64,000 nt of DNA from Buchnera aphidicola (Melanaphis sacchari) (GTDB lineage Bacteria; Pseudomonadota; Gammaproteobacteria; Enterobacterales; Enterobacteriaceae): the NCBI RefSeq assembly GCF_003096055.1, contig NZ_CP029161.1, positions 496,001 through 560,000 of the forward strand, given 5' to 3'. Below the pieces are notes generated by a model. That model was not told the origin of the DNA. It saw only the letters and a list, made by a program, of their open reading frames with translations, and ran no database searches. Position 1 is the stretch's first letter. Each line of letters begins with the position of its first letter. Both the position numbers and the translations under genes were made by a program. Shown here piece after piece: positions 1 through 64,000 of this stretch.

Positions 1-567
1 ATTTAAAGCTTGCATTCCAGTATCAAAATCTATGTAACTTTCATGATAATACAAAGAAATAAAATTATTTTTTTTAACGATTTTTTCTATTAAAAATAAT
101 TTATATATTTCTTTTTTTTCTTTAAATATTCTTAAAGCATCATCAAATAATACTAATTTGTTAAAAATATCATATTTTTTTTTAACAAGATTCCTCATAT
201 TTTTTTCTAATAAAAACAGATCATTTTTTTGAAAATTATTTGAAAAATCTATATCACAGTAAAAACCATATTTTGTAATACCACCTTCTCCAATTTTACA
301 TGAAGGCCAAGTTTTTTTAGCTGCATAAGCTAATAACTGTACACAAGAATTTCGAATAATATTTAATGCTTTAACATCTTTTTGACTAAAAAAAACAATA
401 AAAGAATCGTTTTTTATTATAGTATTTAGACTTGAAAAAATACCATTAATAGAAACAGAAACAAGAGATTTAATTAAATTACATTTTTTATTTTTTATAA
501 CTTCTCTTAATGAGATAGAGTGATTATATACCTGCTGACTTCCATCACAAAATCTTATTACAGGCAT
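1..567 (-). CDS. thrS: Threonyl-tRNA synthetase, N-terminal part (cut by window edge)
   Basis: This is the first 189 codons of threonyl-tRNA synthetase, read leftward and running off the window. It starts MPVIRFCDGS, like E. coli ThrS, and covers the TGS-like N1 domain (about residues 1-60) and the N2 editing domain (about 65-189). The aminoacylation core lies outside the window. The register matches E. coli without net gaps, so residues can be compared directly. The HxxxH editing motif (H73, H77 in E. coli) reads N73 and Q77, and C182 and H186 read D182 and Q186, while D180 is kept. The fold is therefore present but the Ser-tRNA(Thr) deacylation site looks dead. The family assignment is sure; loss of editing is inferred. 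Confidence 0.95.
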   Translation of the reverse strand, partial: MPVIRFCDGSQQVYNHSISLREVIKNKKCNLIKSLVSVSINGIFSSLNTIIKNDSFIVFFSQKDVKALNIIRNSCVQLLAYAAKKTWPSCKIGEGGITKYGFYCDIDFSNNFQKNDLFLLEKNMRNLVKKKYDIFNKLVLFDDALRIFKEKKEIYKLFLIEKIVKKNNFISLYYHESYIDFDTGMQALN

Positions 568-640
568 TTTTAAGTCCTTGATTGAAAAAATCTGTTTGAT
601 AAAAATTTTAAAAAATTTATTTTTTTTAATTAATAAAATA

Positions 641-662
641 TGCTAGTCAAAAATGACTAGCA
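641..662 (-). terminator. Hairpin after aroH
   Basis: A perfect 9-bp inverted repeat (TGCTAGTCA, loop AAAA, TGACTAGCA) lies 8 bases beyond the aroH stop. On the minus strand it is followed by the T-rich stretch TATTTTATTAATT. It is probably the aroH transcript end, upstream of thrS. The U-tract is imperfect, so termination efficiency is uncertain. Confidence 0.6.
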
Positions 663-669
663 ATTTTAA

Positions 670-1716
670 TTAAAAACGACGATCCACTGCATCTGCTAAT
701 TGCTTAATAATTAAAATACTATCCTCCCAGTTTAAACAAGCATCAGTAATTGACTGCCCATATACAAGAGGTTTATTTTTTTCCACAATTTGAAAACCTT
801 CTTTTAAAAAGCTTTCAATCATTACTCCAAAAATACTTTTTGAACCTTGAGAAATTTGCTTACAAATAGATTTAGCTACATTTTTTTGACGAAGATGTTC
901 TTTTAAACAATTTCCATGACTAAAATCTACCATTAAACGTTCAATTAAATTAAATTCACGTAAATTTTTAATAGTTAATTCAATATCACTAGCATGATAA
1001 TTAGGAGTAAGCCCGCCTCTCATAATTATATGTCCATACGGATTTCCACTAGTATGATTAATAGTCATTTGACCATCTTTATTTGGAGCTAAAAATAAAT
1101 GACGAACTTGCGCCGCTCTAATGGCATCAATTGCAATCCGTGTATTTCCATCTGTACCATTTTTAAAACCAACTGGACAAGAAAGAGCAGAAGCCATTTC
1201 TCTGTGAATTTGGCTTTCTGTAGTTCTAGCTCCTATTGCACCCCAACTGATTAAATCTGCAATAAATTGACCAATCACCATATCTAAAAATTCTGTAGCA
1301 GCAGGCATGCCTAACGCATTAACATCTAATAACAATTTACGCGCTACAGCAAGTCCATGATTTACTCTAAAAGTACCATTTAAATCTGGATCTGAAATTA
1401 ACCCTTTCCAACCGACTACTGTTCTTGGCTTTTCAAAATATGTACGCATTATTATTTCAAGACGATCTTGATATTTAATGCGTAAATCATATAGTCGATG
1501 AGCATATTCAACTGCAGCAATAGGATCATGAACAGAACATGGACCTATTACAACAAGCAACCTTAAATCTTCACCAGTCATAATACGAGCTATATTTTGT
1601 CTTGCCGTAATAACATTATCCATTACTTCTGATGTGATAGCGTATTTTTTTGCTAATTCAGATGGAGTAATTAATGGATCAATTCGTATTGTACGTAATT
1701 CATCTGTTTTTTTCAT
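670..1716 (-). CDS. aroH: DAHP synthase (3-deoxy-7-phosphoheptulonate synthase)
   Basis: This enzyme condenses phosphoenolpyruvate and erythrose-4-phosphate, the first step of the shikimate pathway. It has 348 residues, the same length as E. coli AroH. The class I signatures are visible: IGPCS around residues 57-61 (metal-binding Cys), EKPRTVVGWKGL near 95-106, GARTTESQIHREMASALSCP near 160-180, and DFSHGN near 265-270. The N-terminus (MKKTDELRTIRI) and many isozyme-specific stretches match AroH, the tryptophan-sensitive isozyme, more closely than AroF or AroG. Together with aroC in this window it supports aromatic amino acid supply to the host. It is flanked by thrS and ydiK on the same strand, with a 405-base leader region upstream. 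Confidence 0.95.
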   Translation of the reverse strand: MKKTDELRTIRIDPLITPSELAKKYAITSEVMDNVITARQNIARIMTGEDLRLLVVIGPCSVHDPIAAVEYAHRLYDLRIKYQDRLEIIMRTYFEKPRTVVGWKGLISDPDLNGTFRVNHGLAVARKLLLDVNALGMPAATEFLDMVIGQFIADLISWGAIGARTTESQIHREMASALSCPVGFKNGTDGNTRIAIDAIRAAQVRHLFLAPNKDGQMTINHTSGNPYGHIIMRGGLTPNYHASDIELTIKNLREFNLIERLMVDFSHGNCLKEHLRQKNVAKSICKQISQGSKSIFGVMIESFLKEGFQIVEKNKPLVYGQSITDACLNWEDSILIIKQLADAVDRRF

Positions 1717-2121
1717 TTTGTTCTCTAAATGATTTTTTTATCCTGAAAAGAATAGCAAGATGTGATAAAATCACGATAAACTAACTAGTCATTAACTCTT
1801 TATTCAAAAAAATTATAAAAATTCTGAATTATTGAAATATTAAAAAACATGATTTTTAAAAAACATCAATAGTATACTTTTTAATACAATGACAGAAGTT
1901 TAAAACAGGAAATAAAATGAAGATAAAATCTTAAAATAGTATTATTATATAATATTTTGGCAATTTTTATTATTAAATATAATTAAGTTATTCCGCATAG
2001 TATTATACGCTCTTTTTAAGAATATTGTTTTTATTTTTATAGTAACATGGATCGATTGTAATTGATTTAATTTTTTAAATATTAAAAAAGCAATTTTAGA
2101 TAAATATTTAATGAGAATAAC
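1717..2121 (-). other. Gene-free stretch upstream of aroH
   Basis: These 405 bases lie between aroH and ydiK and have no ORF I can support. Read on the minus strand toward aroH, there is a TATAAT hexamer at about 1812-1817, a possible -10, but no convincing -35. At 1779-1789 there is AACTAACTAGT, which on the minus strand reads ACTAGTTAGTT and resembles one half of a TrpR operator. A short hairpin (2114-2132) overlaps the ydiK stop codon. I see no recognisable gene relic. Confidence 0.4.
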
Positions 2122-3219
2122 TTAATTATTCTTAGATTTAAAAATAGTATGATGCTCTAAAAAAGAAGAAATAGGAATGCCATAGATCCATGATATTATT
2201 AGACGATATAATATTACTAATACTACTGGTCCAACGAATAAACCAATCATTCCAAAAGCAAGTAGTCCGCCAATGACTCCGGATAAAATTAAAAAAGCAG
2301 GTAAATCTGAACCGATTCGAATAAATATCGGTCGTAATATATTATCTAAAATAAAAACAAAAAAACTCCAAACTAATAATAATGTACCCCAAGTTGGATT
2401 GCTATTCCAATATAGCCATATTACGGAAGGTATTAAAATCGGTAAAGGCCCTAATTGTATTAAACATGAAAAAACAATTAAAATTGTTAACAATGTCCAA
2501 TATGGAACACCTGAAATTAATAAGCCTAAACCTGATAATACAGCTTGAATTAAAGAAGTTACAACTACGCCTAAAGCGATAGCTCTCACTGCCTGAGATG
2601 CAAGAAAAACAATAGTTTCTCCATTTTTAGAGTTAAGACGAAAAGCAAATTGAAAAATAATACTACTAATTTTTTCGCCATTCCAATATAAAAGCACACT
2701 AAACAGCAGCATTAAAGTTAAATGCATAATAAATAATCCAAAATTTTTTGCTTGAATAATAAAAAATTCTGTGGTACGCCCCATGTATGGTCTAACTTCG
2801 CGAATTAATTCACCTCCATCACTATCTAATAACTTTTGATAACTAATAAAAACTTTCTTTCCAATAAGTGGTATATTTTGAAGCCAAATGAGTTCTGGAA
2901 ATTCTAAAGTATTTGAACTAAACCAATGAATAAGAGGTATAGTAGTTTCAATTAAACTATTTACTAAAAATACTATTGGTAGTATAAATAATAATAGCAA
3001 AATAATCATCATACTTGCAACGGCGACTAATCGTCTACCTCCTAATAATTTTTTTATTTTTAACATTAAGGGCCATGTTGCAATAACAAGCATACTCGCC
3101 CATGAAAATCCTAATATAAAAGGTCGCATAATTAAAAAACTAGTAACGCTCATAGCAATAATAAATATTAGTGATAAAATAAACTGCGAGAAATCCATTT
3201 TTTCTTTTGGATTTTGCAT
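2122..3219 (-). CDS. ydiK: AI-2E family inner-membrane transporter YdiK
   Basis: This 365-residue polytopic membrane protein belongs to the AI-2E/YdiK (UPF0118) family and aligns along its length with E. coli YdiK (370 residues). Diagnostic stretches include RPFILGFSWA (about 32-41), RAIALGVVVTSLIQAVLSG (about 211-229) and the C-terminal GVIGGLLAFGMIGLFVGP. Around seven to eight hydrophobic segments are visible. The physiological substrate is not established for YdiK; the AI-2 link comes from relatives. The first ATG (3219) has GAGGTG about 10 bases upstream; a second in-frame Met at codon 8 is a weaker alternative. It is divergent from sufA, with 195 bases between them. Confidence 0.9.
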   Translation of the reverse strand: MQNPKEKMDFSQFILSLIFIIAMSVTSFLIMRPFILGFSWASMLVIATWPLMLKIKKLLGGRRLVAVASMMIILLLLFILPIVFLVNSLIETTIPLIHWFSSNTLEFPELIWLQNIPLIGKKVFISYQKLLDSDGGELIREVRPYMGRTTEFFIIQAKNFGLFIMHLTLMLLFSVLLYWNGEKISSIIFQFAFRLNSKNGETIVFLASQAVRAIALGVVVTSLIQAVLSGLGLLISGVPYWTLLTILIVFSCLIQLGPLPILIPSVIWLYWNSNPTWGTLLLVWSFFVFILDNILRPIFIRIGSDLPAFLILSGVIGGLLAFGMIGLFVGPVVLVILYRLIISWIYGIPISSFLEHHTIFKSKNN

Positions 3220-3414
3220 ATAATTGTTTCACCTCAATATTTTATATTATAAACAAATTTAAAAATAAAATTTTTACTTTATTAAAAAAATTATAACATT
3301 AAAAATTATAAAAATAATCTATAAAAAATATTTTTATTAAAAATAGAATAATTTTTTATATCCTATATAATTTTATGTAATTTTGTCTGCATATATTTAA
3401 ATAAGAGATAATAT

Positions 3415-3807
3415 ATGAAAAAAAATGAAATAAACACTCATATTCCAGAAACAACTAAATGGAAAGAAATTTCAATAACTAATAAAGCAAAACAACAAAT
3501 ATTGTATTTAATGAGTCTTAATCCCGAAAATAAAGGAATAAGACTAAGTATAAAAAAATCTGGATGTGCAGGTTTTCGTTATTCAATGAAATTTATAAAA
3601 AATCAAAAAATTATACAAAAAAACAATCAAGAAGATAAAATATTTTATTGTGAAGATATATTGATACATATTTCTTGGAAAGAAATAATATTTTTTAATG
3701 GAATAAAAATTGATTTTATAAATGATAAAATAAATAAAGTATTTAAATTTTATAATCCAAAAATAGAAAAATTTTGCGGTTGTGGAGAAAGTTTTTCAAT
3801 ATATTAA
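3415..3807 (+). CDS. sufA: A-type Fe-S carrier SufA
   Basis: This 130-residue HesB/IscA-family protein receives and delivers Fe-S clusters. The three ligand cysteines are present: SGCAGF near residue 56 and the C-terminal CGCG motif in FCGCGESF (about 122-125). The tail KVFKFYNPK followed by CGCGESF is closer to E. coli SufA than to IscA or ErpA. The first 10-15 residues are Lys/Asn-rich and not conserved. In E. coli, sufA heads sufABCDSE; here the next gene is tyrS on the other strand, so it stands alone and presumably works with Isc or other scaffolds elsewhere in the genome. It converges on tyrS with 36 bases between stops. Confidence 0.9.
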   Translation: MKKNEINTHIPETTKWKEISITNKAKQQILYLMSLNPENKGIRLSIKKSGCAGFRYSMKFIKNQKIIQKNNQEDKIFYCEDILIHISWKEIIFFNGIKIDFINDKINKVFKFYNPKIEKFCGCGESFSIY

Positions 3808-3843
3808 TAAGTATATTAAATGTAAAAAATGATTTATATAAAT

Positions 3844-5118
3844 TTAATTCCAATATATAAGACAATGATGTTTTTTTCCTCTAGTTAATAGAGTAAACTG
3901 ATTAAATAATTTATCATTGTCATGAATAATATAATTTTTATCGACTATTTTTTTGGAATTAATAGAAATTGCATTCGATTCAATCATATTTTTAGCTTGA
4001 GTTCTAGATTTTGCAAGAGAAGATAGTATTAAAGCTTCTTGAATATCTTTTATTTGATTTACTTCAATAGAGGGTATACCATCTTTTTTTAATTGCTTCA
4101 AATCTGATTTTTTTATGTCATTAATTTTTTGAAAAAAAAGAAATTTTGTAATTCGTTCTGCAGCTAATAAATTTTTTTTTCCATGCACTAAGGCTGTTAT
4201 GTTTTTTGCTAAAAAAGATTTATCTTCAAAAATTTGATTTTTATCAAATTTGTTTTTTTCGCGTTGATTGATATCTTTAATATCTAAAAAAGTAAATAAT
4301 TTTAAAAAATTATATACATGTGAATCTTCTATATTCTTCCAAAATTGATAAAACTTATATGGAGTAGTTTTTTTTGGATCTAACCAAATAGTTCCTGATT
4401 CTGTTTTTCCGAACTTAACACCATTAGATTTTAATAATAAAGGAATAGTTAATCCATAAGCTTCTTTTTTAGAAATTCGATTGATTAAATGCATACCTGA
4501 AGAAATATTTCCCCACTGATCAGATCCTCCAATTTGTAGAGATACTCCATATTTTTTATTTAATATAAAAAAATCATATGCTTGTAAAAGATTATATGAA
4601 AATTCAGTAAAAGATATTCCTTGATCTACTCTTTTGATACGCTGCTTAACAGACTCTTTATTAATCATAGTATTAATTGAAAAATGTTTTCCAATATCAC
4701 GAAGAAATGACAAAAGACCAGCTTTTTTAAACCATTTTTTATTGTTTAATAATAATGCAGGATTAGAAAAACAATGAAAATCTAAAAAAGAAGATATTTG
4801 TTTTTTTATTTTCAAAGACCATTCATCAATAATATTATTAGATTGCAGCAACCTTTCTTTTTCTTTGAAACTAGGATCACCAATAAGACTTGTTGCTCCT
4901 CCTATTAAAGCTATAGGTTTATGACCAAAAATTTGAAATCTTTTAAGAATTAATAAAGGCAATAGATGACCAACATGTAAACTATCTTCTGTAGGATCAA
5001 ACCCACAATAAAGAGAAATACAATTATTGTGCATTAATTTTACTAATGCCTCTTTATTTGTAATATAAGATATTAAACCCCGTTGGTTTAAATCATCAAT
5101 TAAATTATTCGAAAGCAT
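3844..5118 (-). CDS. tyrS: Tyrosyl-tRNA synthetase
   Basis: This class I synthetase has 424 residues, exactly the E. coli length. The tyrosine pocket LYCGFDPTEDSLHVGHL (about 37-53) contains the HIGH-type motif HVGH. The QIGGSDQWGN stretch lies near 195-205 and the KMSKS-type loop reads KFGKT near 235. The C-terminal S4-like RNA-binding domain (about 355-424) is retained, with the SLAKSRTQAKNMIESNAI core, unlike the shortened MetRS in this window. AAGGGGG lies upstream of the ATG, a strong ribosome binding site. It is followed on the same strand by nothing until sufA converges from the left. Confidence 0.96.
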   Translation of the reverse strand: MLSNNLIDDLNQRGLISYITNKEALVKLMHNNCISLYCGFDPTEDSLHVGHLLPLLILKRFQIFGHKPIALIGGATSLIGDPSFKEKERLLQSNNIIDEWSLKIKKQISSFLDFHCFSNPALLLNNKKWFKKAGLLSFLRDIGKHFSINTMINKESVKQRIKRVDQGISFTEFSYNLLQAYDFFILNKKYGVSLQIGGSDQWGNISSGMHLINRISKKEAYGLTIPLLLKSNGVKFGKTESGTIWLDPKKTTPYKFYQFWKNIEDSHVYNFLKLFTFLDIKDINQREKNKFDKNQIFEDKSFLAKNITALVHGKKNLLAAERITKFLFFQKINDIKKSDLKQLKKDGIPSIEVNQIKDIQEALILSSLAKSRTQAKNMIESNAISINSKKIVDKNYIIHDNDKLFNQFTLLTRGKKHHCLIYWN

Positions 5119-5222
5119 TAAAAAAATCCCCCTTAAAATAAATTTATATTTAAAAAATTCTATTTAATATTTAATAGTATTTAAAAAATTGCTTTTATTA
5201 ATAAAATATATATTAAATATTT

Positions 5223-7304
5223 TTAATTAATATCAAAATCTATAAACCATTGTACATTTTGAAAAACTGAAAAACACTCAATAATACCTATCGCTTGTCT
5301 CAACATATTTTTTAAAAAAATACATGAAGAACATTGTATAAGCAATTGATAAGAAAATTTTATTGAATTTCTTTTAAAAAAAGTAGGATGAGGTCCTATA
5401 AACCATAAAGAAGTATTATGTTTTTTAAATTTATTTTTTAAAATTTTTTGTATAACTTTTAAGAAAATCAGATCTAGATTAATTTTTTTGCTTTTAGAAT
5501 AAATTATTATTTGATAATTCCAAGGTGGTAAGGAAAATTGTTTTCTCAAAAGTAATCTTCTACGTGCAAAATAAAAATATTCATTTTTAAGTAGTTCACT
5601 TAAAAATGGATTATCAAAAGATGAAGTTTGTATTAATATTTTTAATTTTTCTGAATTTTTTGAAACTAAATTAGTTAAATTAAAATAAAATTGAGCAAAA
5701 TAATCTATTGCATAAAAATTAAAAGAAAATAAATAATAATCAATATTCGTGAAACCAATTAATTTAACGTAAGGAAAATAGTAATTCTGTGCTACTTTTG
5801 TCGTAGTAATAATTATACAAGCATTAGAAATAGGAATCGTAAAAAAATTAACATATGATTTTTTTGTTAATTTAGAATTTTTATTCAATAAAAAAAATAA
5901 AGGTATTTTGGGAAAAATTTTTTTAATATTTTCTTTTACTCTCTTTATTCCAAATTTAAATATAATTAAAGATAAATTTTTACAATTTTGACAAAATAAT
6001 GGTTTTTTTACATTAATCAAGCAATGACGACAAAATAAAATATTACTATTTTTTTTCATTTCAAAAATATCATCACAGATATTACATTTAAACGCCCATT
6101 TACAATAACGACAAATTAAACCAAAAAAAATAAAATCTAATTTATGAAAAATTAATAACACTGGATAATTTCTTTTTAAAGTTTTAAAAACCTTACATAT
6201 AAAAGATAAAGACAATCCGCTTTTAATTTGTTCTTTTTTTAAATCAATAATATTTTTTTTTAAAATAAGAGAACAGTAATTTTTTTGATTAAAACTGATA
6301 AAGGTACATTTTTTATGTATCACTCTATGCAAAATTTTAAGAGAAGGCGTTTTTGAGTCTAAAATAATAGGTATTTTTTCTTTATATGACCTTAATATTC
6401 CTAAATTTCTTACATGATATCGACATTGATTTAAATTTTTATAAATTGGATGATGCTCTTCAGTAACGATTATTAAACCTAAATTTAAAAAAGGAAAAAA
6501 AACACTTTTATTCGTACCTATTACAATAGAATTTTTTCCATTTTTTGTTCTAATCCATTTTATTAAATAATCTTTTTCATTTATTTCTGAATGAATAACA
6601 TCAATATGCACATTAAAATATTTTTTTAAAAAAAATAATATTCTAAATACATCTTTAATAACAGGAGTTAAAATTAAAATTTGTAAATTTTTATTTAAAA
6701 CTTTTTTAATCAATCCCAAATAAAATTTCACTCTTAAAAATAAATTTGTTTTAGTGACTAAATATGAAGAAAAATAATTTTTTTTTAAAATAGAATTAAT
6801 TTGAAAAATAATTTTTTTATTCAAAAAAATATTTTTTTTAACCTTTAATTTATACTTTATATTAAATATATTTTCTTTGTAAGAATTTTTTTTATGCAAT
6901 TTATTCAAACATTTTTTAAAAATTTTTTTAATATAAATTTTTTCTCGTTTAAAAAATATTTCATAATCTTCTTTAGGAATTATATAATCTTTAGTTAAAT
7001 ATCTAGGTAGTACTTCAAAAAAAATTATTCCTATAGGACAAAAATAAATCTTATCTAACCACGTTAAAATATATAATAAAGATTTACTATAAAAAGATTG
7101 ATTATCAATAGATTGTTTAATAAATTTAAAATTTAAATTATCTATATTTTTAATATTAGAATAAGAAATTATAATTCCCATTCTATTTTTAGAACGAAAC
7201 GGGACAATAACGCGACCGCCAATTACTGGTTGCATTGCATCAGGCATAAAATATTTAAATGATTTTCTAATAGGAATAGGTAAAATAACATCTAATATAA
7301 TCAC
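5223..7304 (-). CDS. priA: PriA replication-restart protein, helicase motifs degenerate
   Basis: The 693 residues align end to end with E. coli PriA (732). The GTG start at 7304 has GGG about 8 bases upstream and matches the E. coli N-terminus (ILPIP for ALPVP). The 3'-DNA-binding domain (about 1-100) and C-terminal domain are recognisable. All eight zinc cysteines are kept (398, 401, 407, 410, 425, 428, 438, 441). The ATPase is not: the Walker A region (about 182-193) reads KTNLFLRV where E. coli has GVTGSGKT, DEEH reads TEEH (281-284), and motif VI QVAGRAGR reads NLTNLVSK (about 542-549). In register, the Walker lysine (E. coli K230) is R191. It probably loads the primosome without unwinding. 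It follows nth with 16 bases between. Confidence 0.88.
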   Translation of the reverse strand: MIILDVILPIPIRKSFKYFMPDAMQPVIGGRVIVPFRSKNRMGIIISYSNIKNIDNLNFKFIKQSIDNQSFYSKSLLYILTWLDKIYFCPIGIIFFEVLPRYLTKDYIIPKEDYEIFFKREKIYIKKIFKKCLNKLHKKNSYKENIFNIKYKLKVKKNIFLNKKIIFQINSILKKNYFSSYLVTKTNLFLRVKFYLGLIKKVLNKNLQILILTPVIKDVFRILFFLKKYFNVHIDVIHSEINEKDYLIKWIRTKNGKNSIVIGTNKSVFFPFLNLGLIIVTEEHHPIYKNLNQCRYHVRNLGILRSYKEKIPIILDSKTPSLKILHRVIHKKCTFISFNQKNYCSLILKKNIIDLKKEQIKSGLSLSFICKVFKTLKRNYPVLLIFHKLDFIFFGLICRYCKWAFKCNICDDIFEMKKNSNILFCRHCLINVKKPLFCQNCKNLSLIIFKFGIKRVKENIKKIFPKIPLFFLLNKNSKLTKKSYVNFFTIPISNACIIITTTKVAQNYYFPYVKLIGFTNIDYYLFSFNFYAIDYFAQFYFNLTNLVSKNSEKLKILIQTSSFDNPFLSELLKNEYFYFARRRLLLRKQFSLPPWNYQIIIYSKSKKINLDLIFLKVIQKILKNKFKKHNTSLWFIGPHPTFFKRNSIKFSYQLLIQCSSCIFLKNMLRQAIGIIECFSVFQNVQWFIDFDIN

Positions 7305-7320
7305 TTATATACCCACATAA

Positions 7321-7950
7321 TTATAATTTTTTACTAAATTCACATAATTTATTTATTAAACAAATATTGCATTTTAAAGCTCGCGATCTACAAATATATC
7401 GACCATGCAAAACAAACCAAAAATGAATATTTTTTTTAAACAGTGATGGAACTACACGATTTATTTTTTTTTCAACTTTAGCAACAGAATTTCCTCGAGC
7501 AAATCCAGTACGGTTAGATACTCTAAAGACATGTGTATCTATAGGAATAGTTTTTTTATGAAATAATATATTTAAAATAATATTCGCTGTTTTTCTACCG
7601 ACTCCTGGTAACGATTCTAATTCAATACGGTGTTTAGGAATTTTATTATTATATCGATTAATAAGAATTAATGAAGTATTAATAATATTTCTTGCTTTTT
7701 TATTATATAAGCCAAGGCTGTTAATATAATTTCTTAATTTTGTATAACCTATCTGTAAAATAGATTGAGGCGTATTAGCTACTTTAAACAATTTTCTAGT
7801 AACTTTATTCACCATAATGTCAGTGGACTGGGCAGATAATATTACTGATATTAACAATTCAAAACCAGAAGAAAAAATTAATTCAGTTTTTGGAGTAGGA
7901 TTATTTTTATAAAACAATGATAAAATTTTATAACGTTTTTCTTTATTCAT
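7321..7950 (-). CDS. nth: Endonuclease III (DNA glycosylase/AP lyase)
   Basis: This 209-residue base-excision enzyme removes oxidised pyrimidines and nicks abasic sites. The helix-hairpin-helix LPGVGRKTAN (about 114-123) carries the catalytic Lys, the catalytic Asp sits in DTHVFRV (about 138), and the 4Fe-4S ligands follow Cys-X6-Cys-X2-Cys-X5-Cys at the C-terminus. It has the family length (E. coli 211). It lies 17 bases downstream of rsxE, as in E. coli, where nth closes the rsx operon, and 16 bases before priA, so all are probably cotranscribed. With bcp decayed in this window, repair of oxidative lesions may matter more, but that is inference. Confidence 0.96.
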   Translation of the reverse strand: MNKEKRYKILSLFYKNNPTPKTELIFSSGFELLISVILSAQSTDIMVNKVTRKLFKVANTPQSILQIGYTKLRNYINSLGLYNKKARNIINTSLILINRYNNKIPKHRIELESLPGVGRKTANIILNILFHKKTIPIDTHVFRVSNRTGFARGNSVAKVEKKINRVVPSLFKKNIHFWFVLHGRYICRSRALKCNICLINKLCEFSKKL

Positions 7951-7967
7951 AATTACTTAATAAATTA

Positions 7968-8642
7968 TTATTTATGTTTAGAAAAAGAACATTGCAAACA
8001 TTTTTTTTTTAATTTTTTTCCATTCAAATAATTTTTAAAAGCAATAATACATCCTAATAAAAAGAAACCACCCGCAGGCAATATAGCAAAAATAATTGTG
8101 GAATTTTGATTTATTAAAATTAAATTATATGAAGAATGAAACATATTAAAAAATTTGTTTATACCAAACAAAAAAGTGCCATTTCCAAGCATTTCTCGTA
8201 TAAAACCTATTAAAAACATTGCAAATGTCGATCCTAATCCTATTAAAAAACCATCACTGATAGAAAAAAGAAACGAATTATTATAAGCAATAAAATCAGC
8301 TCGTCCAATAATGATACAATTAGTTACTATTAATGGAATAAAAATCCCTAAGGATTGGTACAAGTAAAAACAATACGCATGTAATAACATTTCTATACAA
8401 GTTACTGATGAAGAGATAATTATTATATAAATAGGAATTCTAATATCTTTAGGAATAATTTTTTTAAAAATAGAAACAATTCCGTTTGTTATAGTCAATA
8501 TAAAAGTAGTCGTTATACCCAATCCTAAAGAATTAATTGCATTAGTAGTAATAGCTAATACCGGACATAACCCTAAAAGTTGTACTAAAGAAGAATTATT
8601 ATTCCATAATCTATTTCGTAAAAATTTTTTAAATTTATACAT
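7968..8642 (-). CDS. rsxE: Ion-translocating electron transport complex subunit RsxE/RnfE
   Basis: This 224-residue integral membrane subunit belongs to the Rnf/Rsx complex, related to NqrD. About six membrane segments are visible. Conserved stretches include [21 protein letters not shown] (split here at residues about 22-42), [14 protein letters not shown] (about 106-119) and [12 protein letters not shown] (about 193-204). RsxE and RsxA are homologous antiparallel membrane partners. The Lys-rich C-terminus crosses an A10 tract (T10 at 8001-8010 on the plus strand), a slippage-prone site of the kind that breaks other genes here, but the frame stays open to the end. It is the last rsx gene, 36 bases after rsxG and 17 before nth. 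Confidence 0.93.
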
Positions 8643-8678
8643 ATTTTATATTCTTATTTGATTTTTATAAAAATAGTT

Positions 8679-9290
8679 TTATAAAGAAAATAATAATGGT
8701 ATTTTTTTTATAAAAATTACTGTTCTTTTTACAGCATTTGAAACAGATTGCGGTGTAATAGTAGCACCTGTAAATTGCTCAATTTTTCCGCCATACTTTT
8801 CAACTAAAAAATGATGATCATTTAAATTTTTTACGCGCATATTATTAAATTTAGTAATCCAATTGGAACGAGATATTTCAATATTATCTCCAATTCCTGG
8901 CGTTTCCTTGTGCGACAATACTCTTACACCAATAATTTTTCCATTAAAATACGCTGCAACTAAAATATGAATAGATCCGGAATAACCATCTGGAGCAATG
9001 CTTTCAACAATAGCGCCTTCTTCTTTATGATTATTATTTAATAATAACCATACGTTATGATTATTTTTGTCTCCCAATAAATTATCTTGTACTAAATACG
9101 AATTTTTTCTGATATGATTTCGCATATTTAATGGTAAAACTTGTTCTAGAAACACTTTTTTTTCCTTTTCTTGTTGATATAATATTTTCTCTTTTGTTAA
9201 GTAATTAACATAAACTACAATAGATAAAAAAATAGAAGAAAAAATACTGATCAAAAATGAATTTATTAATATTTCTTTAAAAAATTTCAT
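8679..9290 (-). CDS. rsxG: Rsx/Rnf complex subunit RsxG (FMN-binding)
   Basis: This 203-residue protein has one N-terminal membrane anchor (about 10-30) and a periplasmic FMN-binding domain. The covalent-flavin motif FTGATITPQSV lies near residues 173-183, where the threonine of GATxT carries FMN by phosphoester linkage in this family. GYSGSIHILVAA (about 102-113) and HKETPGIGD (about 129-137) are also typical. The length is close to E. coli RsxG (206). The start codon overlaps the rsxD stop by 4 bases, so translation is coupled. Confidence 0.94.
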   Translation of the reverse strand: MKFFKEILINSFLISIFSSIFLSIVVYVNYLTKEKILYQQEKEKKVFLEQVLPLNMRNHIRKNSYLVQDNLLGDKNNHNVWLLLNNNHKEEGAIVESIAPDGYSGSIHILVAAYFNGKIIGVRVLSHKETPGIGDNIEISRSNWITKFNNMRVKNLNDHHFLVEKYGGKIEQFTGATITPQSVSNAVKRTVIFIKKIPLLFSL

Positions 9291-10285
9291 ATATTTTTAT
9301 GACCATATCCAGGTGTTTTTATAAAATGATCAATTAAAGGAACAAGCATATTTGAAAATAATACTGCAAATGCAACTCCATCAGGATAATCGCTGTAATT
9401 TCGAATCAACCAAGTTAAAATTCCAATAATTCCAGCAAAAATTACTTTTCCTAAATTAGTAGATGCAGTTGTAACTGGATCAGTCGCAATAAAAAAAGCA
9501 CACATCATTGTGCCCCCTGAAAAAACATGAAATAAAGGAGAAAGAAAAAAACTCTTTGATAAAAAATAACTTATACTGGAAAGTATAGTAAAAACAGTCA
9601 AAAAACTAAATGGAATGCGCCAACAAATAATTTTTTTATATAACAAATATAAACCTCCTAACAAAAAACCTATATTTATATATAAACATGAAGAAATAAC
9701 CGTTTTATCGTTTTTGATTATTAATTTTTCTTGATAACGATGATCAAAGTGAGATTTAGTTTTAAAGTTATCTAAAGGAGTAGCTTCTGTAAAAAATTCA
9801 GGACATATCTTTAGATTATTATTACGCTCTTTTTGCTTCACCAAAATTGTACAATGATCATTGTTATTTTTATGCCAAGAATTAATATATAAAGGAAATG
9901 ATATTAATAATACAACGTAACCAATCATTGCTGGATTAAAAATGTTTTGCCCTAATCCTCCATATAAATGTTTAGAAACAATAATAGAAAAAAATGAACC
10001 TATAAAAATTATCCATAAAGGTAATAAAGGTGGTATACTTAAACTGAGCAAAATACTACTAACAAAAGATGAATTATCAAATAAATGATTTTTTATATCT
10101 TTACTACCTAGTTTAAGAGCAATAAATTCAAATAATAAAGAAATTGATGAAAAATAAAATAACTGGATTAATACATCCCATCCAAAAAAATATAATTCAA
10201 CTAAAAATCCAGGAAAACAAGCTAAAACAACTAAAAACATTATTTTTCTGACATTGTAAGTATTACAAATATAAGGAATATTCAT
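9287..10285 (-). CDS. rsxD: Rsx/Rnf complex membrane subunit RsxD
   Basis: This 332-residue polytopic subunit is related to NqrB. The flavin-binding threonine of the family lies in FTEATPLDNFKT (T169 here; T187 region in E. coli). YGGLGQNIFNPAMIGYVVLL (about 108-127) and the closing DYPDGVAFAVLFSNMLVPLID are strongly conserved. It is about 20 residues shorter than E. coli RsxD, mostly in the loop around 140-165, which is Lys/Asn-rich here. It overlaps rsxG by 4 bases and follows rsxC by 50 bases. Confidence 0.94.
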   Translation of the reverse strand: MNIPYICNTYNVRKIMFLVVLACFPGFLVELYFFGWDVLIQLFYFSSISLLFEFIALKLGSKDIKNHLFDNSSFVSSILLSLSIPPLLPLWIIFIGSFFSIIVSKHLYGGLGQNIFNPAMIGYVVLLISFPLYINSWHKNNNDHCTILVKQKERNNNLKICPEFFTEATPLDNFKTKSHFDHRYQEKLIIKNDKTVISSCLYINIGFLLGGLYLLYKKIICWRIPFSFLTVFTILSSISYFLSKSFFLSPLFHVFSGGTMMCAFFIATDPVTTASTNLGKVIFAGIIGILTWLIRNYSDYPDGVAFAVLFSNMLVPLIDHFIKTPGYGHKNI

Positions 10286-10335
10286 TTTAATAAATTATCG
10301 TATTTAATAGAAAAAGCGTGGTAGAAGAATATATT

Positions 10336-11907
10336 TTATTTTTTTAGTTTTGCGCGTTCTATAGCTTCATGTAACATTTTTCTTCTAATTTCTTTTTGTT
10401 CTTTTTTTACATTTTCTATATTTTTAGAAAAACTTTGTTTAGATTTATGCAGAGAACCATCTATAAAAGAATTCTTTTTTTGGTTAAATAATCTTTTTTC
10501 TCTATTCTTGAAGCAAGATAAAAAAAATTTTTTACGATTATTTTCTAAATTTATATCTTTTTGTATTCTTTTTTCTTTTTTAAAGTATTTAACTAAAGGA
10601 ATATTACTAGGACATACTTTGTCACATATTCGACATTGAATGCAATCCATAATATTTAATTTTTGTGTCATTTGATGATTATTATTTTTAGAATATAAAT
10701 ACATTTTTTGAGGAATTAAGTTTACTGGGCATAAATTAGTACAATATCCACAATTAATACATGGATACTGAATGATATTTTCATTATTTTTTTTATTTTT
10801 TATGTAAATACAATTTGTACCTTTAAATATAGAATCATTTAAATCAGTTATAATATTACTCATAAAAATACCTCCAGAACATATTTCTTGATGTATATTA
10901 TTCGTAATATTAAGATGATTTAAAAAAAAACGAACAGGGGTTCCTATTTTAACCCAAAAATTTTTAGAAAAAGTATTATTTTTATTGTTATTTAAAAAAC
11001 TAACAACTCTTTGAATAAGAGGCTCACCGTTAATAATAGCTCTTTTGATAGCATATACAGTAGAAACGTTAAAAACAAGATACCCTATGTTAATAGAGTG
11101 CTTTAAATGAGGCACTTCTTTTCCTATTAAAGATTTGATAAGTATTTTACTGCTACCACCAGGATATTTTTTTTTCATAATAAAAATTTTAAAAAATGGC
11201 TTATTTTTAATTTTTCTTTTTATATCTTTTATTAAATTTACTTTATCTTGTTGTATAGCAATTAAAATATTTTTAGTTTTAGATATCCAAGATATAATTT
11301 CACATCCTAGAATAATTTCATTGAGATAATTTTTTATCAAAGAAAAATCTGCCGTGATATATGGATCGCTTTCAACAGCATTTATAATTAATGTATGTGC
11401 TTTGTTAATACTTAATTTTAATTTTCTAGAAGATGGAAATTGACCACCTCCAAGACCAACTATTCCTAATTTATGAATTTTTTTAATTAAATTTTCAGAA
11501 GTATATTTTTTATAATTCGTAATTTTTTTTAATCTAATCCATTGATCTAAATAGTCAGAAATGATAACAATTTTTATTTGTTTTTTAGAGCTATGAGAAA
11601 TTTTTTTTATCCAACCAGAAGTAGGTGAATGAATAGGGACAATATAATCATCTCCAGAAGTTAGAGGTTGACCACATAAAACTCTTTGATTAATTTTTAC
11701 ATTTAATTTTATTTCTTTAAAATTACTGCTGTTTAAAAAAATATAAAATTCTTTAGGTAAGGGCACATAATTTAAAAAATATTCACTGTATTTTTCTTTT
11801 ATCGGAAAACATTGAACGCCACCTTTAAAATTATATATTTTTTTCTTTTTAAAAAAATTAACAAATAGTTTTTTTAAAAATTTTATAAAAAAAAATAATT
11901 TTAACAT
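10336..11907 (-). CDS. rsxC: Rsx/Rnf complex Fe-S subunit RsxC
   Basis: This 523-residue subunit is the proposed electron-entry module of Rsx, with a NuoF-like region followed by two 4Fe-4S motifs: CINCGYCTNLCP (about 388-399) and CIQCRICDKVCP (about 427-438). E. coli RsxC has 740 residues; the missing part is its Ala/Lys-rich C-terminal repeat region, which is shortened here to a Lys-rich tail. The conserved glycine-rich loop GLGGAGFPTGVK reads GLGGGQFPSSRK (about 152-163) and the ECEPYIT motif reads ESDPYIT, so nucleotide binding may be altered. It has a 1-base gap to rsxB and 50 bases to rsxD. Confidence 0.93.
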   Translation of the reverse strand: MLKLFFFIKFLKKLFVNFFKKKKIYNFKGGVQCFPIKEKYSEYFLNYVPLPKEFYIFLNSSNFKEIKLNVKINQRVLCGQPLTSGDDYIVPIHSPTSGWIKKISHSSKKQIKIVIISDYLDQWIRLKKITNYKKYTSENLIKKIHKLGIVGLGGGQFPSSRKLKLSINKAHTLIINAVESDPYITADFSLIKNYLNEIILGCEIISWISKTKNILIAIQQDKVNLIKDIKRKIKNKPFFKIFIMKKKYPGGSSKILIKSLIGKEVPHLKHSINIGYLVFNVSTVYAIKRAIINGEPLIQRVVSFLNNNKNNTFSKNFWVKIGTPVRFFLNHLNITNNIHQEICSGGIFMSNIITDLNDSIFKGTNCIYIKNKKNNENIIQYPCINCGYCTNLCPVNLIPQKMYLYSKNNNHQMTQKLNIMDCIQCRICDKVCPSNIPLVKYFKKEKRIQKDINLENNRKKFFLSCFKNREKRLFNQKKNSFIDGSLHKSKQSFSKNIENVKKEQKEIRRKMLHEAIERAKLKK

Positions 11908-11908
11908 T

Positions 11909-12406
11909 TCATGTTGTTCTTTTAATTATTTGTATACAATTTGTTGGACAATGCAATAGACAAATATTACAACCAGTACAATTATTTGGTAAAACTGTAT
12001 GTATAAAATTAGGCGCTCCAACTATTGCATCTACTGGACAAAACGATGCACATTTAGAACATCCTACACAATTTTCTTCATTAATCCAGACAATAGTATT
12101 TTTCTTTTTTCTGCCTTCTTCGCTTATATTTTTAGATACATTCTCTATATTTAATACTTGAGAAATCTTTAATATTAAATCATTTCCACCAGGTAAACAT
12201 TTATCAAATTTTTCATTTTTATTTACTATTGCTTTTGCATAAGGAAAACATCCAGAATAACCACATTGTCCACATTGACTTTGAGGTAATAACTGATTAA
12301 TTGCTTCTATAATAGGATATTTTTTTTTCGGAAAAATATATATACTAAAACTAAGTAAAAATCCTAATAAAAATAAAAAAATAGAAAATATGATAACTAT
12401 GTACAT
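11909..12406 (-). CDS. rsxB: Rsx/Rnf complex ferredoxin-like subunit RsxB
   Basis: This 165-residue subunit has one N-terminal membrane segment (about 3-24). A four-cysteine cluster follows (CGQCGYSGC near 49-57 plus a Cys in KCLPGG), then two 4Fe-4S ferredoxin motifs: [14 protein letters not shown] (about 112-125) and [12 protein letters not shown] (about 142-153). E. coli RsxB has 192 residues; the C-terminal tail is trimmed. It is packed between rsxA (2 bases) and rsxC (1 base), so it is certainly cotranscribed. Confidence 0.95.
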
Positions 12407-12408
12407 AA

Positions 12409-12990
12409 CTAATTTTTTATTAAACCTCTAAAACCCATAAATATAAGAGACATTAAGCTAATAGTAATAAGCGCAATAGGAGCTCCTTGAAAAATTAAGG
12501 GTACATCTGATAAAGATATACGCTCACGTATACTAGAAAATATAATCATAACTAAAGAAAAACCTAAAGACGCACTAATTCCATAAAATAAAGAATCTAA
12601 AAAAACGTGATTTAAGTAAAGACTAAATAATGGAATCGCCAAAACGGCACAATTTGTCGTAATCAAAGGTAGATAAATACCAAGTATACGATATAAAAGA
12701 GGACTGGCATTTTGTAAAAATATCTCTAAAAATTGTACTCCACATGAAATAATTAACATATATATTATAGTTCTCAAATAAAATAAATTAAATGGAATTA
12801 AAATAAAAAAGTTAATTAACCATAATAATATTGTTGAAATTATAATGACGAAAGTAGTAGACAAACTGATACCAATAGCCATTTCTAATCGACTTGAAGC
12901 CCCTAAAAAAGGACATAAACCTAAGAACTTTACTAAAATAAAGTTATCAATTAATATATTTGATAAAAATAAAAAAAAATAAAATTTCAT
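12409..12990 (-). CDS. rsxA: Rsx/Rnf complex membrane subunit RsxA
   Basis: This 193-residue polytopic subunit is related to NqrE and has the exact E. coli length when started at 12990. That ATG has GGA about 8 bases upstream and begins MKFYFFLF, aligning with E. coli MTDYLLLF. An upstream ATG at 13032 would add 14 residues without a homologous counterpart, so I prefer the inner start. [15 protein letters not shown] (about 22-36) and [16 protein letters not shown] are family hallmarks. It is the first gene of rsxABCDGE. Buchnera uses of Rsx (SoxR reduction versus ion-coupled electron transfer) cannot be told from this window. Confidence 0.95.
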
Positions 12991-13040
12991 GAAATAATTC
13001 CATAAATTTATATAAAAAATATTTTTATTCAATAAAATTC

Positions 13041-13661
13041 TTATAAAATAAAATTATTCTTTTTAAGAAAACGCTCTGTTGTATCTACAATAATTTGAGT
13101 ACAAGAATCAATTTCAATATTTACTAAATAACCAACTTTTTTTTGACTCATAGTTGTTGATAACAACGTTTCCGGTATAAAACTTACGGAAAACATATTA
13201 TTTATAATTTTCCCAACAGTTAAACTAATGCCATCTATACAAATAAAACCTTTATAAAAAATATACTTCATCAAGTAAGAATCTGACATTTGAAACCATA
13301 AAGTATAATTTTCATCTAATTTTAATATTTTATTAATTATCGCGGTATTCATAACATGGCCTGATATTATATGTCCTCCAATTTCGTCTCCATATTTTAT
13401 AGACCTTTCAATATTAACATAATCTCCTATATTTAAAATACCTAAATTAGTGCTTTCTAAAGTAATCTGCATAATATCAAAAATAACGTTAAATTTATCA
13501 ATACCTTTTACAGTTAAACAACATCCATTATGAGCAACAGAATCACCAATCTTTAAATCTTTTAATAATGCAGGAGAAAACCTTACAGTATAAGTATGAA
13601 ATTTTTTCTTCTTCTTAATTTCAATGATCTTTGAGATACCACCAACAATACCTGAAAACAT
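13041..13661 (-). CDS. ribE: Riboflavin synthase alpha subunit
   Basis: This enzyme dismutates two 6,7-dimethyl-8-ribityllumazine molecules to riboflavin. The 206-residue protein begins MFSGIVGG, the invariant family start, and shows the internal duplication of lumazine-binding domains: one around residues 1-95 with NGCCLTV near 46-52, and one around 96-195 with GHIISGHV near 97-104 and GISLTVG near 144-150. E. coli RibE (also called RibC) has 213 residues. Riboflavin feeds the flavin-requiring Rsx subunits and AroC encoded nearby. It sits 50 bases upstream of rsxA on the same strand. Confidence 0.95.
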
Positions 13662-13713
13662 AACATTCCTTTAAGATAAAAATTTAATATGTTGATAAAT
13701 TTTAAAATACTAT

Positions 13714-13743
13714 TTGTATAAAATACAAATACTATTATATAAT
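13714..13743 (+). promoter_or_regulatory. Probable promoter of tRNA-Val(GAC)
   Basis: TTGTAT at 13714-13719 and a perfect TATAAT at 13738-13743 are separated by 18 bases, placing initiation about 20 bases before the tRNA. The -35 lies inside a 9-bp inverted repeat (TATTTGTAT, AAA, ATACAAATA; 13711-13731). A+T-rich DNA gives chance matches, so support comes mainly from position. Confidence 0.45.
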
Positions 13744-13771
13744 AAAAAATTAATTTCTTTTTTTTAAATTT

Positions 13772-13845
13772 ACGTTCGTAGCTCAACAGGTTAGAGCGCT
13801 ACCATGACATGGTAGAAGTTAGTGGTTCAAGTCCACTCGAACGTA
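13772..13845 (+). tRNA. tRNA-Val, anticodon GAC
   Basis: The acceptor arms ACGTTCG and CGAACGT pair fully. The D stem GCTC/GAGC, anticodon stem CTACC/GGTAG with loop ATGACAT (anticodon GAC), and T stem AGTGG/CCACT with loop TTCAAGT are all intact. The discriminator is A and CCA is not encoded, so Cca must add it. E. coli valV/valW lie near ribE in the same way. It reads GTC/GTT valine codons. Confidence 0.97.
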
Positions 13846-13882
13846 TATAAAAAATAAAATACTTTTTAAAGATAAATAATTA

Positions 13883-15198
13883 ATGATAATTAATACTATT
13901 AAAAAACATAAAGAAAAAAAATTTTTAATAGCATACAGTGGTGGCATGGACTCTACAGTACTATTGTATAAAATGTTAAAAATAAAAAAAAAATACCTGA
14001 TATTCAAATACGTGCTATTCACATCGACCATAATCTTTACTCAAACTCAAAAAGTTGGAAAAATCATTGTATAAATACTTGTAAAAAAAACAAAATACCA
14101 TTAATAATTGAAAAAATTTTTTATGATTTAAAAAAAATTTCTGAAGAAGTATTGAGAATAAAAAGATATAATCTTATTTACAAACATTTATACTTTGATG
14201 AAATATTATTAACAGGTCATCATTTAAACGATCAATGCGAAACATTAATTTTAGCTTTAAAAAGAGGTAGCGGGCCTACTGGAATCTCCGGGATGTCTAA
14301 AAAAAATAACTTAGGAGAAAAAAAAATAATACGACCTTTGTTAAAAGAAACAAAAAAAGAACTAAAAAAATGGGCACAGAAAAATAATTTAACGTGGATT
14401 AAAGATTTTAGCAATTACAATATTAATCATGATCGTAATTTCATACGACATAAAATCATTCCAATATTAGAAAAAAGATGGCCTTTCTTTTTAAGAAATT
14501 GCTTCCGAACAACTACTATATGTAAACAAGAAGTAAAATTAAAAAATATATTTTTAGAAAAAAAAATAAAAAATTTTATTAATTCAAGTAACGATTTAAA
14601 TATTAAAAAATTTAATCAAATGCCTAAAGAAATAGTTAAAGAACTCATCAGATATTGGATATTGTCAAAAAATGTTAAAGCTCCATCATACAAAATAATT
14701 AAATGTATTTACAAAGAAGTTATATTTAGTAAAAAAGACGCTAATCCAAAAATTATTATTCAAAAAAATACAATTAGACGTTATAAAAATTTTCTTTATT
14801 TTATAAAAAACCAGGAAAAAATTAATAATATTTTATTATTTTGGCATGATACAGAAAAAAAAATTAATCTTCCAAATAACCTAGGTTATTTAGTAAAAAA
14901 TAATCAAGGTATAAAAATTCCTGCTCCTAAAAAAAGTCAATTAATTAATATTCGATTTCAACATGAAGGAAAAATATTGATTTTAGGTCGTGATAAAAGA
15001 AGAAAAATGAAAAAAATTTGGCAAGAACATAACGTGCCACCATGGTTTCGCAATCAAATTCCTCTTTTATTTTATGACGATTATTTTATTAGTGCATTAG
15101 GTATATTTACCGTTATAAACGAAAAAAAATATAAGAATTCTTGGAGAATATCTTGGATAAACAAAATAAAAAATAATAATTCATTTTTATTTTATTAA
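13883..15198 (+). CDS. tilS: tRNA(Ile)-lysidine synthase, interrupted at an A10 tract
   Basis: TilS converts C34 of tRNA-Ile(CAU) to lysidine so that AUA is read as isoleucine. The ATG at 13883 opens a frame with the PP-loop YSGGMDST (about residues 18-25) that stops after 63 codons. The rest is open one frame over, up to 15198. The switch falls at ten A's (13984-13993). One added A gives a continuous 438-residue protein (E. coli 432), with IRAIHIDHNL directly after the tract as in E. coli, GHHLNDQCET, KRGSGPTGISGM and the C-terminal KKIWQEHNVPPWFR all intact. AUA is common in this A+T-rich genome, so the function should be essential. I read it as a functional gene needing slippage, or a sequencing error, not a pseudogene. 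It converges on metG with 2 bases between. Confidence 0.85.
13984..13993 (+). repeat. A10 homopolymer in tilS
   Basis: Ten consecutive A's in the coding strand mark the frame break of tilS. Codons before it are in the frame of 13883; homologous codons after it need one extra A. Confidence 0.95.
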
Positions 15199-15200
15199 TT

Positions 15201-16841
15201 TTAATATTTATTAATATAATTTAAAAATTCTTTAGCATTAATTCGCTCGTATAATTTATGAAATTTATTAATTTTATGAGATAACAAAGGTTTTTCAATA
15301 TTCTTCCAAGTTAGTTTAGACATTAAAAAAAGTTCTGATTTTTTGGCTAAAACTGGAATAATTGGTTTTAAAAAAATTATAATTATTCTAAACAAATTAA
15401 TTCCCATGGTACAAATCATATGAACAGTATTTGTATTCCCATTTTTAACGTTTATCTTCCATGGTTTTTTTTTATTAATATATTGATTAGCTACATCTAA
15501 TAATTTCATACATTCTCGAACAACTAAATTAAAATTACGATTTTCAAAAAATTCTTCAATGCTTTTTTTCGAATTTACAAAATTTTTATATAATTTATAA
15601 TTTTCTAATTCATTAGATAAAAAACCATCAAAATACTTATAAATAAATACAGAAGTTCTAGAAGCTAAATTAACTAGTTTATTAACAATATCATTGTTGA
15701 TTTTATAAATAAAATCATCTACATTCATTTCAATATCATTAATATTATTTGTTAATTTACTAGCATAATAGTAACGTAAACTATCAGAATCAAAGAATTT
15801 AATCCAATCCGAAGATTTAATTAATAAACCTCTAGATTTTGATAGCTTCGAACCATTAACAGTTAAATGACCGTGAACAAAAATACCGCTGGGCTTACGA
15901 AAAGAAGAAGATTCTAATATCGCTGGCCAAAACAAAGTATGAAAGTAAATAATATCTTTTCCAATAAAATGATATATTTCACATTGAGAATCTTGATTCC
16001 AAAACTCTTCAAAATTTATATTTTTATTTTTATAACATAAATTTTTAAAAGCACTCATATAACCAATAGGAGCATCTAACCAAACGTAAAAATATTTATT
16101 TGAAAAATTTGGCACTTTAAAACCAAAATAAGGAGCATCTCTAGAAATTCCCCATTCTTTTAAACCTATTTTTAACCATTCTTCAGTTTTTTTGACTACT
16201 GATTTACTTAAAACCCCAGAATGTATCCAAGAATTTAACATATCAGAAAAAATCGGTAAATTAAAATATAAATGCTTTGTACTTTTTAAGACCGGAGTAG
16301 CACCAGAAATAACAGAAACAGGATTTATTAAATCTACAGGTTCATAAGTAGAGCTACATATTTCGCAATGATCTCCGTATTGATCTTTAGCACTACAAAG
16401 AGGGCAAATTCCTTTAATAAATCTATCTGGTAAAAAAATATTTTTTATATTATCATAAAATTGAAAAATTCTTTTTTTAAAAACAAGTTTTTTCTTGGTT
16501 AAAGATAAAAATATCTTTCTCAATAAGAATAAATTTTCTACGCTATGTGTAGTATGATAATTATCATGAAAAATATTAAAATTTAAAAAATCTTTTTTAT
16601 GCTCTTCTTGAATTTTTTTAATTAATTTTTTTGGTGAAATACCTAAACTTTGAGCTTTTAAAATAATAGCAGTACCATGAGAATCATCTGCTGAAACAAA
16701 CCAAACTTCATTATTGCGCATTCTTTGATAACGCACCCAAATATCTGCCTGAATATGTTCAAGCATATGTCCAATATGAATAGAACCATTGGCATAAGGT
16801 AAAGCGCAAGTTACTAAAATTTTTCTAAATGCGTGAGACAT
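15201..16841 (-). CDS. metG: Methionyl-tRNA synthetase, lacking the C-terminal domain
   Basis: This class I synthetase has 546 residues. HIGH motif HIGHML lies near residues 22-27, the zinc knuckle CPLC...CEIC near 146-162, the KMSKS loop as KLSKSRG near 332-338, and WLDAPIGYMSAFKNLC near 253-268. It ends at a point matching about residue 550 of the 677-residue E. coli enzyme, so the C-terminal OB-fold tRNA-binding/dimerisation domain is missing. tilS ends 2 bases beyond the stop on the other strand, leaving no room for a lost exon or frameshift. E. coli MetRS truncated near this point is monomeric and active, so function is expected. Confidence 0.95.
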   Translation of the reverse strand: MSHAFRKILVTCALPYANGSIHIGHMLEHIQADIWVRYQRMRNNEVWFVSADDSHGTAIILKAQSLGISPKKLIKKIQEEHKKDFLNFNIFHDNYHTTHSVENLFLLRKIFLSLTKKKLVFKKRIFQFYDNIKNIFLPDRFIKGICPLCSAKDQYGDHCEICSSTYEPVDLINPVSVISGATPVLKSTKHLYFNLPIFSDMLNSWIHSGVLSKSVVKKTEEWLKIGLKEWGISRDAPYFGFKVPNFSNKYFYVWLDAPIGYMSAFKNLCYKNKNINFEEFWNQDSQCEIYHFIGKDIIYFHTLFWPAILESSSFRKPSGIFVHGHLTVNGSKLSKSRGLLIKSSDWIKFFDSDSLRYYYASKLTNNINDIEMNVDDFIYKINNDIVNKLVNLASRTSVFIYKYFDGFLSNELENYKLYKNFVNSKKSIEEFFENRNFNLVVRECMKLLDVANQYINKKKPWKINVKNGNTNTVHMICTMGINLFRIIIIFLKPIIPVLAKKSELFLMSKLTWKNIEKPLLSHKINKFHKLYERINAKEFLNYINKY

Positions 16842-16954
16842 GATATTTTATATCTTTAAAATAAAATGATATAATATACAAAATTTAATGAATCGTAAAC
16901 TATTCATTTAAAGACGTAATAAATATTTTAATTAAAAATTCAAAAATAAAAAAT

Positions 16955-17536
16955 TTATTCTTTATAAATACGACTTGGAACAACACCTTTTTGAATTTTA
17001 TATTTTGCTTCATAACGAGAGTTATAAGGATGTCTCACTGATTGAGAAAGTAACTCAAAACTCAATGCTGCAATCTTTATTCCAGGACTTAAAACCAAAA
17101 CTAAACTACCTGCATTAAATATTTCTAAAACAATATTTCCATTCCAACCTGGATCAATACGATGGGATGTTACATGAATCATTAAACCAAGTCTTGCTAA
17201 AGAAGAGCGACCATCCAACCAACCAACTAAATTATCAGGTAAAGTAATGCTTTCTAAAGTAGAAAACAAAGCTAAAGATCCTGGTTTTAAAAAAAAAGGT
17301 TTTTCTTTAGAGAAAATTTCTTCCTCGCTCATAGAATTTTTTAAATCTAAATCAATTTTTTTTTGAGAATTTGTTAAATCAATACAAGAAATAATATGAT
17401 CATAAAAAATACGAAATTTATTACCAAGATGAAGATCAAGCGTCACTCCATTAATCACTTCATTTTTTGGATAAGGCGTAATAATTAATTTTTTTTTATT
17501 TAGCCATATTTTAATATCTTTGTCACACAATCGCAT
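16955..17536 (-). CDS. dcd: dCTP deaminase
   Basis: Dcd deaminates dCTP to dUTP, the main route to dTTP in enterobacteria. Starting at 17536 gives 193 residues, the E. coli length, beginning MRLCDKDI. AGGTAAG lies just upstream of that ATG. An earlier in-frame ATG at 17578 would add 14 unmatched residues and is rejected. GRSSLARLG (about 109-117) and the catalytic HRIDPGWNGNIVLEIFN region with Glu138 are conserved. It lies between metG and gnd on the same strand. Confidence 0.95.
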   Translation of the reverse strand: MRLCDKDIKIWLNKKKLIITPYPKNEVINGVTLDLHLGNKFRIFYDHIISCIDLTNSQKKIDLDLKNSMSEEEIFSKEKPFFLKPGSLALFSTLESITLPDNLVGWLDGRSSLARLGLMIHVTSHRIDPGWNGNIVLEIFNAGSLVLVLSPGIKIAALSFELLSQSVRHPYNSRYEAKYKIQKGVVPSRIYKE

Positions 17537-17579
17537 TTTCTTACCTATGCATAAATATATGTTATCAAATAATATCATT

Positions 17580-17620
17580 AATAGCAGATAGATATATGTT
17601 TTATATTATCTTCTGCTATT
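17580..17620 (-). terminator. Hairpin between gnd and dcd
   Basis: AATAGCAGA (17580-17588) and TCTGCTATT (17612-17620) form a perfect 9-bp stem around a 23-base A+T loop. It lies 76 bases beyond the gnd stop and 44 bases upstream of the dcd start on the minus strand. It may end the gnd transcript or structure the dcd leader. There is no clear U-tract. Confidence 0.4.
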
Positions 17621-17695
17621 CTGAATAGTTAATTATTTATAAAATGTTATGATTAATATTTTCTAATAAAAATTTATATTGATTTTATTAAAAAA

Positions 17696-19111
17696 TTAAT
17701 CTTTAACTAACCAATCAGTATGAAAATATCCTTTCTTATCAATTCTTTGATAAGTATGAGATCCAAAATAGTCTCTTTGCGCTTGAATCAAATTAGCTGA
17801 TGAAACGGGTGTTCTATAACTATCATAATATGATATAGCAGATAAAAAAGCGGGAATAGGAATACCATATTTAATTGCATGTATATTAACATTACGCAAT
17901 GCGCTGTGATATTCATTAGATATTTTTGAAAAATAAGGTGTAAGTAATAAATTAACAACGTTGTGATTACTATCAAACGCATCTGTAATTCTTTCTAAAA
18001 AACCTGCTCGAATAATACAACCAGATCTAAAAATTTTAGCAATTTCACCATACTTTAAGTTCCAAGAATACTTTTCAGAAGCTCTCTTCAATTGAGAAAA
18101 ACCTTGTGCATAGGAAATAATTTTTCCTAAATATAAAGCTCTTCGAACTTGTTCAATAAAATCATTTTTATTTTTGATTAATGTTTTCTTTAAAAGGGGC
18201 CCATTTAATATTTTTGCCGCTAAAATACGCTGTTTTTTTAAAGAAGATAAATATCTTGAAAATACAGATTCTGTAATTAAAGAAAGTGGTTCTCGTAAAT
18301 CTAAAGCATTTTTACTAATCCATTTCCCAGTACCTTTGTCTTCTGCTTCATCTAAAATAGAATCTATTAAATAGTTTTCTCCTTTATCTTTTCTTGAAAA
18401 AATATTTTTTGTTATTTCAATCAAATAACTATTTAATTCTCCTTCATTCCAATAAGAAAAAGTATTAGATAATTCTTCGTTACTCATGTTTACTAAGTGT
18501 TTTAATATAAAATATGATTCTGCAATTAACTGCATATCACTATATTCAATCCCATTATGAATCATTTTAACATAATGTCCTGAACCGTTAGGTCCGATAT
18601 AACTTACACAATCTTCACCTTTAAATTTTGCAGATATTTTTTTTAGCATAGAAGAAATAAGATTGTATGCTTTTTGAGAACCTCCTGGCATAATAGATGG
18701 ACCATGTAACGCTCCAAATTCTCCTCCAGAAACTCCCATGCCAATAAAATGAATACCTATTTTCAATAAATCATTATATCTTCTTATAGTATCCTTATAA
18801 AATGTATTACCTGCATCAATTAGTATATCTCCTTGATTTAAATATGGAAGTATTGATTCAATAGTTTGATCTGTAGCTTTTCCAGATTGAACCATTAATA
18901 AAATTCGTCTAGGTTTTTCTAAAGAGTGAATAAAATCTTTTATAGAAAAATATGGAAAAATATTTTTTCCTTTATTATTATTTATCACTTCTTCTGTAAC
19001 CAATCGAGTTCTATTAAAAATAGATACACTATATTTATTTTTTAAAAAGTTTAGAGCTAGATTACGCCCCATTACTGCCATACCTACCACGCCAATTTGT
19101 TTTTTAGACAT
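17696..19111 (-). CDS. gnd: 6-phosphogluconate dehydrogenase
   Basis: This enzyme oxidatively decarboxylates 6-phosphogluconate to ribulose-5-phosphate with NADP. The start at 19111 ([12 protein letters not shown]) has GGAG 5 bases upstream and matches E. coli; a Met 7 codons earlier is unlikely. The protein is 471 residues (E. coli 468). The Rossmann motif [14 protein letters not shown], the substrate motif [19 protein letters not shown] (about 128-146), the catalytic [19 protein letters not shown] (about 178-196) and the C-terminal [12 protein letters not shown] are intact. It lies beside the his operon, as in E. coli, and supplies pentose for PRPP, the HisG substrate. Confidence 0.96.
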
Positions 19112-19413
19112 TCTTACTCCAATATAAAACATATAATATTTATGAATAAATATCTTTCAAGTATTAGTTTACTAAATACTAAAAATTACACAATAAATAA
19201 TATTATAACTATTTTAAATGTTATCTTGCATAAAAAATTTTTTAAAAATTATAAAAATTTTTTGACAAGAAAATTATATTAACTTTAATTAAAAACATAA
19301 TTGGCAGATTTTAATTGTTTAAGAAAGAAAAAATTTTTATACATATATTAAATTTTATTTGACATTTTTATTAAAAATAATATAAATTGAGCGTTTTTTA
19401 TTAATTTAAAAAC
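19112..19413 (-). other. Spacer between hisI and gnd
   Basis: These 302 bases hold the gnd ribosome binding site at the left edge and are otherwise A+T-rich without a supported ORF. A promoter-like TTGACA-N16-TATAAA (19359-19386) points the wrong way, antisense into the end of hisI. I see no clear hairpin terminator for the his operon. Confidence 0.4.
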
Positions 19414-20037
19414 TTATAATTTTTTCATTTTTCTTTTTTTTAAATTTTCAATAACCAAATTAAAATTTAAATTTTGATCATGTAATAAAACGAGTAAATG
19501 ATAGATTAAATCAGATGATTCATTAATAATTTCGTTTGAATCTTTTTTCATTGCTGCTAATATTGTTTCTATAGCTTCCTCACCTACTTTTTGAGCTATG
19601 CGTTTAGTTCCAGAATTATATAATAGCGAAGTATATGAATTTTTTATATGAGATTTTTTTCTATTTTCTATAATCTTTTCTAACTGATAAATAAAATTTA
19701 AATAGCTCTTATGAAGAGAAAAACAGCTATATTTATTTAAATGACATGTTTTTCCAATAGGATTAACAAATATTAATAACGCATCAAAATCGCAATCCAT
19801 ATTTATATTAATAACTTTTAAAAAGTTTCCTGATGTTTCCCCTTTTGTCCATAAACGTTTTTTAGTTCTAGAATAAAAAGTTACTAATCCTTCTTTTTCT
19901 GTTTTTAATAACGCTTCTTTGGTCATATATCCATGCATTAAAACTTGATTAGATAAGTGATCTTGTATTATAGTTGGTATAATACCTTCTGTTTTTTTCC
20001 AATTTAATTTATCAAGATAACTGTTATTATTTAACAT
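19414..20037 (-). CDS. hisI: Bifunctional phosphoribosyl-AMP cyclohydrolase / phosphoribosyl-ATP pyrophosphohydrolase
   Basis: This fused HisI-HisE enzyme (207 residues; E. coli 203) does steps 2 and 3 of histidine synthesis. The cyclohydrolase half (about 1-115) has TKGETSGN, the Asp-rich metal site DCDFDALL (about 80-87) and [11 protein letters not shown]. The pyrophosphohydrolase half (about 118-203) has the helical motif [13 protein letters not shown] and the [13 protein letters not shown] helix. It is the last gene of the operon and overlaps hisF by 7 bases. Confidence 0.96.
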
Positions 20038-20807
20038 ATTCTAATTTCTATACCTTGTTGTACTAAAAAATTTTTTAATCTTTTTATATTTACTATTTTT
20101 TTATGAAATACTGAAGCTGCTAAAACACCATCTACATTTGTATAATGAAGAGCATCATAAAAATGTTCCATTTTACCAGCACCTCCTGATGCAATTAATG
20201 GAACTTTGCAGATTTTTCTAACATCATTCAATTGTAGTAAATCATAACCTTTTTGTAATCCATCTTGATTCATCATATTTAAAACTATTTCTCCAGCACC
20301 ATTTTTTTGTACTTTTTCTATCCAATCTAGTGTTTCCCACTCTGTTTGATATGTTTTTTGCACATCTCCTGTATATTGGTAAACCATGTAGGATCGTTTT
20401 TTTTTATCAAACCACGAATCAACTCCAACAACTACACACTGCGTTCCAAATTGATCTGCAATTTTCGTAATTAATTTAGGATTCATTAACGCTGCTGAAT
20501 TTATTGATATTTTATCAGCACCAAAAGATAAAATATTTTTTGCATCTTCTATACTTTTAATACCTCCAGCAACACAAAAGGGAATATCAATTACCTCTGC
20601 AACTTTTTTAACCCAAGATTTATCAACTAATTTATTTTTAACAGAAGCAGAAATATCATAAAAAACAAGTTCATCAATACCTTCTTTGGTATAACGTTTA
20701 GACAAATGTATAATATCACCTACAATCTCATGATTTTTGAATCTAACACCTTTTACAACCCTTCCATCTCTTACATCAAGACATGCTATTATGCGCTTTG
20801 CTAGCAT
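20031..20807 (-). CDS. hisF: Imidazole glycerol phosphate synthase cyclase subunit
   Basis: This TIM-barrel cyclase has 258 residues, exactly the E. coli length. It uses ammonia from HisH to make imidazole glycerol phosphate and AICAR. Catalytic Asp11 is in [12 protein letters not shown] and Asp130 in VVGVDSW. The phosphate-binding CVAGGIKS (about 77-84) and [11 protein letters not shown] (about 222-232) are intact. It overlaps hisA and hisI by 7 bases each, indicating coupled translation. Confidence 0.97.
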
Positions 20808-21529
20808 TTTAATGCCTCTTCTATTGTAAATTTTTTTTCTAATAAACCACGACCAATAATAATACTATCTACTTTACTTTTTTTTAAGTTTACAATATCT
20901 TCTAAATTACCTACTCCACCTGATGCTTGAAATTTTATATTTTTAAACTTTTTTACTATGTCTTTATATAATAGAATATTAGGACCAGATAAAGTGCCAT
21001 CTTTAGATATATCCGTACATAAAACATGTTTTAAACCAAAAGGTAAGAAAAAATCAATGATTTCTTCTAAAAGAAATTTAGTATTTTCTTGCCAACCATG
21101 AATTGCTACTTCTTTTTTTTGATTTACAGTATCAATACGAATATCTAAGGCTAAAACAATGGACTCTGAACCATAAATTGTTAACCATTTTTTTACTTCT
21201 CTTTTATTAATAATTGCCGCAGAACCTATGACAACTCTTTTAATACCTAACTTAAAAAGTGTGTTTATATCATTTTCATTTCTAATTCCACCTCCTAATT
21301 GAATCGAAATATTAATTTTTGGAATAATATCTTTAAAAAATTCTAATTGTTTTTTTTCTGAATTTCTTGCTCCATCTAAATCCACAAAATGAATAAATTT
21401 TATACCTTTAGATGCATATAATTTTAAATTTTCATATAAATCAATATCGTATTTTTTTTGATTTAGATAATTGCCTTGGTATAAACGAACAACATTACCA
21501 TTAATAAGATCAAATGCTGGAATAATCAT
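20801..21529 (-). CDS. hisA: ProFAR isomerase (phosphoribosylformimino-AICAR-P isomerase)
   Basis: This TIM-barrel isomerase (242 residues; E. coli 245) opens the ribose ring of ProFAR in histidine synthesis. The N-terminal catalytic Asp lies in [18 protein letters not shown] and the second in VLALDIRID (about 130). [11 protein letters not shown] (about 79-89) and [10 protein letters not shown] (about 197-206) are the phosphate loops. It overlaps hisF by 7 bases and follows hisH by 2 bases. Confidence 0.96.
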
Positions 21530-21531
21530 AT

Positions 21532-22131
21532 TTATAATTGCATCTCTAAAAAATTTTTTAATAATTGAGCTCCGACACTACCGGATTTCTCAGGGTGAAA
21601 TTGAACGCCAAAAAAATTTTTCTTTTGCATGACAGCGCTGAAAGAAACTTCATAATTAGATGTAGCTAATGTGTATTTATTTAAAGGAATAATATAACTA
21701 TGAACAAAATAAAATCTTGAATTTTTGTTAATATTTTTAAATAATGGTTGGGAATCATCAAACGAAATATTATTCCAACCAATATGAGGTAACGGAAAAT
21801 TAGTCGTTTTTAAAAGATGTGCAGAACAATTTTTAAAAATCCCAATAGTTTTTGTTCCTATGCATTCTTCGCTAAAATCGCAAAAAATTTGCATTCCAAG
21901 ACAAATACCTAAAGTAGGGTGTTTTAAATTTTTAATAGTGTTAATTAAATTTTTTTTATGTAGAATTTTCATAACTGTTGCGGCATTTCCTACCCCAGGC
22001 AAAAAAATCTTTTGAGCTTTTAAAATTAAATCAATATTAGAAGTGATGACAGAAGTATAACCTATTCTTTTGATAGCTACTTGAATTGAAGTCAAATTAG
22101 CACAACCAGTATCTATTATCACTATATTCAT
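21532..22131 (-). CDS. hisH: Imidazole glycerol phosphate synthase glutaminase subunit
   Basis: This class I glutamine amidotransferase (199 residues; E. coli 196) makes ammonia for HisF. The nucleophile Cys lies in LGICLGMQ (about 73-80), the oxyanion region in FLPGVGNA (about 47-54) and the His/Glu pair in GVQFHPEKSG (about 176-185). Its start overlaps the hisB stop by 1 base. Confidence 0.96.
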   Translation of the reverse strand: MNIVIIDTGCANLTSIQVAIKRIGYTSVITSNIDLILKAQKIFLPGVGNAATVMKILHKKNLINTIKNLKHPTLGICLGMQIFCDFSEECIGTKTIGIFKNCSAHLLKTTNFPLPHIGWNNISFDDSQPLFKNINKNSRFYFVHSYIIPLNKYTLATSNYEVSFSAVMQKKNFFGVQFHPEKSGSVGAQLLKNFLEMQL

Positions 22132-23198
22132 TATAGAATGCCTTTTGATGTTGGTAATGCATTGCCTTCTATTTTTATTGCTTGACGAAGAGCTTGACCA
22201 AATACTTTGAATAAACTTTCAACACAGTGATGATCATTTTTTCCTAAAACACTTAAATGTAACGTAATTTTCATAGAATAACACAGAGAATAAAAAAAAT
22301 GCTCAACCATATTAGCATTTAAATCTCCTACCATTTTATGTTGAAAATTAGCTTGAAAATTTAAATATGGACGATTAGATATATCAATACTACATTTTGC
22401 TTCGCTTTCATCCATTGGTAAAACGAAACCAAATCTACGTATACCATTTTTATTATTCAATGTTTTAAATAACGCTGATCCTAAAACTATGCCTACATCT
22501 TCTACAGTATGATGATCATCAATTTTTAAGTCGCCATTAGCTAAAATATACATAGATATACCACTATGTATTGATAATTGATCTAACATATGGTCAAAAA
22601 AATTTATTCCAGTACTAATAGAAGTAAAATTCATTAAATCTAACCATACTTTTACGTGCACATACGTTTCTTTTGTTTCTCTAATAACTTCTGCATATCT
22701 ATTTCTTTTAAGGATTTCGCAAGTAATTTTTTTCCAATTACATTTTTTTTCATGATATTGTATTCCCATCAATCCTATATTTTTTGCTAATTCCATATCC
22801 GTTTCTCTGTCCCCAATTACATAACTGCGTTTTAAATCTATATTTTTTTCATTCAACCATGGAAGTAATAATTGAAATTTAGGTTTACGACATTTACAAT
22901 TATCACTCGATAAATGAGGACAAATTAAAACATCTTCAAAAATTATTCCTTCTGAACGAAATACATCTAACATAAAAAAATGCGGTATATCAAAGTTTTT
23001 TTTAGGAAAAGATTTACTTCCAAGGCCATCTTGATTAGTAACAATTATAAATTTATAATTAAATCTCATTAATTTTAATAACGAAGAAATAACAAAATCC
23101 TTAAATTTAAGCTTATCAAGTGTATCTACTTGAAAAGTAGAAATCGGTTCATCAATTAAGGTTCCATCTCGATCAATAAATAATATTTTTTGTTTCAT
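22131..23198 (-). CDS. hisB: Bifunctional histidinol-phosphatase / imidazoleglycerol-phosphate dehydratase
   Basis: This fused enzyme catalyses two his steps. The HAD phosphatase domain (about 1-165) has the nucleophile motif FIDRDGTL, TNQDGLG and zinc-binding CPHL...CKCRKP. The dehydratase domain (about 166-355) has NFFDHML-type INFFDHMLDQL, DDHHTVED twice-His motif and the C-terminal DHHCVESLFK. Starting at 23198 (MKQKILFIDRDG) gives 355 residues, the E. coli length, with GAGGT about 12 bases upstream. An ATG at 23216 overlaps the hisC stop as ATGA but lacks a binding site and adds six unmatched residues. Confidence 0.95.
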   Translation of the reverse strand: MKQKILFIDRDGTLIDEPISTFQVDTLDKLKFKDFVISSLLKLMRFNYKFIIVTNQDGLGSKSFPKKNFDIPHFFMLDVFRSEGIIFEDVLICPHLSSDNCKCRKPKFQLLLPWLNEKNIDLKRSYVIGDRETDMELAKNIGLMGIQYHEKKCNWKKITCEILKRNRYAEVIRETKETYVHVKVWLDLMNFTSISTGINFFDHMLDQLSIHSGISMYILANGDLKIDDHHTVEDVGIVLGSALFKTLNNKNGIRRFGFVLPMDESEAKCSIDISNRPYLNFQANFQHKMVGDLNANMVEHFFYSLCYSMKITLHLSVLGKNDHHCVESLFKVFGQALRQAIKIEGNALPTSKGIL

Positions 23199-23212
23199 TA
23201 AATTAAAATACC

Positions 23213-24295
23213 TCATAAAATATTTTTTTTAGACACACGCTTTAATTCATTGATTAAACGTAAACATTCTACGTCTGATCCTACCGATATTCTCAAACAG
23301 CGTTTTAAATTAATTTTATGATTTTGATTTCTTAAAATTATGCCTTTATGCCATAAACTCCAAAATACTTTTTCAAAATGAAAAAGCTTGACCAAAATAT
23401 AATTTGCGTGACTTTTAAAAATTTTTTCTATAAAAATTATTTTTTTTAATTCATTTACTAAATAAGAGCGATTAATATTTATTTGGTTCACTCTATTTTT
23501 CATGTCTAAAATAGCGTTATCATGCAACGCTTGACAAGCAATATCTGCAATAAGAGAAGAAATTGGATAAGGACTAATTACTTTATGTAAAATATTAATA
23601 ATTTCTTTGGAGGCTAATACAAATCCGCAACGAATTCCAGCTAAAGAAAAAGCTTTAGATAAAGTTCTTAAAATAATTAAATTAGAATATTCTTTCAAAA
23701 AATTTACCATGCTATTTTTGGAAGAAAATTCAATATAAGCTTCATCTATTACTAAAATGGCACGACCTAATGTTGCCTTTAATAAAATTAACAAATCTTT
23801 AGAATGAATAAGGTTTCCAGTGGGATTATTAGGATTACAAATATATATTAATTTGACTTTATCAAGGTTAGATATAATATTTGATATATCTATTTTCCAA
23901 CTATTTTTTAGCATAAGAATTTCTTTAATCTCAATCCCGAAAATTTTTGCGTTAATACCATACATATCATAAGTTGGAGGACAATAAATAATTGCATCTT
24001 TACCTGGTTCACAAAAAGATTTCATTAATAATTCAATACCTTCATCTGCGCCTCTAGTAATTAATATTTGATCTTCAGATATATTTACATATTTAGAATA
24101 TAATTGAATTAATTTTTTAGGTTGAAATTCTGGGTAACGATTAAATGATTTTATATTTGAAAAAAAAGAAATAGGAGTAGGAGACTCATTTGCATTTAAC
24201 CATACCTCTCCCTTTCCTCCAATTCGTCTTGCAGATTGATAGGGTTCTAATTTTTGTATATTTTTTCTAGCTAAATGAAGAATATCAACTGTCAT
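23213..24295 (-). CDS. hisC: Histidinol-phosphate aminotransferase
   Basis: This PLP-dependent class II aminotransferase (360 residues; E. coli 356) makes histidinol phosphate. The PLP lysine lies in RTLSKAFSLAGIRCGF (about 208-223). CNPNNPTGN (about 152-160) and IDEAYIEF (about 182-189) are the cofactor-contacting motifs, and LRISVG near the C-terminus binds the substrate carboxylate. It overlaps hisD by 4 bases. Confidence 0.96.
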   Translation of the reverse strand: MTVDILHLARKNIQKLEPYQSARRIGGKGEVWLNANESPTPISFFSNIKSFNRYPEFQPKKLIQLYSKYVNISEDQILITRGADEGIELLMKSFCEPGKDAIIYCPPTYDMYGINAKIFGIEIKEILMLKNSWKIDISNIISNLDKVKLIYICNPNNPTGNLIHSKDLLILLKATLGRAILVIDEAYIEFSSKNSMVNFLKEYSNLIILRTLSKAFSLAGIRCGFVLASKEIINILHKVISPYPISSLIADIACQALHDNAILDMKNRVNQININRSYLVNELKKIIFIEKIFKSHANYILVKLFHFEKVFWSLWHKGIILRNQNHKINLKRCLRISVGSDVECLRLINELKRVSKKNIL

Positions 24296-25599
24296 TTTTT
24301 TTCCTTAAGTCGATTTACCCTAATTTTTACAGCGTATTTATGTGCTTCAAGATTTTCAAATTCAGATAACACTTCAAGAGTTTTAGACAGGTTCATAAAC
24401 CCTTTAGATGTTAATTCTTGAACTAAAACTCTCTTTTTAAAATCATACAAACCTAATGCAGAAGTAGATATAGATTTCCCATAAGTGGGTAAAACATGAT
24501 TTGTACCAGAAGCATAATCACCAGCAGATTCCGGCGACCAAGATCCTAAAAAAATAGAACTAGCATTTAATACATTATTTAATATTAATCTTGGATTTTG
24601 CGTATTAATAATTAAATGCTCAGGAGCATACATATTAGATATTTCAGTACATTCGGATAAATTTGTAGTCAAAATAATTATACAATTTTTTAATACATGT
24701 GGTATTTCAAATGATTTGGATAAATTTTTTAGTTGTTTTTTAAGATAAAAAATTACTTTTTTCGCTACTTTTATACATGTAGTCACCAGTATAACTTGAG
24801 AAGATATACCATGCTCTGCTTGAGATAATAAATCTGCAGCTATAAAATCGGGATCAGCTGTTTCATCAGAAATAATTAATAATTCTGATGGTCCAGCCAA
24901 CATATCTATCGATGGTCCATTTAAATAAGAACTTACTTGTAATTTTGCTTCTGTTACATATGCATTTCCAGGTCCAAAAATTTTATTTACTTTAGGAACG
25001 CTTTTTGTTCCAAAAGCAAGCGCTGCTATAGATTGAGCTCCTCCAATTTGAAATATTCGATCAACACCGCAAATATTTGCTGCATACAATATTTCAGAAC
25101 AAATAGGAGGAGGAGAGCAAAGAATAATATTTTTACAACCAGCAATTTTAGCTGGAATAGAAAGCATTAAAACGGTAGAAAGCAATGGCGCTATTCCACT
25201 AGGAATATAAATGCCAATAGAATCTAAAGGACAGTAAATTGCTTGACAACGAACTCCATGTTGGGTCTCAATATCTACATCAGGAATGTTTTGAGCTTTG
25301 TGAAAAATAGTAATATTTTTCTTGGCAGTTTCAATAGCACTTTTTAAATCATTACTAACATATGATGAAGAAAGTAATATATCTTTTTTACATATTTCAA
25401 ATTCTTCTATATTATTTTTCTCAAATAAAATAGAGTATTTTTTTAACGCTGAATCTCCATAATTTTTAACATTATCTATAATTTCCATAACTTTTTTTTT
25501 AATAGAAAAATTTTTTTTAAAAATAGGCCTCAACAAAATATCTTTTTTTTCTTGACAATTTAATTCATCCCAATAAATAATTTTTTCAAAATTCTGCAT
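24292..25599 (-). CDS. hisD: Histidinol dehydrogenase
   Basis: This zinc enzyme (435 residues; E. coli 434) oxidises histidinol to histidine in two NAD steps. The ligands are all present: Gln and His in QAEHGISSQ (about 258-266), Asp in SAGDYASGTNHVLPT (about 355-369) and the C-terminal His in NLEAHKYAV. GPGNAYVTEAK (about 210-220) and GPSEL are also family signatures. It follows hisG by 7 bases and overlaps hisC by 4. Confidence 0.97.
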   Translation of the reverse strand: MQNFEKIIYWDELNCQEKKDILLRPIFKKNFSIKKKVMEIIDNVKNYGDSALKKYSILFEKNNIEEFEICKKDILLSSSYVSNDLKSAIETAKKNITIFHKAQNIPDVDIETQHGVRCQAIYCPLDSIGIYIPSGIAPLLSTVLMLSIPAKIAGCKNIILCSPPPICSEILYAANICGVDRIFQIGGAQSIAALAFGTKSVPKVNKIFGPGNAYVTEAKLQVSSYLNGPSIDMLAGPSELLIISDETADPDFIAADLLSQAEHGISSQVILVTTCIKVAKKVIFYLKKQLKNLSKSFEIPHVLKNCIIILTTNLSECTEISNMYAPEHLIINTQNPRLILNNVLNASSIFLGSWSPESAGDYASGTNHVLPTYGKSISTSALGLYDFKKRVLVQELTSKGFMNLSKTLEVLSEFENLEAHKYAVKIRVNRLKEKK

Positions 25600-25606
25600 A
25601 AAAAAT

Positions 25607-26506
25607 TTACTCCATCATTTTTTCAATAGGCAAAACCAAAATAGAACTAGCACCCAAAGATTTTAATTTTTCCATTGTTTCCCAAAATAAGGTTTCACTA
25701 CTAACCATATGCATAGCTACCTTTGTATCATCACCTGCTAACTTTAAGACAGTTGGTTTTTCTGCTCCATGCAGTAATGATATTACCGCTTCTAACTGAT
25801 TAATGGGGGAATGCAACATAATGTATTTAGATTCCCGCGCCTTAATTACTCCTTTTATCCGATCCATTAATTTGTTAATAACTTCTTTTTTTGAAATACT
25901 AATACTGCCAGTTCTACAAATAAGACATGCATGAGAACGGAAAATTACCTGCACTTCACGTAAACCGTTTGCTTCTAACGTGGCTCCAGTTGAAACCAAA
26001 TCACAAATTGCATCTGCTAATCCAGCTCTGGGTGCAACCTCCACAGAACCATTTAACATGCATAATTTAAAGGAAACATTTTTTTTATCTAAGTATTTTT
26101 TTAATAAATGAGGATAAGAAGTAGCAATACGAAAATTTTTTAAACATCTTATATTATCATATGGAGTATTAATAGGAATTGCTAAAGACAATCTACAAAT
26201 ACCAAAATCAAGGCGTTTTAAAGTTAAGTAAGAATTCTCTAAATTTTGTGAAGTGCGATGTAATAATTCTTCCTCTAAAACATTTTCGCCTACTATTCCT
26301 AAATCTACTACTCCGTCCATTACTAATCCTGGAATATCATCATCACGTACTAACATAACATCAATTGGCATATTTTCAGCAAAAGCAATTAATTTTTGTT
26401 GATTTAAATTAATTTTTATTCCACAACGTGTTAATAATGTTATTGATTCACTACTTAAACGACCTGTTTTTTGCATCGCTATACGCACGCGATTATTATC
26501 TAACAT
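25607..26506 (-). CDS. hisG: ATP phosphoribosyltransferase (long form)
   Basis: This is the first committed enzyme of histidine synthesis (299 residues, as in E. coli), condensing ATP with [15 protein letters not shown] opens the catalytic part; [12 protein letters not shown] (about 171-182) is the PRPP loop. The C-terminal regulatory domain of the long form (about 225-299) is present, so histidine feedback inhibition is structurally possible. AGGA lies about 9 bases before the ATG. A strong hairpin sits 53 bases upstream. Confidence 0.97.
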
Positions 26507-26558
26507 TTTTCAAGTCCTATAAAAGTTTTTAACTTATTAAAAAATTATTGTTTCATTT

Positions 26559-26585
26559 AAAAAAAAAACCCAAAATCAGGGTTTT
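26559..26585 (-). terminator. Intrinsic terminator between smrB and hisG
   Basis: On the minus strand the sequence is AAAACCC, loop TGATTTT, GGGTTTT, then a run of T's continuing the stem. It is the best-formed terminator in the window. It ends 52 bases before the hisG start codon and begins 101 bases after the smrB stop, so it may end smrB or act as a his attenuator. No His-rich leader peptide precedes it. Confidence 0.75.
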
Positions 26586-26686
26586 AAAGAAATAATATCT
26601 AAAAAATAGAGAGATTTAATAAAAATTGAATAGATATATGTATAAATTAATTATTATTGATATTTTTAAATATTTTTTATATATAT

Positions 26687-27229
26687 TTATTCCATTCGAT
26701 CATCTATTTCAATTATTACTATGATAGCAGCATCACTTCCAAATATTTTCGGTGCTTGATGAAAAGCTATTATATCGGGATGTTGAGATAACCAAAAAGG
26801 TATTTGTTGTTTTAAAATTTTTTTTCCATGGCCGTGCATAATATGCGCACAAAAAAATTTTTCTTTTTGACATATTGCAATTAAATTACCTAACTCTTGC
26901 GTTGCTTGATATTGATTTAAACCATGTAAATCAAGAAAAATATCTGGATAATATTTTCCTTGCTTTAATTTTTTTAAGATATTATCAGCATACTTATTTC
27001 TCATATAAGAAACTGGATTTTCTTTAAAAAAAATATTTTTTGTTTTATATTGCGAAAAATAATAAGTATGTACATTTTTTTCAAAAAAAGAACGTTTTAC
27101 AAATATATTAGCCTTACTTGTTTCAAGTCGAGAGTGAAAGATAGTATCCTGTACTATTTCGCGGGTTCCATTTAACCATTGACGAAATAAAATATTATCT
27201 TTAATAGGAAGTGGTTGATTTTTATTCAT
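26687..27229 (-). CDS. smrB: Smr-domain endonuclease SmrB (ribosome rescue factor)
   Basis: This 180-residue protein (E. coli SmrB/YfcN 183) cleaves mRNA between collided ribosomes. The C-terminal Smr domain (about 95-178) keeps the catalytic DLHGLNQYQA (about 94-103) and MHGHGKKIL (about 129-137) motifs, plus the QAPKIFGSDAA region. The N-terminal hook region (about 12-40, including FRQWLNGTREIVQDTIFH) that contacts the ribosome in E. coli is also conserved. Retention of both halves suggests full function. It is divergent from aroC; in E. coli prmB lies between them and is absent here. Confidence 0.93.
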   Translation of the reverse strand: MNKNQPLPIKDNILFRQWLNGTREIVQDTIFHSRLETSKANIFVKRSFFEKNVHTYYFSQYKTKNIFFKENPVSYMRNKYADNILKKLKQGKYYPDIFLDLHGLNQYQATQELGNLIAICQKEKFFCAHIMHGHGKKILKQQIPFWLSQHPDIIAFHQAPKIFGSDAAIIVIIEIDDRME

Positions 27230-27459
27230 AGTTTATCACCAAAAAAAATTAATAAATTTTTTTAATTTTTATTGATTATATAATTTAGTTTTTATAAAAA
27301 CAACAAATAAAATTTATCATTATACAAATTTAAAAAATGATTTTTTATTAAAAAATAATTTTTATATTTATCATTTTTAACATTAAAACCTGTAAAAAAT
27401 TTATTTTTATAAATATTTTCTGTATAGTTATATTAATTTAAATTATTAATGATAAAAAA

Positions 27460-28521
27460 ATGGCTGGAAATACAATCGGAAAAATTTTTCGTGTAACTAC
27501 TTTTGGTGAATCACATGGCGTTTCATTAGGGTGTATAATAGATGGTATGCCACCAGGATTAGATTTATCTATTCAAGATTTACAAAATGACCTAAATAGA
27601 AGAAGACCTGGGAATTCTCGATATACTACTGAGCGTCGTGAACTAGACCAAGTAAAAATACTTTCAGGAGTATTTAATGGTTTTACAACTGGTACAAGTA
27701 TTGGTTTAATTATTAATAATACTGATCAACGTTCAACAGATTATGATCAAATAAAGAATTTATTTAGACCAGGGCATGCAGACTATACTTATGAAAAAAA
27801 ATATGGAATAAGAGATTACAGAGGCGGCGGAAGATCCTCAGCTCGTGAAACTGCAATGAGAGTAGCAGCGGGATCAATTGCAAAAAAATATCTTTATAAT
27901 CAATTTGGAATTAAAATACGAGCTTATTTATCAGCGATGGGGCATATTAAATGTTCCTTTAAATCATGGGAAGAGGTTGAAAAAAACTCTTTTTTTTGTG
28001 CTGATTCAAAAAAAGTTATATATTTAGAAAATTTAATTAAAAAATTAAAAAAATCAGGTGATTCCATCGGTGCAGAAATAACAATTGTTGCAGAAAATGT
28101 TCCAATAGGATTAGGTGAACCAGTATTTGATAAATTAGACGCAGATTTAGCTCATGCATTAATGAGTATTAATGCGTCTAAGGGAGTAGAAATAGGAGAT
28201 GGTTTTTCAGTAATCAATCAAAAAGGTAGTGAACACCGTGATGAAATTGACTCAAAAGGGTTTAAAAGTAACCACTGTGGTGGAATTTTAGGAGGAATTA
28301 GTAATGGCGAAAAAATATTATTAAAAGTTGCATTTAAACCTACTTCAAGCATCCGAAAAATAGGAAATACAGTAGATTTAAAGAACAAAGAACAAAAAAT
28401 TATAGTTAAAGGTCGTCACGATCCATGCGTTGGAATCAGGGCGGTTCCTATAACAGAAGCAATGGTAGGAATTGTACTGATGGATCATTTATTGAGATTT
28501 CGCGCCCAATGCAGTAAATAA
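27460..28521 (+). CDS. aroC: Chorismate synthase
   Basis: AroC makes chorismate from EPSP, the last shared step of the aromatic pathway, using reduced FMN. The 353-residue protein (E. coli 361) begins [20 protein letters not shown], the first signature, and has [16 protein letters not shown] (about 123-138) and [13 protein letters not shown] (about 316-328). The 230-base upstream spacer with smrB holds only a weak candidate -10 (TATAGT, 27423-27428). It is the partner of aroH at the other end of the pathway. Confidence 0.97.
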
Positions 28522-28550
28522 CTATTTCAAAAATATTTAATACTATTATT

Positions 28551-28571
28551 GCTACTAATATATTTAGTAGC
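28551..28571 (+). terminator. Hairpin after aroC
   Basis: GCTACTAA (28551-28558), loop TATAT, TTAGTAGC (28564-28571) form a perfect 8-bp stem 30 bases past the aroC stop, followed by a T-rich A/T stretch. It is a likely aroC transcript end and also faces the 3' end of the bcp pseudogene. Confidence 0.6.
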
Positions 28572-28621
28572 ATATAAATATTTTATAATTTTATTTATTA
28601 TTTAATAATAATTGATATCCT

Positions 28622-29079
28622 ATTTTTTATTCAATTATGATAAAATAATTTTGTAAAAATCTTTGTACTTAAATTGAGTAAAAAAAATTTTAATAAATTC
28701 ATAATTATTAAATGAAAAAAACTAGAATGATGAATATCAAAATATTTTTTCTCATAAATAATTTTTACCTTACATACCAAATATTTTACTAATAATTTTC
28801 TTATCAAAAAATAAAGTAAAAAATTTAATATTTTTTAATAAAATTAAATAACTTATTAGTCAAATCTAAACTAATTCCTACAATATTAACTTTCTTTTTT
28901 AAACTAATCTAAATTATTTCCAATATTACACACTTCTACTGTACAAGCAGAAGTCATACCTTTTGAATAAAAATAAAGAAGAACTTTTTACTTAAAAAAT
29001 GTGATAATTTTATTAATTAATTATTTTAATTAGAAAGAACAAATTGAGGAGCAATGTCACCAGATTTAATTTGAAAAAT
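28622..29079 (-). pseudogene. bcp: Decayed thiol peroxidase gene (bcp)
   Basis: Conceptual translation of the minus strand, moving between frames, follows E. coli Bcp in order. KSGDIAPQF (near 29067-29041) matches KAGDIAPKF. KLSHFLSKKFFFIFIQK matches the VNLTDFQGQRVLVYFYPK region. GMTSACTVEVC (near 28960-28928) matches AMTPGCTVQAC, the peroxidatic cysteine. VNIVGISLD matches VDVLGISTD. KKYFDIHHSSFF matches the KTYDGIHRISFL region, and FKYKDFYKIILS matches FKTSNHHDVVLN. At least six in-frame stops and several frameshifts interrupt it, and the start ATG reads ATA. E. coli has bcp beside dapA and gcvR, matching this location. It is a relic, not a coding gene. Confidence 0.85.
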
Positions 29080-29410
29080 TATATAATAAACTTCCGTATT
29101 ACATAAAAAATAAAAATATACTATATTAGTATATATAGCATAATTTTTTAAAATTGAATGAAACTTAAAATGATAAAATTTTAATTAAAATAATACGTTT
29201 TTAAAAATATAGATAATAATTATTTAATACAAGTAATAAATTTATAAAATAAAAAATTAATTATTTAAAATTTATTAGCTTGTTAAATGAAACAACTTAT
29301 TCATAATATTTTTTTATTTAAATTAAATATTAAATTTATAATTTTATGTATTCAGTTTCAATTTAAACTTAAAGTATTATAAATATTATTTATGCAGGAG
29401 AATAAAAATA
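29080..29410 (+). other. Spacer upstream of dapA
   Basis: About 330 bases between the bcp relic and dapA. AGGAG at 29396-29400 is the dapA ribosome binding site, 10 bases before the ATG. An A+T-only-like inverted repeat ATATACTA, TAT, TAGTATAT lies at 29116-29134. E. coli has gcvR in this interval; I could not recognise a gcvR remnant. Confidence 0.4.
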
Positions 29411-30295
29411 ATGTTCACAGGAAGTATTGTTGCGCTAATCACTCCAATGAATAAAGAAGGTAAAATTTGCCATTCTAGTTTAAAAAAATTAATTGACTAT
29501 CATGTCTTAAGTAAGACAAAAGCTATTGTCTCTATTGGGACTACTGGAGAATCTGCTACTTTAAGTCAAGAAGAACATATTAAAATAGTTATGTTAACTT
29601 TAGAATTAGCTAATAAAAGAATTCCTATTATTGCCGGAACAGGAGCAAATGCCACAACAGAAGCTATATCTCTGACAAAAAGATTTGAAAATTCTGGAAT
29701 TGCAGGATGTCTTACAGTAACTCCATACTATAATAAACCTACCCAAGAAGGATTATATCAACATTTTAAAGCTATTTCAGAAAGTACAGAACTACCTCAA
29801 ATACTATATAATGTTCCTAGTAGGACTGGATGCGATTTATTACCTTCAACAATTTCTAGGCTCGCTGAATTTAAAAATATTATTGGAATTAAAGAAGCAA
29901 CAGGTGATTTATCAAGAATTAATAAAATCAAGAAATTAGTTAAAAATAATTTTTTGTTAATTAGCGGTGATGACGCGACAGCATTAGATTTTATGCAATT
30001 AGGAGGTCATGGAGTAATATCTGTAACAGCAAATGTAGCTGCAAAAGAGATGGTTGAAATATGTTCATATGCACTAAAGGGTGATTTTCTTCAAGCAAGA
30101 ATTATGAATGAACGTTTAATGCCATTACATGAAGCTTTATTTATAGAATCTAATCCAATTCCAATAAAATGGTTGGCAAAAGAAATGGGTTTAATAAAAA
30201 ATGATACATTGCGATTACCTATGACTCCAATTTTAGATTCAACCCGTATACAACTTAAAAAAGCCCTTCAAAATGCTAACATTAAAAATTCATAA
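29411..30295 (+). CDS. dapA: 4-hydroxy-tetrahydrodipicolinate synthase
   Basis: This enzyme commits aspartate semialdehyde and pyruvate to lysine and meso-diaminopimelate. The 294-residue protein (E. coli 292) has [10 protein letters not shown] (about 43-52), the catalytic Tyr in LYNVPSRTG (about 132-140) and the Schiff-base Lys in GIKEATGDL (about 159-167). It overlaps the following bamC reading frame by 23 bases, preserving the E. coli dapA-bamC order. It works with dapE in this window. Confidence 0.97.
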
Positions 30296-30518
30296 ATTTT
30301 TTTTTAATACAAGTATTATTATTTTTTATATTTTAATTCTATTTTTTGCAACATCATGCTCTTTAAAAATGCCGCAAAAAAAAAGCTTTTTTTTAAAAAA
30401 ATTAATTATACCAAAAGATATTAATTTTCCTTCTCAAGATAAAGAATATTATATTCCGTATACACAAGATGATTTAAATAAAAAAAATTATGATATATTT
30501 CCTCCTGAAATAAAATAG
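30273..30518 (+). CDS. bamC: Miniature BamC lipoprotein
   Basis: An 81-residue lipoprotein follows dapA exactly where E. coli has bamC. It has a positively charged start, a hydrophobic segment (about 12-27) and a lipobox ending ATSC (Cys29). The mature 53 residues match only the unstructured N-terminal tail of BamC, the part that wraps BamD: spaced Leu, Pro, YYIPY and a closing DIFPPEIK for E. coli residues up to about 84. Both folded helix-grip domains (about 260 residues) are absent and no remnant follows before dapE. The first ATG lies inside dapA without a clear binding site, so the exact start is uncertain. The assignment rests on synteny and motif spacing. Confidence 0.72.
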
Positions 30519-30641
30519 CTTTTTTTAAAAAAATTATTCTAAAAAATTAATCTTTATTATAATCTTTAAATTATAGATATAAATCAGGTGCAGACTATCT
30601 CAAATGATATTTCTGCATCATAAAATCTATTAAAAATATAT

Positions 30642-31778
30642 TTAAGAAATGTTAACAAGTAAGTTTTTCATAATACTTTCATAAATTAAACTCAATTTTT
30701 TTAAATCAGATACTTTTACACATTCGTTAATTTTATGAATGCTATTATTTGTTAAACCTAATTCTACTATTTCAGATTTCATTAAAGCAATAAAACGACC
30801 ATCTGAAGTCCCACCATCGGTAGACAATATAGGTTGTACATCATTGAACTCTTTAATTGATTGAATAGTTTTATTTATTAATAATCCATTTTTCGTTAAA
30901 AATGGCTTCCCAGAAATATACCATTCTAAAGAATAATTAATATTACTATCTTTTAAAATTTTTACAAATCTTGATTTAATCTCATTTTCTGAAATTGAAA
31001 TTCCAAAACGAAAATTAAATTGAACAAACAAAGATCCCGGAATAACATTATTACTTCCCTCACCTGAATGAATATTTGAAATATTTACAATACTGGGAGA
31101 AAAAAAATGATCACCATGATCTAACTTAACAGACAACAATTTTAAGATAATTGGTAAACTTTTATGTATCGGATTATCTGCTAATTGGGGATATGCAATA
31201 TGACCTTGAATACCATAAATTTTTAAATTTGCCGTAATAGAACCTCGTCGACCATTTTTTATAGTATCACCAATAGTAACATTACTAGAAGGTTCTCCTA
31301 CTATACAATAATCAATTTTATCATTTTTAGAAATTAAATAATCTACGACCTTCTTGGTTCCATCTAAAGCGGAAGATTCTTCATCTGAAGTAATTAAAAA
31401 TGCTAAACGACCTTGATACAGTGGAAATTTTTTTATAAAGCGCTCAGAAGCAATCATCATTGCTGCTAAAGCACCTTTCATATCTGAAGCTCCTCTGCCA
31501 AATAAAAAACCATGATTTATTACCGGATCAAAGGGATTATTAGTCCATTGAGAATATTCACCGGGAGAAACTACATCTGTATGTCCAGCAAAGGCTAAAG
31601 TTTTTCCAGACCCTCTTGTAGCCCAAAAATTTTTTGTATTATTTACATTAACTCTTGTTACTTTGAAATCAAGATTACGAAAAAAATCAATCATAATATC
31701 CTGACAACCTAAATCTTGCGGACTGATAGAAGGTATTCGAATTAATTTTTTTGTCAGTTCAACAATTGAAGAAATCAT
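30642..31778 (-). CDS. dapE: Succinyl-diaminopimelate desuccinylase
   Basis: This dinuclear zinc hydrolase makes LL-diaminopimelate for lysine and cell wall. Started at 31778 (MISSIVELT, aligned to E. coli MSCPVIELT, with GAGAG 5-7 bases upstream) it has 378 residues; a Met four codons earlier is possible. Zinc and catalytic residues are in AGHTDVV (about 65-71), RGASDMKG (about 95-102), SDEESSA (about 129-135), VGEPSS and the C-terminal SIHKINECV. It converges on bamC and follows tkt. Confidence 0.95.
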
Positions 31779-31829
31779 ATACACTCTCATAAAAATTTTT
31801 TATTTAAATATAAATTATATCTACTAAAT

Positions 31830-31848
31830 GGGGCTATATATAAGCCCC
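31830..31848 (-). terminator. G+C-rich hairpin after tkt
   Basis: GGGGCT (31830-31835), loop ATATATA, AGCCCC (31843-31848) is a perfect stem and stands out in such A+T-rich sequence. It lies 27 bases past the tkt stop on the minus strand, followed by ATTTAGT. It is a likely tkt 3' end or transcript-stability element. Confidence 0.6.
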
Positions 31849-31874
31849 CTTAAACTATCAAAATAATTTTTGAA

Positions 31875-33875
31875 TTAATGATTTAAAAAAATTTTTGATT
31901 TATTAACTATATTATCTACAGTAAAACCAAATTTTTCAAATAATATTTCTCCTGGCGCAGACTTTCCAAATGTTTCCATTCCAATAATTAAACCATCTAT
32001 ACCTACATATTTATACCAAAAATCTTTAATACTCGCTTCTACTGCCACTCTTTTTGTTACATAAGATGGTAATATGGATTCTTTATAAATATCATCTTGT
32101 CGATCAAATACATTGGTAGAAGGCATAGAAATAACGCGCACAGAATATCCTAACGACTCAATTTTTTTCGCTGCAATTAAGGTAATTTGAACTTCGGAAC
32201 CAGAAGAAATAAAAATGATATCAACCAGCTCTTCTTGAGAGTTATATAATATATATCCTCCATAAGAAATATTTTCTAATTGGGTATTATCTCTTGGAAA
32301 TTGAAATAAATTTTGGCGTGATAAAATTAATGCAGTTGGACCTTCTTTTTTTTCAATAGCATATTTCCACGATATAGCAGTTTCCACTTGATCACTTGGT
32401 CTCCAAACATCTATATTGGGAGTTGTTCGTAAACTTGATAATTGTTCGACTGGTTGATGTGTTGGACCATCCTCGCCTAACCCAATAGAATCGTGAGTAT
32501 ATATAAAAATATGATGAGTATTCATTAATGCCGCCATTCGAACTGCATTTCGAGCGTATTCTACAAACATTAAAAATGTTGAAGTATATGGAATAAATCC
32601 TCCATGATGCGAAATACCATTAGCAATAGCTGTCATTCCAAATTCGCGTACACCATAATGAATATAATTTCCTGAAGAATTTTCTTTTATAGAAACAGAA
32701 GATGAACACATTGTTAAGTTGCTAGGAGATAAATCAGCTGATCCACCTATTAATTCAGGTAAAAAAGCATTAAATTTTTCTAAAACGTTCTGAGAAGCTT
32801 TACGACTTGCAATATTTTGAGGATTTTTTTGTAAATCAACAATATATTCTTTAGTATTTTTATACCATTCTTTAGGTAGTTCTTTTTGCATTCTTCTTGA
32901 ATATTCTTTTGCAAGATCAGGATACTCAGATTTGTAAAAATCAAATTTTTCTTTCCAAGCATTTTCGAGAATTAAACCTTTTTCAATACAATTCCATTGC
33001 TTGTATATTGAATTTGGTATTTCAAAAGGTAAGTAATTCCAATTTAAATTTTTTCGTGTTAAAAAAACTTCATTTTCTCCGAGAGGAGCTCCATGCGATT
33101 CAGACGAACCAGATTTGTTCGGAGAACCAAATCCAATAATTGTATTACAAATAATAAGCGATGGTTTATCTTTTTCCAATTTCGCTTGTTTAATAGCTCT
33201 TTGGATTGACTTGTAATCATGTCCATCTACTGAATCTAATACATGCCAATTGTAAGCTTTGAAACGCATTGCAGTATCGTCTGTAAACCAATTAGAAACA
33301 TCTCCATCTATTGAAATTCCGTTATTATCATAAAAAACAATTAATTTTCCTAATTTTAAAGTACCAGCTAAAGAACAAACTTCGTGAGAAATTCCCTCCA
33401 TTAAACAACCATCTCCCACAAATACCCAGGTATAATGATCAACTATATTAAAACTTGGGCGATTAAAATAAGAACTTAATATTTTTTCTGAAATTGCCAT
33501 ACCAACGGAATTTGCTAATCCCTGCCCTAAAGGACCTGTTGTTGTTTCAATACCGGGAGTTTCGCCTACTTCAGGATGCCCTGGAGTTTTTGAATTAAGT
33601 TGTCTAAATTTTTTTAATTGATTTATAGGTAAATCATATCCTGTAAGATGTAATAAACTGTATAACAACATAGAACCATGACCATTTGATAGTACAAAAC
33701 GATCACGATTATCCCAATGAGGATTTCGAGGATTGTGTTTAAAAAAGTCTCTCCACAAAACTTCTGAAATATCTGCCATGCCCATGGGCATTCCAGGATG
33801 ACCTGATTGAGCTTTTTGAACAGAATCAATACTTAATATTCGCACTGCATTAGCTAACTCTTTTCTTGAATGCAT
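31875..33875 (-). CDS. tkt: Transketolase
   Basis: This thiamine-diphosphate enzyme of the non-oxidative pentose phosphate pathway has 666 residues. The cofactor motif starts VGDGCLMEG (about 153-161) and ends [20 protein letters not shown] (about 24-35), the central [11 protein letters not shown] (about 411-421) and [16 protein letters not shown] (about 460-475) are intact. Adjacency to talA is the arrangement of E. coli tktB, although a single transketolase probably does all the work here. Its erythrose-4-phosphate feeds AroH. Confidence 0.96.
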
Positions 33876-33920
33876 ATTTTTTTCCTAATGTAAATTTTTT
33901 AAAAAATTTTACTTAATATC

Positions 33921-34871
33921 TTATATTAATTTAGAAAAAATATTTTCTAAACATACCTGATCTTTTCCAAAATTTCTTATGCCTTCTGATAATTTATTTA
34001 CTGCCATTTCATCTTGATTATGTTCCCATCGAAAATTTTCTTCCGAAAGTGGTAAAGGAGGTTTGACAAAATTACTTGGAGGAGTTAACTGTCTAGTTAA
34101 TTCTTTAGAACTAGATTCTAATTTATTTAGTAAAAATGGAGAAATAGTTAATCTATCACATCCAGATAAAGCTAAAATTTGTTCAACATTTCGAAAACTT
34201 GCTCCCATAATTATTGTTTTATAATTATGTTTTTTATAATAGTTATATATTTTATGAACAGATAAAACACCAGGATCTATTTCAAAAGATAATTTTGATC
34301 CTGAATGGTGCGATACATGCCAATCATAAATACGTCCAACAAAAGGTGATATGAGAAATACATTTGATTCCGCACAAGCTCTAGCTTGAGCAAAAGAAAA
34401 TAAAAGAGTTAAATTACAAGAAATATTTTCCTTTTTGAGTTCTTCTGCAGCTTTAATACATTCCCAAGTAGAAGCTAATTTAATTAATACTCTGTTTCTT
34501 GGAATGCCTTTTTTTTCATACATATTAATAATTTTCTTAGCTTTTAAAATACATTTCTCTTTATTAAAAGATAATCGAGCATCAACTTCACTAGAAATAT
34601 AACCTGGTATATTTTTTAAAATTTCTACGCCAATATCAACTAAAATCTTATCAGATGCGTTAGTTATTTTATCTTTTCTTGATCCTCCTTTTTTTTTAGC
34701 ATAACTTACTGCTCGATTGAGAAATTTGTTATAAGATTTCGAGCTTACAGCACTAAGTATCAATGATGGATTGGTAGTTGCATCACTCGGTTTGTATTTA
34801 CAAATAGATTCTATATCACTTGTGTCTGCAACAATTGTTGTAAATTTCTTTAAAGCCTCTAATTGATTCAT
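33921..34871 (-). CDS. talA: Transaldolase A
   Basis: This Schiff-base aldolase of the pentose phosphate pathway has 316 residues, the length of E. coli TalA. TTNPSLI (about 33-39) and the catalytic Lys in [17 protein letters not shown] (about 130-146) are conserved, with [11 protein letters not shown] (about 177-187) downstream. AAGGA lies just before the ATG. It is 45 bases upstream of tkt on the same strand. Confidence 0.96.
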
Positions 34872-34942
34872 ATTTTAATCCTTTACAATGTAAATAAATA
34901 TATATAAATTTTTTTGATTTTATTAAATTTATACCTTTAATA

Positions 34943-36160
34943 TTATTCATATCTTTTAATAATTAAAGAAACGTTATTACCACCAAATCCAAAGCTATTA
35001 GACATAGCTGTATTAATTTTTTTAGTAATAATTTTTTTTATAATATTCATATTTTTTGCATATGGTTCTAAACATTTAATATTAATACTTGGAGCTATAA
35101 AATTATATCTTAACATTAATAATGTATAAATAATTTCATGAACTCCAGAAGCTCCTAAAGAATGCCCAGTCATCGATTTCGTTGCTGAAATTATTGGTAA
35201 TTTTTCATTATAAAAAGATTTTTTAATAGATTCTAATTCTATTAAATCACCTAATTTTGTAGAAGTTCCATGAACATTTAGATAATCAATAGATAAATTT
35301 TTTTTATTTTTTACTAAATTCATACAACGTATTGCTCCTTCTCCTGAAGGAACAATCATACTATTACCATCAGATGTTGTTGAATATCCAATAATTTCAG
35401 CATAAATTTCAGCAGACCGAGAAAGTGCAGAATGCAAATCTTCGATAACTAATATTCCCGCTCCTCCAGATATAACAAAACCATCTCGATTGATATCGTA
35501 CACACGTGATGCTTTATCAGGAATATGATTAAAATGACTAGAAAGTGCTTTCATTGAATCAAACTCATATGCTAGCTGCCAACTAACTTCTTCACCACCA
35601 CCTGCAAAAATTAAATCTTGTTTTCCAGATTTTACTAATTCAAATGCATGACCTATACAATTTCCAGAAGTTGAACAAGCTGAACTAACAGAATAACTTA
35701 TACCATAAATTTTAAAACAAGTAGATAAACAAGCTGATATTCCCGAAGTCATAGATTGAATGGCTGTATAAGGACTTATAGTCTTTAAAAGACAACTATT
35801 TTTTTTAAAACTTATACCTTTACTAAGTTTTCGCGCTCCTCCGCCAGAACCAACAATTAAACCAACACGTTGATTTTTTTGATATTGTTTAATTTTTAAA
35901 TTAGAATCTTTAATAGCTTCTTCCATTGATAATAAAGCATAAACAGAACCATCACTCATAAAACGAACATTTCTATTTTTTACTATATCTTTAATTTCTA
36001 ATTTAATGTTTCCCCAAACTTGACTTCTCATACCGAAATCTTTCATTTCTTGAGAAAATGTAATTCCTGAAATTCCATTTAACAAAGAATTCAACACTTC
36101 TTTTTTATTATTACCAATACTTGAAATAATACCAAAACCTGTAATTACTACTCTTCTCAC
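34943..36160 (-). CDS. fabB: 3-oxoacyl-ACP synthase I
   Basis: FabB elongates acyl-ACP in fatty-acid synthesis. The protein has 405 residues (E. coli 406) and begins with GTG, as in E. coli, preceded by AAGGA. The catalytic Cys is in SSACSTSGNCIG (about 160-171), the two His in HGTSTKLGD (about 296-304) and TGHSLGASG (about 329-337), with Lys in SATKSMTG. NSFGFGGNN closes the fold. Retention shows that this symbiont can still extend fatty acids, provided the other fab genes exist elsewhere. Confidence 0.96.
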   Translation of the reverse strand: MRRVVITGFGIISSIGNNKKEVLNSLLNGISGITFSQEMKDFGMRSQVWGNIKLEIKDIVKNRNVRFMSDGSVYALLSMEEAIKDSNLKIKQYQKNQRVGLIVGSGGGARKLSKGISFKKNSCLLKTISPYTAIQSMTSGISACLSTCFKIYGISYSVSSACSTSGNCIGHAFELVKSGKQDLIFAGGGEEVSWQLAYEFDSMKALSSHFNHIPDKASRVYDINRDGFVISGGAGILVIEDLHSALSRSAEIYAEIIGYSTTSDGNSMIVPSGEGAIRCMNLVKNKKNLSIDYLNVHGTSTKLGDLIELESIKKSFYNEKLPIISATKSMTGHSLGASGVHEIIYTLLMLRYNFIAPSINIKCLEPYAKNMNIIKKIITKKINTAMSNSFGFGGNNVSLIIKRYE

Positions 36161-36269
36161 TGACTATTCCTTAAATTTAAAAAATTTGCTATAGTAAAAT
36201 ACTACAAAATAATACTCATATAATAAATCATGAATATTTCTTATTAAAAATACATATTTGGATAAAAAA

Positions 36270-37129
36270 GTGAATTTATTCGATACTAACAATGGTATTC
36301 TCTATATTGTTCCAACACCTATTGGTAATTTATCTGATATTACTTATCGAGCCATAGAGATTTTAAAAAAAGTTAATTTAATAGCAGTTGAAAACATCCG
36401 ACATACTAACATCTTACTAGAACATTTTAATATAAAAAATGTTTTAACCACTTTAAATAAAAATAACGAACTGATAAAAAGTAATTATTTAATTCAAAAA
36501 CTAAAAGAAGGAAAAAATGTTGCCTTAGTATCTAATGCAGGAACACCACTCATTAATGATCCAGGCTATTACTTAATAAAAAAATGTCATTTTTTAAATA
36601 TTAAAATTATTCCTCTTCCCGGTCCTTGCGCCGCTATTACAGCATTAATTGCCTCCGGAATATCTAGCAATCGCTTTTGCTATGAGGGCTTTTTACCATC
36701 AAAAAAAAAACTAGATGCGATCTATTATACTCTTTAAGAAAAGAACAACGAACAATGATCTTTTATGAAACAAAACACCGAATTATTCAAAGTATAAAAG
36801 ATATTATTGAACAAATTAGTAAAACTAGATACTTAGTCATTGCTAAAGAAATTACAAAAAAATGGGAATCTATTTACGGTACAACTGCGGATAACATGTT
36901 AACTTGGCTAAAATCAGATAAAAATCGTTATCAAAAAGGAGAAATGATTATTATTTTAAATGGCTTTCAAGAAATAAAAAATAAAAATATTTCAGAAAAA
37001 ATTATTAATACATTTAAAATATTAAAAAATTCACTTTCTTTTAAAGAATCTATACTAGTTACTTCTCAAATATATAAAATTAAAAAAAATAAATTATATC
37101 GTTACATGTTAAAAAATAAAGAGCAATGA
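36270..37129 (+). CDS. rsmI: 16S rRNA C1402 2'-O-methyltransferase, interrupted at an A10 tract
   Basis: RsmI (YraL) methylates the ribose of C1402 in 16S rRNA. The first frame has [25 protein letters not shown] and [12 protein letters not shown], then runs into a stop shortly after ten A's (36701-36710). The homologous continuation, [12 protein letters not shown] and KGEMIIIL, is one frame over. One extra A gives 286 residues, exactly the E. coli length, with [12 protein letters not shown] joined to the RTMIFYE segment. I prefer the GTG at 36270 (GGA 7 bases upstream) over a TTG 12 bases earlier. It is the second of three genes here with the same lesion. The stop codon lies in the rnpB promoter. 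Confidence 0.82.
36701..36710 (+). repeat. A10 homopolymer in rsmI
   Basis: Ten A's bounded by C on both sides mark the frame break of rsmI. Homology before and after requires one additional A. Confidence 0.95.
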
Positions 37130-37154
37130 CATTCTTATTAAAATAATATATAAT
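37126..37154 (+). promoter_or_regulatory. rnpB promoter
   Basis: ATGACA (37126-37131; 5 of 6 to the -35 consensus), a 17-base spacer and a perfect TATAAT (37149-37154) sit 9 bases before the RNA 5' end predicted by homology. The rsmI stop codon TGA is inside the -35 element. Confidence 0.7.
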
Positions 37155-37163
37155 TAAATTTTT

Positions 37164-37549
37164 AAAGTTGATAAAACAGTCGCTGTTTAGTTTTTTAATA
37201 AACTAAAAAGAGGAAAGTCCGGGCTCCATAGAGCAAAGGTGCCAGGTAATACCTGGAAAGCGAAAGCTTATGACTAGTGCAACAGAAAAAAAACCACCTT
37301 ATTTTATAAATTTATTATTATAAATATACGGAAAGGGTGAAAAGGTGCGGTAAGAGCGCACCGCATAGTTGGCAACAACTTATGGCAGGGTAAACTCCAC
37401 CTGGAGCAAAGTCAAATATAAGTTAATATTCTAGAAGTATTGCTCGTACTTTAAAAAAACCTGGGTAGACTGCTTGAATTAATAAGTAATTATTAATCTA
37501 GATGAATGACTGTTTAAAACAGAACCCGGCTTATATATCAACTTACTAA
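37164..37549 (+). ncRNA. rnpB: RNase P RNA
   Basis: This is the catalytic RNA that matures tRNA 5' ends. Core blocks identical or nearly so to E. coli M1 RNA run in order: ACAGTCGC, GAGGAAAGTCCGGGCTCCATA, GTGCCAGGTAA, AGTGCAACAGA, AGGGTGAAA, GTGCGGTAAGAGCGCACCGC, GGTAAACTCCACC, GGAGCAA, CTAGATGAATGACTGT and AGAACCCGGCTTAT. Peripheral helices (near 37190-37210 and 37310-37340) are A+T-replaced but can still pair. The length is about 386 bases (E. coli 377). Ends are placed by homology. It is needed for the four tRNAs in this window. Confidence 0.96.
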
Positions 37550-37567
37550 TAAAAAAAGATTAAAATT

Positions 37568-37598
37568 AAAAGGTAATAAATTTATTACCTTTTTTTTT
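37568..37598 (+). terminator. rnpB terminator, possibly bidirectional
   Basis: A 26-base perfect palindrome (arms AAAAGGTAATAAA and TTTATTACCTTTT, 37568-37593) is followed by a T run to 37598. It lies 18 bases after rnpB and 22 bases beyond the pmbA stop from the other side, so it could serve both convergent genes. Confidence 0.8.
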
Positions 37599-37619
37599 AA
37601 TTTTTAAAAAATAAAATTA

Positions 37620-38963
37620 TTAATTTCCTGAAATTTGTATTTCAGATAATAATATCGAACCACATTGAATGTTATTATATATGTTTATATCGTTACTAAT
37701 ACTGACAATACTATTCCACATAGTTTTTAAATTACCCGATATCGTCACTTGATGTACTGGATATTTAATTTCTCCATTTTCCACCCAAAATCCTGTCGCG
37801 CCACGAGAGTAATTACCAGTGACAATATCTACACCTTGACCCATTAATTCAGTTATTAATAAACCTGATTTCATATTTTTTAATAATTGTTCAAAAGATA
37901 TATTTTGATTTGAAATTAACCAGTTGTAAATTCCTCCAGAATGCCCTGTACTAATTAATCCTAATTTACGTGCATTATAAGTATTTAATAACCAAGTTTT
38001 TAAAATCCCATCTTTAATAATATCTCTTTTTGCAGAATAAACACCTTCATTATCAAACGGTTTACTCCCTAATCCTTGTTTAATATGAGGATCTTCTATG
38101 ACATTCAACCATTTAGGAAAAATTTTTTTATTTAATTTACGTAATAAAAAAGTAGATTTTTTACAAATGTTGTCACCACTGATAGCGGAGATAAGATAAG
38201 AAAAAAAATGAGCAGATATTTTATTAGAAAAAATAATAGGAGATTTTATAGTTTTTATCTTTCGTATTCCTAATCGAGATACAACGCTTTTAGCAGTTTT
38301 ATAACCAATTATTTTAGATGGTTCTAAATTATCTATTTTTCTTGCAATAGAATAACTAAAATCTCTCTGCATAGAGAAATTATCTTTAGCTATCATACAA
38401 ATATAGTTTGAATAACGAGTTGAATTATATTTTCCTAGCATTCCTAAACTATTAGCAAAAATATTTATAGTCATATGACTACTAAAAAAACTACCTTCAC
38501 TATTAATAATTCTTGCATCAAATTGAAAAGCTTCATTTTCTGCTTGAATAATATCATCAATTTTTCTTTTAATATTTATTTCTTCAGGATGAAATAAATC
38601 TAAATTTTTCGGATGAAAGCATAATGATTCTATATTTGGAAGACCTGAAAAAAAATCAGAAGAAGAATATTTAGAAATATTAATAGCAATATCTAACATC
38701 TTTTTAATTCCGTTAACAGTAAAATCCCTGGATGAAACACTACCTTTAGAAAATTTATTATAAACTGTAATAAAAAGAGCGCCATCATTATTAAATTCTA
38801 CATTATCTAATATTTTATTTCTTATATTTATATTCATTCCTATAGTTTTTTTAATAAAAATTTCAATAGGAAAGTTGACTTTTTCTTTAGCTAAATTTAA
38901 AGTATTCTTGACTGTATTAAGAAGAAACATTTCTTCTTTTTTGATTTGATCAATAAGATTCAT
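37620..38963 (-). CDS. pmbA: TldE/PmbA protease subunit
   Basis: The 447-residue protein aligns end to end with E. coli PmbA/TldE (450), partner of TldD in a heterodimeric metalloprotease that matures microcin B17 and degrades Ccd[16 protein letters not shown] (about 52-66), [10 protein letters not shown] (about 155-164), [17 protein letters not shown] (about 266-282) and the C-terminal [19 protein letters not shown] are conserved. TldE subunits lack the zinc-ligand set, and none is seen here. Its cellular substrate in a symbiont is unknown. It is divergent from ppa. Confidence 0.94.
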
Positions 38964-39148
38964 ATATAAGTTCCTTGAATTATTATATATAATTTAAGCT
39001 CAAAATTTTTTTAAAAATGCATTGAGATTATTTTAAATATACGCAATTATATAAAAAAAATGCTTTTTTTCCAAATAAATTACTTGATATAAAAAAGAAA
39101 CTTTTCAATTCAAAAAATAAGTTTTTTTATAAAATAAGGAATTCACAA

Positions 39149-39685
39149 ATGAATGTAAAAAATATAGTTGCAGGAAAAAATATACCTAATGACATATATG
39201 TTATTATTGAAATATCATCTAATTCTTCACCTATTAAATACGAAATAAATAAAGAATCAGGGATGTTATTTGTTGATCGATTTATAGCTACTCCAATGTT
39301 TTATCCTTGTAATTATGGATATATAAATGAAACTTTATCGCTTGACGGAGATCCCTTAGATGTTTTAGTACCTTCTCCTCATCCAATACAATCTAATTCG
39401 GTAATTCGTTGCAAACCAATTGGAATGTTAAAAATGCTAGATGAATCTGGAGAAGATAATAAAATAATAGCTGTACCAAAAAGTAAAATTTGTGAAGAAT
39501 ATAAAAATATAAATGATATATCAAATTTATCAAAATTACTTAAAAAACAAATTTGGCACTTTTTTAAATATTATAAAAAAATAGAACGAACAAAATGGGT
39601 TGAAATCGTTGGATGGGAAAATAATGAACAAGCAAAATTAGAAATCAACACATCATATAATCGATTTAAAAAAATTAATATTTAA
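39149..39685 (+). CDS. ppa: Inorganic pyrophosphatase
   Basis: This Mg-dependent family I enzyme hydrolyses the pyrophosphate released by synthetases and by HisG/HisI. It has 178 residues (E. coli 176). The metal motif DGDPLDVLV (about 66-74) and YPCNYGYI (about 52-59) are intact, as is the [11 protein letters not shown]-terminal region. AAGGAATT lies about 6 bases before the ATG. The pmbA-ppa-tamB neighbourhood is that of E. coli. Confidence 0.97.
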
Positions 39686-39716
39686 AAAAATTGATGTTTA
39701 AAAAAATAACTATTTA

Positions 39717-42596
39717 TTAAAAATAAATATCTTGTTCATTAATTTTAAAAACAAAGAAAAAAAATTTTAAATAACCTATTAAATTATATTTTGATAAAAT
39801 ATAACTTAAACTTAATTGAGAAGAAAATGAAATTATCGTTTTAGGTATAATAGAAACTGCTACTTTATCGCTGCTGAATATAGCATTCCATATAACATTA
39901 GAAAATTTACCATCATTAATAAAATTTAATTTAAACAATATATTACCCTGGTTAATTAAAATTTTTTGATTTGTTGAAACATTTTCTATACTTTTGGGAA
40001 TATAACGAAAAAATAAAATCATATATTTTAATATATTATTACTTTTAATGTATATATTATTTAAATGAATATTAGCTATTATTTTTGGATGATATAAATC
40101 GCCTAAAAAATACGTATTACCTTTTAATAATCCATCAAATTTTACAATATCATTTATAAAAAAATTTAAAAAAGAAAATTGTACGTTGGAAAAAGTTATT
40201 TTCCCTTGTAATTCTTTTCTATTATAAATATCACGAATATTCAAGATGCCAAATATTTTATTTTTTAATGATTTTTGAAATTCATTTATTTTCCATTTAG
40301 TTATAATTGTATTTTTTTTTAATTGCAAATAAAAATCCAGATAATCTATTCTTTTAGTAAAAATTTTATCTTTTATTTTTCTTTTTAGTTCTATATTATT
40401 GCCTTTTAAAAAAAAATTCATATCAGAAATACTTTTTCCTAATTTCCAATTAAAATTAATATTAAAAAATACATCAGTTTTAAACTTGATTAATGATTGG
40501 CTAATGCATTTTTTTAAGAAAAAGTTTATTTTATTTTTAATATTAGAAGAAATATTTTTTATTTTGTAAAGATCGTCTTTGCAGTTGTTATTTTTTACAA
40601 TATTTTTTTTATAAAAAAATGCCAAAGAAGTATCTTTGATAATCCATTTTCCCCAATATGTTTTGATATAAATTTTTTTTAGCAAACCCTTCCAAAGACC
40701 TGATGCGTAATTATTACGACCCATTAAAATACATCTTATAGATACATCTTTATTTTGTTTAAGAAAAAAATTAAAATTTTGTGTATTATGATTCCATTGG
40801 CCCTGAAAATTAAAAGAATTAAGATTAACTGATAAAAAATGTAGTTTTTTTATATCAATGTTTATACTATTTAAAATTTTTTTTGGGGAATTTATATGAG
40901 TAGAAATTTTTATATTATCTAGTTTAACATTATTCCAACGAATATTTTTCCCCGAAAGATTACCAGAAAATACAGGTGAATAAAACAAACCGTATATGTT
41001 AAAAGTAGTGGTTATTACACCCTTTAAATTAGGTAGAAAAAAATCTAAATTATTAAAATTAATAGAAGAAAAAATATTCATTCTTTTTGATATTAAACCA
41101 GATAAAAATCCTCTGTTTTTTCCTAATAAAAAACTTATTTTAGGAATTTTAATTTCATCAAATTTTTGATAATTTAATAAACCAAATATAGATATTCTGC
41201 GTTTTATTAAATTATTGGGAATATTAAAATAGTATTTAAAAAAATCATGCAATTTTTTATGAAGATGATCTATCGTATCTATTTTTTTTCGAAATAAATA
41301 TTTATTTAAATTATTTTTTTTAGGACATACTAAGTTTTTATTTTTAATATCTTGAATTAAAGGTTGAAAAAAAATTTTTTTTAAAAAAATTTTTTTTAAA
41401 TTTCCATGACCTAAAATTTTAACAAATATAGAAGGAGTTCCCGATATATTAAAAATATTTTTTATAGAAAAAAAATAATTACTCGTAGTTCCTTTTAAAG
41501 AAAACATAATATCTTTCATATGTATTTTAAATTTTTTATTCAAAGAAAAAATAAAAGAGTAAATTTTAGAATTTAGATAAATGGGATAATTTTCTTTGTT
41601 TAATATAATTTTGCCATATGTGTAAAATTGAAATAAAGAATTTCTTGATTTTATTTTAAATGTAAAAATATCATTAATAGTTCCTTGTAATAAGATTTGT
41701 ATAAATTTGTTATGAAAATTTTTTAAGAAAAACTTATTTTTAATAAAAAAAGAGATAGAAGAATTTTTTTTATAAAAAATTTCTCCTTGGGAATTAAGCT
41801 CAAAATATTTTGAAAAAAATTTTATCTTTTTTATTTTTAATACACTTTCTTTTAATTTAGCATTTAGCTCTATTTTAGATAAATTTACTGAATTTTTTTC
41901 GAATAACTTCATTTTTTGGCATTTTACTGACTTTAAAGTAATATTTTTTGAAATAAAAAAATTTTTAAAATTTGAAAAAAAAGATTTAAAATCATCTACT
42001 TTTTTAGCATTAAAAACATTTTTTTTATAAAAAAAATGTTTTATATAATTATTTGAAGATTTAAAATAAATAGAATAAATATTAGTAGGATAAATCATTA
42101 AATGATTATTAAAATTTTTTATACTACTGTGTACGTTAAAAAAAAATATATTACTTTTTTTTATTTTTAACAAAATTTTATCGCAATAAATTTTTTCAAA
42201 AAAAATAGGTTTTTTGAAAAAAAATTTTTTTTTGGGTTCAAATATATCTTTTTTAAAAGAAAAATTCTTTTTATTTTTTTGTAAAAAAATTATTAAATTT
42301 TTGGTTTCTATTTTTTTAAAGATAGTCGTCATTCGAAACAAAGACATTGGATCAATTATAATATGAATGCTATCTGCTTGAATAGACGTATTCAAAAAAT
42401 TATAACTAATATTTTTTAAAGTAAAATCTCTCCAATTTCCTGATATTTCTTCTTTTTTTAATCCTAAAAAATAATAATTAGTAATATTAAAAATCCATTT
42501 AAATCCAATATTAATTTCTAAAAAAAATAATATTAAAAATGAGAATATAGAAAGAAAAATCAAAGATTTAGATAAGTATCTCTGATACACAGCCAT
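39717..42596 (-). CDS. tamB: TamB (YtfN) AsmA-like envelope protein, C-terminally truncated
   Basis: The 959 residues correspond to E. coli TamB (1259), a periplasm-spanning beta-taco protein implicated in moving phospholipids to, or assembling proteins in, the outer membrane. An N-terminal membrane anchor (about 10-32) is followed by GNWRDFTLKNISYNF (about 54-68), matching GGWRDLTLSDVRYE. The body is very Lys/Asn/Phe-rich. The last conserved part (QGNILFKLNF onward) matches E. coli to about residue 1000, so about 250 C-terminal residues, including most of the DUF490 domain, are missing. ppa converges 31 bases beyond, leaving no space for them. tamA, adjacent in E. coli, is absent; rpmB is upstream instead. 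Confidence 0.87.
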   Translation of the reverse strand: MAVYQRYLSKSLIFLSIFSFLILFFLEINIGFKWIFNITNYYFLGLKKEEISGNWRDFTLKNISYNFLNTSIQADSIHIIIDPMSLFRMTTIFKKIETKNLIIFLQKNKKNFSFKKDIFEPKKKFFFKKPIFFEKIYCDKILLKIKKSNIFFFNVHSSIKNFNNHLMIYPTNIYSIYFKSSNNYIKHFFYKKNVFNAKKVDDFKSFFSNFKNFFISKNITLKSVKCQKMKLFEKNSVNLSKIELNAKLKESVLKIKKIKFFSKYFELNSQGEIFYKKNSSISFFIKNKFFLKNFHNKFIQILLQGTINDIFTFKIKSRNSLFQFYTYGKIILNKENYPIYLNSKIYSFIFSLNKKFKIHMKDIMFSLKGTTSNYFFSIKNIFNISGTPSIFVKILGHGNLKKIFLKKIFFQPLIQDIKNKNLVCPKKNNLNKYLFRKKIDTIDHLHKKLHDFFKYYFNIPNNLIKRRISIFGLLNYQKFDEIKIPKISFLLGKNRGFLSGLISKRMNIFSSINFNNLDFFLPNLKGVITTTFNIYGLFYSPVFSGNLSGKNIRWNNVKLDNIKISTHINSPKKILNSINIDIKKLHFLSVNLNSFNFQGQWNHNTQNFNFFLKQNKDVSIRCILMGRNNYASGLWKGLLKKIYIKTYWGKWIIKDTSLAFFYKKNIVKNNNCKDDLYKIKNISSNIKNKINFFLKKCISQSLIKFKTDVFFNINFNWKLGKSISDMNFFLKGNNIELKRKIKDKIFTKRIDYLDFYLQLKKNTIITKWKINEFQKSLKNKIFGILNIRDIYNRKELQGKITFSNVQFSFLNFFINDIVKFDGLLKGNTYFLGDLYHPKIIANIHLNNIYIKSNNILKYMILFFRYIPKSIENVSTNQKILINQGNILFKLNFINDGKFSNVIWNAIFSSDKVAVSIIPKTIISFSSQLSLSYILSKYNLIGYLKFFFFVFKINEQDIYF

Positions 42597-42807
42597 AAAA
42601 ATTATCCCAATTTCCTATAATTTTAAAAAATTAACTGATGATTGATTATATACAGTCTTAATTTAATTTTTAAAATATTAAAATATTTTTTATGAAAAAT
42701 TAAGTTAATAGTGCAATAAGACCTCTATTATGGTAATTTATGATATATTAGTATACTAATTAATAGAATTTTATTAAATTATTTATCTATTAAAGGATAT
42801 TTTAAAT

Positions 42808-43029
42808 ATGTCTCGTATATGTCAAATTACAGGAAAAAAAAGAATGATCGGAAATAATCGATCACACGCCATGAATGCAACAAAAAGACAATTTTTACCA
42901 AATATTCAATATCATAGATTTTGGATACCTGAAAAAAAAAGATTTATTAAATTACGCATCTCTGCTAAGGGAATGCGTTATATAGATAAGAAAGGGATAG
43001 AATCAATAATAAAAAATATCAAAAAATAA
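42808..43029 (+). CDS. rpmB: 50S ribosomal protein L28
   Basis: The 73-residue protein (E. coli 78) begins [17 protein letters not shown] and has the [14 protein letters not shown] core and [19 protein letters not shown], all L28 signatures. It lacks the last few residues of E. coli L28. AAAGGAT precedes the ATG. It forms an operon with rpmG, as in E. coli, with 10 bases between. Confidence 0.97.
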
Positions 43030-43039
43030 AGGTTATATT

Positions 43040-43207
43040 ATGGCAAAAAAAAATAGAGAAAAAATAAAAATGATTTCTTCTGCAAAAACAGGTCATTACT
43101 ACACTACTACTAAAAATAAAAGAAATACACCAGATAAACTACAATTAAAAAAATATGATCCAATCGTTCGAAAACACGTATTATATAATGAGGGAAAAAT
43201 TAAATAA
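43040..43207 (+). CDS. rpmG: 50S ribosomal protein L33
   Basis: This is a 55-residue gene, the exact E. coli length. The translation starts [20 protein letters not shown] and includes the near-invariant YTTTKNKR, followed by [14 protein letters not shown]. The zinc-cysteine pairs of some L33 forms are absent, as in E. coli. AAAGGTT lies just upstream. It follows rpmB by 10 bases and is probably translated from the same mRNA. Confidence 0.97.
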
Positions 43208-43242
43208 AAAATAATTTTATATAAAAAATCTTTTAATTAATT

Positions 43243-43270
43243 AAAGTATAATTTTTACAAATTATACTTT
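43243..43270 (+). terminator. Hairpin between convergent rpmG and fliR
   Basis: AAAGTATAATTT (43243-43254), loop TTAC, AAATTATACTTT (43259-43270) make a perfect 12-bp stem in the 100-base gap between the rpmG and fliR stops. It may serve both strands. Neither side has a clean U-tract. Confidence 0.6.
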
Positions 43271-43307
43271 ATATAAAAAATATCTTGAAAAATAAAAAAA
43301 TTAATTT

Positions 43308-44078
43308 TTAAAAAGTATGAGATATAAATAAAAACAACTCATTAAACATACCCTGAAAAAAAGAAATAGAATTAGATGTTAAATAATATAGCATCAAGAT
43401 TCCTATTGATAAATTTAATGGAAAACCAATAGAAAAAATAGATATTTGGGGAGACAATCGATTTAGAAAACTCATCATTAAATTAGATAATAATAAAAAA
43501 ATCATAATTGGTAAAACAAACATCACACTATTTATAAAAATTGAACTAGAAAATTTCAATAAATTAGAAAAAATATTAATATTAAAATAATTAATAGAAA
43601 TAGGTATACTATAAAAACTATTAATTAACGCAGATATTAAATAAAGATGCGCATTGACAGCTAAAAATAAAAATAAAACTAAAATATTTAATATACGTGA
43701 TAAAACAGAAGAGCCGATATTATAATTATTTCCACTAAAGAATGTCGCAAAAGATAAACCCATTTGCAAACCAACTACCTCCCCCGAAAAATTAATTGCA
43801 CTAAATAAAAATTGAGATACAAAACCTAATGCCACACCAATTAAAACTTGCTGCAAAAGTAATAATAAACCAATAAAAGAGAACAAATTAAAATCTACAT
43901 GAGGCAAAAAAGGTGATATGATCGCGCTAATTATCGCAGATAAAATTATCTTAATTTTTTTATTTACGTGCTGATGATTAAAAATAGGACCTGTTGAAAT
44001 AAAAGCAAGAATTCTCACAAAAGGCCAAAATAAATTGCCAATTAAAATTAATAACTGAAAATTATTAAAAGTTAACAT
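43308..44078 (-). CDS. fliR: Flagellar export gate protein FliR
   Basis: This 256-residue polytopic protein (E. coli 261) is part of the FliPQR export gate inside the MS ring. ALGFVSQFLFSAINFSGEVVG and GLQMGLSFATFF (about 79-110) and SPQISIFSIGFPLNLSIGI (about 209-227) are the strongest family blocks. It is the last gene of the fli operon and overlaps fliQ by 1 base. Confidence 0.95.
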   Translation of the reverse strand: MLTFNNFQLLILIGNLFWPFVRILAFISTGPIFNHQHVNKKIKIILSAIISAIISPFLPHVDFNLFSFIGLLLLLQQVLIGVALGFVSQFLFSAINFSGEVVGLQMGLSFATFFSGNNYNIGSSVLSRILNILVLFLFLAVNAHLYLISALINSFYSIPISINYFNINIFSNLLKFSSSIFINSVMFVLPIMIFLLLSNLMMSFLNRLSPQISIFSIGFPLNLSIGILMLYYLTSNSISFFQGMFNELFLFISHTF

Positions 44079-44347
44079 TATCTTGCAACTACAGATATAT
44101 TGTTGAATAAATTATGCATATAATCTAACATGATTCCAAGCATCCAAGGACCAAGAATAGTTATTACAGAAAAAATAGCAATAATTTTAGGAATAAATGA
44201 AAGAGTTTGCTCATTAATTTGCGTAGCAGCTTGTAATATACTTACAATCAAACCACTAATTAAAGAAGATAACAATAAAGGCGACGAAATCATTAAGATT
44301 ACTTTCATAGCCTCATGAAATAATCCCATGACATATTCTGGTGTCAT
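44078..44347 (-). CDS. fliQ: Flagellar export gate protein FliQ
   Basis: The 89-residue protein, the exact E. coli length, has two hydrophobic hairpin helices (about 15-40 and 52-75). MTPEYVMGLFHEAMKV and GLIVSILQAATQINEQTLSFIPK (split here around 29-51) are diagnostic. FliQ packs around the FliP-FliR helical pore. It is 50 bases downstream of fliP and overlaps fliR by 1 base. Confidence 0.96.
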   Translation of the reverse strand: MTPEYVMGLFHEAMKVILMISSPLLLSSLISGLIVSILQAATQINEQTLSFIPKIIAIFSVITILGPWMLGIMLDYMHNLFNNISVVAR

Positions 44348-44397
44348 AAAATGTTCCTTTTCTTCTATAAATATATTTTAAGATTTATAAATATTTT

Positions 44398-45549
44398 TTA
44401 CATATTAAAACTTTGTGATAATGAAGTTATTAAAATTTTCCATCCATCTACTAATACAAACAACATTAATTTAAATGGCAATGATATAGTAGAAGGGGGA
44501 ACCATCATCATACCCAAAGCCATCAATACACTAGCTATAACTAAATCAATAATTAAAAAAGGAATGAAAATAGTAAAACCTATTTGAAAAGCAGTTTTTA
44601 GCTCACTAGTAATAAAAGATGGCAATAAAATACGCATTGGAATATCTGCTTTATTTTTATAAAAAGAAACATGCGCTAGTTTAGAGAATAGTTCTAAATC
44701 AGAAGTTCTTGTTTGATGTAACATAAATGTTTTAAATGGAATAGCACCCTTTTCAATAGCTTCGTTCATATTAATTTTTTCTTCGCTAAAAGGAAGATAC
44801 GATTCTTTATAAACTTGATCAAAAGTGGGACTCATTATAAAAAAAGTTAAAAATAGCGCTAATCCTAATAATATTTGATTTGGTGGGGCATATGGAGTGC
44901 CTATAGCATTTCGAAGTAAACCAAAAACAATAATAATTCTAGTAAAACTAGTCATCATCAAAATGAAAGCAGGCAAAAAAGTCAATAAAGTTAAGAATAC
45001 TAAAGTTTGAATTGGTAGAGACCATGCTTGACTGCCATCAGATAAAGAATGACTTATTGGTCCAGGAATATCTGCATATACTAAAGGACAAAATAGAAAT
45101 AAAAACAAAAACGGAATTATTCGATAAAACATTGTATTTTTCCAAAATATTTTAGCAAAATTTTTTAAACAATTAAAAATATTTTTTTTAGGTAAAATAG
45201 ATTTTTCTTTTTTAAGAAATTTATCTTTTTTATCATATGGTAATGTATATAAATGAGCAATACTATTTTTTGTTACTCCTAAAATTAATTTAGCATCCTT
45301 TACTTTTATAATTAGTAAAGATTCATTCGATCCTATTTTTATTTTATCTAATATTTTCAGATAAGAATCTTTTTTAACAACATTAAATAAAGAAATTTTT
45401 TTTATTAGCCAACTTAAAACCAATATTAATAATATGATTTGAATTAATGAACTAAATATATGAAAGAAATTTACACTATTAAACATTGGTTCAAGAATAT
45501 TTGAAGTCAATTGAGAATACTCATCATATTTCATATAATGTAAATTCAT
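44398..45549 (-). CDS. fliP: FliO-FliP fusion
   Basis: One 383-codon frame encodes two proteins that are separate in E. coli. Residues about 1-125 match FliO: a membrane helix (about 31-49), then [25 protein letters not shown]. Residues 140-383 match FliP (244 against 245 in E. coli) with a complete FliP signal peptide [20 protein letters not shown], then [16 protein letters not shown] and [11 protein letters not shown]. An internal ATG at 45132 has GGA about 8 bases upstream, so FliP could also be started on its own, or released by signal peptidase. The first codon overlaps fliN by 1 base. FliO normally helps the FliP ring assemble. Confidence 0.9.
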
Positions 45550-45944
45550 TATTGATTATTCACAGAATTTAGATTTTTTTTCATACTTATAATTCGAATA
45601 CCATATTTCTTTTGTGACACTACAATTTCTCCTAAACCAATTAATTTTCCATTGGCAAAAATTTTTAAAAAATCCTCTGGACTTTCATTTAATGATAACA
45701 TTGTGCCTACAGAAAAATTTAATAAATCTTTTATTTTTACCTTTAATCCTCCTAATTCAACAGCTATATTAATAGGAAGATTTAAAATTTTTTCATTTTT
45801 TTCTATCAATTTATCAACGATATTTGACTGATTTTGTCTTGAATCAGAAGATAGATCTTCTTTAACAAGATTTGTATCATTATTATCTTGAATTTTAAAA
45901 TCATCAGATGTATTTGAATCATTTACTTTTTCTATTAAATTCAC
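45549..45944 (-). CDS. fliN: Flagellar C-ring protein FliN
   Basis: The 131-residue protein (E. coli 137) has a poorly conserved, acidic N-terminal half and a C-terminal SpoA domain (about 55-131): [26 protein letters not shown] and [20 protein letters not shown]. In the motor FliN forms the base of the C ring and also docks the FliH-FliI export ATPase, which explains retention without motility. It is 23 bases after fliM and overlaps fliOP by 1 base. Confidence 0.94.
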
Positions 45945-45967
45945 TTAAGCATTCCTTTTTTTATTTT

Positions 45968-46861
45968 TTACTTTTCTGAATAAATCTTTTCTAAAAAAAT
46001 AACAGATTTTTGATTAAATTTTTTATAGCTGCATTGAAATATAGGTTTTTTTTCTATATAACCAATCACTTTATCAGGACATGTAATTTCTAAAACATCT
46101 CCAATAGATAAATTTTTAAATTGATGTTCAGTAATATAAAAATCTAATAATCGTACAATCATATTTAATTTAACATCATGTATATTTTTAAGAAAAATAT
46201 TTTTTTTAAAAATTTTTTCTTTTGAAAGTAAATTTCTATTTTTTTTAGTAATCTGATTTTTACTATATTCCTTGAATATTGATAAAGGAACTAAAATTAC
46301 AAAAAAAATATCTATATTTTTTATTTTTAAATTAAAATAATGAGTAATAAAAGTTTCATTTAAGCTAATTTTTTTTTCATATCTATCTACTATTTTCACA
46401 TTTAATATTTTTATATTTATAGAAAAAAACTTTTTACATATAGAACAATAAGTATCAATAATTAATTGAACTATTTTTTCATTGATATAATTCTCTATGT
46501 AAGTAAGATTCTTTCTTATACATAAATTACGATTATTTTCATAGCTGCTATTTCCTCCAAATAAAAAATCTGTAAAAACAGACAAAAAATTATCAGATAA
46601 ATATAAGAAAGATTTTATTTTTAAAGGTAAAAATTCAATATTATTAGAATATAAATATTGAGTATTTTCATGCTTATCAAAAGAATTAATATCTATAAAA
46701 AAATTATTTATTTGAATATCTTTCTGAATAATATTGGAAATTTTTATTTCAATTTTCTTTATAAAATTATTATTAATAACTTTTATCTTTTCTACTATAT
46801 CTTTCTTTAAAAAATTATCTAAAGTTTCTTTTTTATAACTCATTTGATATTTTCTAGTCAT
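45968..46861 (-). CDS. fliM: Flagellar C-ring protein FliM, degenerate
   Basis: This 297-residue protein (E. coli 334) keeps the middle CheC-like domain and a C-terminal SpoA domain (about 220-293, LSIGDVLEITCPDKVIGYIEKKP). The N-terminus is changed. The CheY-binding peptide SQAEIDALL is at most a remnant (KETLDNFL, about 11-18), and the following linker of about 25 residues is missing. The FliG-facing GGDG motif reads GGNS (about 102-105). No strong binding site precedes the ATG at 46861; Met7 is an alternative. fliL, which precedes fliM in E. coli, is absent. Confidence 0.88.
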   Translation of the reverse strand: MTRKYQMSYKKETLDNFLKKDIVEKIKVINNNFIKKIEIKISNIIQKDIQINNFFIDINSFDKHENTQYLYSNNIEFLPLKIKSFLYLSDNFLSVFTDFLFGGNSSYENNRNLCIRKNLTYIENYINEKIVQLIIDTYCSICKKFFSINIKILNVKIVDRYEKKISLNETFITHYFNLKIKNIDIFFVILVPLSIFKEYSKNQITKKNRNLLSKEKIFKKNIFLKNIHDVKLNMIVRLLDFYITEHQFKNLSIGDVLEITCPDKVIGYIEKKPIFQCSYKKFNQKSVIFLEKIYSEK

Positions 46862-46963
46862 ACTGTTAATTTTGCCAATTTATTAGACGCGTTATAGATA
46901 AAAGTTGCTTGAATTAAAAATTAATTATATTAATTAAGATAAATATAATTTAAAAAAATTATT

Positions 46964-48093
46964 TTAAACATACATATCAATAAATTTATCTTGCGGCAAT
47001 GTTATATATTGTTTTTTAGAATTAATATTTTCTTTGAATAAAAGTTCATTTAAAAAAATACTTTTTATATTATTTTTATGTTTTTCAGAATAGATTTTCT
47101 TAGTACAAAATGAATCATAAATATTAATTTTATTTAATTGAATACCATTTTTAATTAATGAATCAATCAAGAGAGGAATACAATTATCTAAAAAAATTTT
47201 AATTTCTTGATTCTTAGAAAAGAAATTTAATGTTACATAATTTTTTTCTATTTTCATTTTAATATATATAGAACCAAAAAAATCAGATTTTAGATGCATT
47301 TCTGCTTGTTTTTCTTTCTTGGAAATAGATAGTAATATTTGTCGATTAATTACTTTTTTCCATTTAACATTCAAATCTAAATTAGAAAAAATAAAAGATT
47401 TTAAATTCGATTTAGATCGACTAATTTTATCATTAGAAAAATTTATTAACTTAGTTATATTTTCTATTTTATTTGTATTTTTAAAAAGAAAACTATTTTT
47501 TTTATAAATGGGATTACTCGTACAATAAAATGCATTTATATCGTTTTTTAAAATTTTTTGATTATTTTTATCGTTAGTACGAGCATCTAAAAAATGGGGT
47601 ATTTTTTTAAAATATTCATTAAATTTTTTATTAAAAACATTACAATTCTTTGATTTATATAAATGATGCATTTTTATCGATTTTGAAGATAAACTTTGAA
47701 TAATATATTTTTTATTTTTTCTTTTATAATCTATAATTCTATTTTTTTTTGAAATATTAAAGAAACTTAGAGAAGCTGATCGAATTGCTTTTTTTAATTT
47801 GTTTTTATTCATATTTTTATAATTATTATTAAAATTAAAACACAATCTTGAATATTTTTCATTTAAAAGATTGAGCAAATTAAAAATTATAAAATTTGAA
47901 GATATAGTAATGTTATTATCTTTTTTTTTTTAGTTGAAATATTATCAAATTCTATTTCTTTATTTAGTAAGCATTTTTTAAAATTATTTAAAACGGATAT
48001 AAACGAATTATTTTTATGATTCATATTGTGCATACTATAATCTTTATGCAACGTTTTTTTTTCTAAAATGATATTATTAAAATTTATTAACAT
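46964..48093 (-). CDS. fliK: Flagellar hook-length protein FliK, interrupted at an A11 tract
   Basis: FliK measures hook length and switches export specificity. A start at 48093 with AAGGT upstream, 4 bases after fliJ, opens a frame that ends 68 codons later. The remainder is open one frame over to 46964. The break is at eleven A's in the coding strand (T's at 47921-47931). One added A joins them into 376 residues (E. coli 375). The C-terminal Flg_hook domain (last 130 residues or so) is well conserved: QAEMHLKSDFFGSIYIKMKI, LPLLIDSL-type CIPLLIDSLIKNGIQLNKINI. The middle is Lys/Asn-rich, as expected for this variable protein. A separate start at a TTG (47878) is possible but has an in-frame stop just upstream of the tract. 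Third gene with this lesion. Confidence 0.8.
47921..47931 (-). repeat. A11 homopolymer (coding strand) in fliK
   Basis: Eleven T's on the plus strand are eleven A's in the fliK coding strand. The two fliK frames meet here, and one additional A would join them. Confidence 0.95.
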
Positions 48094-48097
48094 AATA

Positions 48098-48541
48098 TTA
48101 CCTTTTTTTAAAAATTTTTAATTGAGCATACTCATGATTTAGTATATTTTCTTTTAAAAACTTTCTTCTGATCATTTTTTTTTTATTTTTTTGGATAAAA
48201 TAATTCCAAGTATTTAATTTCATTTTACTTCTAGACCATTCAATAATATTTTTGTTAATCATTACATCATAATTCTTAATTATATTTTTATTATCAGAAA
48301 TAATATCACGTAATTTAGAAATAAAAATATTATAATTTTTCCATTGATTTACAGATATACCTAATTTAAATTCAGATTTTAATTGTGCAACATATTCATT
48401 TTGATAGCTTATTAATAATTTTAATTGCTCAATAGATTTTTTTTTTTGAAGGTATAAATTATTAATATATTGCACCTTCTTCTCTATATTTTTTTTTTCA
48501 ACGCTCTCTAAAAGAGAAAATAAAGTACTTTTAAACTTCAT
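48098..48541 (-). CDS. fliJ: Flagellar export chaperone FliJ
   Basis: FliJ is a coiled-coil protein that inserts into the FliI hexamer and contacts FlhA. The frame has 147 residues, exactly as in E. coli. It is almost wholly helical and charged, with LLISYQNEYVAQLKSEFKLGI (around 42-62) and QWKNYNIFISKLRDII matching the E. coli DYQNEYRNNLNSDMSAGI and RWINYQQFIQTLEKAI stretches. It lies 30 bases after fliI and 4 before fliK. Confidence 0.92.
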   Translation of the reverse strand: MKFKSTLFSLLESVEKKNIEKKVQYINNLYLQKKKSIEQLKLLISYQNEYVAQLKSEFKLGISVNQWKNYNIFISKLRDIISDNKNIIKNYDVMINKNIIEWSRSKMKLNTWNYFIQKNKKKMIRRKFLKENILNHEYAQLKIFKKR

Positions 48542-48571
48542 AAAATTAATCCAACAATATTTTTTAAAAAA

Positions 48572-49933
48572 CTAAATAAATATTTTATTTAATTCATTAT
48601 AAGAATTTAAGTAATTACTTTTTTCTGCTTGTTTTTGTTGTAAAAAATTTTGTAGTAAAGGCCACATTTTAATAGCACGATCTAAAATAGGATCATTCCC
48701 AGAAACATAAGCGCCTATATTAATTAAATCTTTATTTCTTTGATATACAGAAACTAACTGCTTAAAATAACAAGATTGACGATATTGTTGATCATTAACA
48801 ATTTCGGGCATAACACGACTAATAGAAGATTCAATATCAATTGCAGGATAATGCCCCAAATCTGCATAGTAACGAGACAATAAAATATGACCATCTAATA
48901 TAGAACGACAAAGATGCGCAATAGGATCTTCTTGATCTTCTTCGTTTTCAGTTAAAATTGTATAAAAAGCAGTAATAGATCCATTATTACTTAAATTTCC
49001 AGCACGCTCTACTAAAATCGGGATTTTTGAAAATATAGATGATGGATAACCCTTGGATACTGGAAGCTCGCCCAACGATAACGATACTTCTCTTTGTGCC
49101 ATTGCATAACGTGTTAACGAATCCATAATTAATAAAACATTTTTACCTTTCTGACAAAAATATTCTGCTATATTTGTAGCATATGATGCAGCTTCAATTT
49201 GAGATAAAGGCGATACATCCGCTGGGGCAGCAATAACAACAGATTTTAACAATCCATCTAAACCTAATATGTTTTGTATAAAATATTTTACTTCTCTTCC
49301 TCTTTCTCCAATTAAAGCAATAATAATAATATCAGCTTGAGTATATCTTGACATCATACCAAGTAAAATGCTTTTTCCAACACCTGAACTAGAAAAAATA
49401 CCTATTCTTTGACCAAGACCAATAGTAATAAGACCGTTTATAGCACGTATACCAGTATCTAAAATTGTATTAATTGGTTTTCTATCTAATGGATTAATAT
49501 TATTTTTTTTTGGAATTTTAAAAATTTTTTGATCAAATTCAGGCTTTCCATCCAATGGGTTACCCCTGCTGTCTAACACTCTTCCTAATAATTCTATTCC
49601 TAATGGAATTTTATTAAAAATATAATTCATATTTTTAGATATTTTTAAAAATACTCGAGCTCCAGGAAAAACACCATAAATTTCTTCAAAAGAAAATAAT
49701 AAAGTCTTTTCTCCTTTAAATCCAACTACTTTAGCGTTAATATTTGATAATTTTCCATCTATTATTCTTTCGATAAAACAGTGAGCTCCAATTGGAGCAT
49801 TTAAACCCGTAGTTTCTAATACCAAGCCATTAATACTAATGAGACGACCATAATAAATAATATTAGACAATTTATTAACTTTATTTTCGAACAAAGAAAT
49901 TTTTTTTAATATTTTAGAAAATCTTAATTTCAT
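48572..49933 (-). CDS. fliI: Flagellar export ATPase FliI
   Basis: The 453-residue ATPase (E. coli 457) is related to F1-beta. Walker A is SSSGVGKSILLG (about 179-190), the following IGERGREVKYFI (about 209-220) is intact, Walker B lies in VLLIMDSLTRYAMAQRE (about 259-275), and VERAGN contributes the arginine region. All catalytic elements are kept, unlike the decayed motor residues of FliG. It overlaps fliH by 1 base. Confidence 0.97.
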   Translation of the reverse strand: MKLRFSKILKKISLFENKVNKLSNIIYYGRLISINGLVLETTGLNAPIGAHCFIERIIDGKLSNINAKVVGFKGEKTLLFSFEEIYGVFPGARVFLKISKNMNYIFNKIPLGIELLGRVLDSRGNPLDGKPEFDQKIFKIPKKNNINPLDRKPINTILDTGIRAINGLITIGLGQRIGIFSSSGVGKSILLGMMSRYTQADIIIIALIGERGREVKYFIQNILGLDGLLKSVVIAAPADVSPLSQIEAASYATNIAEYFCQKGKNVLLIMDSLTRYAMAQREVSLSLGELPVSKGYPSSIFSKIPILVERAGNLSNNGSITAFYTILTENEEDQEDPIAHLCRSILDGHILLSRYYADLGHYPAIDIESSISRVMPEIVNDQQYRQSCYFKQLVSVYQRNKDLINIGAYVSGNDPILDRAIKMWPLLQNFLQQKQAEKSNYLNSYNELNKIFI

Positions 49934-50598
49934 TAAAATTCCTCTGAGTAAATAAGACGACTTAATTCCTTATATCTCGCATTAATAGTATTTTCCAAGT
50001 TACTATTTTCTGATTGAATTTTAAATCCATTAATATCTATATCAGTACTATAAACTAATTGAAATTTATAACTACTTAAAGAATCAACTAATATTTTTTC
50101 TAATATTTTTTTATTATTTGGATGAATAAATAATTTTGGTTTTATCAGAAAAGTATTGCTATTAATAGTATTTCTTATTTTTTCTGATAAAATAGATTTA
50201 TCTATATCAATTTTTTCTCCAATGATATAAGAAGAAAAAATTAATGCTGTTTTTAACAAACGCGAAAATAAAATTTTTTCGAATTCGGAAATAGCATGAT
50301 CTAAACTTTTACACAATATATTTAATTTATTTTTTAAGAATTTATTATTCTCGATTTGTTTTTGAAATCCATCTTGAAATCCTAATTTATATAAATTTTT
50401 ATCAGTTGATTCATTACTAATATTTTTTATTTGATTATTTTCATTTTGATCATTTTTAAATTTTTTAATAATATGAAAATCTTTTTTTGTAAAAAAACCT
50501 AAATCATACAATACGTTATCAATGTTTTCATTATTTTTTAAAGCAATCTCTTGAGGATACCATTTGTTCCATTTTCTTTGAACATCTGTGTCAAACAT
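49933..50598 (-). CDS. fliH: Flagellar export stator FliH
   Basis: The 221-residue protein (E. coli 228) regulates FliI and ties it to FliN. The N-terminal WNKWYPQEI (about 10-18), which mediates docking, is conserved. A helical region with the YKLGFQDGFQKQ segment follows, and the C-terminal domain (about 120-221) resembles the F1 delta/b stalk. It overlaps fliG by 8 bases and fliI by 1, so it is translationally coupled. Confidence 0.93.
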   Translation of the reverse strand: MFDTDVQRKWNKWYPQEIALKNNENIDNVLYDLGFFTKKDFHIIKKFKNDQNENNQIKNISNESTDKNLYKLGFQDGFQKQIENNKFLKNKLNILCKSLDHAISEFEKILFSRLLKTALIFSSYIIGEKIDIDKSILSEKIRNTINSNTFLIKPKLFIHPNNKKILEKILVDSLSSYKFQLVYSTDIDINGFKIQSENSNLENTINARYKELSRLIYSEEF

Positions 50599-51586
50599 AA
50601 TATTTTCCTAAACTGTCTAACGCAAAAACTCCATTATCTATAATATTTTTAGCCATCATTAAAACTAATTTTTGTTCATTTTGTATAGCTTTTTTAGAAA
50701 TATATGACTTTTTTTCTAAATGTATAGATAATTCTTTTGCTCGTTCTTGGTTCATATTCTTAAAAAACTTTTCTCTTATCATTAAATCAGTACCTTGCAA
50801 AGCAATATATAACTTTTCTTGATCTAAGTTTTCTATCAAGCAGCTGATCACTGTATCATCTAAATGTATTATATTTTTAAATAAAAACATTTCTTTAATA
50901 ATCTGACAGGATATATTTTTATTATGTAAACTAATTTTTTTTAAAATATTTTTTTCATATTCTATTTTCATAGAATGTAAAATTTTTGCGACACATTTTA
51001 TGCCGCCTTTATCTGAAAAAAGATTATTTTTTTCTTGTAAAAAATTATCTATTATATTATTTAAATCAGACAAATTAGATTCTTTAATACCATTAAACTC
51101 AACCATTCTTAAAATTATTTCAGAACATTTTTCTTCATTAAAATGCGAAATAATTTTAGCAGCATGTTTTTTTTCTAAATTAACTACTATACTAGTAATA
51201 ACTTGAGGATGTTGCTGATCTAATAAATGCGCCACCTTTTCTGATGGCATGGAATTTAAAGTTTTAATACAATTTTTTATTTTTTGAAATTCTAATACTT
51301 TATTTAATAATTCGTTACCTTTTTGATTACCCAAACACTTAGTCAGAATATCATTAATATAATCCGTACTATTATTAGAAATAACACTATTATTTTTAAT
51401 AAAAAGATGGTGACATTCAGATAATACTATGTTCAAAATTGAATCAGGCACTTGATTACAATCAAGCATAGAAATAACTAATTCTTGTACTTCAAAAGGA
51501 GTTAAATATTTTAATATCTCTGATGCTTGATCTACCCCAATTGACATTAACAAAATTGCACTTTTTTTAACACCATTTAAATTCAT
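50591..51586 (-). CDS. fliG: Flagellar switch protein FliG, torque residues lost
   Basis: FliG has 331 residues, identical in length to E. coli, and aligns without net gaps at the C-terminus. The N-domain binding FliF, the middle domain (EKVAHLLDQQHPQ near 120-132, matching the EHPQ region) and the C-domain are all present. The five conserved charged residues that meet the MotA stator are all substituted: K264Q, R281E, D288I, D289H and R297S. So it can still build the ring but should not rotate. It overlaps fliF by 4 bases and fliH by 8. Confidence 0.95.
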   Translation of the reverse strand: MNLNGVKKSAILLMSIGVDQASEILKYLTPFEVQELVISMLDCNQVPDSILNIVLSECHHLFIKNNSVISNNSTDYINDILTKCLGNQKGNELLNKVLEFQKIKNCIKTLNSMPSEKVAHLLDQQHPQVITSIVVNLEKKHAAKIISHFNEEKCSEIILRMVEFNGIKESNLSDLNNIIDNFLQEKNNLFSDKGGIKCVAKILHSMKIEYEKNILKKISLHNKNISCQIIKEMFLFKNIIHLDDTVISCLIENLDQEKLYIALQGTDLMIREKFFKNMNQERAKELSIHLEKKSYISKKAIQNEQKLVLMMAKNIIDNGVFALDSLGKYYV

Positions 51587-53289
51587 TTTTTATCACTCAT
51601 CCATTGACGAATAATCGACGCTATAATACGTGGATTTTGATTAGATATATTACAAATTTGATGAATTAATTTATCTGTACTCAATTTTTTTTCAGTATTT
51701 GAAATATTTAATTTAGAAAATTTACTATCTTTTTCTAAACTTTTATTCTCCTTCTTTTTATTCTTTTTGTCTAATTCATTTTTTAAAATATTTTTTTCTA
51801 AATTACGATTTAAAAAAGAAGAAAAGAGACATTTTTTTAAAAAAAGAATGAAAAAAATGACAGAAATAAACCATGGTAATAAATCTAAAAATATGTCTTT
51901 AAAAAAATTCAATTGATTAGAATTACGCGATTTAATAGAAAAAATTTGATTTTTTTGAGAGAAATTTTCGTTAATAACGTGTACAGTATCACCTCTTAAT
52001 TTAGAAAAACCTATTGATTCGCATACTAAATTTTTAATATTTTTTATTTGCTCTAAAGTTAATGGAACTAATTTTCCCTTTTTATCTTTTACGTAATTTA
52101 TAACTACTGCAGCTGACAATCTTTTTACCTCTCCTATATTAGATTGAATATGGGATACAGTATGATTCAATTCGTAATTTATTGTATTATCACGATTAAT
52201 ATTAGAATTTAATAAAATATGATCATCTTTTAATTTTTTATTATCTTTTGCAGTATTAAAATTTTTTTGATTTTTATCATTGGATTGATAAATATGATTA
52301 TTTATATTTTTTTTAAAAAAATTTTCTTTTTTTGGTAATACATTATTAAAATAATCTTTTTTTTCATTTTTTATTTCATCATGAATAATACTTTGGCGGG
52401 ATCTTATTGATTGCTTCCCATAACGTGTATTCGGTGCGTAACTTTCTTGCGTCTTTTCTCTAGAGTTAAAATCTATTTGCGCTACAACTTGAGCATGAAC
52501 ATTACCTATTCCGAATAATGGTTCTAGAATACCTTTAATCTTGTTGCGATAACGAGATTCAACTTCTTCAGAATATTTTAGTTTTAAATCATTTATTTGA
52601 TTTGGTTCCAAAAAAGAGTGGTTTAGAAGTGTTCCGAATTGATCTACTATTGTTATATTATCTGTTGATAGACCAGATATGCTACTAGAAATTAAATGCA
52701 ATATGGCATTTGTTTGTTTTAAATCTAATTTTGCACCAGGTTTTAAAATTAAAAAAACAGAAGCAGATGGTTTTTTTTGATCTTGTAAAAATAATGAATC
52801 TTTTGGTAAAGCTATATGTATTCTAGCGTTTTTGATAACATTCATTTTTTGTATAGTACGAGAAATTTCTCCTTCTAAAGCACGTTGATAATTAATTTGT
52901 TCACTAAATTGACTTACTCCAAATTTTTCTTTATCTAATAATTCAAAACCAACCGAACTACTTGGGAGATTGTTTTCTGCCAAATATAAACGAATATTGT
53001 ATATATTTTCTTTCGGAACTAATAATTGCTTAGAATCTTCAGAGATTTGATAAGGAATTTTCATTTCGTTCAACTGATTTATAATAGCTCCTCCATCTTC
53101 ACTAGATAAATTACTATATAATACTTGATAATCCGGAGATTTTCGCCATACCGAAATTGAGATAGCAATAACTACTGATAACATTAATAAAATAATTAAA
53201 ATGCGTGAATTTTTAAAAAAATAGGATAAAAAATTACCAAATTTTTTTTTCTCTTCTGAAATAGACTCTTCTATAGCACTAAAATTCAT
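51583..53289 (-). CDS. fliF: Flagellar MS-ring protein FliF
   Basis: This 568-residue protein (E. coli 552) forms the MS ring housing the export gate. Two membrane helices frame the periplasmic part (about 27-47 and 444-462). The ring-building motifs are clear: YQVLYSNLSSEDGGAIINQL (about 53-72), FSEQINYQRALEGEISRTI (about 128-146) and ARIHIALPKDSLF. The C-terminal FliG-binding tail NPRIIASIIRQWM is well conserved. The loop around 300-370 is expanded and Asn/Lys-rich. It is the first minus-strand fli gene, divergent from fliE. Confidence 0.96.
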   Translation of the reverse strand: MNFSAIEESISEEKKKFGNFLSYFFKNSRILIILLMLSVVIAISISVWRKSPDYQVLYSNLSSEDGGAIINQLNEMKIPYQISEDSKQLLVPKENIYNIRLYLAENNLPSSSVGFELLDKEKFGVSQFSEQINYQRALEGEISRTIQKMNVIKNARIHIALPKDSLFLQDQKKPSASVFLILKPGAKLDLKQTNAILHLISSSISGLSTDNITIVDQFGTLLNHSFLEPNQINDLKLKYSEEVESRYRNKIKGILEPLFGIGNVHAQVVAQIDFNSREKTQESYAPNTRYGKQSIRSRQSIIHDEIKNEKKDYFNNVLPKKENFFKKNINNHIYQSNDKNQKNFNTAKDNKKLKDDHILLNSNINRDNTINYELNHTVSHIQSNIGEVKRLSAAVVINYVKDKKGKLVPLTLEQIKNIKNLVCESIGFSKLRGDTVHVINENFSQKNQIFSIKSRNSNQLNFFKDIFLDLLPWFISVIFFILFLKKCLFSSFLNRNLEKNILKNELDKKNKKKENKSLEKDSKFSKLNISNTEKKLSTDKLIHQICNISNQNPRIIASIIRQWMSDKK

Positions 53290-53494
53290 AAAATCTTCCT
53301 AATATAATAAGCTAATATAATGGTATAATTCACTTATAATTAAATTTCACTTGAAATAAAAACATTTCCTGATAAATTAGATATCTACAAAATTGTACTA
53401 ATACACATTAATTATAAGGTCATTTCAAATAGTAATTTAAAAAATTTTTATAATAAGATATGAATTAAGACTAAAAAAAATTTACGAGGAAGAT

Positions 53495-53779
53495 ATGTTT
53501 ATTGAAAATATTAAAGATCAAAGTATCTCTAAAGCAAGCAACTTATTAGAAAACAATTTAAATAAAAACAAAAAAAACAAAAAATTTTTTAATTGTTTTC
53601 AAACAGCAATAAATAATGCTCATAACATCGAAAAAAATGTTAAAAAAAATTATTCTGATATTTCTTTAAATGATGCAATGATAAATTTACAAAAAGCTTC
53701 TATTTCAATAGAATTAGCCATTCAGATAAGAAATAAAATTGTTTCAGCATATAAAGAAATAATGAACCAACAAATATAA
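53495..53779 (+). CDS. fliE: Flagellar hook-basal body protein FliE
   Basis: The 94-residue protein (E. coli 104) joins the MS ring/export gate to the rod. The C-terminal block is typical: SLNDAMINLQKASISIELAIQIRNKIVSAYKEIM (split around 56-91), while the N-terminal half is Lys/Asn-rich. GAGGAAG lies 5 bases before the ATG. It is divergent from fliF across 205 bases that contain TATAAT-like hexamers (for example near 53325) but no pair I would defend as a promoter. Confidence 0.94.
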   Translation: MFIENIKDQSISKASNLLENNLNKNKKNKKFFNCFQTAINNAHNIEKNVKKNYSDISLNDAMINLQKASISIELAIQIRNKIVSAYKEIMNQQI

Positions 53780-53792
53780 TTAAAAAAAATCC

Positions 53793-53821
53793 TGTTGTAC
53801 TTTATTTTTTTAAGTACAACA
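53793..53821 (+). terminator. fliE terminator
   Basis: TGTTGTACTT (53793-53802), loop TATTTTTTT, AAGTACAACA (53812-53821) form a perfect 10-bp stem starting 14 bases after the fliE stop. The T run is in the loop rather than after the stem. Confidence 0.6.
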
Positions 53822-53906
53822 TAATATTTCAAAATACGATATTTTTAATTTTATATGCAGTAAAATTTTTTAATTTATAAAAAATTATTTAAATAAATTT
53901 TATTTT

Positions 53907-53979
53907 TGGAGCTAAGCGGAATCGAACCGCTGACATCTTGCATGCCATGCAAGCGCTCTTCCATCTGAGCTATAGCCCC
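53907..53979 (-). tRNA. tRNA-Ala, anticodon GGC
   Basis: On the minus strand the acceptor GGGGCTA pairs with TAGCTCC. The anticodon stem CTTGC/GCAAG holds loop ATGGCAT (anticodon GGC), and the T stem is AGCGG/CCGCT. The gene is nearly identical to E. coli alaW/alaX, which also lie beside gltX. No CCA is encoded. It reads GCC/GCT codons. Confidence 0.97.
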
Positions 53980-53987
53980 AAAATATT

Positions 53988-54016
53988 ACAATATAAAAAC
54001 CCATGAATTCTGTCAA
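53988..54016 (-). promoter_or_regulatory. Promoter of tRNA-Ala
   Basis: On the minus strand a perfect TTGACA (54016-54011), 17-base spacer and TATTGT (53993-53988) precede the tRNA by 8 bases. It lies between the gltX stop and the tRNA, so the tRNA may be transcribed both alone and with gltX. Confidence 0.65.
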
Positions 54017-54045
54017 TTCATTTTTCTATAAAATTATATTCCTCT

Positions 54046-55491
54046 TTAAATAGATAATATTTCATTTTTTGAAAAATTTTTATTACTATTCTCGTTTTCA
54101 ATAAAATAAATTGCTTTTTTTAATCTCAATAAAATTTTTTTCTTGCCAACTAAAAACATTACAGAACTAATATTTGGAGAATACATATTTCCTGTTAGTA
54201 CAACGCGTAATAACATATTAATATCTTTTATTTTAATATTAAATTCAATCAATAAACTATTCATTATTAATGATAATTCTTCTATTTTCCAAATAGACAT
54301 TTTTTTTATTTTTTTATAAATATTTTTTAAAATATCATAATTATTTTTAGTTAAATATTTATCAGCTGCTATTTTATCAAAACTTTCAAAATCTTCATAA
54401 AAATATTTACAAGATTGTGCAAGTTCTTTCAAAGTATGATAACGCCCTTTAAATAGTTCTAGTAAATACTTTAAATCTGGTCCATTTTTTATATTGATAT
54501 TTATACGACTCATATAATTTTCGAAGATTTTAGAAATATACTTCGTCGGTAAATGATGTAAATAATATCTATTCAACCATAAAAGTTTTTGCATATTAAA
54601 AATACTAGAAGATTTACTGATAGAATCTAAAGTAAATAATTCTTGCATTTCTGATACATTAAAAATTTCTTGATTTCCAAAAGACCAGCCTAATCTTACT
54701 ATATAATTAAGTAATGCTTCTGGTAAAAAACCCTCTTCATAATACTTAATTATATCCATAGCGTGATTTCTTTTAGAAAATTTTTTTCCATTTTCATCAA
54801 ATATCATAGATACATGTGCATAAACAGGTATTTTAGCTCTTAGAGATTGTAAAATATTAATTTGACGAGGTGTATTATTTATATGATCTTCACCTCGAAT
54901 GACATGAGTTATTCCCATATCTAAGTCATCTATCACTACGCAAAAATTATAAGTAGGAATTTTATTAGAACGTTGAATAACAAGATCATCTAATTCTTTA
55001 TTATTAAAAGTAATTTTACCTCTAATTTTATCCTTAAAGGTAACTTGACCAAAAAGTGGATTTTTAAATCGAACTACATATTTTTCACTAATACTTTTTT
55101 GTTGCTTTAATTCTCTACATGTTCTACTATAACGTGGTTTTTCTCCTCTCGAAATTTGTTCTATGCGTTCTCTTTCTATTTTTTGAGGAGAGCAAAAACA
55201 TTTATAAGCACTTCCTTGTTCTAACATAGTTTGAATAACTTCTTTGTATCTTTCTAACCTTTTAGTTTGAAAATAAGGGCCTTCGTCCCAATCTATACCT
55301 AACCACTTTAATCCTCTTAAAATTGATGCGACAGAAATTGATTTAGATCGTAAAGAATCTGTATCTTCTATACGAAGTATAAATTTTCCATGATAATGAC
55401 GAGCAAATAACCATGCATATAAAGCAGTACGAATGCTACCAATATGCAAACTCCCAGTAGGACTAGGCGCAAAGCGAGTTTTAACTTTCAT
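54046..55491 (-). CDS. gltX: Glutamyl-tRNA synthetase
   Basis: This class I synthetase (481 residues; E. coli 471) begins [20 protein letters not shown] with the HIGH motif as HIGS. Zinc ligands Cys-X-Cys (YKCFCS, near 97-101) and Tyr/Cys in PRYSRTC are present. [18 protein letters not shown] (about 203-220) binds ATP, and the KMSKS loop reads KFSKRNH (about 237-243). The C-terminal anticodon-binding domain is full length. AAGGGGT precedes the ATG. tRNA-Ala follows on the same strand. Confidence 0.97.
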
Positions 55492-55645
55492 ATACCCCTT
55501 AATAAGTTATTAAATTATATTTTTTAAAATTTTTTAAAAAAAATATTAATTTTTTTAAAATTTACTAAATACATTAAATTTTAGATATAAATTTCATCGT
55601 AATGATTAAATTTACAACAAATAAGTGTTTTTTTAAAAAAAAAGA

Positions 55646-55673
55646 TTGACTCTATTTTTCTTATCTTTACAAT
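55646..55673 (+). promoter_or_regulatory. Promoter of tRNA-Val(UAC)-tRNA-Lys
   Basis: TTGACT (55646-55651), 16 bases, then TACAAT (55668-55673) lies 22 bases before tRNA-Val. Both hexamers match five of six consensus bases, good for this genome, and position supports it. Confidence 0.65.
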
Positions 55674-55695
55674 AAAAGAATAAACAAATAAATCG

Positions 55696-55771
55696 GGGTG
55701 ATTAGCTCAGTTGGTAGAGCTCTTCCTTTACACGGAAGAAGTCGGCGGTTCGAGTCCGTCATCACCCACCA
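55696..55771 (+). tRNA. tRNA-Val, anticodon TAC
   Basis: The acceptor GGGTGAT pairs with ATCACCC. The anticodon stem CTTCC/GGAAG has loop TTTACAC (anticodon TAC), and the T stem is CGGCG paired with CGTC plus a wobble position. Unlike the other tRNAs here, CCA is encoded (55769-55771). It is the first of a two-tRNA unit with tRNA-Lys 11 bases on, as in the E. coli lysT-valT group. Confidence 0.96.
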
Positions 55772-55782
55772 AAAATTCTTAA

Positions 55783-55855
55783 GGGTCGTTAGCTCAGTTG
55801 GTAGAGCAGTTGACTTTTAATCAATTGGTCGCAGGTTCAAATCCTGCACGACCCA
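55783..55855 (+). tRNA. tRNA-Lys, anticodon TTT
   Basis: The sequence is nearly identical to E. coli lysT: acceptor GGGTCGT/ACGACCC, anticodon stem TTGAC with loop TTTTAAT-type (anticodon TTT) and T stem GCAGG/CCTGC. The discriminator is A with no encoded CCA. It serves the very abundant AAA codons of this genome. Confidence 0.97.
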
Positions 55856-55905
55856 AAAATGTACTATATTTAACTTAATTAAAACATCTTTCATACTCTA
55901 CAATA

Positions 55906-58256
<2,351 letters not shown>

Positions 58257-59198
58257 ATGAATAAAATATACGAAGATAATTCATTAACAATTGGAAAAAC
58301 ACCGCTAGTTAGATTAAATAACATAGGAAAAGGAAATATTTTAGCAAAAATCGAATCTAGAAATCCAAGTTTTAGCGTGAAATGCAGAATTGGTGCTAAT
58401 ATGATATGGGATGCAGAAAAAAAAGGCTTATTAAAGAAAAATACAAAATTAATAGAAGCTACTAGCGGTAATACGGGAATAGCTTTAGCATATGTAGCAG
58501 CATCAAGAAATTATCAACTGACCCTAACAATGCCTGATTCAATGTCTATTGAAAGAAAAAAATTATTAAAATCTTTAGGAGCGAATTTAATTTTAACAAA
58601 TAGTCAAGATGGTATGCGAGGTGCTATTAATAAAGCTAATGAAATTGCATCTTCAGATATTAAAAATTATCTTTTATTAAAACAATTTGAAAATCCAGCT
58701 AATCCTGAAATACATGAAAAAACTACTGGTCCAGAAATATGGAATGATACTCTTGGAAATATAGATGTATTGATTTCTGGTGTAGGAACTGGAGGAACCA
58801 TTACAGGAATTACGCGATATATAAAAAATAAAAAAAATAAAAAAAACTTTATTAGTATCGCAGTAGAACCCTCCGAATCTCCTGTAATTACACAGTTTTT
58901 ATCAGGTAAAAAAATACAACCAGGAGTACATAAAATACAAGGAATTGGAGCTGGTTTTATTCCTAAAAACTTAGATTTGTCATTGATTGACAAAACAATA
59001 ACTGTATCAAGCACAGAAGCAATATTAAACGCTCGACGCATAATGCTCGAAGAAGGCATACTGGCTGGTATTTCTTCTGGTGCTGCTATAGCTGCTGCCT
59101 TGAAAATACAAAATCAAAAAAAATTTTTTAATAAAAATATAGTAGTAATATTACCTTCATCTGGAGAACGTTATTTAAGTACTGAATTATTTTCATGA
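58257..59198 (+). CDS. cysK: Cysteine synthase A
   Basis: This PLP enzyme makes cysteine from O-acetylserine and sulfide. The 313-residue protein (E. coli 323) has the PLP lysine in [19 protein letters not shown] (Lys near 42), the substrate loop [12 protein letters not shown] (about 67-78) and the phosphate cup [10 protein letters not shown] (about 176-185). GIGAGFIP and SSGAAIAAA are conserved. It is the first of a plus-strand run cysK-ptsH-ptsI-crr, as in E. coli. Confidence 0.97.
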
Positions 59199-59319
59199 TT
59201 ATTTCAAAAGTAGTAAAAATTTTAACTAATACAATTTTTTTAATAAAAAGGATTTATTTTTTTATTATAAAAATTGTATTTATAAAAATGAAAAACCAGA
59301 AAATAAATAGGAAAAGAAA

Positions 59320-59577
59320 ATGTTACAAAATAAAATCACTATTAACTCATTACATGGATTACATACTCGCCCTGCAGCAGAATTTGTAAAAGAAGCAAAA
59401 AAATTTGTTTCTGAAATTTTTATTATTTATAAAGGAAAATCTATTAATGCAAAAAGTTTATTTAAAATTCAAACATTAGGTTTGGTTCAAGGTAGTATTA
59501 TTACATTATCAGCAGCAGGGAAAGATGAAAAAAAAGCTATTAAACATTTATCTAAAATAATGACAGAATTAGAATAA
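59320..59577 (+). CDS. ptsH: Phosphocarrier protein HPr
   Basis: HPr has 85 residues, exactly as in E. coli. The phospho-accepting His15 is in GLHTRPAA and Ser46 in AKSLFKIQ, both conserved. It receives phosphate from EI (ptsI) and passes it to sugar-specific EIIA domains such as crr. AGGA lies 8 bases before the ATG. It is 121 bases after cysK. Confidence 0.97.
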
Positions 59578-59618
59578 ATCATAATTAAAGAAATAATTTA
59601 TGAATTTTTTATAAAATA

Positions 59619-59642
59619 CCGGAGGTTAAAAATTACTTCCGG
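59619..59642 (+). promoter_or_regulatory. Hairpin between ptsH and ptsI
   Basis: CCGGAGGT (59619-59626), loop TAAAAATT, ACTTCCGG (59635-59642) pair over 8 bases with one G-U. The G+C-rich stem is unusual here. It lies in a 151-base ptsH-ptsI gap, longer than in E. coli, and could attenuate or stabilise the ptsH transcript. There is no U-tract. Confidence 0.45.
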
Positions 59643-59728
59643 ATCATATTTATAAAAATAATATATTCGCCTGACACTAAATGTTTTCCCTTATCTAAAT
59701 CAATAAATTTATAGTCAAAGGTAATGTT

Positions 59729-61444
59729 ATGATTTCAGGCATTTTGGCATCACCGGGTATAGCTTTTGGAAAAGCTCTTTTATTAAAAAATGAAGAAATT
59801 ATTATTAGCCGGAAAATAATTACCACTAAAAATATTACTTCAGAAATAAACAAATTTCTAAATGGTAGAAAAAAAACAATCAAACAGTTACAAGAAATAA
59901 AAAAAACAACAGGAAAAAAACTTGGCAAGAAAAAAGAAAGTATTTTTGAAAGTCATATTATTCTCCTTGAAGACGAAGAATTAGAAAAAGAAATAATTAA
60001 CTCAATCAAAGAAAAAAAAATATCCGCAGCAGCTGCAACCGAATTTGTCATTGAAGAACAAGCCAAAACGCTTGAGAAGATTACAGATGAATATTTAAAA
60101 AATAGAGCAATTGACGTAAGAGATATTGGACAGCGCTTATTAAAAAATATACTCAATATAAATATTATTGATTTAAATAATATAAAAAATAAAGTCATTT
60201 TAATTGCAAAAGAGCTTACTCCATCAGAAACAGCGCAAATGAATCTAAAATATATTTTAGGATTTATTACTGACTTAGGCGGTCCAACATCACATACTTC
60301 AATTATGGCAAGATCGTTAGAAATACCTGCTATTGTAGGAACTGGAAATATTACACAAATAGCTAAAAACAATGATTTTATTATTTTGGATTCTATTAAC
60401 AATCAAATTTTTATAAATCCATCAGACAAATTAATCAATGAAAAGAAAACAATAGAAAAAAAATATTTTTTTAAAAAAAATAATTTAATAAAGTTAAAAA
60501 ATTTAAATGCCGTAACTACTGATGGCCATCAAATAAAAATTGGCGCAAATATTGGAAACGTTCAAGATATTAATTCAGCAAAAAAAAATGGAGCAGAATG
60601 TATAGGACTTTATCGAACAGAATTTTTATTCATGGATCGCAATGAACTACCAACGGAAGATGAACAATTTCAAGCATATCAGGAAATTGCAAAATCCATG
60701 AAAAATAGTTCTGTTATAATAAGAACAATGGATATTGGTGGGGACAAAGATCTTCCTTATATGAATTTACCAAAAGAAGATAATCCCTTTTTAGGGTGGC
60801 GAGCAATACGCATTTTAATAGATCGTAAGGAAATATTAAACGCTCAATTAAAAGCTATTTTAAGAGCTTCTGCATTCGGCAAGATATATATTTTATTTCC
60901 CATGATTATTTCAGTAGAGGAAATTAGAATTTTAAAAAATGAAATTAAAAAAATTCAACATGAATTAAGTCAAAATAATATAAAATTTGATAAAAATATT
61001 AAAATCGGAATTATGATCGAAACACCAGCATCAGCTATAATAGCAGAATATTTAATAAAAGAAGTAGATTTTTTCAGTATTGGAACTAATGATTTAACAC
61101 AATATACTTTAGCTGTTGATAGAGGAAACGATCTAATTTCCCACCTTTATAATCCTATTAGCCCATCTATTTTAAAATTAATAAAAAAAGTTATTGATAT
61201 TTCTCATAAATATGGAAAATGGACTAGTATGTGCGGAGAATTAGCTGGAGATGAAAGAGTTACTGCATTATTAATAGGAATGGGATTAGATGAATTTAGT
61301 ATGAGTGCAACTAGTATTCTTAAAATTAAGAAAATTATTCGAAGTATATCTTTTTCAAAGTCTCAAAAATTAGCTAAAAAGGTATTAAACGTAGTGACTT
61401 CAGAAGAAATATTTTACTTACTAAATAAATTTTTTAAGGAGTAA
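59729..61444 (+). CDS. ptsI: PTS enzyme I
   Basis: EI (571 residues; E. coli 575) takes phosphate from PEP and gives it to HPr. The phospho-His is in [18 protein letters not shown] (near 189). The PEP-binding part has [11 protein letters not shown] (about 292-302), [12 protein letters not shown] (about 332-343), [12 protein letters not shown] (about 348-359) and the catalytic Cys in [10 protein letters not shown] (near 502). AAAGG precedes the ATG. Confidence 0.97.
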
Positions 61445-61495
61445 TTTGATCTTAAAAATAAAAATTTAACAATAGAGGTTATTCAGGAGAATAAA

Positions 61496-61999
61496 ATGAG
61501 CTTTTTATCAAATTTATTTACTAATAAAAAACTTAAGTTTTCAAAAAAAATTGATATTTTTGCGCCTATATCAGGTGAAATAATAAATATTGAAGATGTA
61601 CCAGATGCAGTTTTTTCTAAAAAAATTGTAGGAGATGGAATAGCTATAAAACCCTCAGGAAACAAAATGCTTGCTCCAATTAAAGGAACTATTGGAAAAA
61701 TACTTGATAGTATGCATGCATTCTCAATTATTTCAGAAGATGGAGTTGAATTATTTGTTCATTTTGGAATTGATACAATAAAACTTAAAGGAGCAGGTTT
61801 TCAAAAAGTAGCTAAAGATAATCAAAAAGTTAATATTGGTGATACCATCATCCTTTTTGATTTAAATTTTTTAAAAGAAAAAGCTCGTTCTATTTTAACT
61901 CCCGTTGTAATCTCTAATATAGAGAAATTTAAAAAATTAGAAAAATCATCTGGTAATATCATTTCGGGTAAAACAATTATCATGTCTTTGTATAATTAA
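61496..61999 (+). CDS. crr: PTS glucose-specific EIIA component
   Basis: EIIA-Glc has 167 residues (E. coli 169). The active-site His pair lies in [10 protein letters not shown] (near His75) and [11 protein letters not shown] (near His91). It passes phosphate from HPr to EIIBC-Glc, encoded elsewhere. CAGGAG lies 6 bases before the ATG. Its regulatory roles in E. coli depend on adenylate cyclase and permeases not seen in this window. Confidence 0.97.
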
Positions 62000-62010
62000 C
62001 TTTTAATATA

Positions 62011-62039
62011 AAAACGGTGCTATTATTTAGTACCGTTTT
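62011..62039 (+). terminator. Terminator of the ptsHI-crr unit
   Basis: AAAACGGTGCT (62011-62021), loop ATTATTT, AGTACCGTTTT (62029-62039) form an 11-bp stem with one G-U, ending in a short T run, 12 bases after crr. Confidence 0.7.
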
Positions 62040-62068
62040 ATACAAAAAGAAATATATGAGAAAAATCA

Positions 62069-62869
62069 ATGATTTATATTAATGAAATGATTAATTCTAT
62101 TATTTTAGGAATAATAGAAGGAATAATAGAATTTTTTCCTGTTTCATCGACAGGGCATTTAATTATTATTACTCATTATTTTGATATAGGCAATCAAGAA
62201 TTAAATGCATTAGAAATATTTACTCAACTTGGATCTTCATTAGGAATGTTGATATGTTTTTATAAAAAAATAAAAAAAATATTAAAAATAAATAAAAACA
62301 AAAAAAGAATAATAAAACATTATATATATGTATTACTTGTCTCTATTGTACCTACAATTCTCATAGGACTAACTTTTTATACATCAATTAAATTATTATC
62401 TAACGTAGTTCATGTAATATATGGATTATTATTCGGTGGATTTCTTCTTATTTTGTCTGAAATATTTAAACCAAAAAAATCAATAACAAATACTTTAAAA
62501 AAAATAAACTTGATTCAATCATTTATAATCGGATGCTTTCAAGTTTTATCGCTATATCCAGGATTTTCAAGATCTGGATCTACTATATCAACTGGAATAT
62601 TATTAGGTCTAAAACGTTCGGTTGCAATAGATTTTTCTTTTATTATATCAATGCCACTTATATTAGGAGCATCAATTTTTGATTTAATAAAAAATATTCA
62701 AAATATAAACTTAATAAAAATTCCTTATTATTTTGGTGCATTTTTTACATCTTTTATAATATCACTGATATTTTTTAAAATTTTAATAAATCTTTTAAAA
62801 AAGATATCATTAATTTTTTTCGCCATTTATCGTATTTTATTATCATTTTTAATTTATTTTGATAGTTAA
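62069..62869 (+). CDS. uppP: Undecaprenyl-diphosphate phosphatase
   Basis: UppP (BacA) recycles the lipid carrier for cell-wall synthesis. The 266-residue membrane protein (E. coli 273) has the catalytic EGIIEFFPVSSTGHL (about 17-31) and the second motif GFSRSGSTIS (about 168-177). About seven membrane segments are visible. Starting at 62069 gives the same N-terminal spacing as E. coli. It lies beside cca, as in E. coli, with stops 7 bases apart. Confidence 0.95.
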   Translation: MIYINEMINSIILGIIEGIIEFFPVSSTGHLIIITHYFDIGNQELNALEIFTQLGSSLGMLICFYKKIKKILKINKNKKRIIKHYIYVLLVSIVPTILIGLTFYTSIKLLSNVVHVIYGLLFGGFLLILSEIFKPKKSITNTLKKINLIQSFIIGCFQVLSLYPGFSRSGSTISTGILLGLKRSVAIDFSFIISMPLILGASIFDLIKNIQNINLIKIPYYFGAFFTSFIISLIFFKILINLLKKISLIFFAIYRILLSFLIYFDS

Positions 62870-62876
62870 AAAACTT

Positions 62877-64000
62877 TTAAATAACATGTATTTTCTTACG
62901 CCAAGACTGAAGTTTTTGAACTCTTATTCGATTTAATTCGTTTTTAATTTCTAATCCCTTAAAACCTTGACTTAAAATTAATTTAATAGAAATATTTTTA
63001 ATACTTTCAAAAGATTTTTTTAAAAAAAAATATTTTTTACTATTATTTTTTTTTTCATAAAAATAATTAAAATTTGTTAATAAAGATAATTTATCAATAC
63101 GATCTGGCTTCCGCCAAGCATCTATCTTTAAAAAAAAATTCACAATATCCTGAGAAGACTGATAGTAGATATTTTTTAAAAAAATATAAAAGCCTGCGCT
63201 TAAAGTTGCTATTTCTCTTATGTGAGACGGAATATTAAGACGATTACATAAATTCTTAACAAGACAAGCAGCACTTTTATCGTAAAATTTTTTAATAGAA
63301 AAAAAAACGCTATCTTTACATAAAAATTGACATAAATAAGAGAAACGTACAGCAATATCTTCAGTTAAAATAGATATTTTTGATAATCTCATAAATAAAA
63401 TAGAATTATTATATAAATTTTTAAAAAAATTTAACGAGAAAAAATTTTTTTCTTCAAATAAAAAAGATATTTCTGGAAAAATATAATAAAGCGCATGGCA
63501 CGCATGCAATACTTGAAAATAAACATGAGGATTTAAAGTTTTAAGGGCTTTTTCAGTTTCTATCCATATTCGATTAGATGTTAAATGTAATAATTCTTTA
63601 TTTTTAACCATAGAAATCATTAACATCATCGTTTCTGGGACAATCTGAAAACCTAAATGCATCAAAGAAGCTGCAAGTCTTGCTGTTCGTAAAACACGCA
63701 AAGGATCTTCTACAAACGAATGCGAAACATGACGTAATAAACAATTTTTTAAATCTTTTTTTCCTTGAAAGGGATCAATATAATTCCCCTTTTTATCTTG
63801 AGCAATAGCATTAATTGTTAAATCACGTCGAATTAAATCTTCTTTTAATGTAACATTTTTGTCAAAAATAAATTTAAAACCAGTATATCCTACACCTGAT
63901 TTTCTTTCTCTACGCGCTAAAGAATATTCTTCATGTGTTTTTGGATGCAAAAATACTGGAAAATCTTTTCCAACTTGTTGAAATTTACTTTTTAATAATA
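62877..64000 (-). CDS. cca: CCA-adding enzyme (partial; 5' end outside window)
   Basis: The C-terminal 374 or so residues of tRNA nucleotidyltransferase are visible; the start and the catalytic GGAVRD/DxD part lie beyond 64000. KDFPVFLHPKTHEEYSLARRE, RRDLTINAIA, DPFQGKKDL and EDPLRVLRTARLAA follow E. coli Cca, not poly(A) polymerase PcnB. The C-terminal HD region is degenerate: CHDLGKG reads CQFLCKD and the His cluster RHHGHG is lost, so the phosphodiesterase/phosphatase side activity should be gone. CCA addition is needed because three of the four tRNAs here lack an encoded CCA. Confidence 0.94.
   Translation of the reverse strand, partial: LLKSKFQQVGKDFPVFLHPKTHEEYSLARRERKSGVGYTGFKFIFDKNVTLKEDLIRRDLTINAIAQDKKGNYIDPFQGKKDLKNCLLRHVSHSFVEDPLRVLRTARLAASLMHLGFQIVPETMMLMISMVKNKELLHLTSNRIWIETEKALKTLNPHVYFQVLHACHALYYIFPEISFLFEEKNFFSLNFFKNLYNNSILFMRLSKISILTEDIAVRFSYLCQFLCKDSVFFSIKKFYDKSAACLVKNLCNRLNIPSHIREIATLSAGFYIFLKNIYYQSSQDIVNFFLKIDAWRKPDRIDKLSLLTNFNYFYEKKNNSKKYFFLKKSFESIKNISIKLILSQGFKGLEIKNELNRIRVQKLQSWRKKIHVI

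Follow-up and report, generated by a model that had tools for sequence, protein, structure and literature searches.

Three Buchnera genes split at poly(A) runs are probably tolerated breaks, with RNA polymerase slippage as the likeliest route to full-length product

Can a gene whose reading frame is split at a long poly(A) run still supply its protein to an aphid endosymbiont? The question is raised by tilS, rsmI and fliK in a 64,000-nucleotide stretch of the Buchnera aphidicola (Melanaphis sacchari) chromosome (here the window). Direct reading and translation confirmed the report of a sequence-only reading that these genes are split at runs of A10, A10 and A11, each one nucleotide short. In tilS (plus strand, ATG 13883) the upstream frame encodes 63 aa and then a stop (13883..14074), including SGGMDS, which we take to be the nucleotide-binding loop motif; the frame changes at an A10 run (13984..13993, context T+A10+T) and is then open as far as the normal stop (13994..15198), and its alignment to APS TilS contains no stop. 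In rsmI (plus strand) translation from GTG 36270 yields 155 aa before a stop (36270..36737), and the frame changes at an A10 run (36701..36710, context TC+A10+CT) to the downstream frame seen by ORF reading (36711..37129); an alternative start, TTG 36258, gives 159 aa unshifted and 290 aa read across. In fliK (minus strand, ATG 48093) the upstream frame encodes 68 aa and then a stop (47887..48093), the A11 run (T11 on the plus strand) lies at 47921..47931, and ORF reading placed the downstream frame at 46964..47920, with a 304-aa ORF from TTG 47878. In all three genes the frame 3' of the run is reached by gaining one nucleotide, although by sequence alone each run is equally compatible with two A too many. 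Reading across the runs gave products of 438, 286 and 376 aa, the same lengths as had been obtained by adding one A.

The genes appear otherwise intact. A frameshift-aware comparison with the ORFs of three other Buchnera genomes found one clean break in rsmI and one in fliK, with no second stop or frameshift in either. This comparison did not catch tilS because the ATG-only references began too late; the break was confirmed separately, and the alignment to APS TilS likewise contained no second stop or frameshift. The idea that sequence is conserved on either side of the breaks is supported. The remaining matches in the window were a relic broken several times near 28.8-29.0 kb, presumably the bcp relic noted earlier, together with gene-end differences and small spurious ORFs. 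An ORF at 2122-3219 considered as prfB was dropped, as it is not prfB.

Recurrence was assessed among 36 Buchnera genomes and on a tree of 34 of them (G019 and G025 being left out), which placed this genome as sister to G024, the R. maidis Buchnera, G010 and Sg. The tilS gene was broken at the same run in 4/36 genomes (A10 here, A11 in G021 and G014, A14 in G020), all four with the same sign, requiring four changes on the tree in carriers that are not neighbouring. G024, which belongs to the sister group, carries the fliK break at the same A11 run and with the same sign. For fliK the break site itself was inspected in G000, G008, G010, G030, G001 and G024, and the remaining 30 genomes were represented by open-frame lengths only; a short fliK open frame was present in 10/36 genomes, this one included. 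A database FliK of 282 aa, 96% identical, also starts beyond the break. The rsmI break occurred in this genome only (1/36), the gene being in frame in the other 35, and a near-identical rsmI was not found among the 120 matches listed.

These comparisons bear on homopolymer under-calling in this assembly, which would explain why all three runs need one more base and why the rsmI break is unique to this genome. Such an error signature is apparent in G008 (inferred to be the R. maidis symbiont), where 11 breaks at runs shorter than 9, backed by two or more references, are all one base short. However, this genome does not carry that signature: at runs shorter than 9 it has no break with a missing base and one with an extra base, and its run-length distribution resembles that of its relatives. 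Since the same runs are broken in other Buchnera genomes, fliK at the same length in G024 and tilS in G014, G020 and G021, sequencing error appears unlikely for these two genes. In addition, the truncated 348-aa tilS has a listed contig of 1,993 bases, perhaps from the same sample, and passages on the M. persicae Buchnera genome describe the same state left standing at 130-375x coverage (PMC3890641). The caution that sequencing error be excluded has largely been answered for tilS and fliK but still applies to rsmI (1/36). As an account of the three breaks, we regard under-calling as very improbable. An alternative that accepts the breaks as real is that they are fresh null mutations, in genes newly dead and intact in appearance only because their decay has yet to start. 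The in-frame rsmI of the other 35 genomes and the short fliK frames would fit this view, and Degnan 2011 (PMC3164680) counted such cases as inactivations while allowing that some might be corrected. With a single break each and no stops, the three genes differ from ordinary pseudogenes. Against this explanation, the fliK break is common to this genome and G024, most Aphidinae symbionts share a murF break without the gene having decayed, and a newly dead TilS is hard to hold given the use of AUA codons and the lack of a substitute. We consider it unlikely that the three genes are newly dead.

The need for TilS can be gauged from the genome itself. There are 7,693 AUA codons, spread over 525 of the 527 genes counted; the chromosome encodes three CAU tRNAs, one of them sharing 94.6% identity with E. 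coli tRNA-Ile, no tRNA-Ile(UAU) was found on it, and the genome contains a single tilS match. TilS is seemingly an enzyme that the cell cannot do without, and the split gene therefore probably still yields a working protein, making TilS the strongest functional case of the three. Divergence ratios in this lineage (452 genes) placed tilS at the 67th and rsmI at the 58th percentile, the part of rsmI downstream of the break lying at the 87th. Because tilS is without extra divergence (the case for rsmI being weaker) and TilS has no visible substitute, some full-length product is probably made. The fast-evolving fliK was not polarisable in this analysis; this gene may be decaying and on its way out.

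To describe the direction of such breaks, a strict count was made in four genomes that dropped breaks within 25 residues of an end, alignments containing a stop or at least two frameshifts, references shorter than 120 aa, weak flanks, and sites where another near-full-length reference aligned unbroken. The strict events were skewed 38:10 toward the sign of the three window breaks, superseding a looser count of 46:14; tilS lies outside both. Excluding G008 as probably error-laden, the ratio was 25:6 by event and 22:6 by gene and sign (G000, G010 and G030; p=0.004 in a binomial test taking gene/sign classes as independent and mutation input as 50:50). Restricted to this genome and APS, the count was 18:2, and G010 by itself gave 7:4. 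By run, the strict list divided 33:6 at A9-A11, 1:0 at T10 and 4:4 at runs of 12 or more. The opposite sign accounted for 8/36 gene/sign classes, including murF and ispE of this genome, and a 281-aa gene, glmM and murF carried opposite signs in different genomes.

This skew has the sign expected of slippage during expression, and the ribosome, by shifting -1 on A AAA AAA heptamers, would reach the same frame with the mRNA unchanged. Slippage of the dnaX type takes place on an A run with slippery heptamers, and direct reading found such a heptamer in each of the three runs. Unlike the dnaX type, however, there is no sign here of a needed short product and no downstream structure was found, with fold z-scores against shuffles of +1.29 for tilS, -0.50 for rsmI and +1.06 for fliK. 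Moreover, breaks in G000, G010 and G030 backed by two or more references numbered 1 at runs of 7-8 versus 14 at those of at least 9, even though in-frame A7-A8 runs are about fivefold commoner (4,196 versus 854); this is a weak point, as mutation rate also rises with run length. Taken together, we find a ribosomal shift a doubtful source of the full-length products.

We favour the reading that the three runs are tolerated breaks of the kind described in Buchnera and Blochmannia, from which some full-length product is probably made, most likely via RNA polymerase slippage. DNA copying would slip in long A runs, leaving the downstream frame one nucleotide out, as is the case in these genes; RNA polymerase would then slip back on the run, giving some of the mRNAs an extra A with which they could be translated in frame. 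Breaks of the opposite sign are rarer in the sign count, which would fit less frequent rescue. As the sequence-only reading had stated, polymerase slippage at poly(A) has been reported from Buchnera (Tamas 2008, cited through PMC5009743 and PMC3164680), and passages in the literature describe measurements of slippage in mRNA from the Buchnera of a different aphid. Homopolymers contained 151/157 insertions and 16/57 deletions among Buchnera transcription errors in the relevant passages of PMC5574713, which also counts 70 deletions; this transcriptome-wide study reports no frame-restoring transcription error. Corrected transcripts are cited in PMC5009743 at 12-50% for aphid-symbiont cell-wall genes and an ant-symbiont histidine gene. 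With the slippage-rescued genes of Buchnera and Blochmannia, as far as they are described in the sources cited (Tamas 2008; Williams and Wernegreen 2010, PMC3017870), the present genes share one indel within a long A run, an otherwise intact gene and conserved flanks; corrected transcripts are known there and are proposed here. Neither tilS, rsmI, fliK nor the older names mesJ and yraL appear in the main text of PMC3164680. In the M. persicae Buchnera, polyA indels likewise split gene models with both sides conserved, and the genes were judged to be under purifying selection and kept as functional, in passages that give neither genes nor sign (PMC3890641). The ancient frameshifts maintained in Blochmannia, an ant symbiont, have also been kept for long without decay (Wernegreen 2010, via PMC3017870); as cited there those breaks are shared, whereas the tilS breaks are scattered.

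About 13 such breaks occur across the 626 kb of this chromosome, so that 1.3 are expected per 64 kb; the window contains nine A/T runs of 10 or more, and finding three or more breaks in it (P about 0.15) is neither notable, as had been thought, nor evidence of a hotspot, which was rejected. The suggestion of a systematic state was borne out: Degnan 2011 (Table 1, PMC3164680) lists the same kind of homopolymeric frameshift in similar numbers, 8 to 18 in each of six published Aphidinae genomes (Ua 8, Ak 10, APS Tokyo 11, 5A 13, Tuc7 12, Sg 18), together with 1 in Bp and 3 in Cc. Homopolymeric gene breaks are an ordinary state for a Buchnera chromosome.

The mur genes extend this pattern. Of 35 Buchnera genomes carrying murF, 29 had it split at a single common run, with the present sign in 28/29, whereas Degnan 2011 (PMC3164680) reads four independent murF inactivations; murC was split in 10/35, with this sign in 10/10, and murE near one place in 5/35, with this sign in 4/5 (opposite in G019). 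The one-sign skew and the recurrent murF break are possibly new. In G008 and its relatives murC, murE and murF are near-intact with one run break each, though G008 probably contains assembly errors. Aphidini Buchnera were described as lacking murF, murC and/or murE after frameshifted CDS were removed, and cell walls were labelled in R. maidis despite the reported losses (PMC9116674). We see an even chance that Buchnera maintains slippage-dependent expression under selection as a standing state: breaks would survive mainly if their sign is one that slippage of the polymerase (or ribosome) undoes, murF would have been broken from roughly the time the Aphidinae symbionts arose, its in-frame copies having reverted later, the Aphidini murC, murE and murF reported lost would be expressed through slippage, and tilS would show that AUA decoding can hang on it. 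Some pipelines delete or split genes broken at runs, and conclusions about biology are subsequently drawn from the missing genes. Should rescue prove real, too many gene losses have been counted in symbionts, and AUA decoding depends on errors of expression.

Direct reading of the sequence placed the frame breaks in tilS (an A10 run at 13984-13993 of the window, + strand), rsmI (A10, 36701-36710, + strand) and fliK (A11, 47921-47931, - strand) exactly where the sequence-only reading had them. Without a frame change the products are 63, 155 and 68 residues, respectively, and recomputing the lengths across the breaks returned the same 438, 286 and 376 residues. The chromosome carrying the window has 626,137 bases and is accompanied by two small contigs (7,683 and 3,666 bases), for which 53 of 54 matching records were Buchnera plasmids and the remaining one was Arsenophonus. 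The closest named relatives of TilS, RsmI and FliK were Buchnera proteins. Elsewhere in the window, ARAGORN called a tRNA-SeC within an open reading frame (22040-22123), probably a false positive.

Among the three genes, tilS provides a strong essential-gene case. TilS makes lysidine, enabling tRNA-Ile(CAU) to read AUA. The M. sacchari symbiont chromosome encodes three CAU tRNAs, one of them 94.6% identical to an annotated E. coli tRNA-Ile, a scan of it found no UAU tRNA-Ile, and AUA occurs 7,693 times in 525 of the 527 genes counted. The genome contains a single match to tilS. The 63-residue fragment holds the nucleotide-binding loop, and because the remainder of TilS is encoded out of frame with it, neither piece would be expected to function alone. 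Measured against the APS orthologue, with G008 (taken as the R. maidis symbiont) and G010 (another Buchnera genome) as the comparison, tilS divergence fell at the 67th percentile of 452 genes. The tilS run was broken in four of 36 Buchnera genomes (here, A11 in G014 and G021, A14 in G020) and in frame in the other 32, requiring four changes on a tree of 34 genomes. A truncated 348-residue TilS forms a database cluster that has three members and a single 1,993-base contig; the sample behind this cluster may be the one that gave our genome.

The rsmI run was in frame in 35 of 36 genomes, the present one being the exception, and open frames in the other 35 spanned 282-335 residues. By the same measure rsmI diverged at the 58th percentile and its part downstream of the break at the 87th; rsmI is an unproven case. 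At the fliK site, G024 shares both the A11 run and its break, sign included; G008, G010 and Sg were in frame there; the fliK open frame was shorter than 340 residues in ten of 36 genomes, including this one. A database FliK (96% identical, 282 residues) on a separate contig of 18,471 bases starts beyond the break, and a gene caller would normally be expected to call FliK whole were the full frame open. The fliK break is a real case, perhaps in a decaying gene.

Base-calling errors would leave the same pattern. In G008, 11 breaks were found at runs shorter than nine, every one a base short and supported by at least two references, which suggests deletion errors in that assembly; hisS is also broken in G008, at an A13 run. 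By the same support criterion, the M. sacchari symbiont showed no missing-base break at runs shorter than nine and one extra-base break, and its A/T run lengths were similar to those of the other chromosomes compared.

To count such breaks, four chromosomes were pieced together, and the open frames of each were compared with the other three DNA sequences by an aligner that tolerates frame changes. Strict filters admitted references of at least 120 residues and alignments with good flanks, no stop and at most one frameshift; they removed breaks within 25 residues of either end and sites that another near-full-length reference crossed unbroken. At runs of at least nine, this gave 10 breaks needing one more base and two of opposite sign in the M. 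sacchari symbiont (13 in total once tilS, outside the strict count, is added), against 13:4 in G008, 7:4 in G010 and 8:0 in G030. Genes broken here included murE, murF, murC, ftsI, lepB, ispE, rsmD and a lytic transglycosylase. In Table 1 of Degnan 2011 (PMC3164680), homopolymeric frameshifts number 8-18 per genome for six symbionts of Aphidinae, and two further genomes have 1 and 3. The proposal that three cases in one window reflect a systematic state holds in that such breaks are widespread in Buchnera, but three is in proportion to the genome rate (P 0.15). The sequence-only reading of the three breaks was accurate and careful; the phenomenon itself was already known. Breaks of the rarer sign included dnaK in G010 (G010:C1:163653, A9, around residue 553 of 639) and, in both G008 and G010, miaA (A12) and bioH (A11), orthologues of G000:C1:36094-37038 and 57389-58165. 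On our chromosome, a gene judged by position to be murD (G000:C1:387411) changes frame about 35 residues from its end, outside any run, and two genes (304896-305828 and 408974-410997), whose alignments contain as many as eight frameshifts apiece, look like plain decay.

Across the four genomes, 38 strict events needed a gain and 10 were the reverse. Omitting G008 left 25:6, or 22:6 when collapsed by gene and sign (p=0.004 in a binomial test that takes these classes as independent and mutational input as equal for both signs), and the M. sacchari symbiont and APS alone gave 18:2. Split by run length, the counts were 33:6 for A9-A11 and 4:4 for runs of at least 12 A. In-frame runs pooled over the four genomes numbered 931 at A9, 193 at A10 and 27 at A11. 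Single-base gains therefore have far more starting runs than losses, and the opposite skew is what mutation by itself should produce, provided that long runs do not shed bases at a much higher rate than shorter runs acquire them.

The frame needed is reachable either by an extra A from RNA polymerase or by a ribosomal -1 shift. Folding found no structure downstream of the tilS, rsmI or fliK runs. Of 157 transcription insertions published for Buchnera, 151 fall in homopolymers; deletions are counted as 70, and a homopolymer share of 16 (elsewhere 15) out of 57 is given for them (PMC5574713). That transcriptome-wide study reports no transcription error restoring a reading frame. For frameshifted cell-wall genes of aphid symbionts and a histidine gene of an ant symbiont, 12-50% of transcripts are reported to be corrected (PMC5009743, citing Tamas 2008), and mRNAs from a broken locus in the R. 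padi symbiont can be corrected (PMC3164680). In our judgement polymerase slippage, which would place an extra A in the mRNA and so restore the frame, is distinctly the more probable, with the ribosomal shift a substantial minority possibility.

The genes murF, murC and murE were searched in all 36 genomes; G025 had no match to any of them, unlike the other 35. In 29 of these 35, murF matched in two frames, split at one poly(A) run (G000:C1:384491 and orthologues, L211-L241): 28 need a gain (A9-A13), the M. sacchari symbiont (A14) alone is the reverse, and six are in frame. Because the in-frame copies are six tips of the tree (two within one group of three; six changes), a broken murF ancestor would be the simpler reading, the change count itself giving no direction. 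Degnan 2011 (PMC3164680) reads murF as four independent inactivations, whereas here one run is common. At one run, murC was broken in ten of 35 genomes with one sign throughout (G000:C1:390058, A10, and nine others). Near one place murE was broken in five of 35, four needing a gain (G000:C1:382791, A10, recurring in G008, G010 and G024) and G019 the reverse, and at other places in three further genomes. Neither the sign skew nor an ancestral murF break came up in the open-licence literature searched. The general idea is already in print, since frameshifted M. persicae symbiont genes have been kept as functional (PMC3890641). In Aphidini, murF, murC and/or murE are reported missing once frameshifted coding sequences are removed, and the walls of the R. 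maidis symbiont are nevertheless labelled (PMC9116674). The pattern around the three genes is more interesting than the genes themselves.
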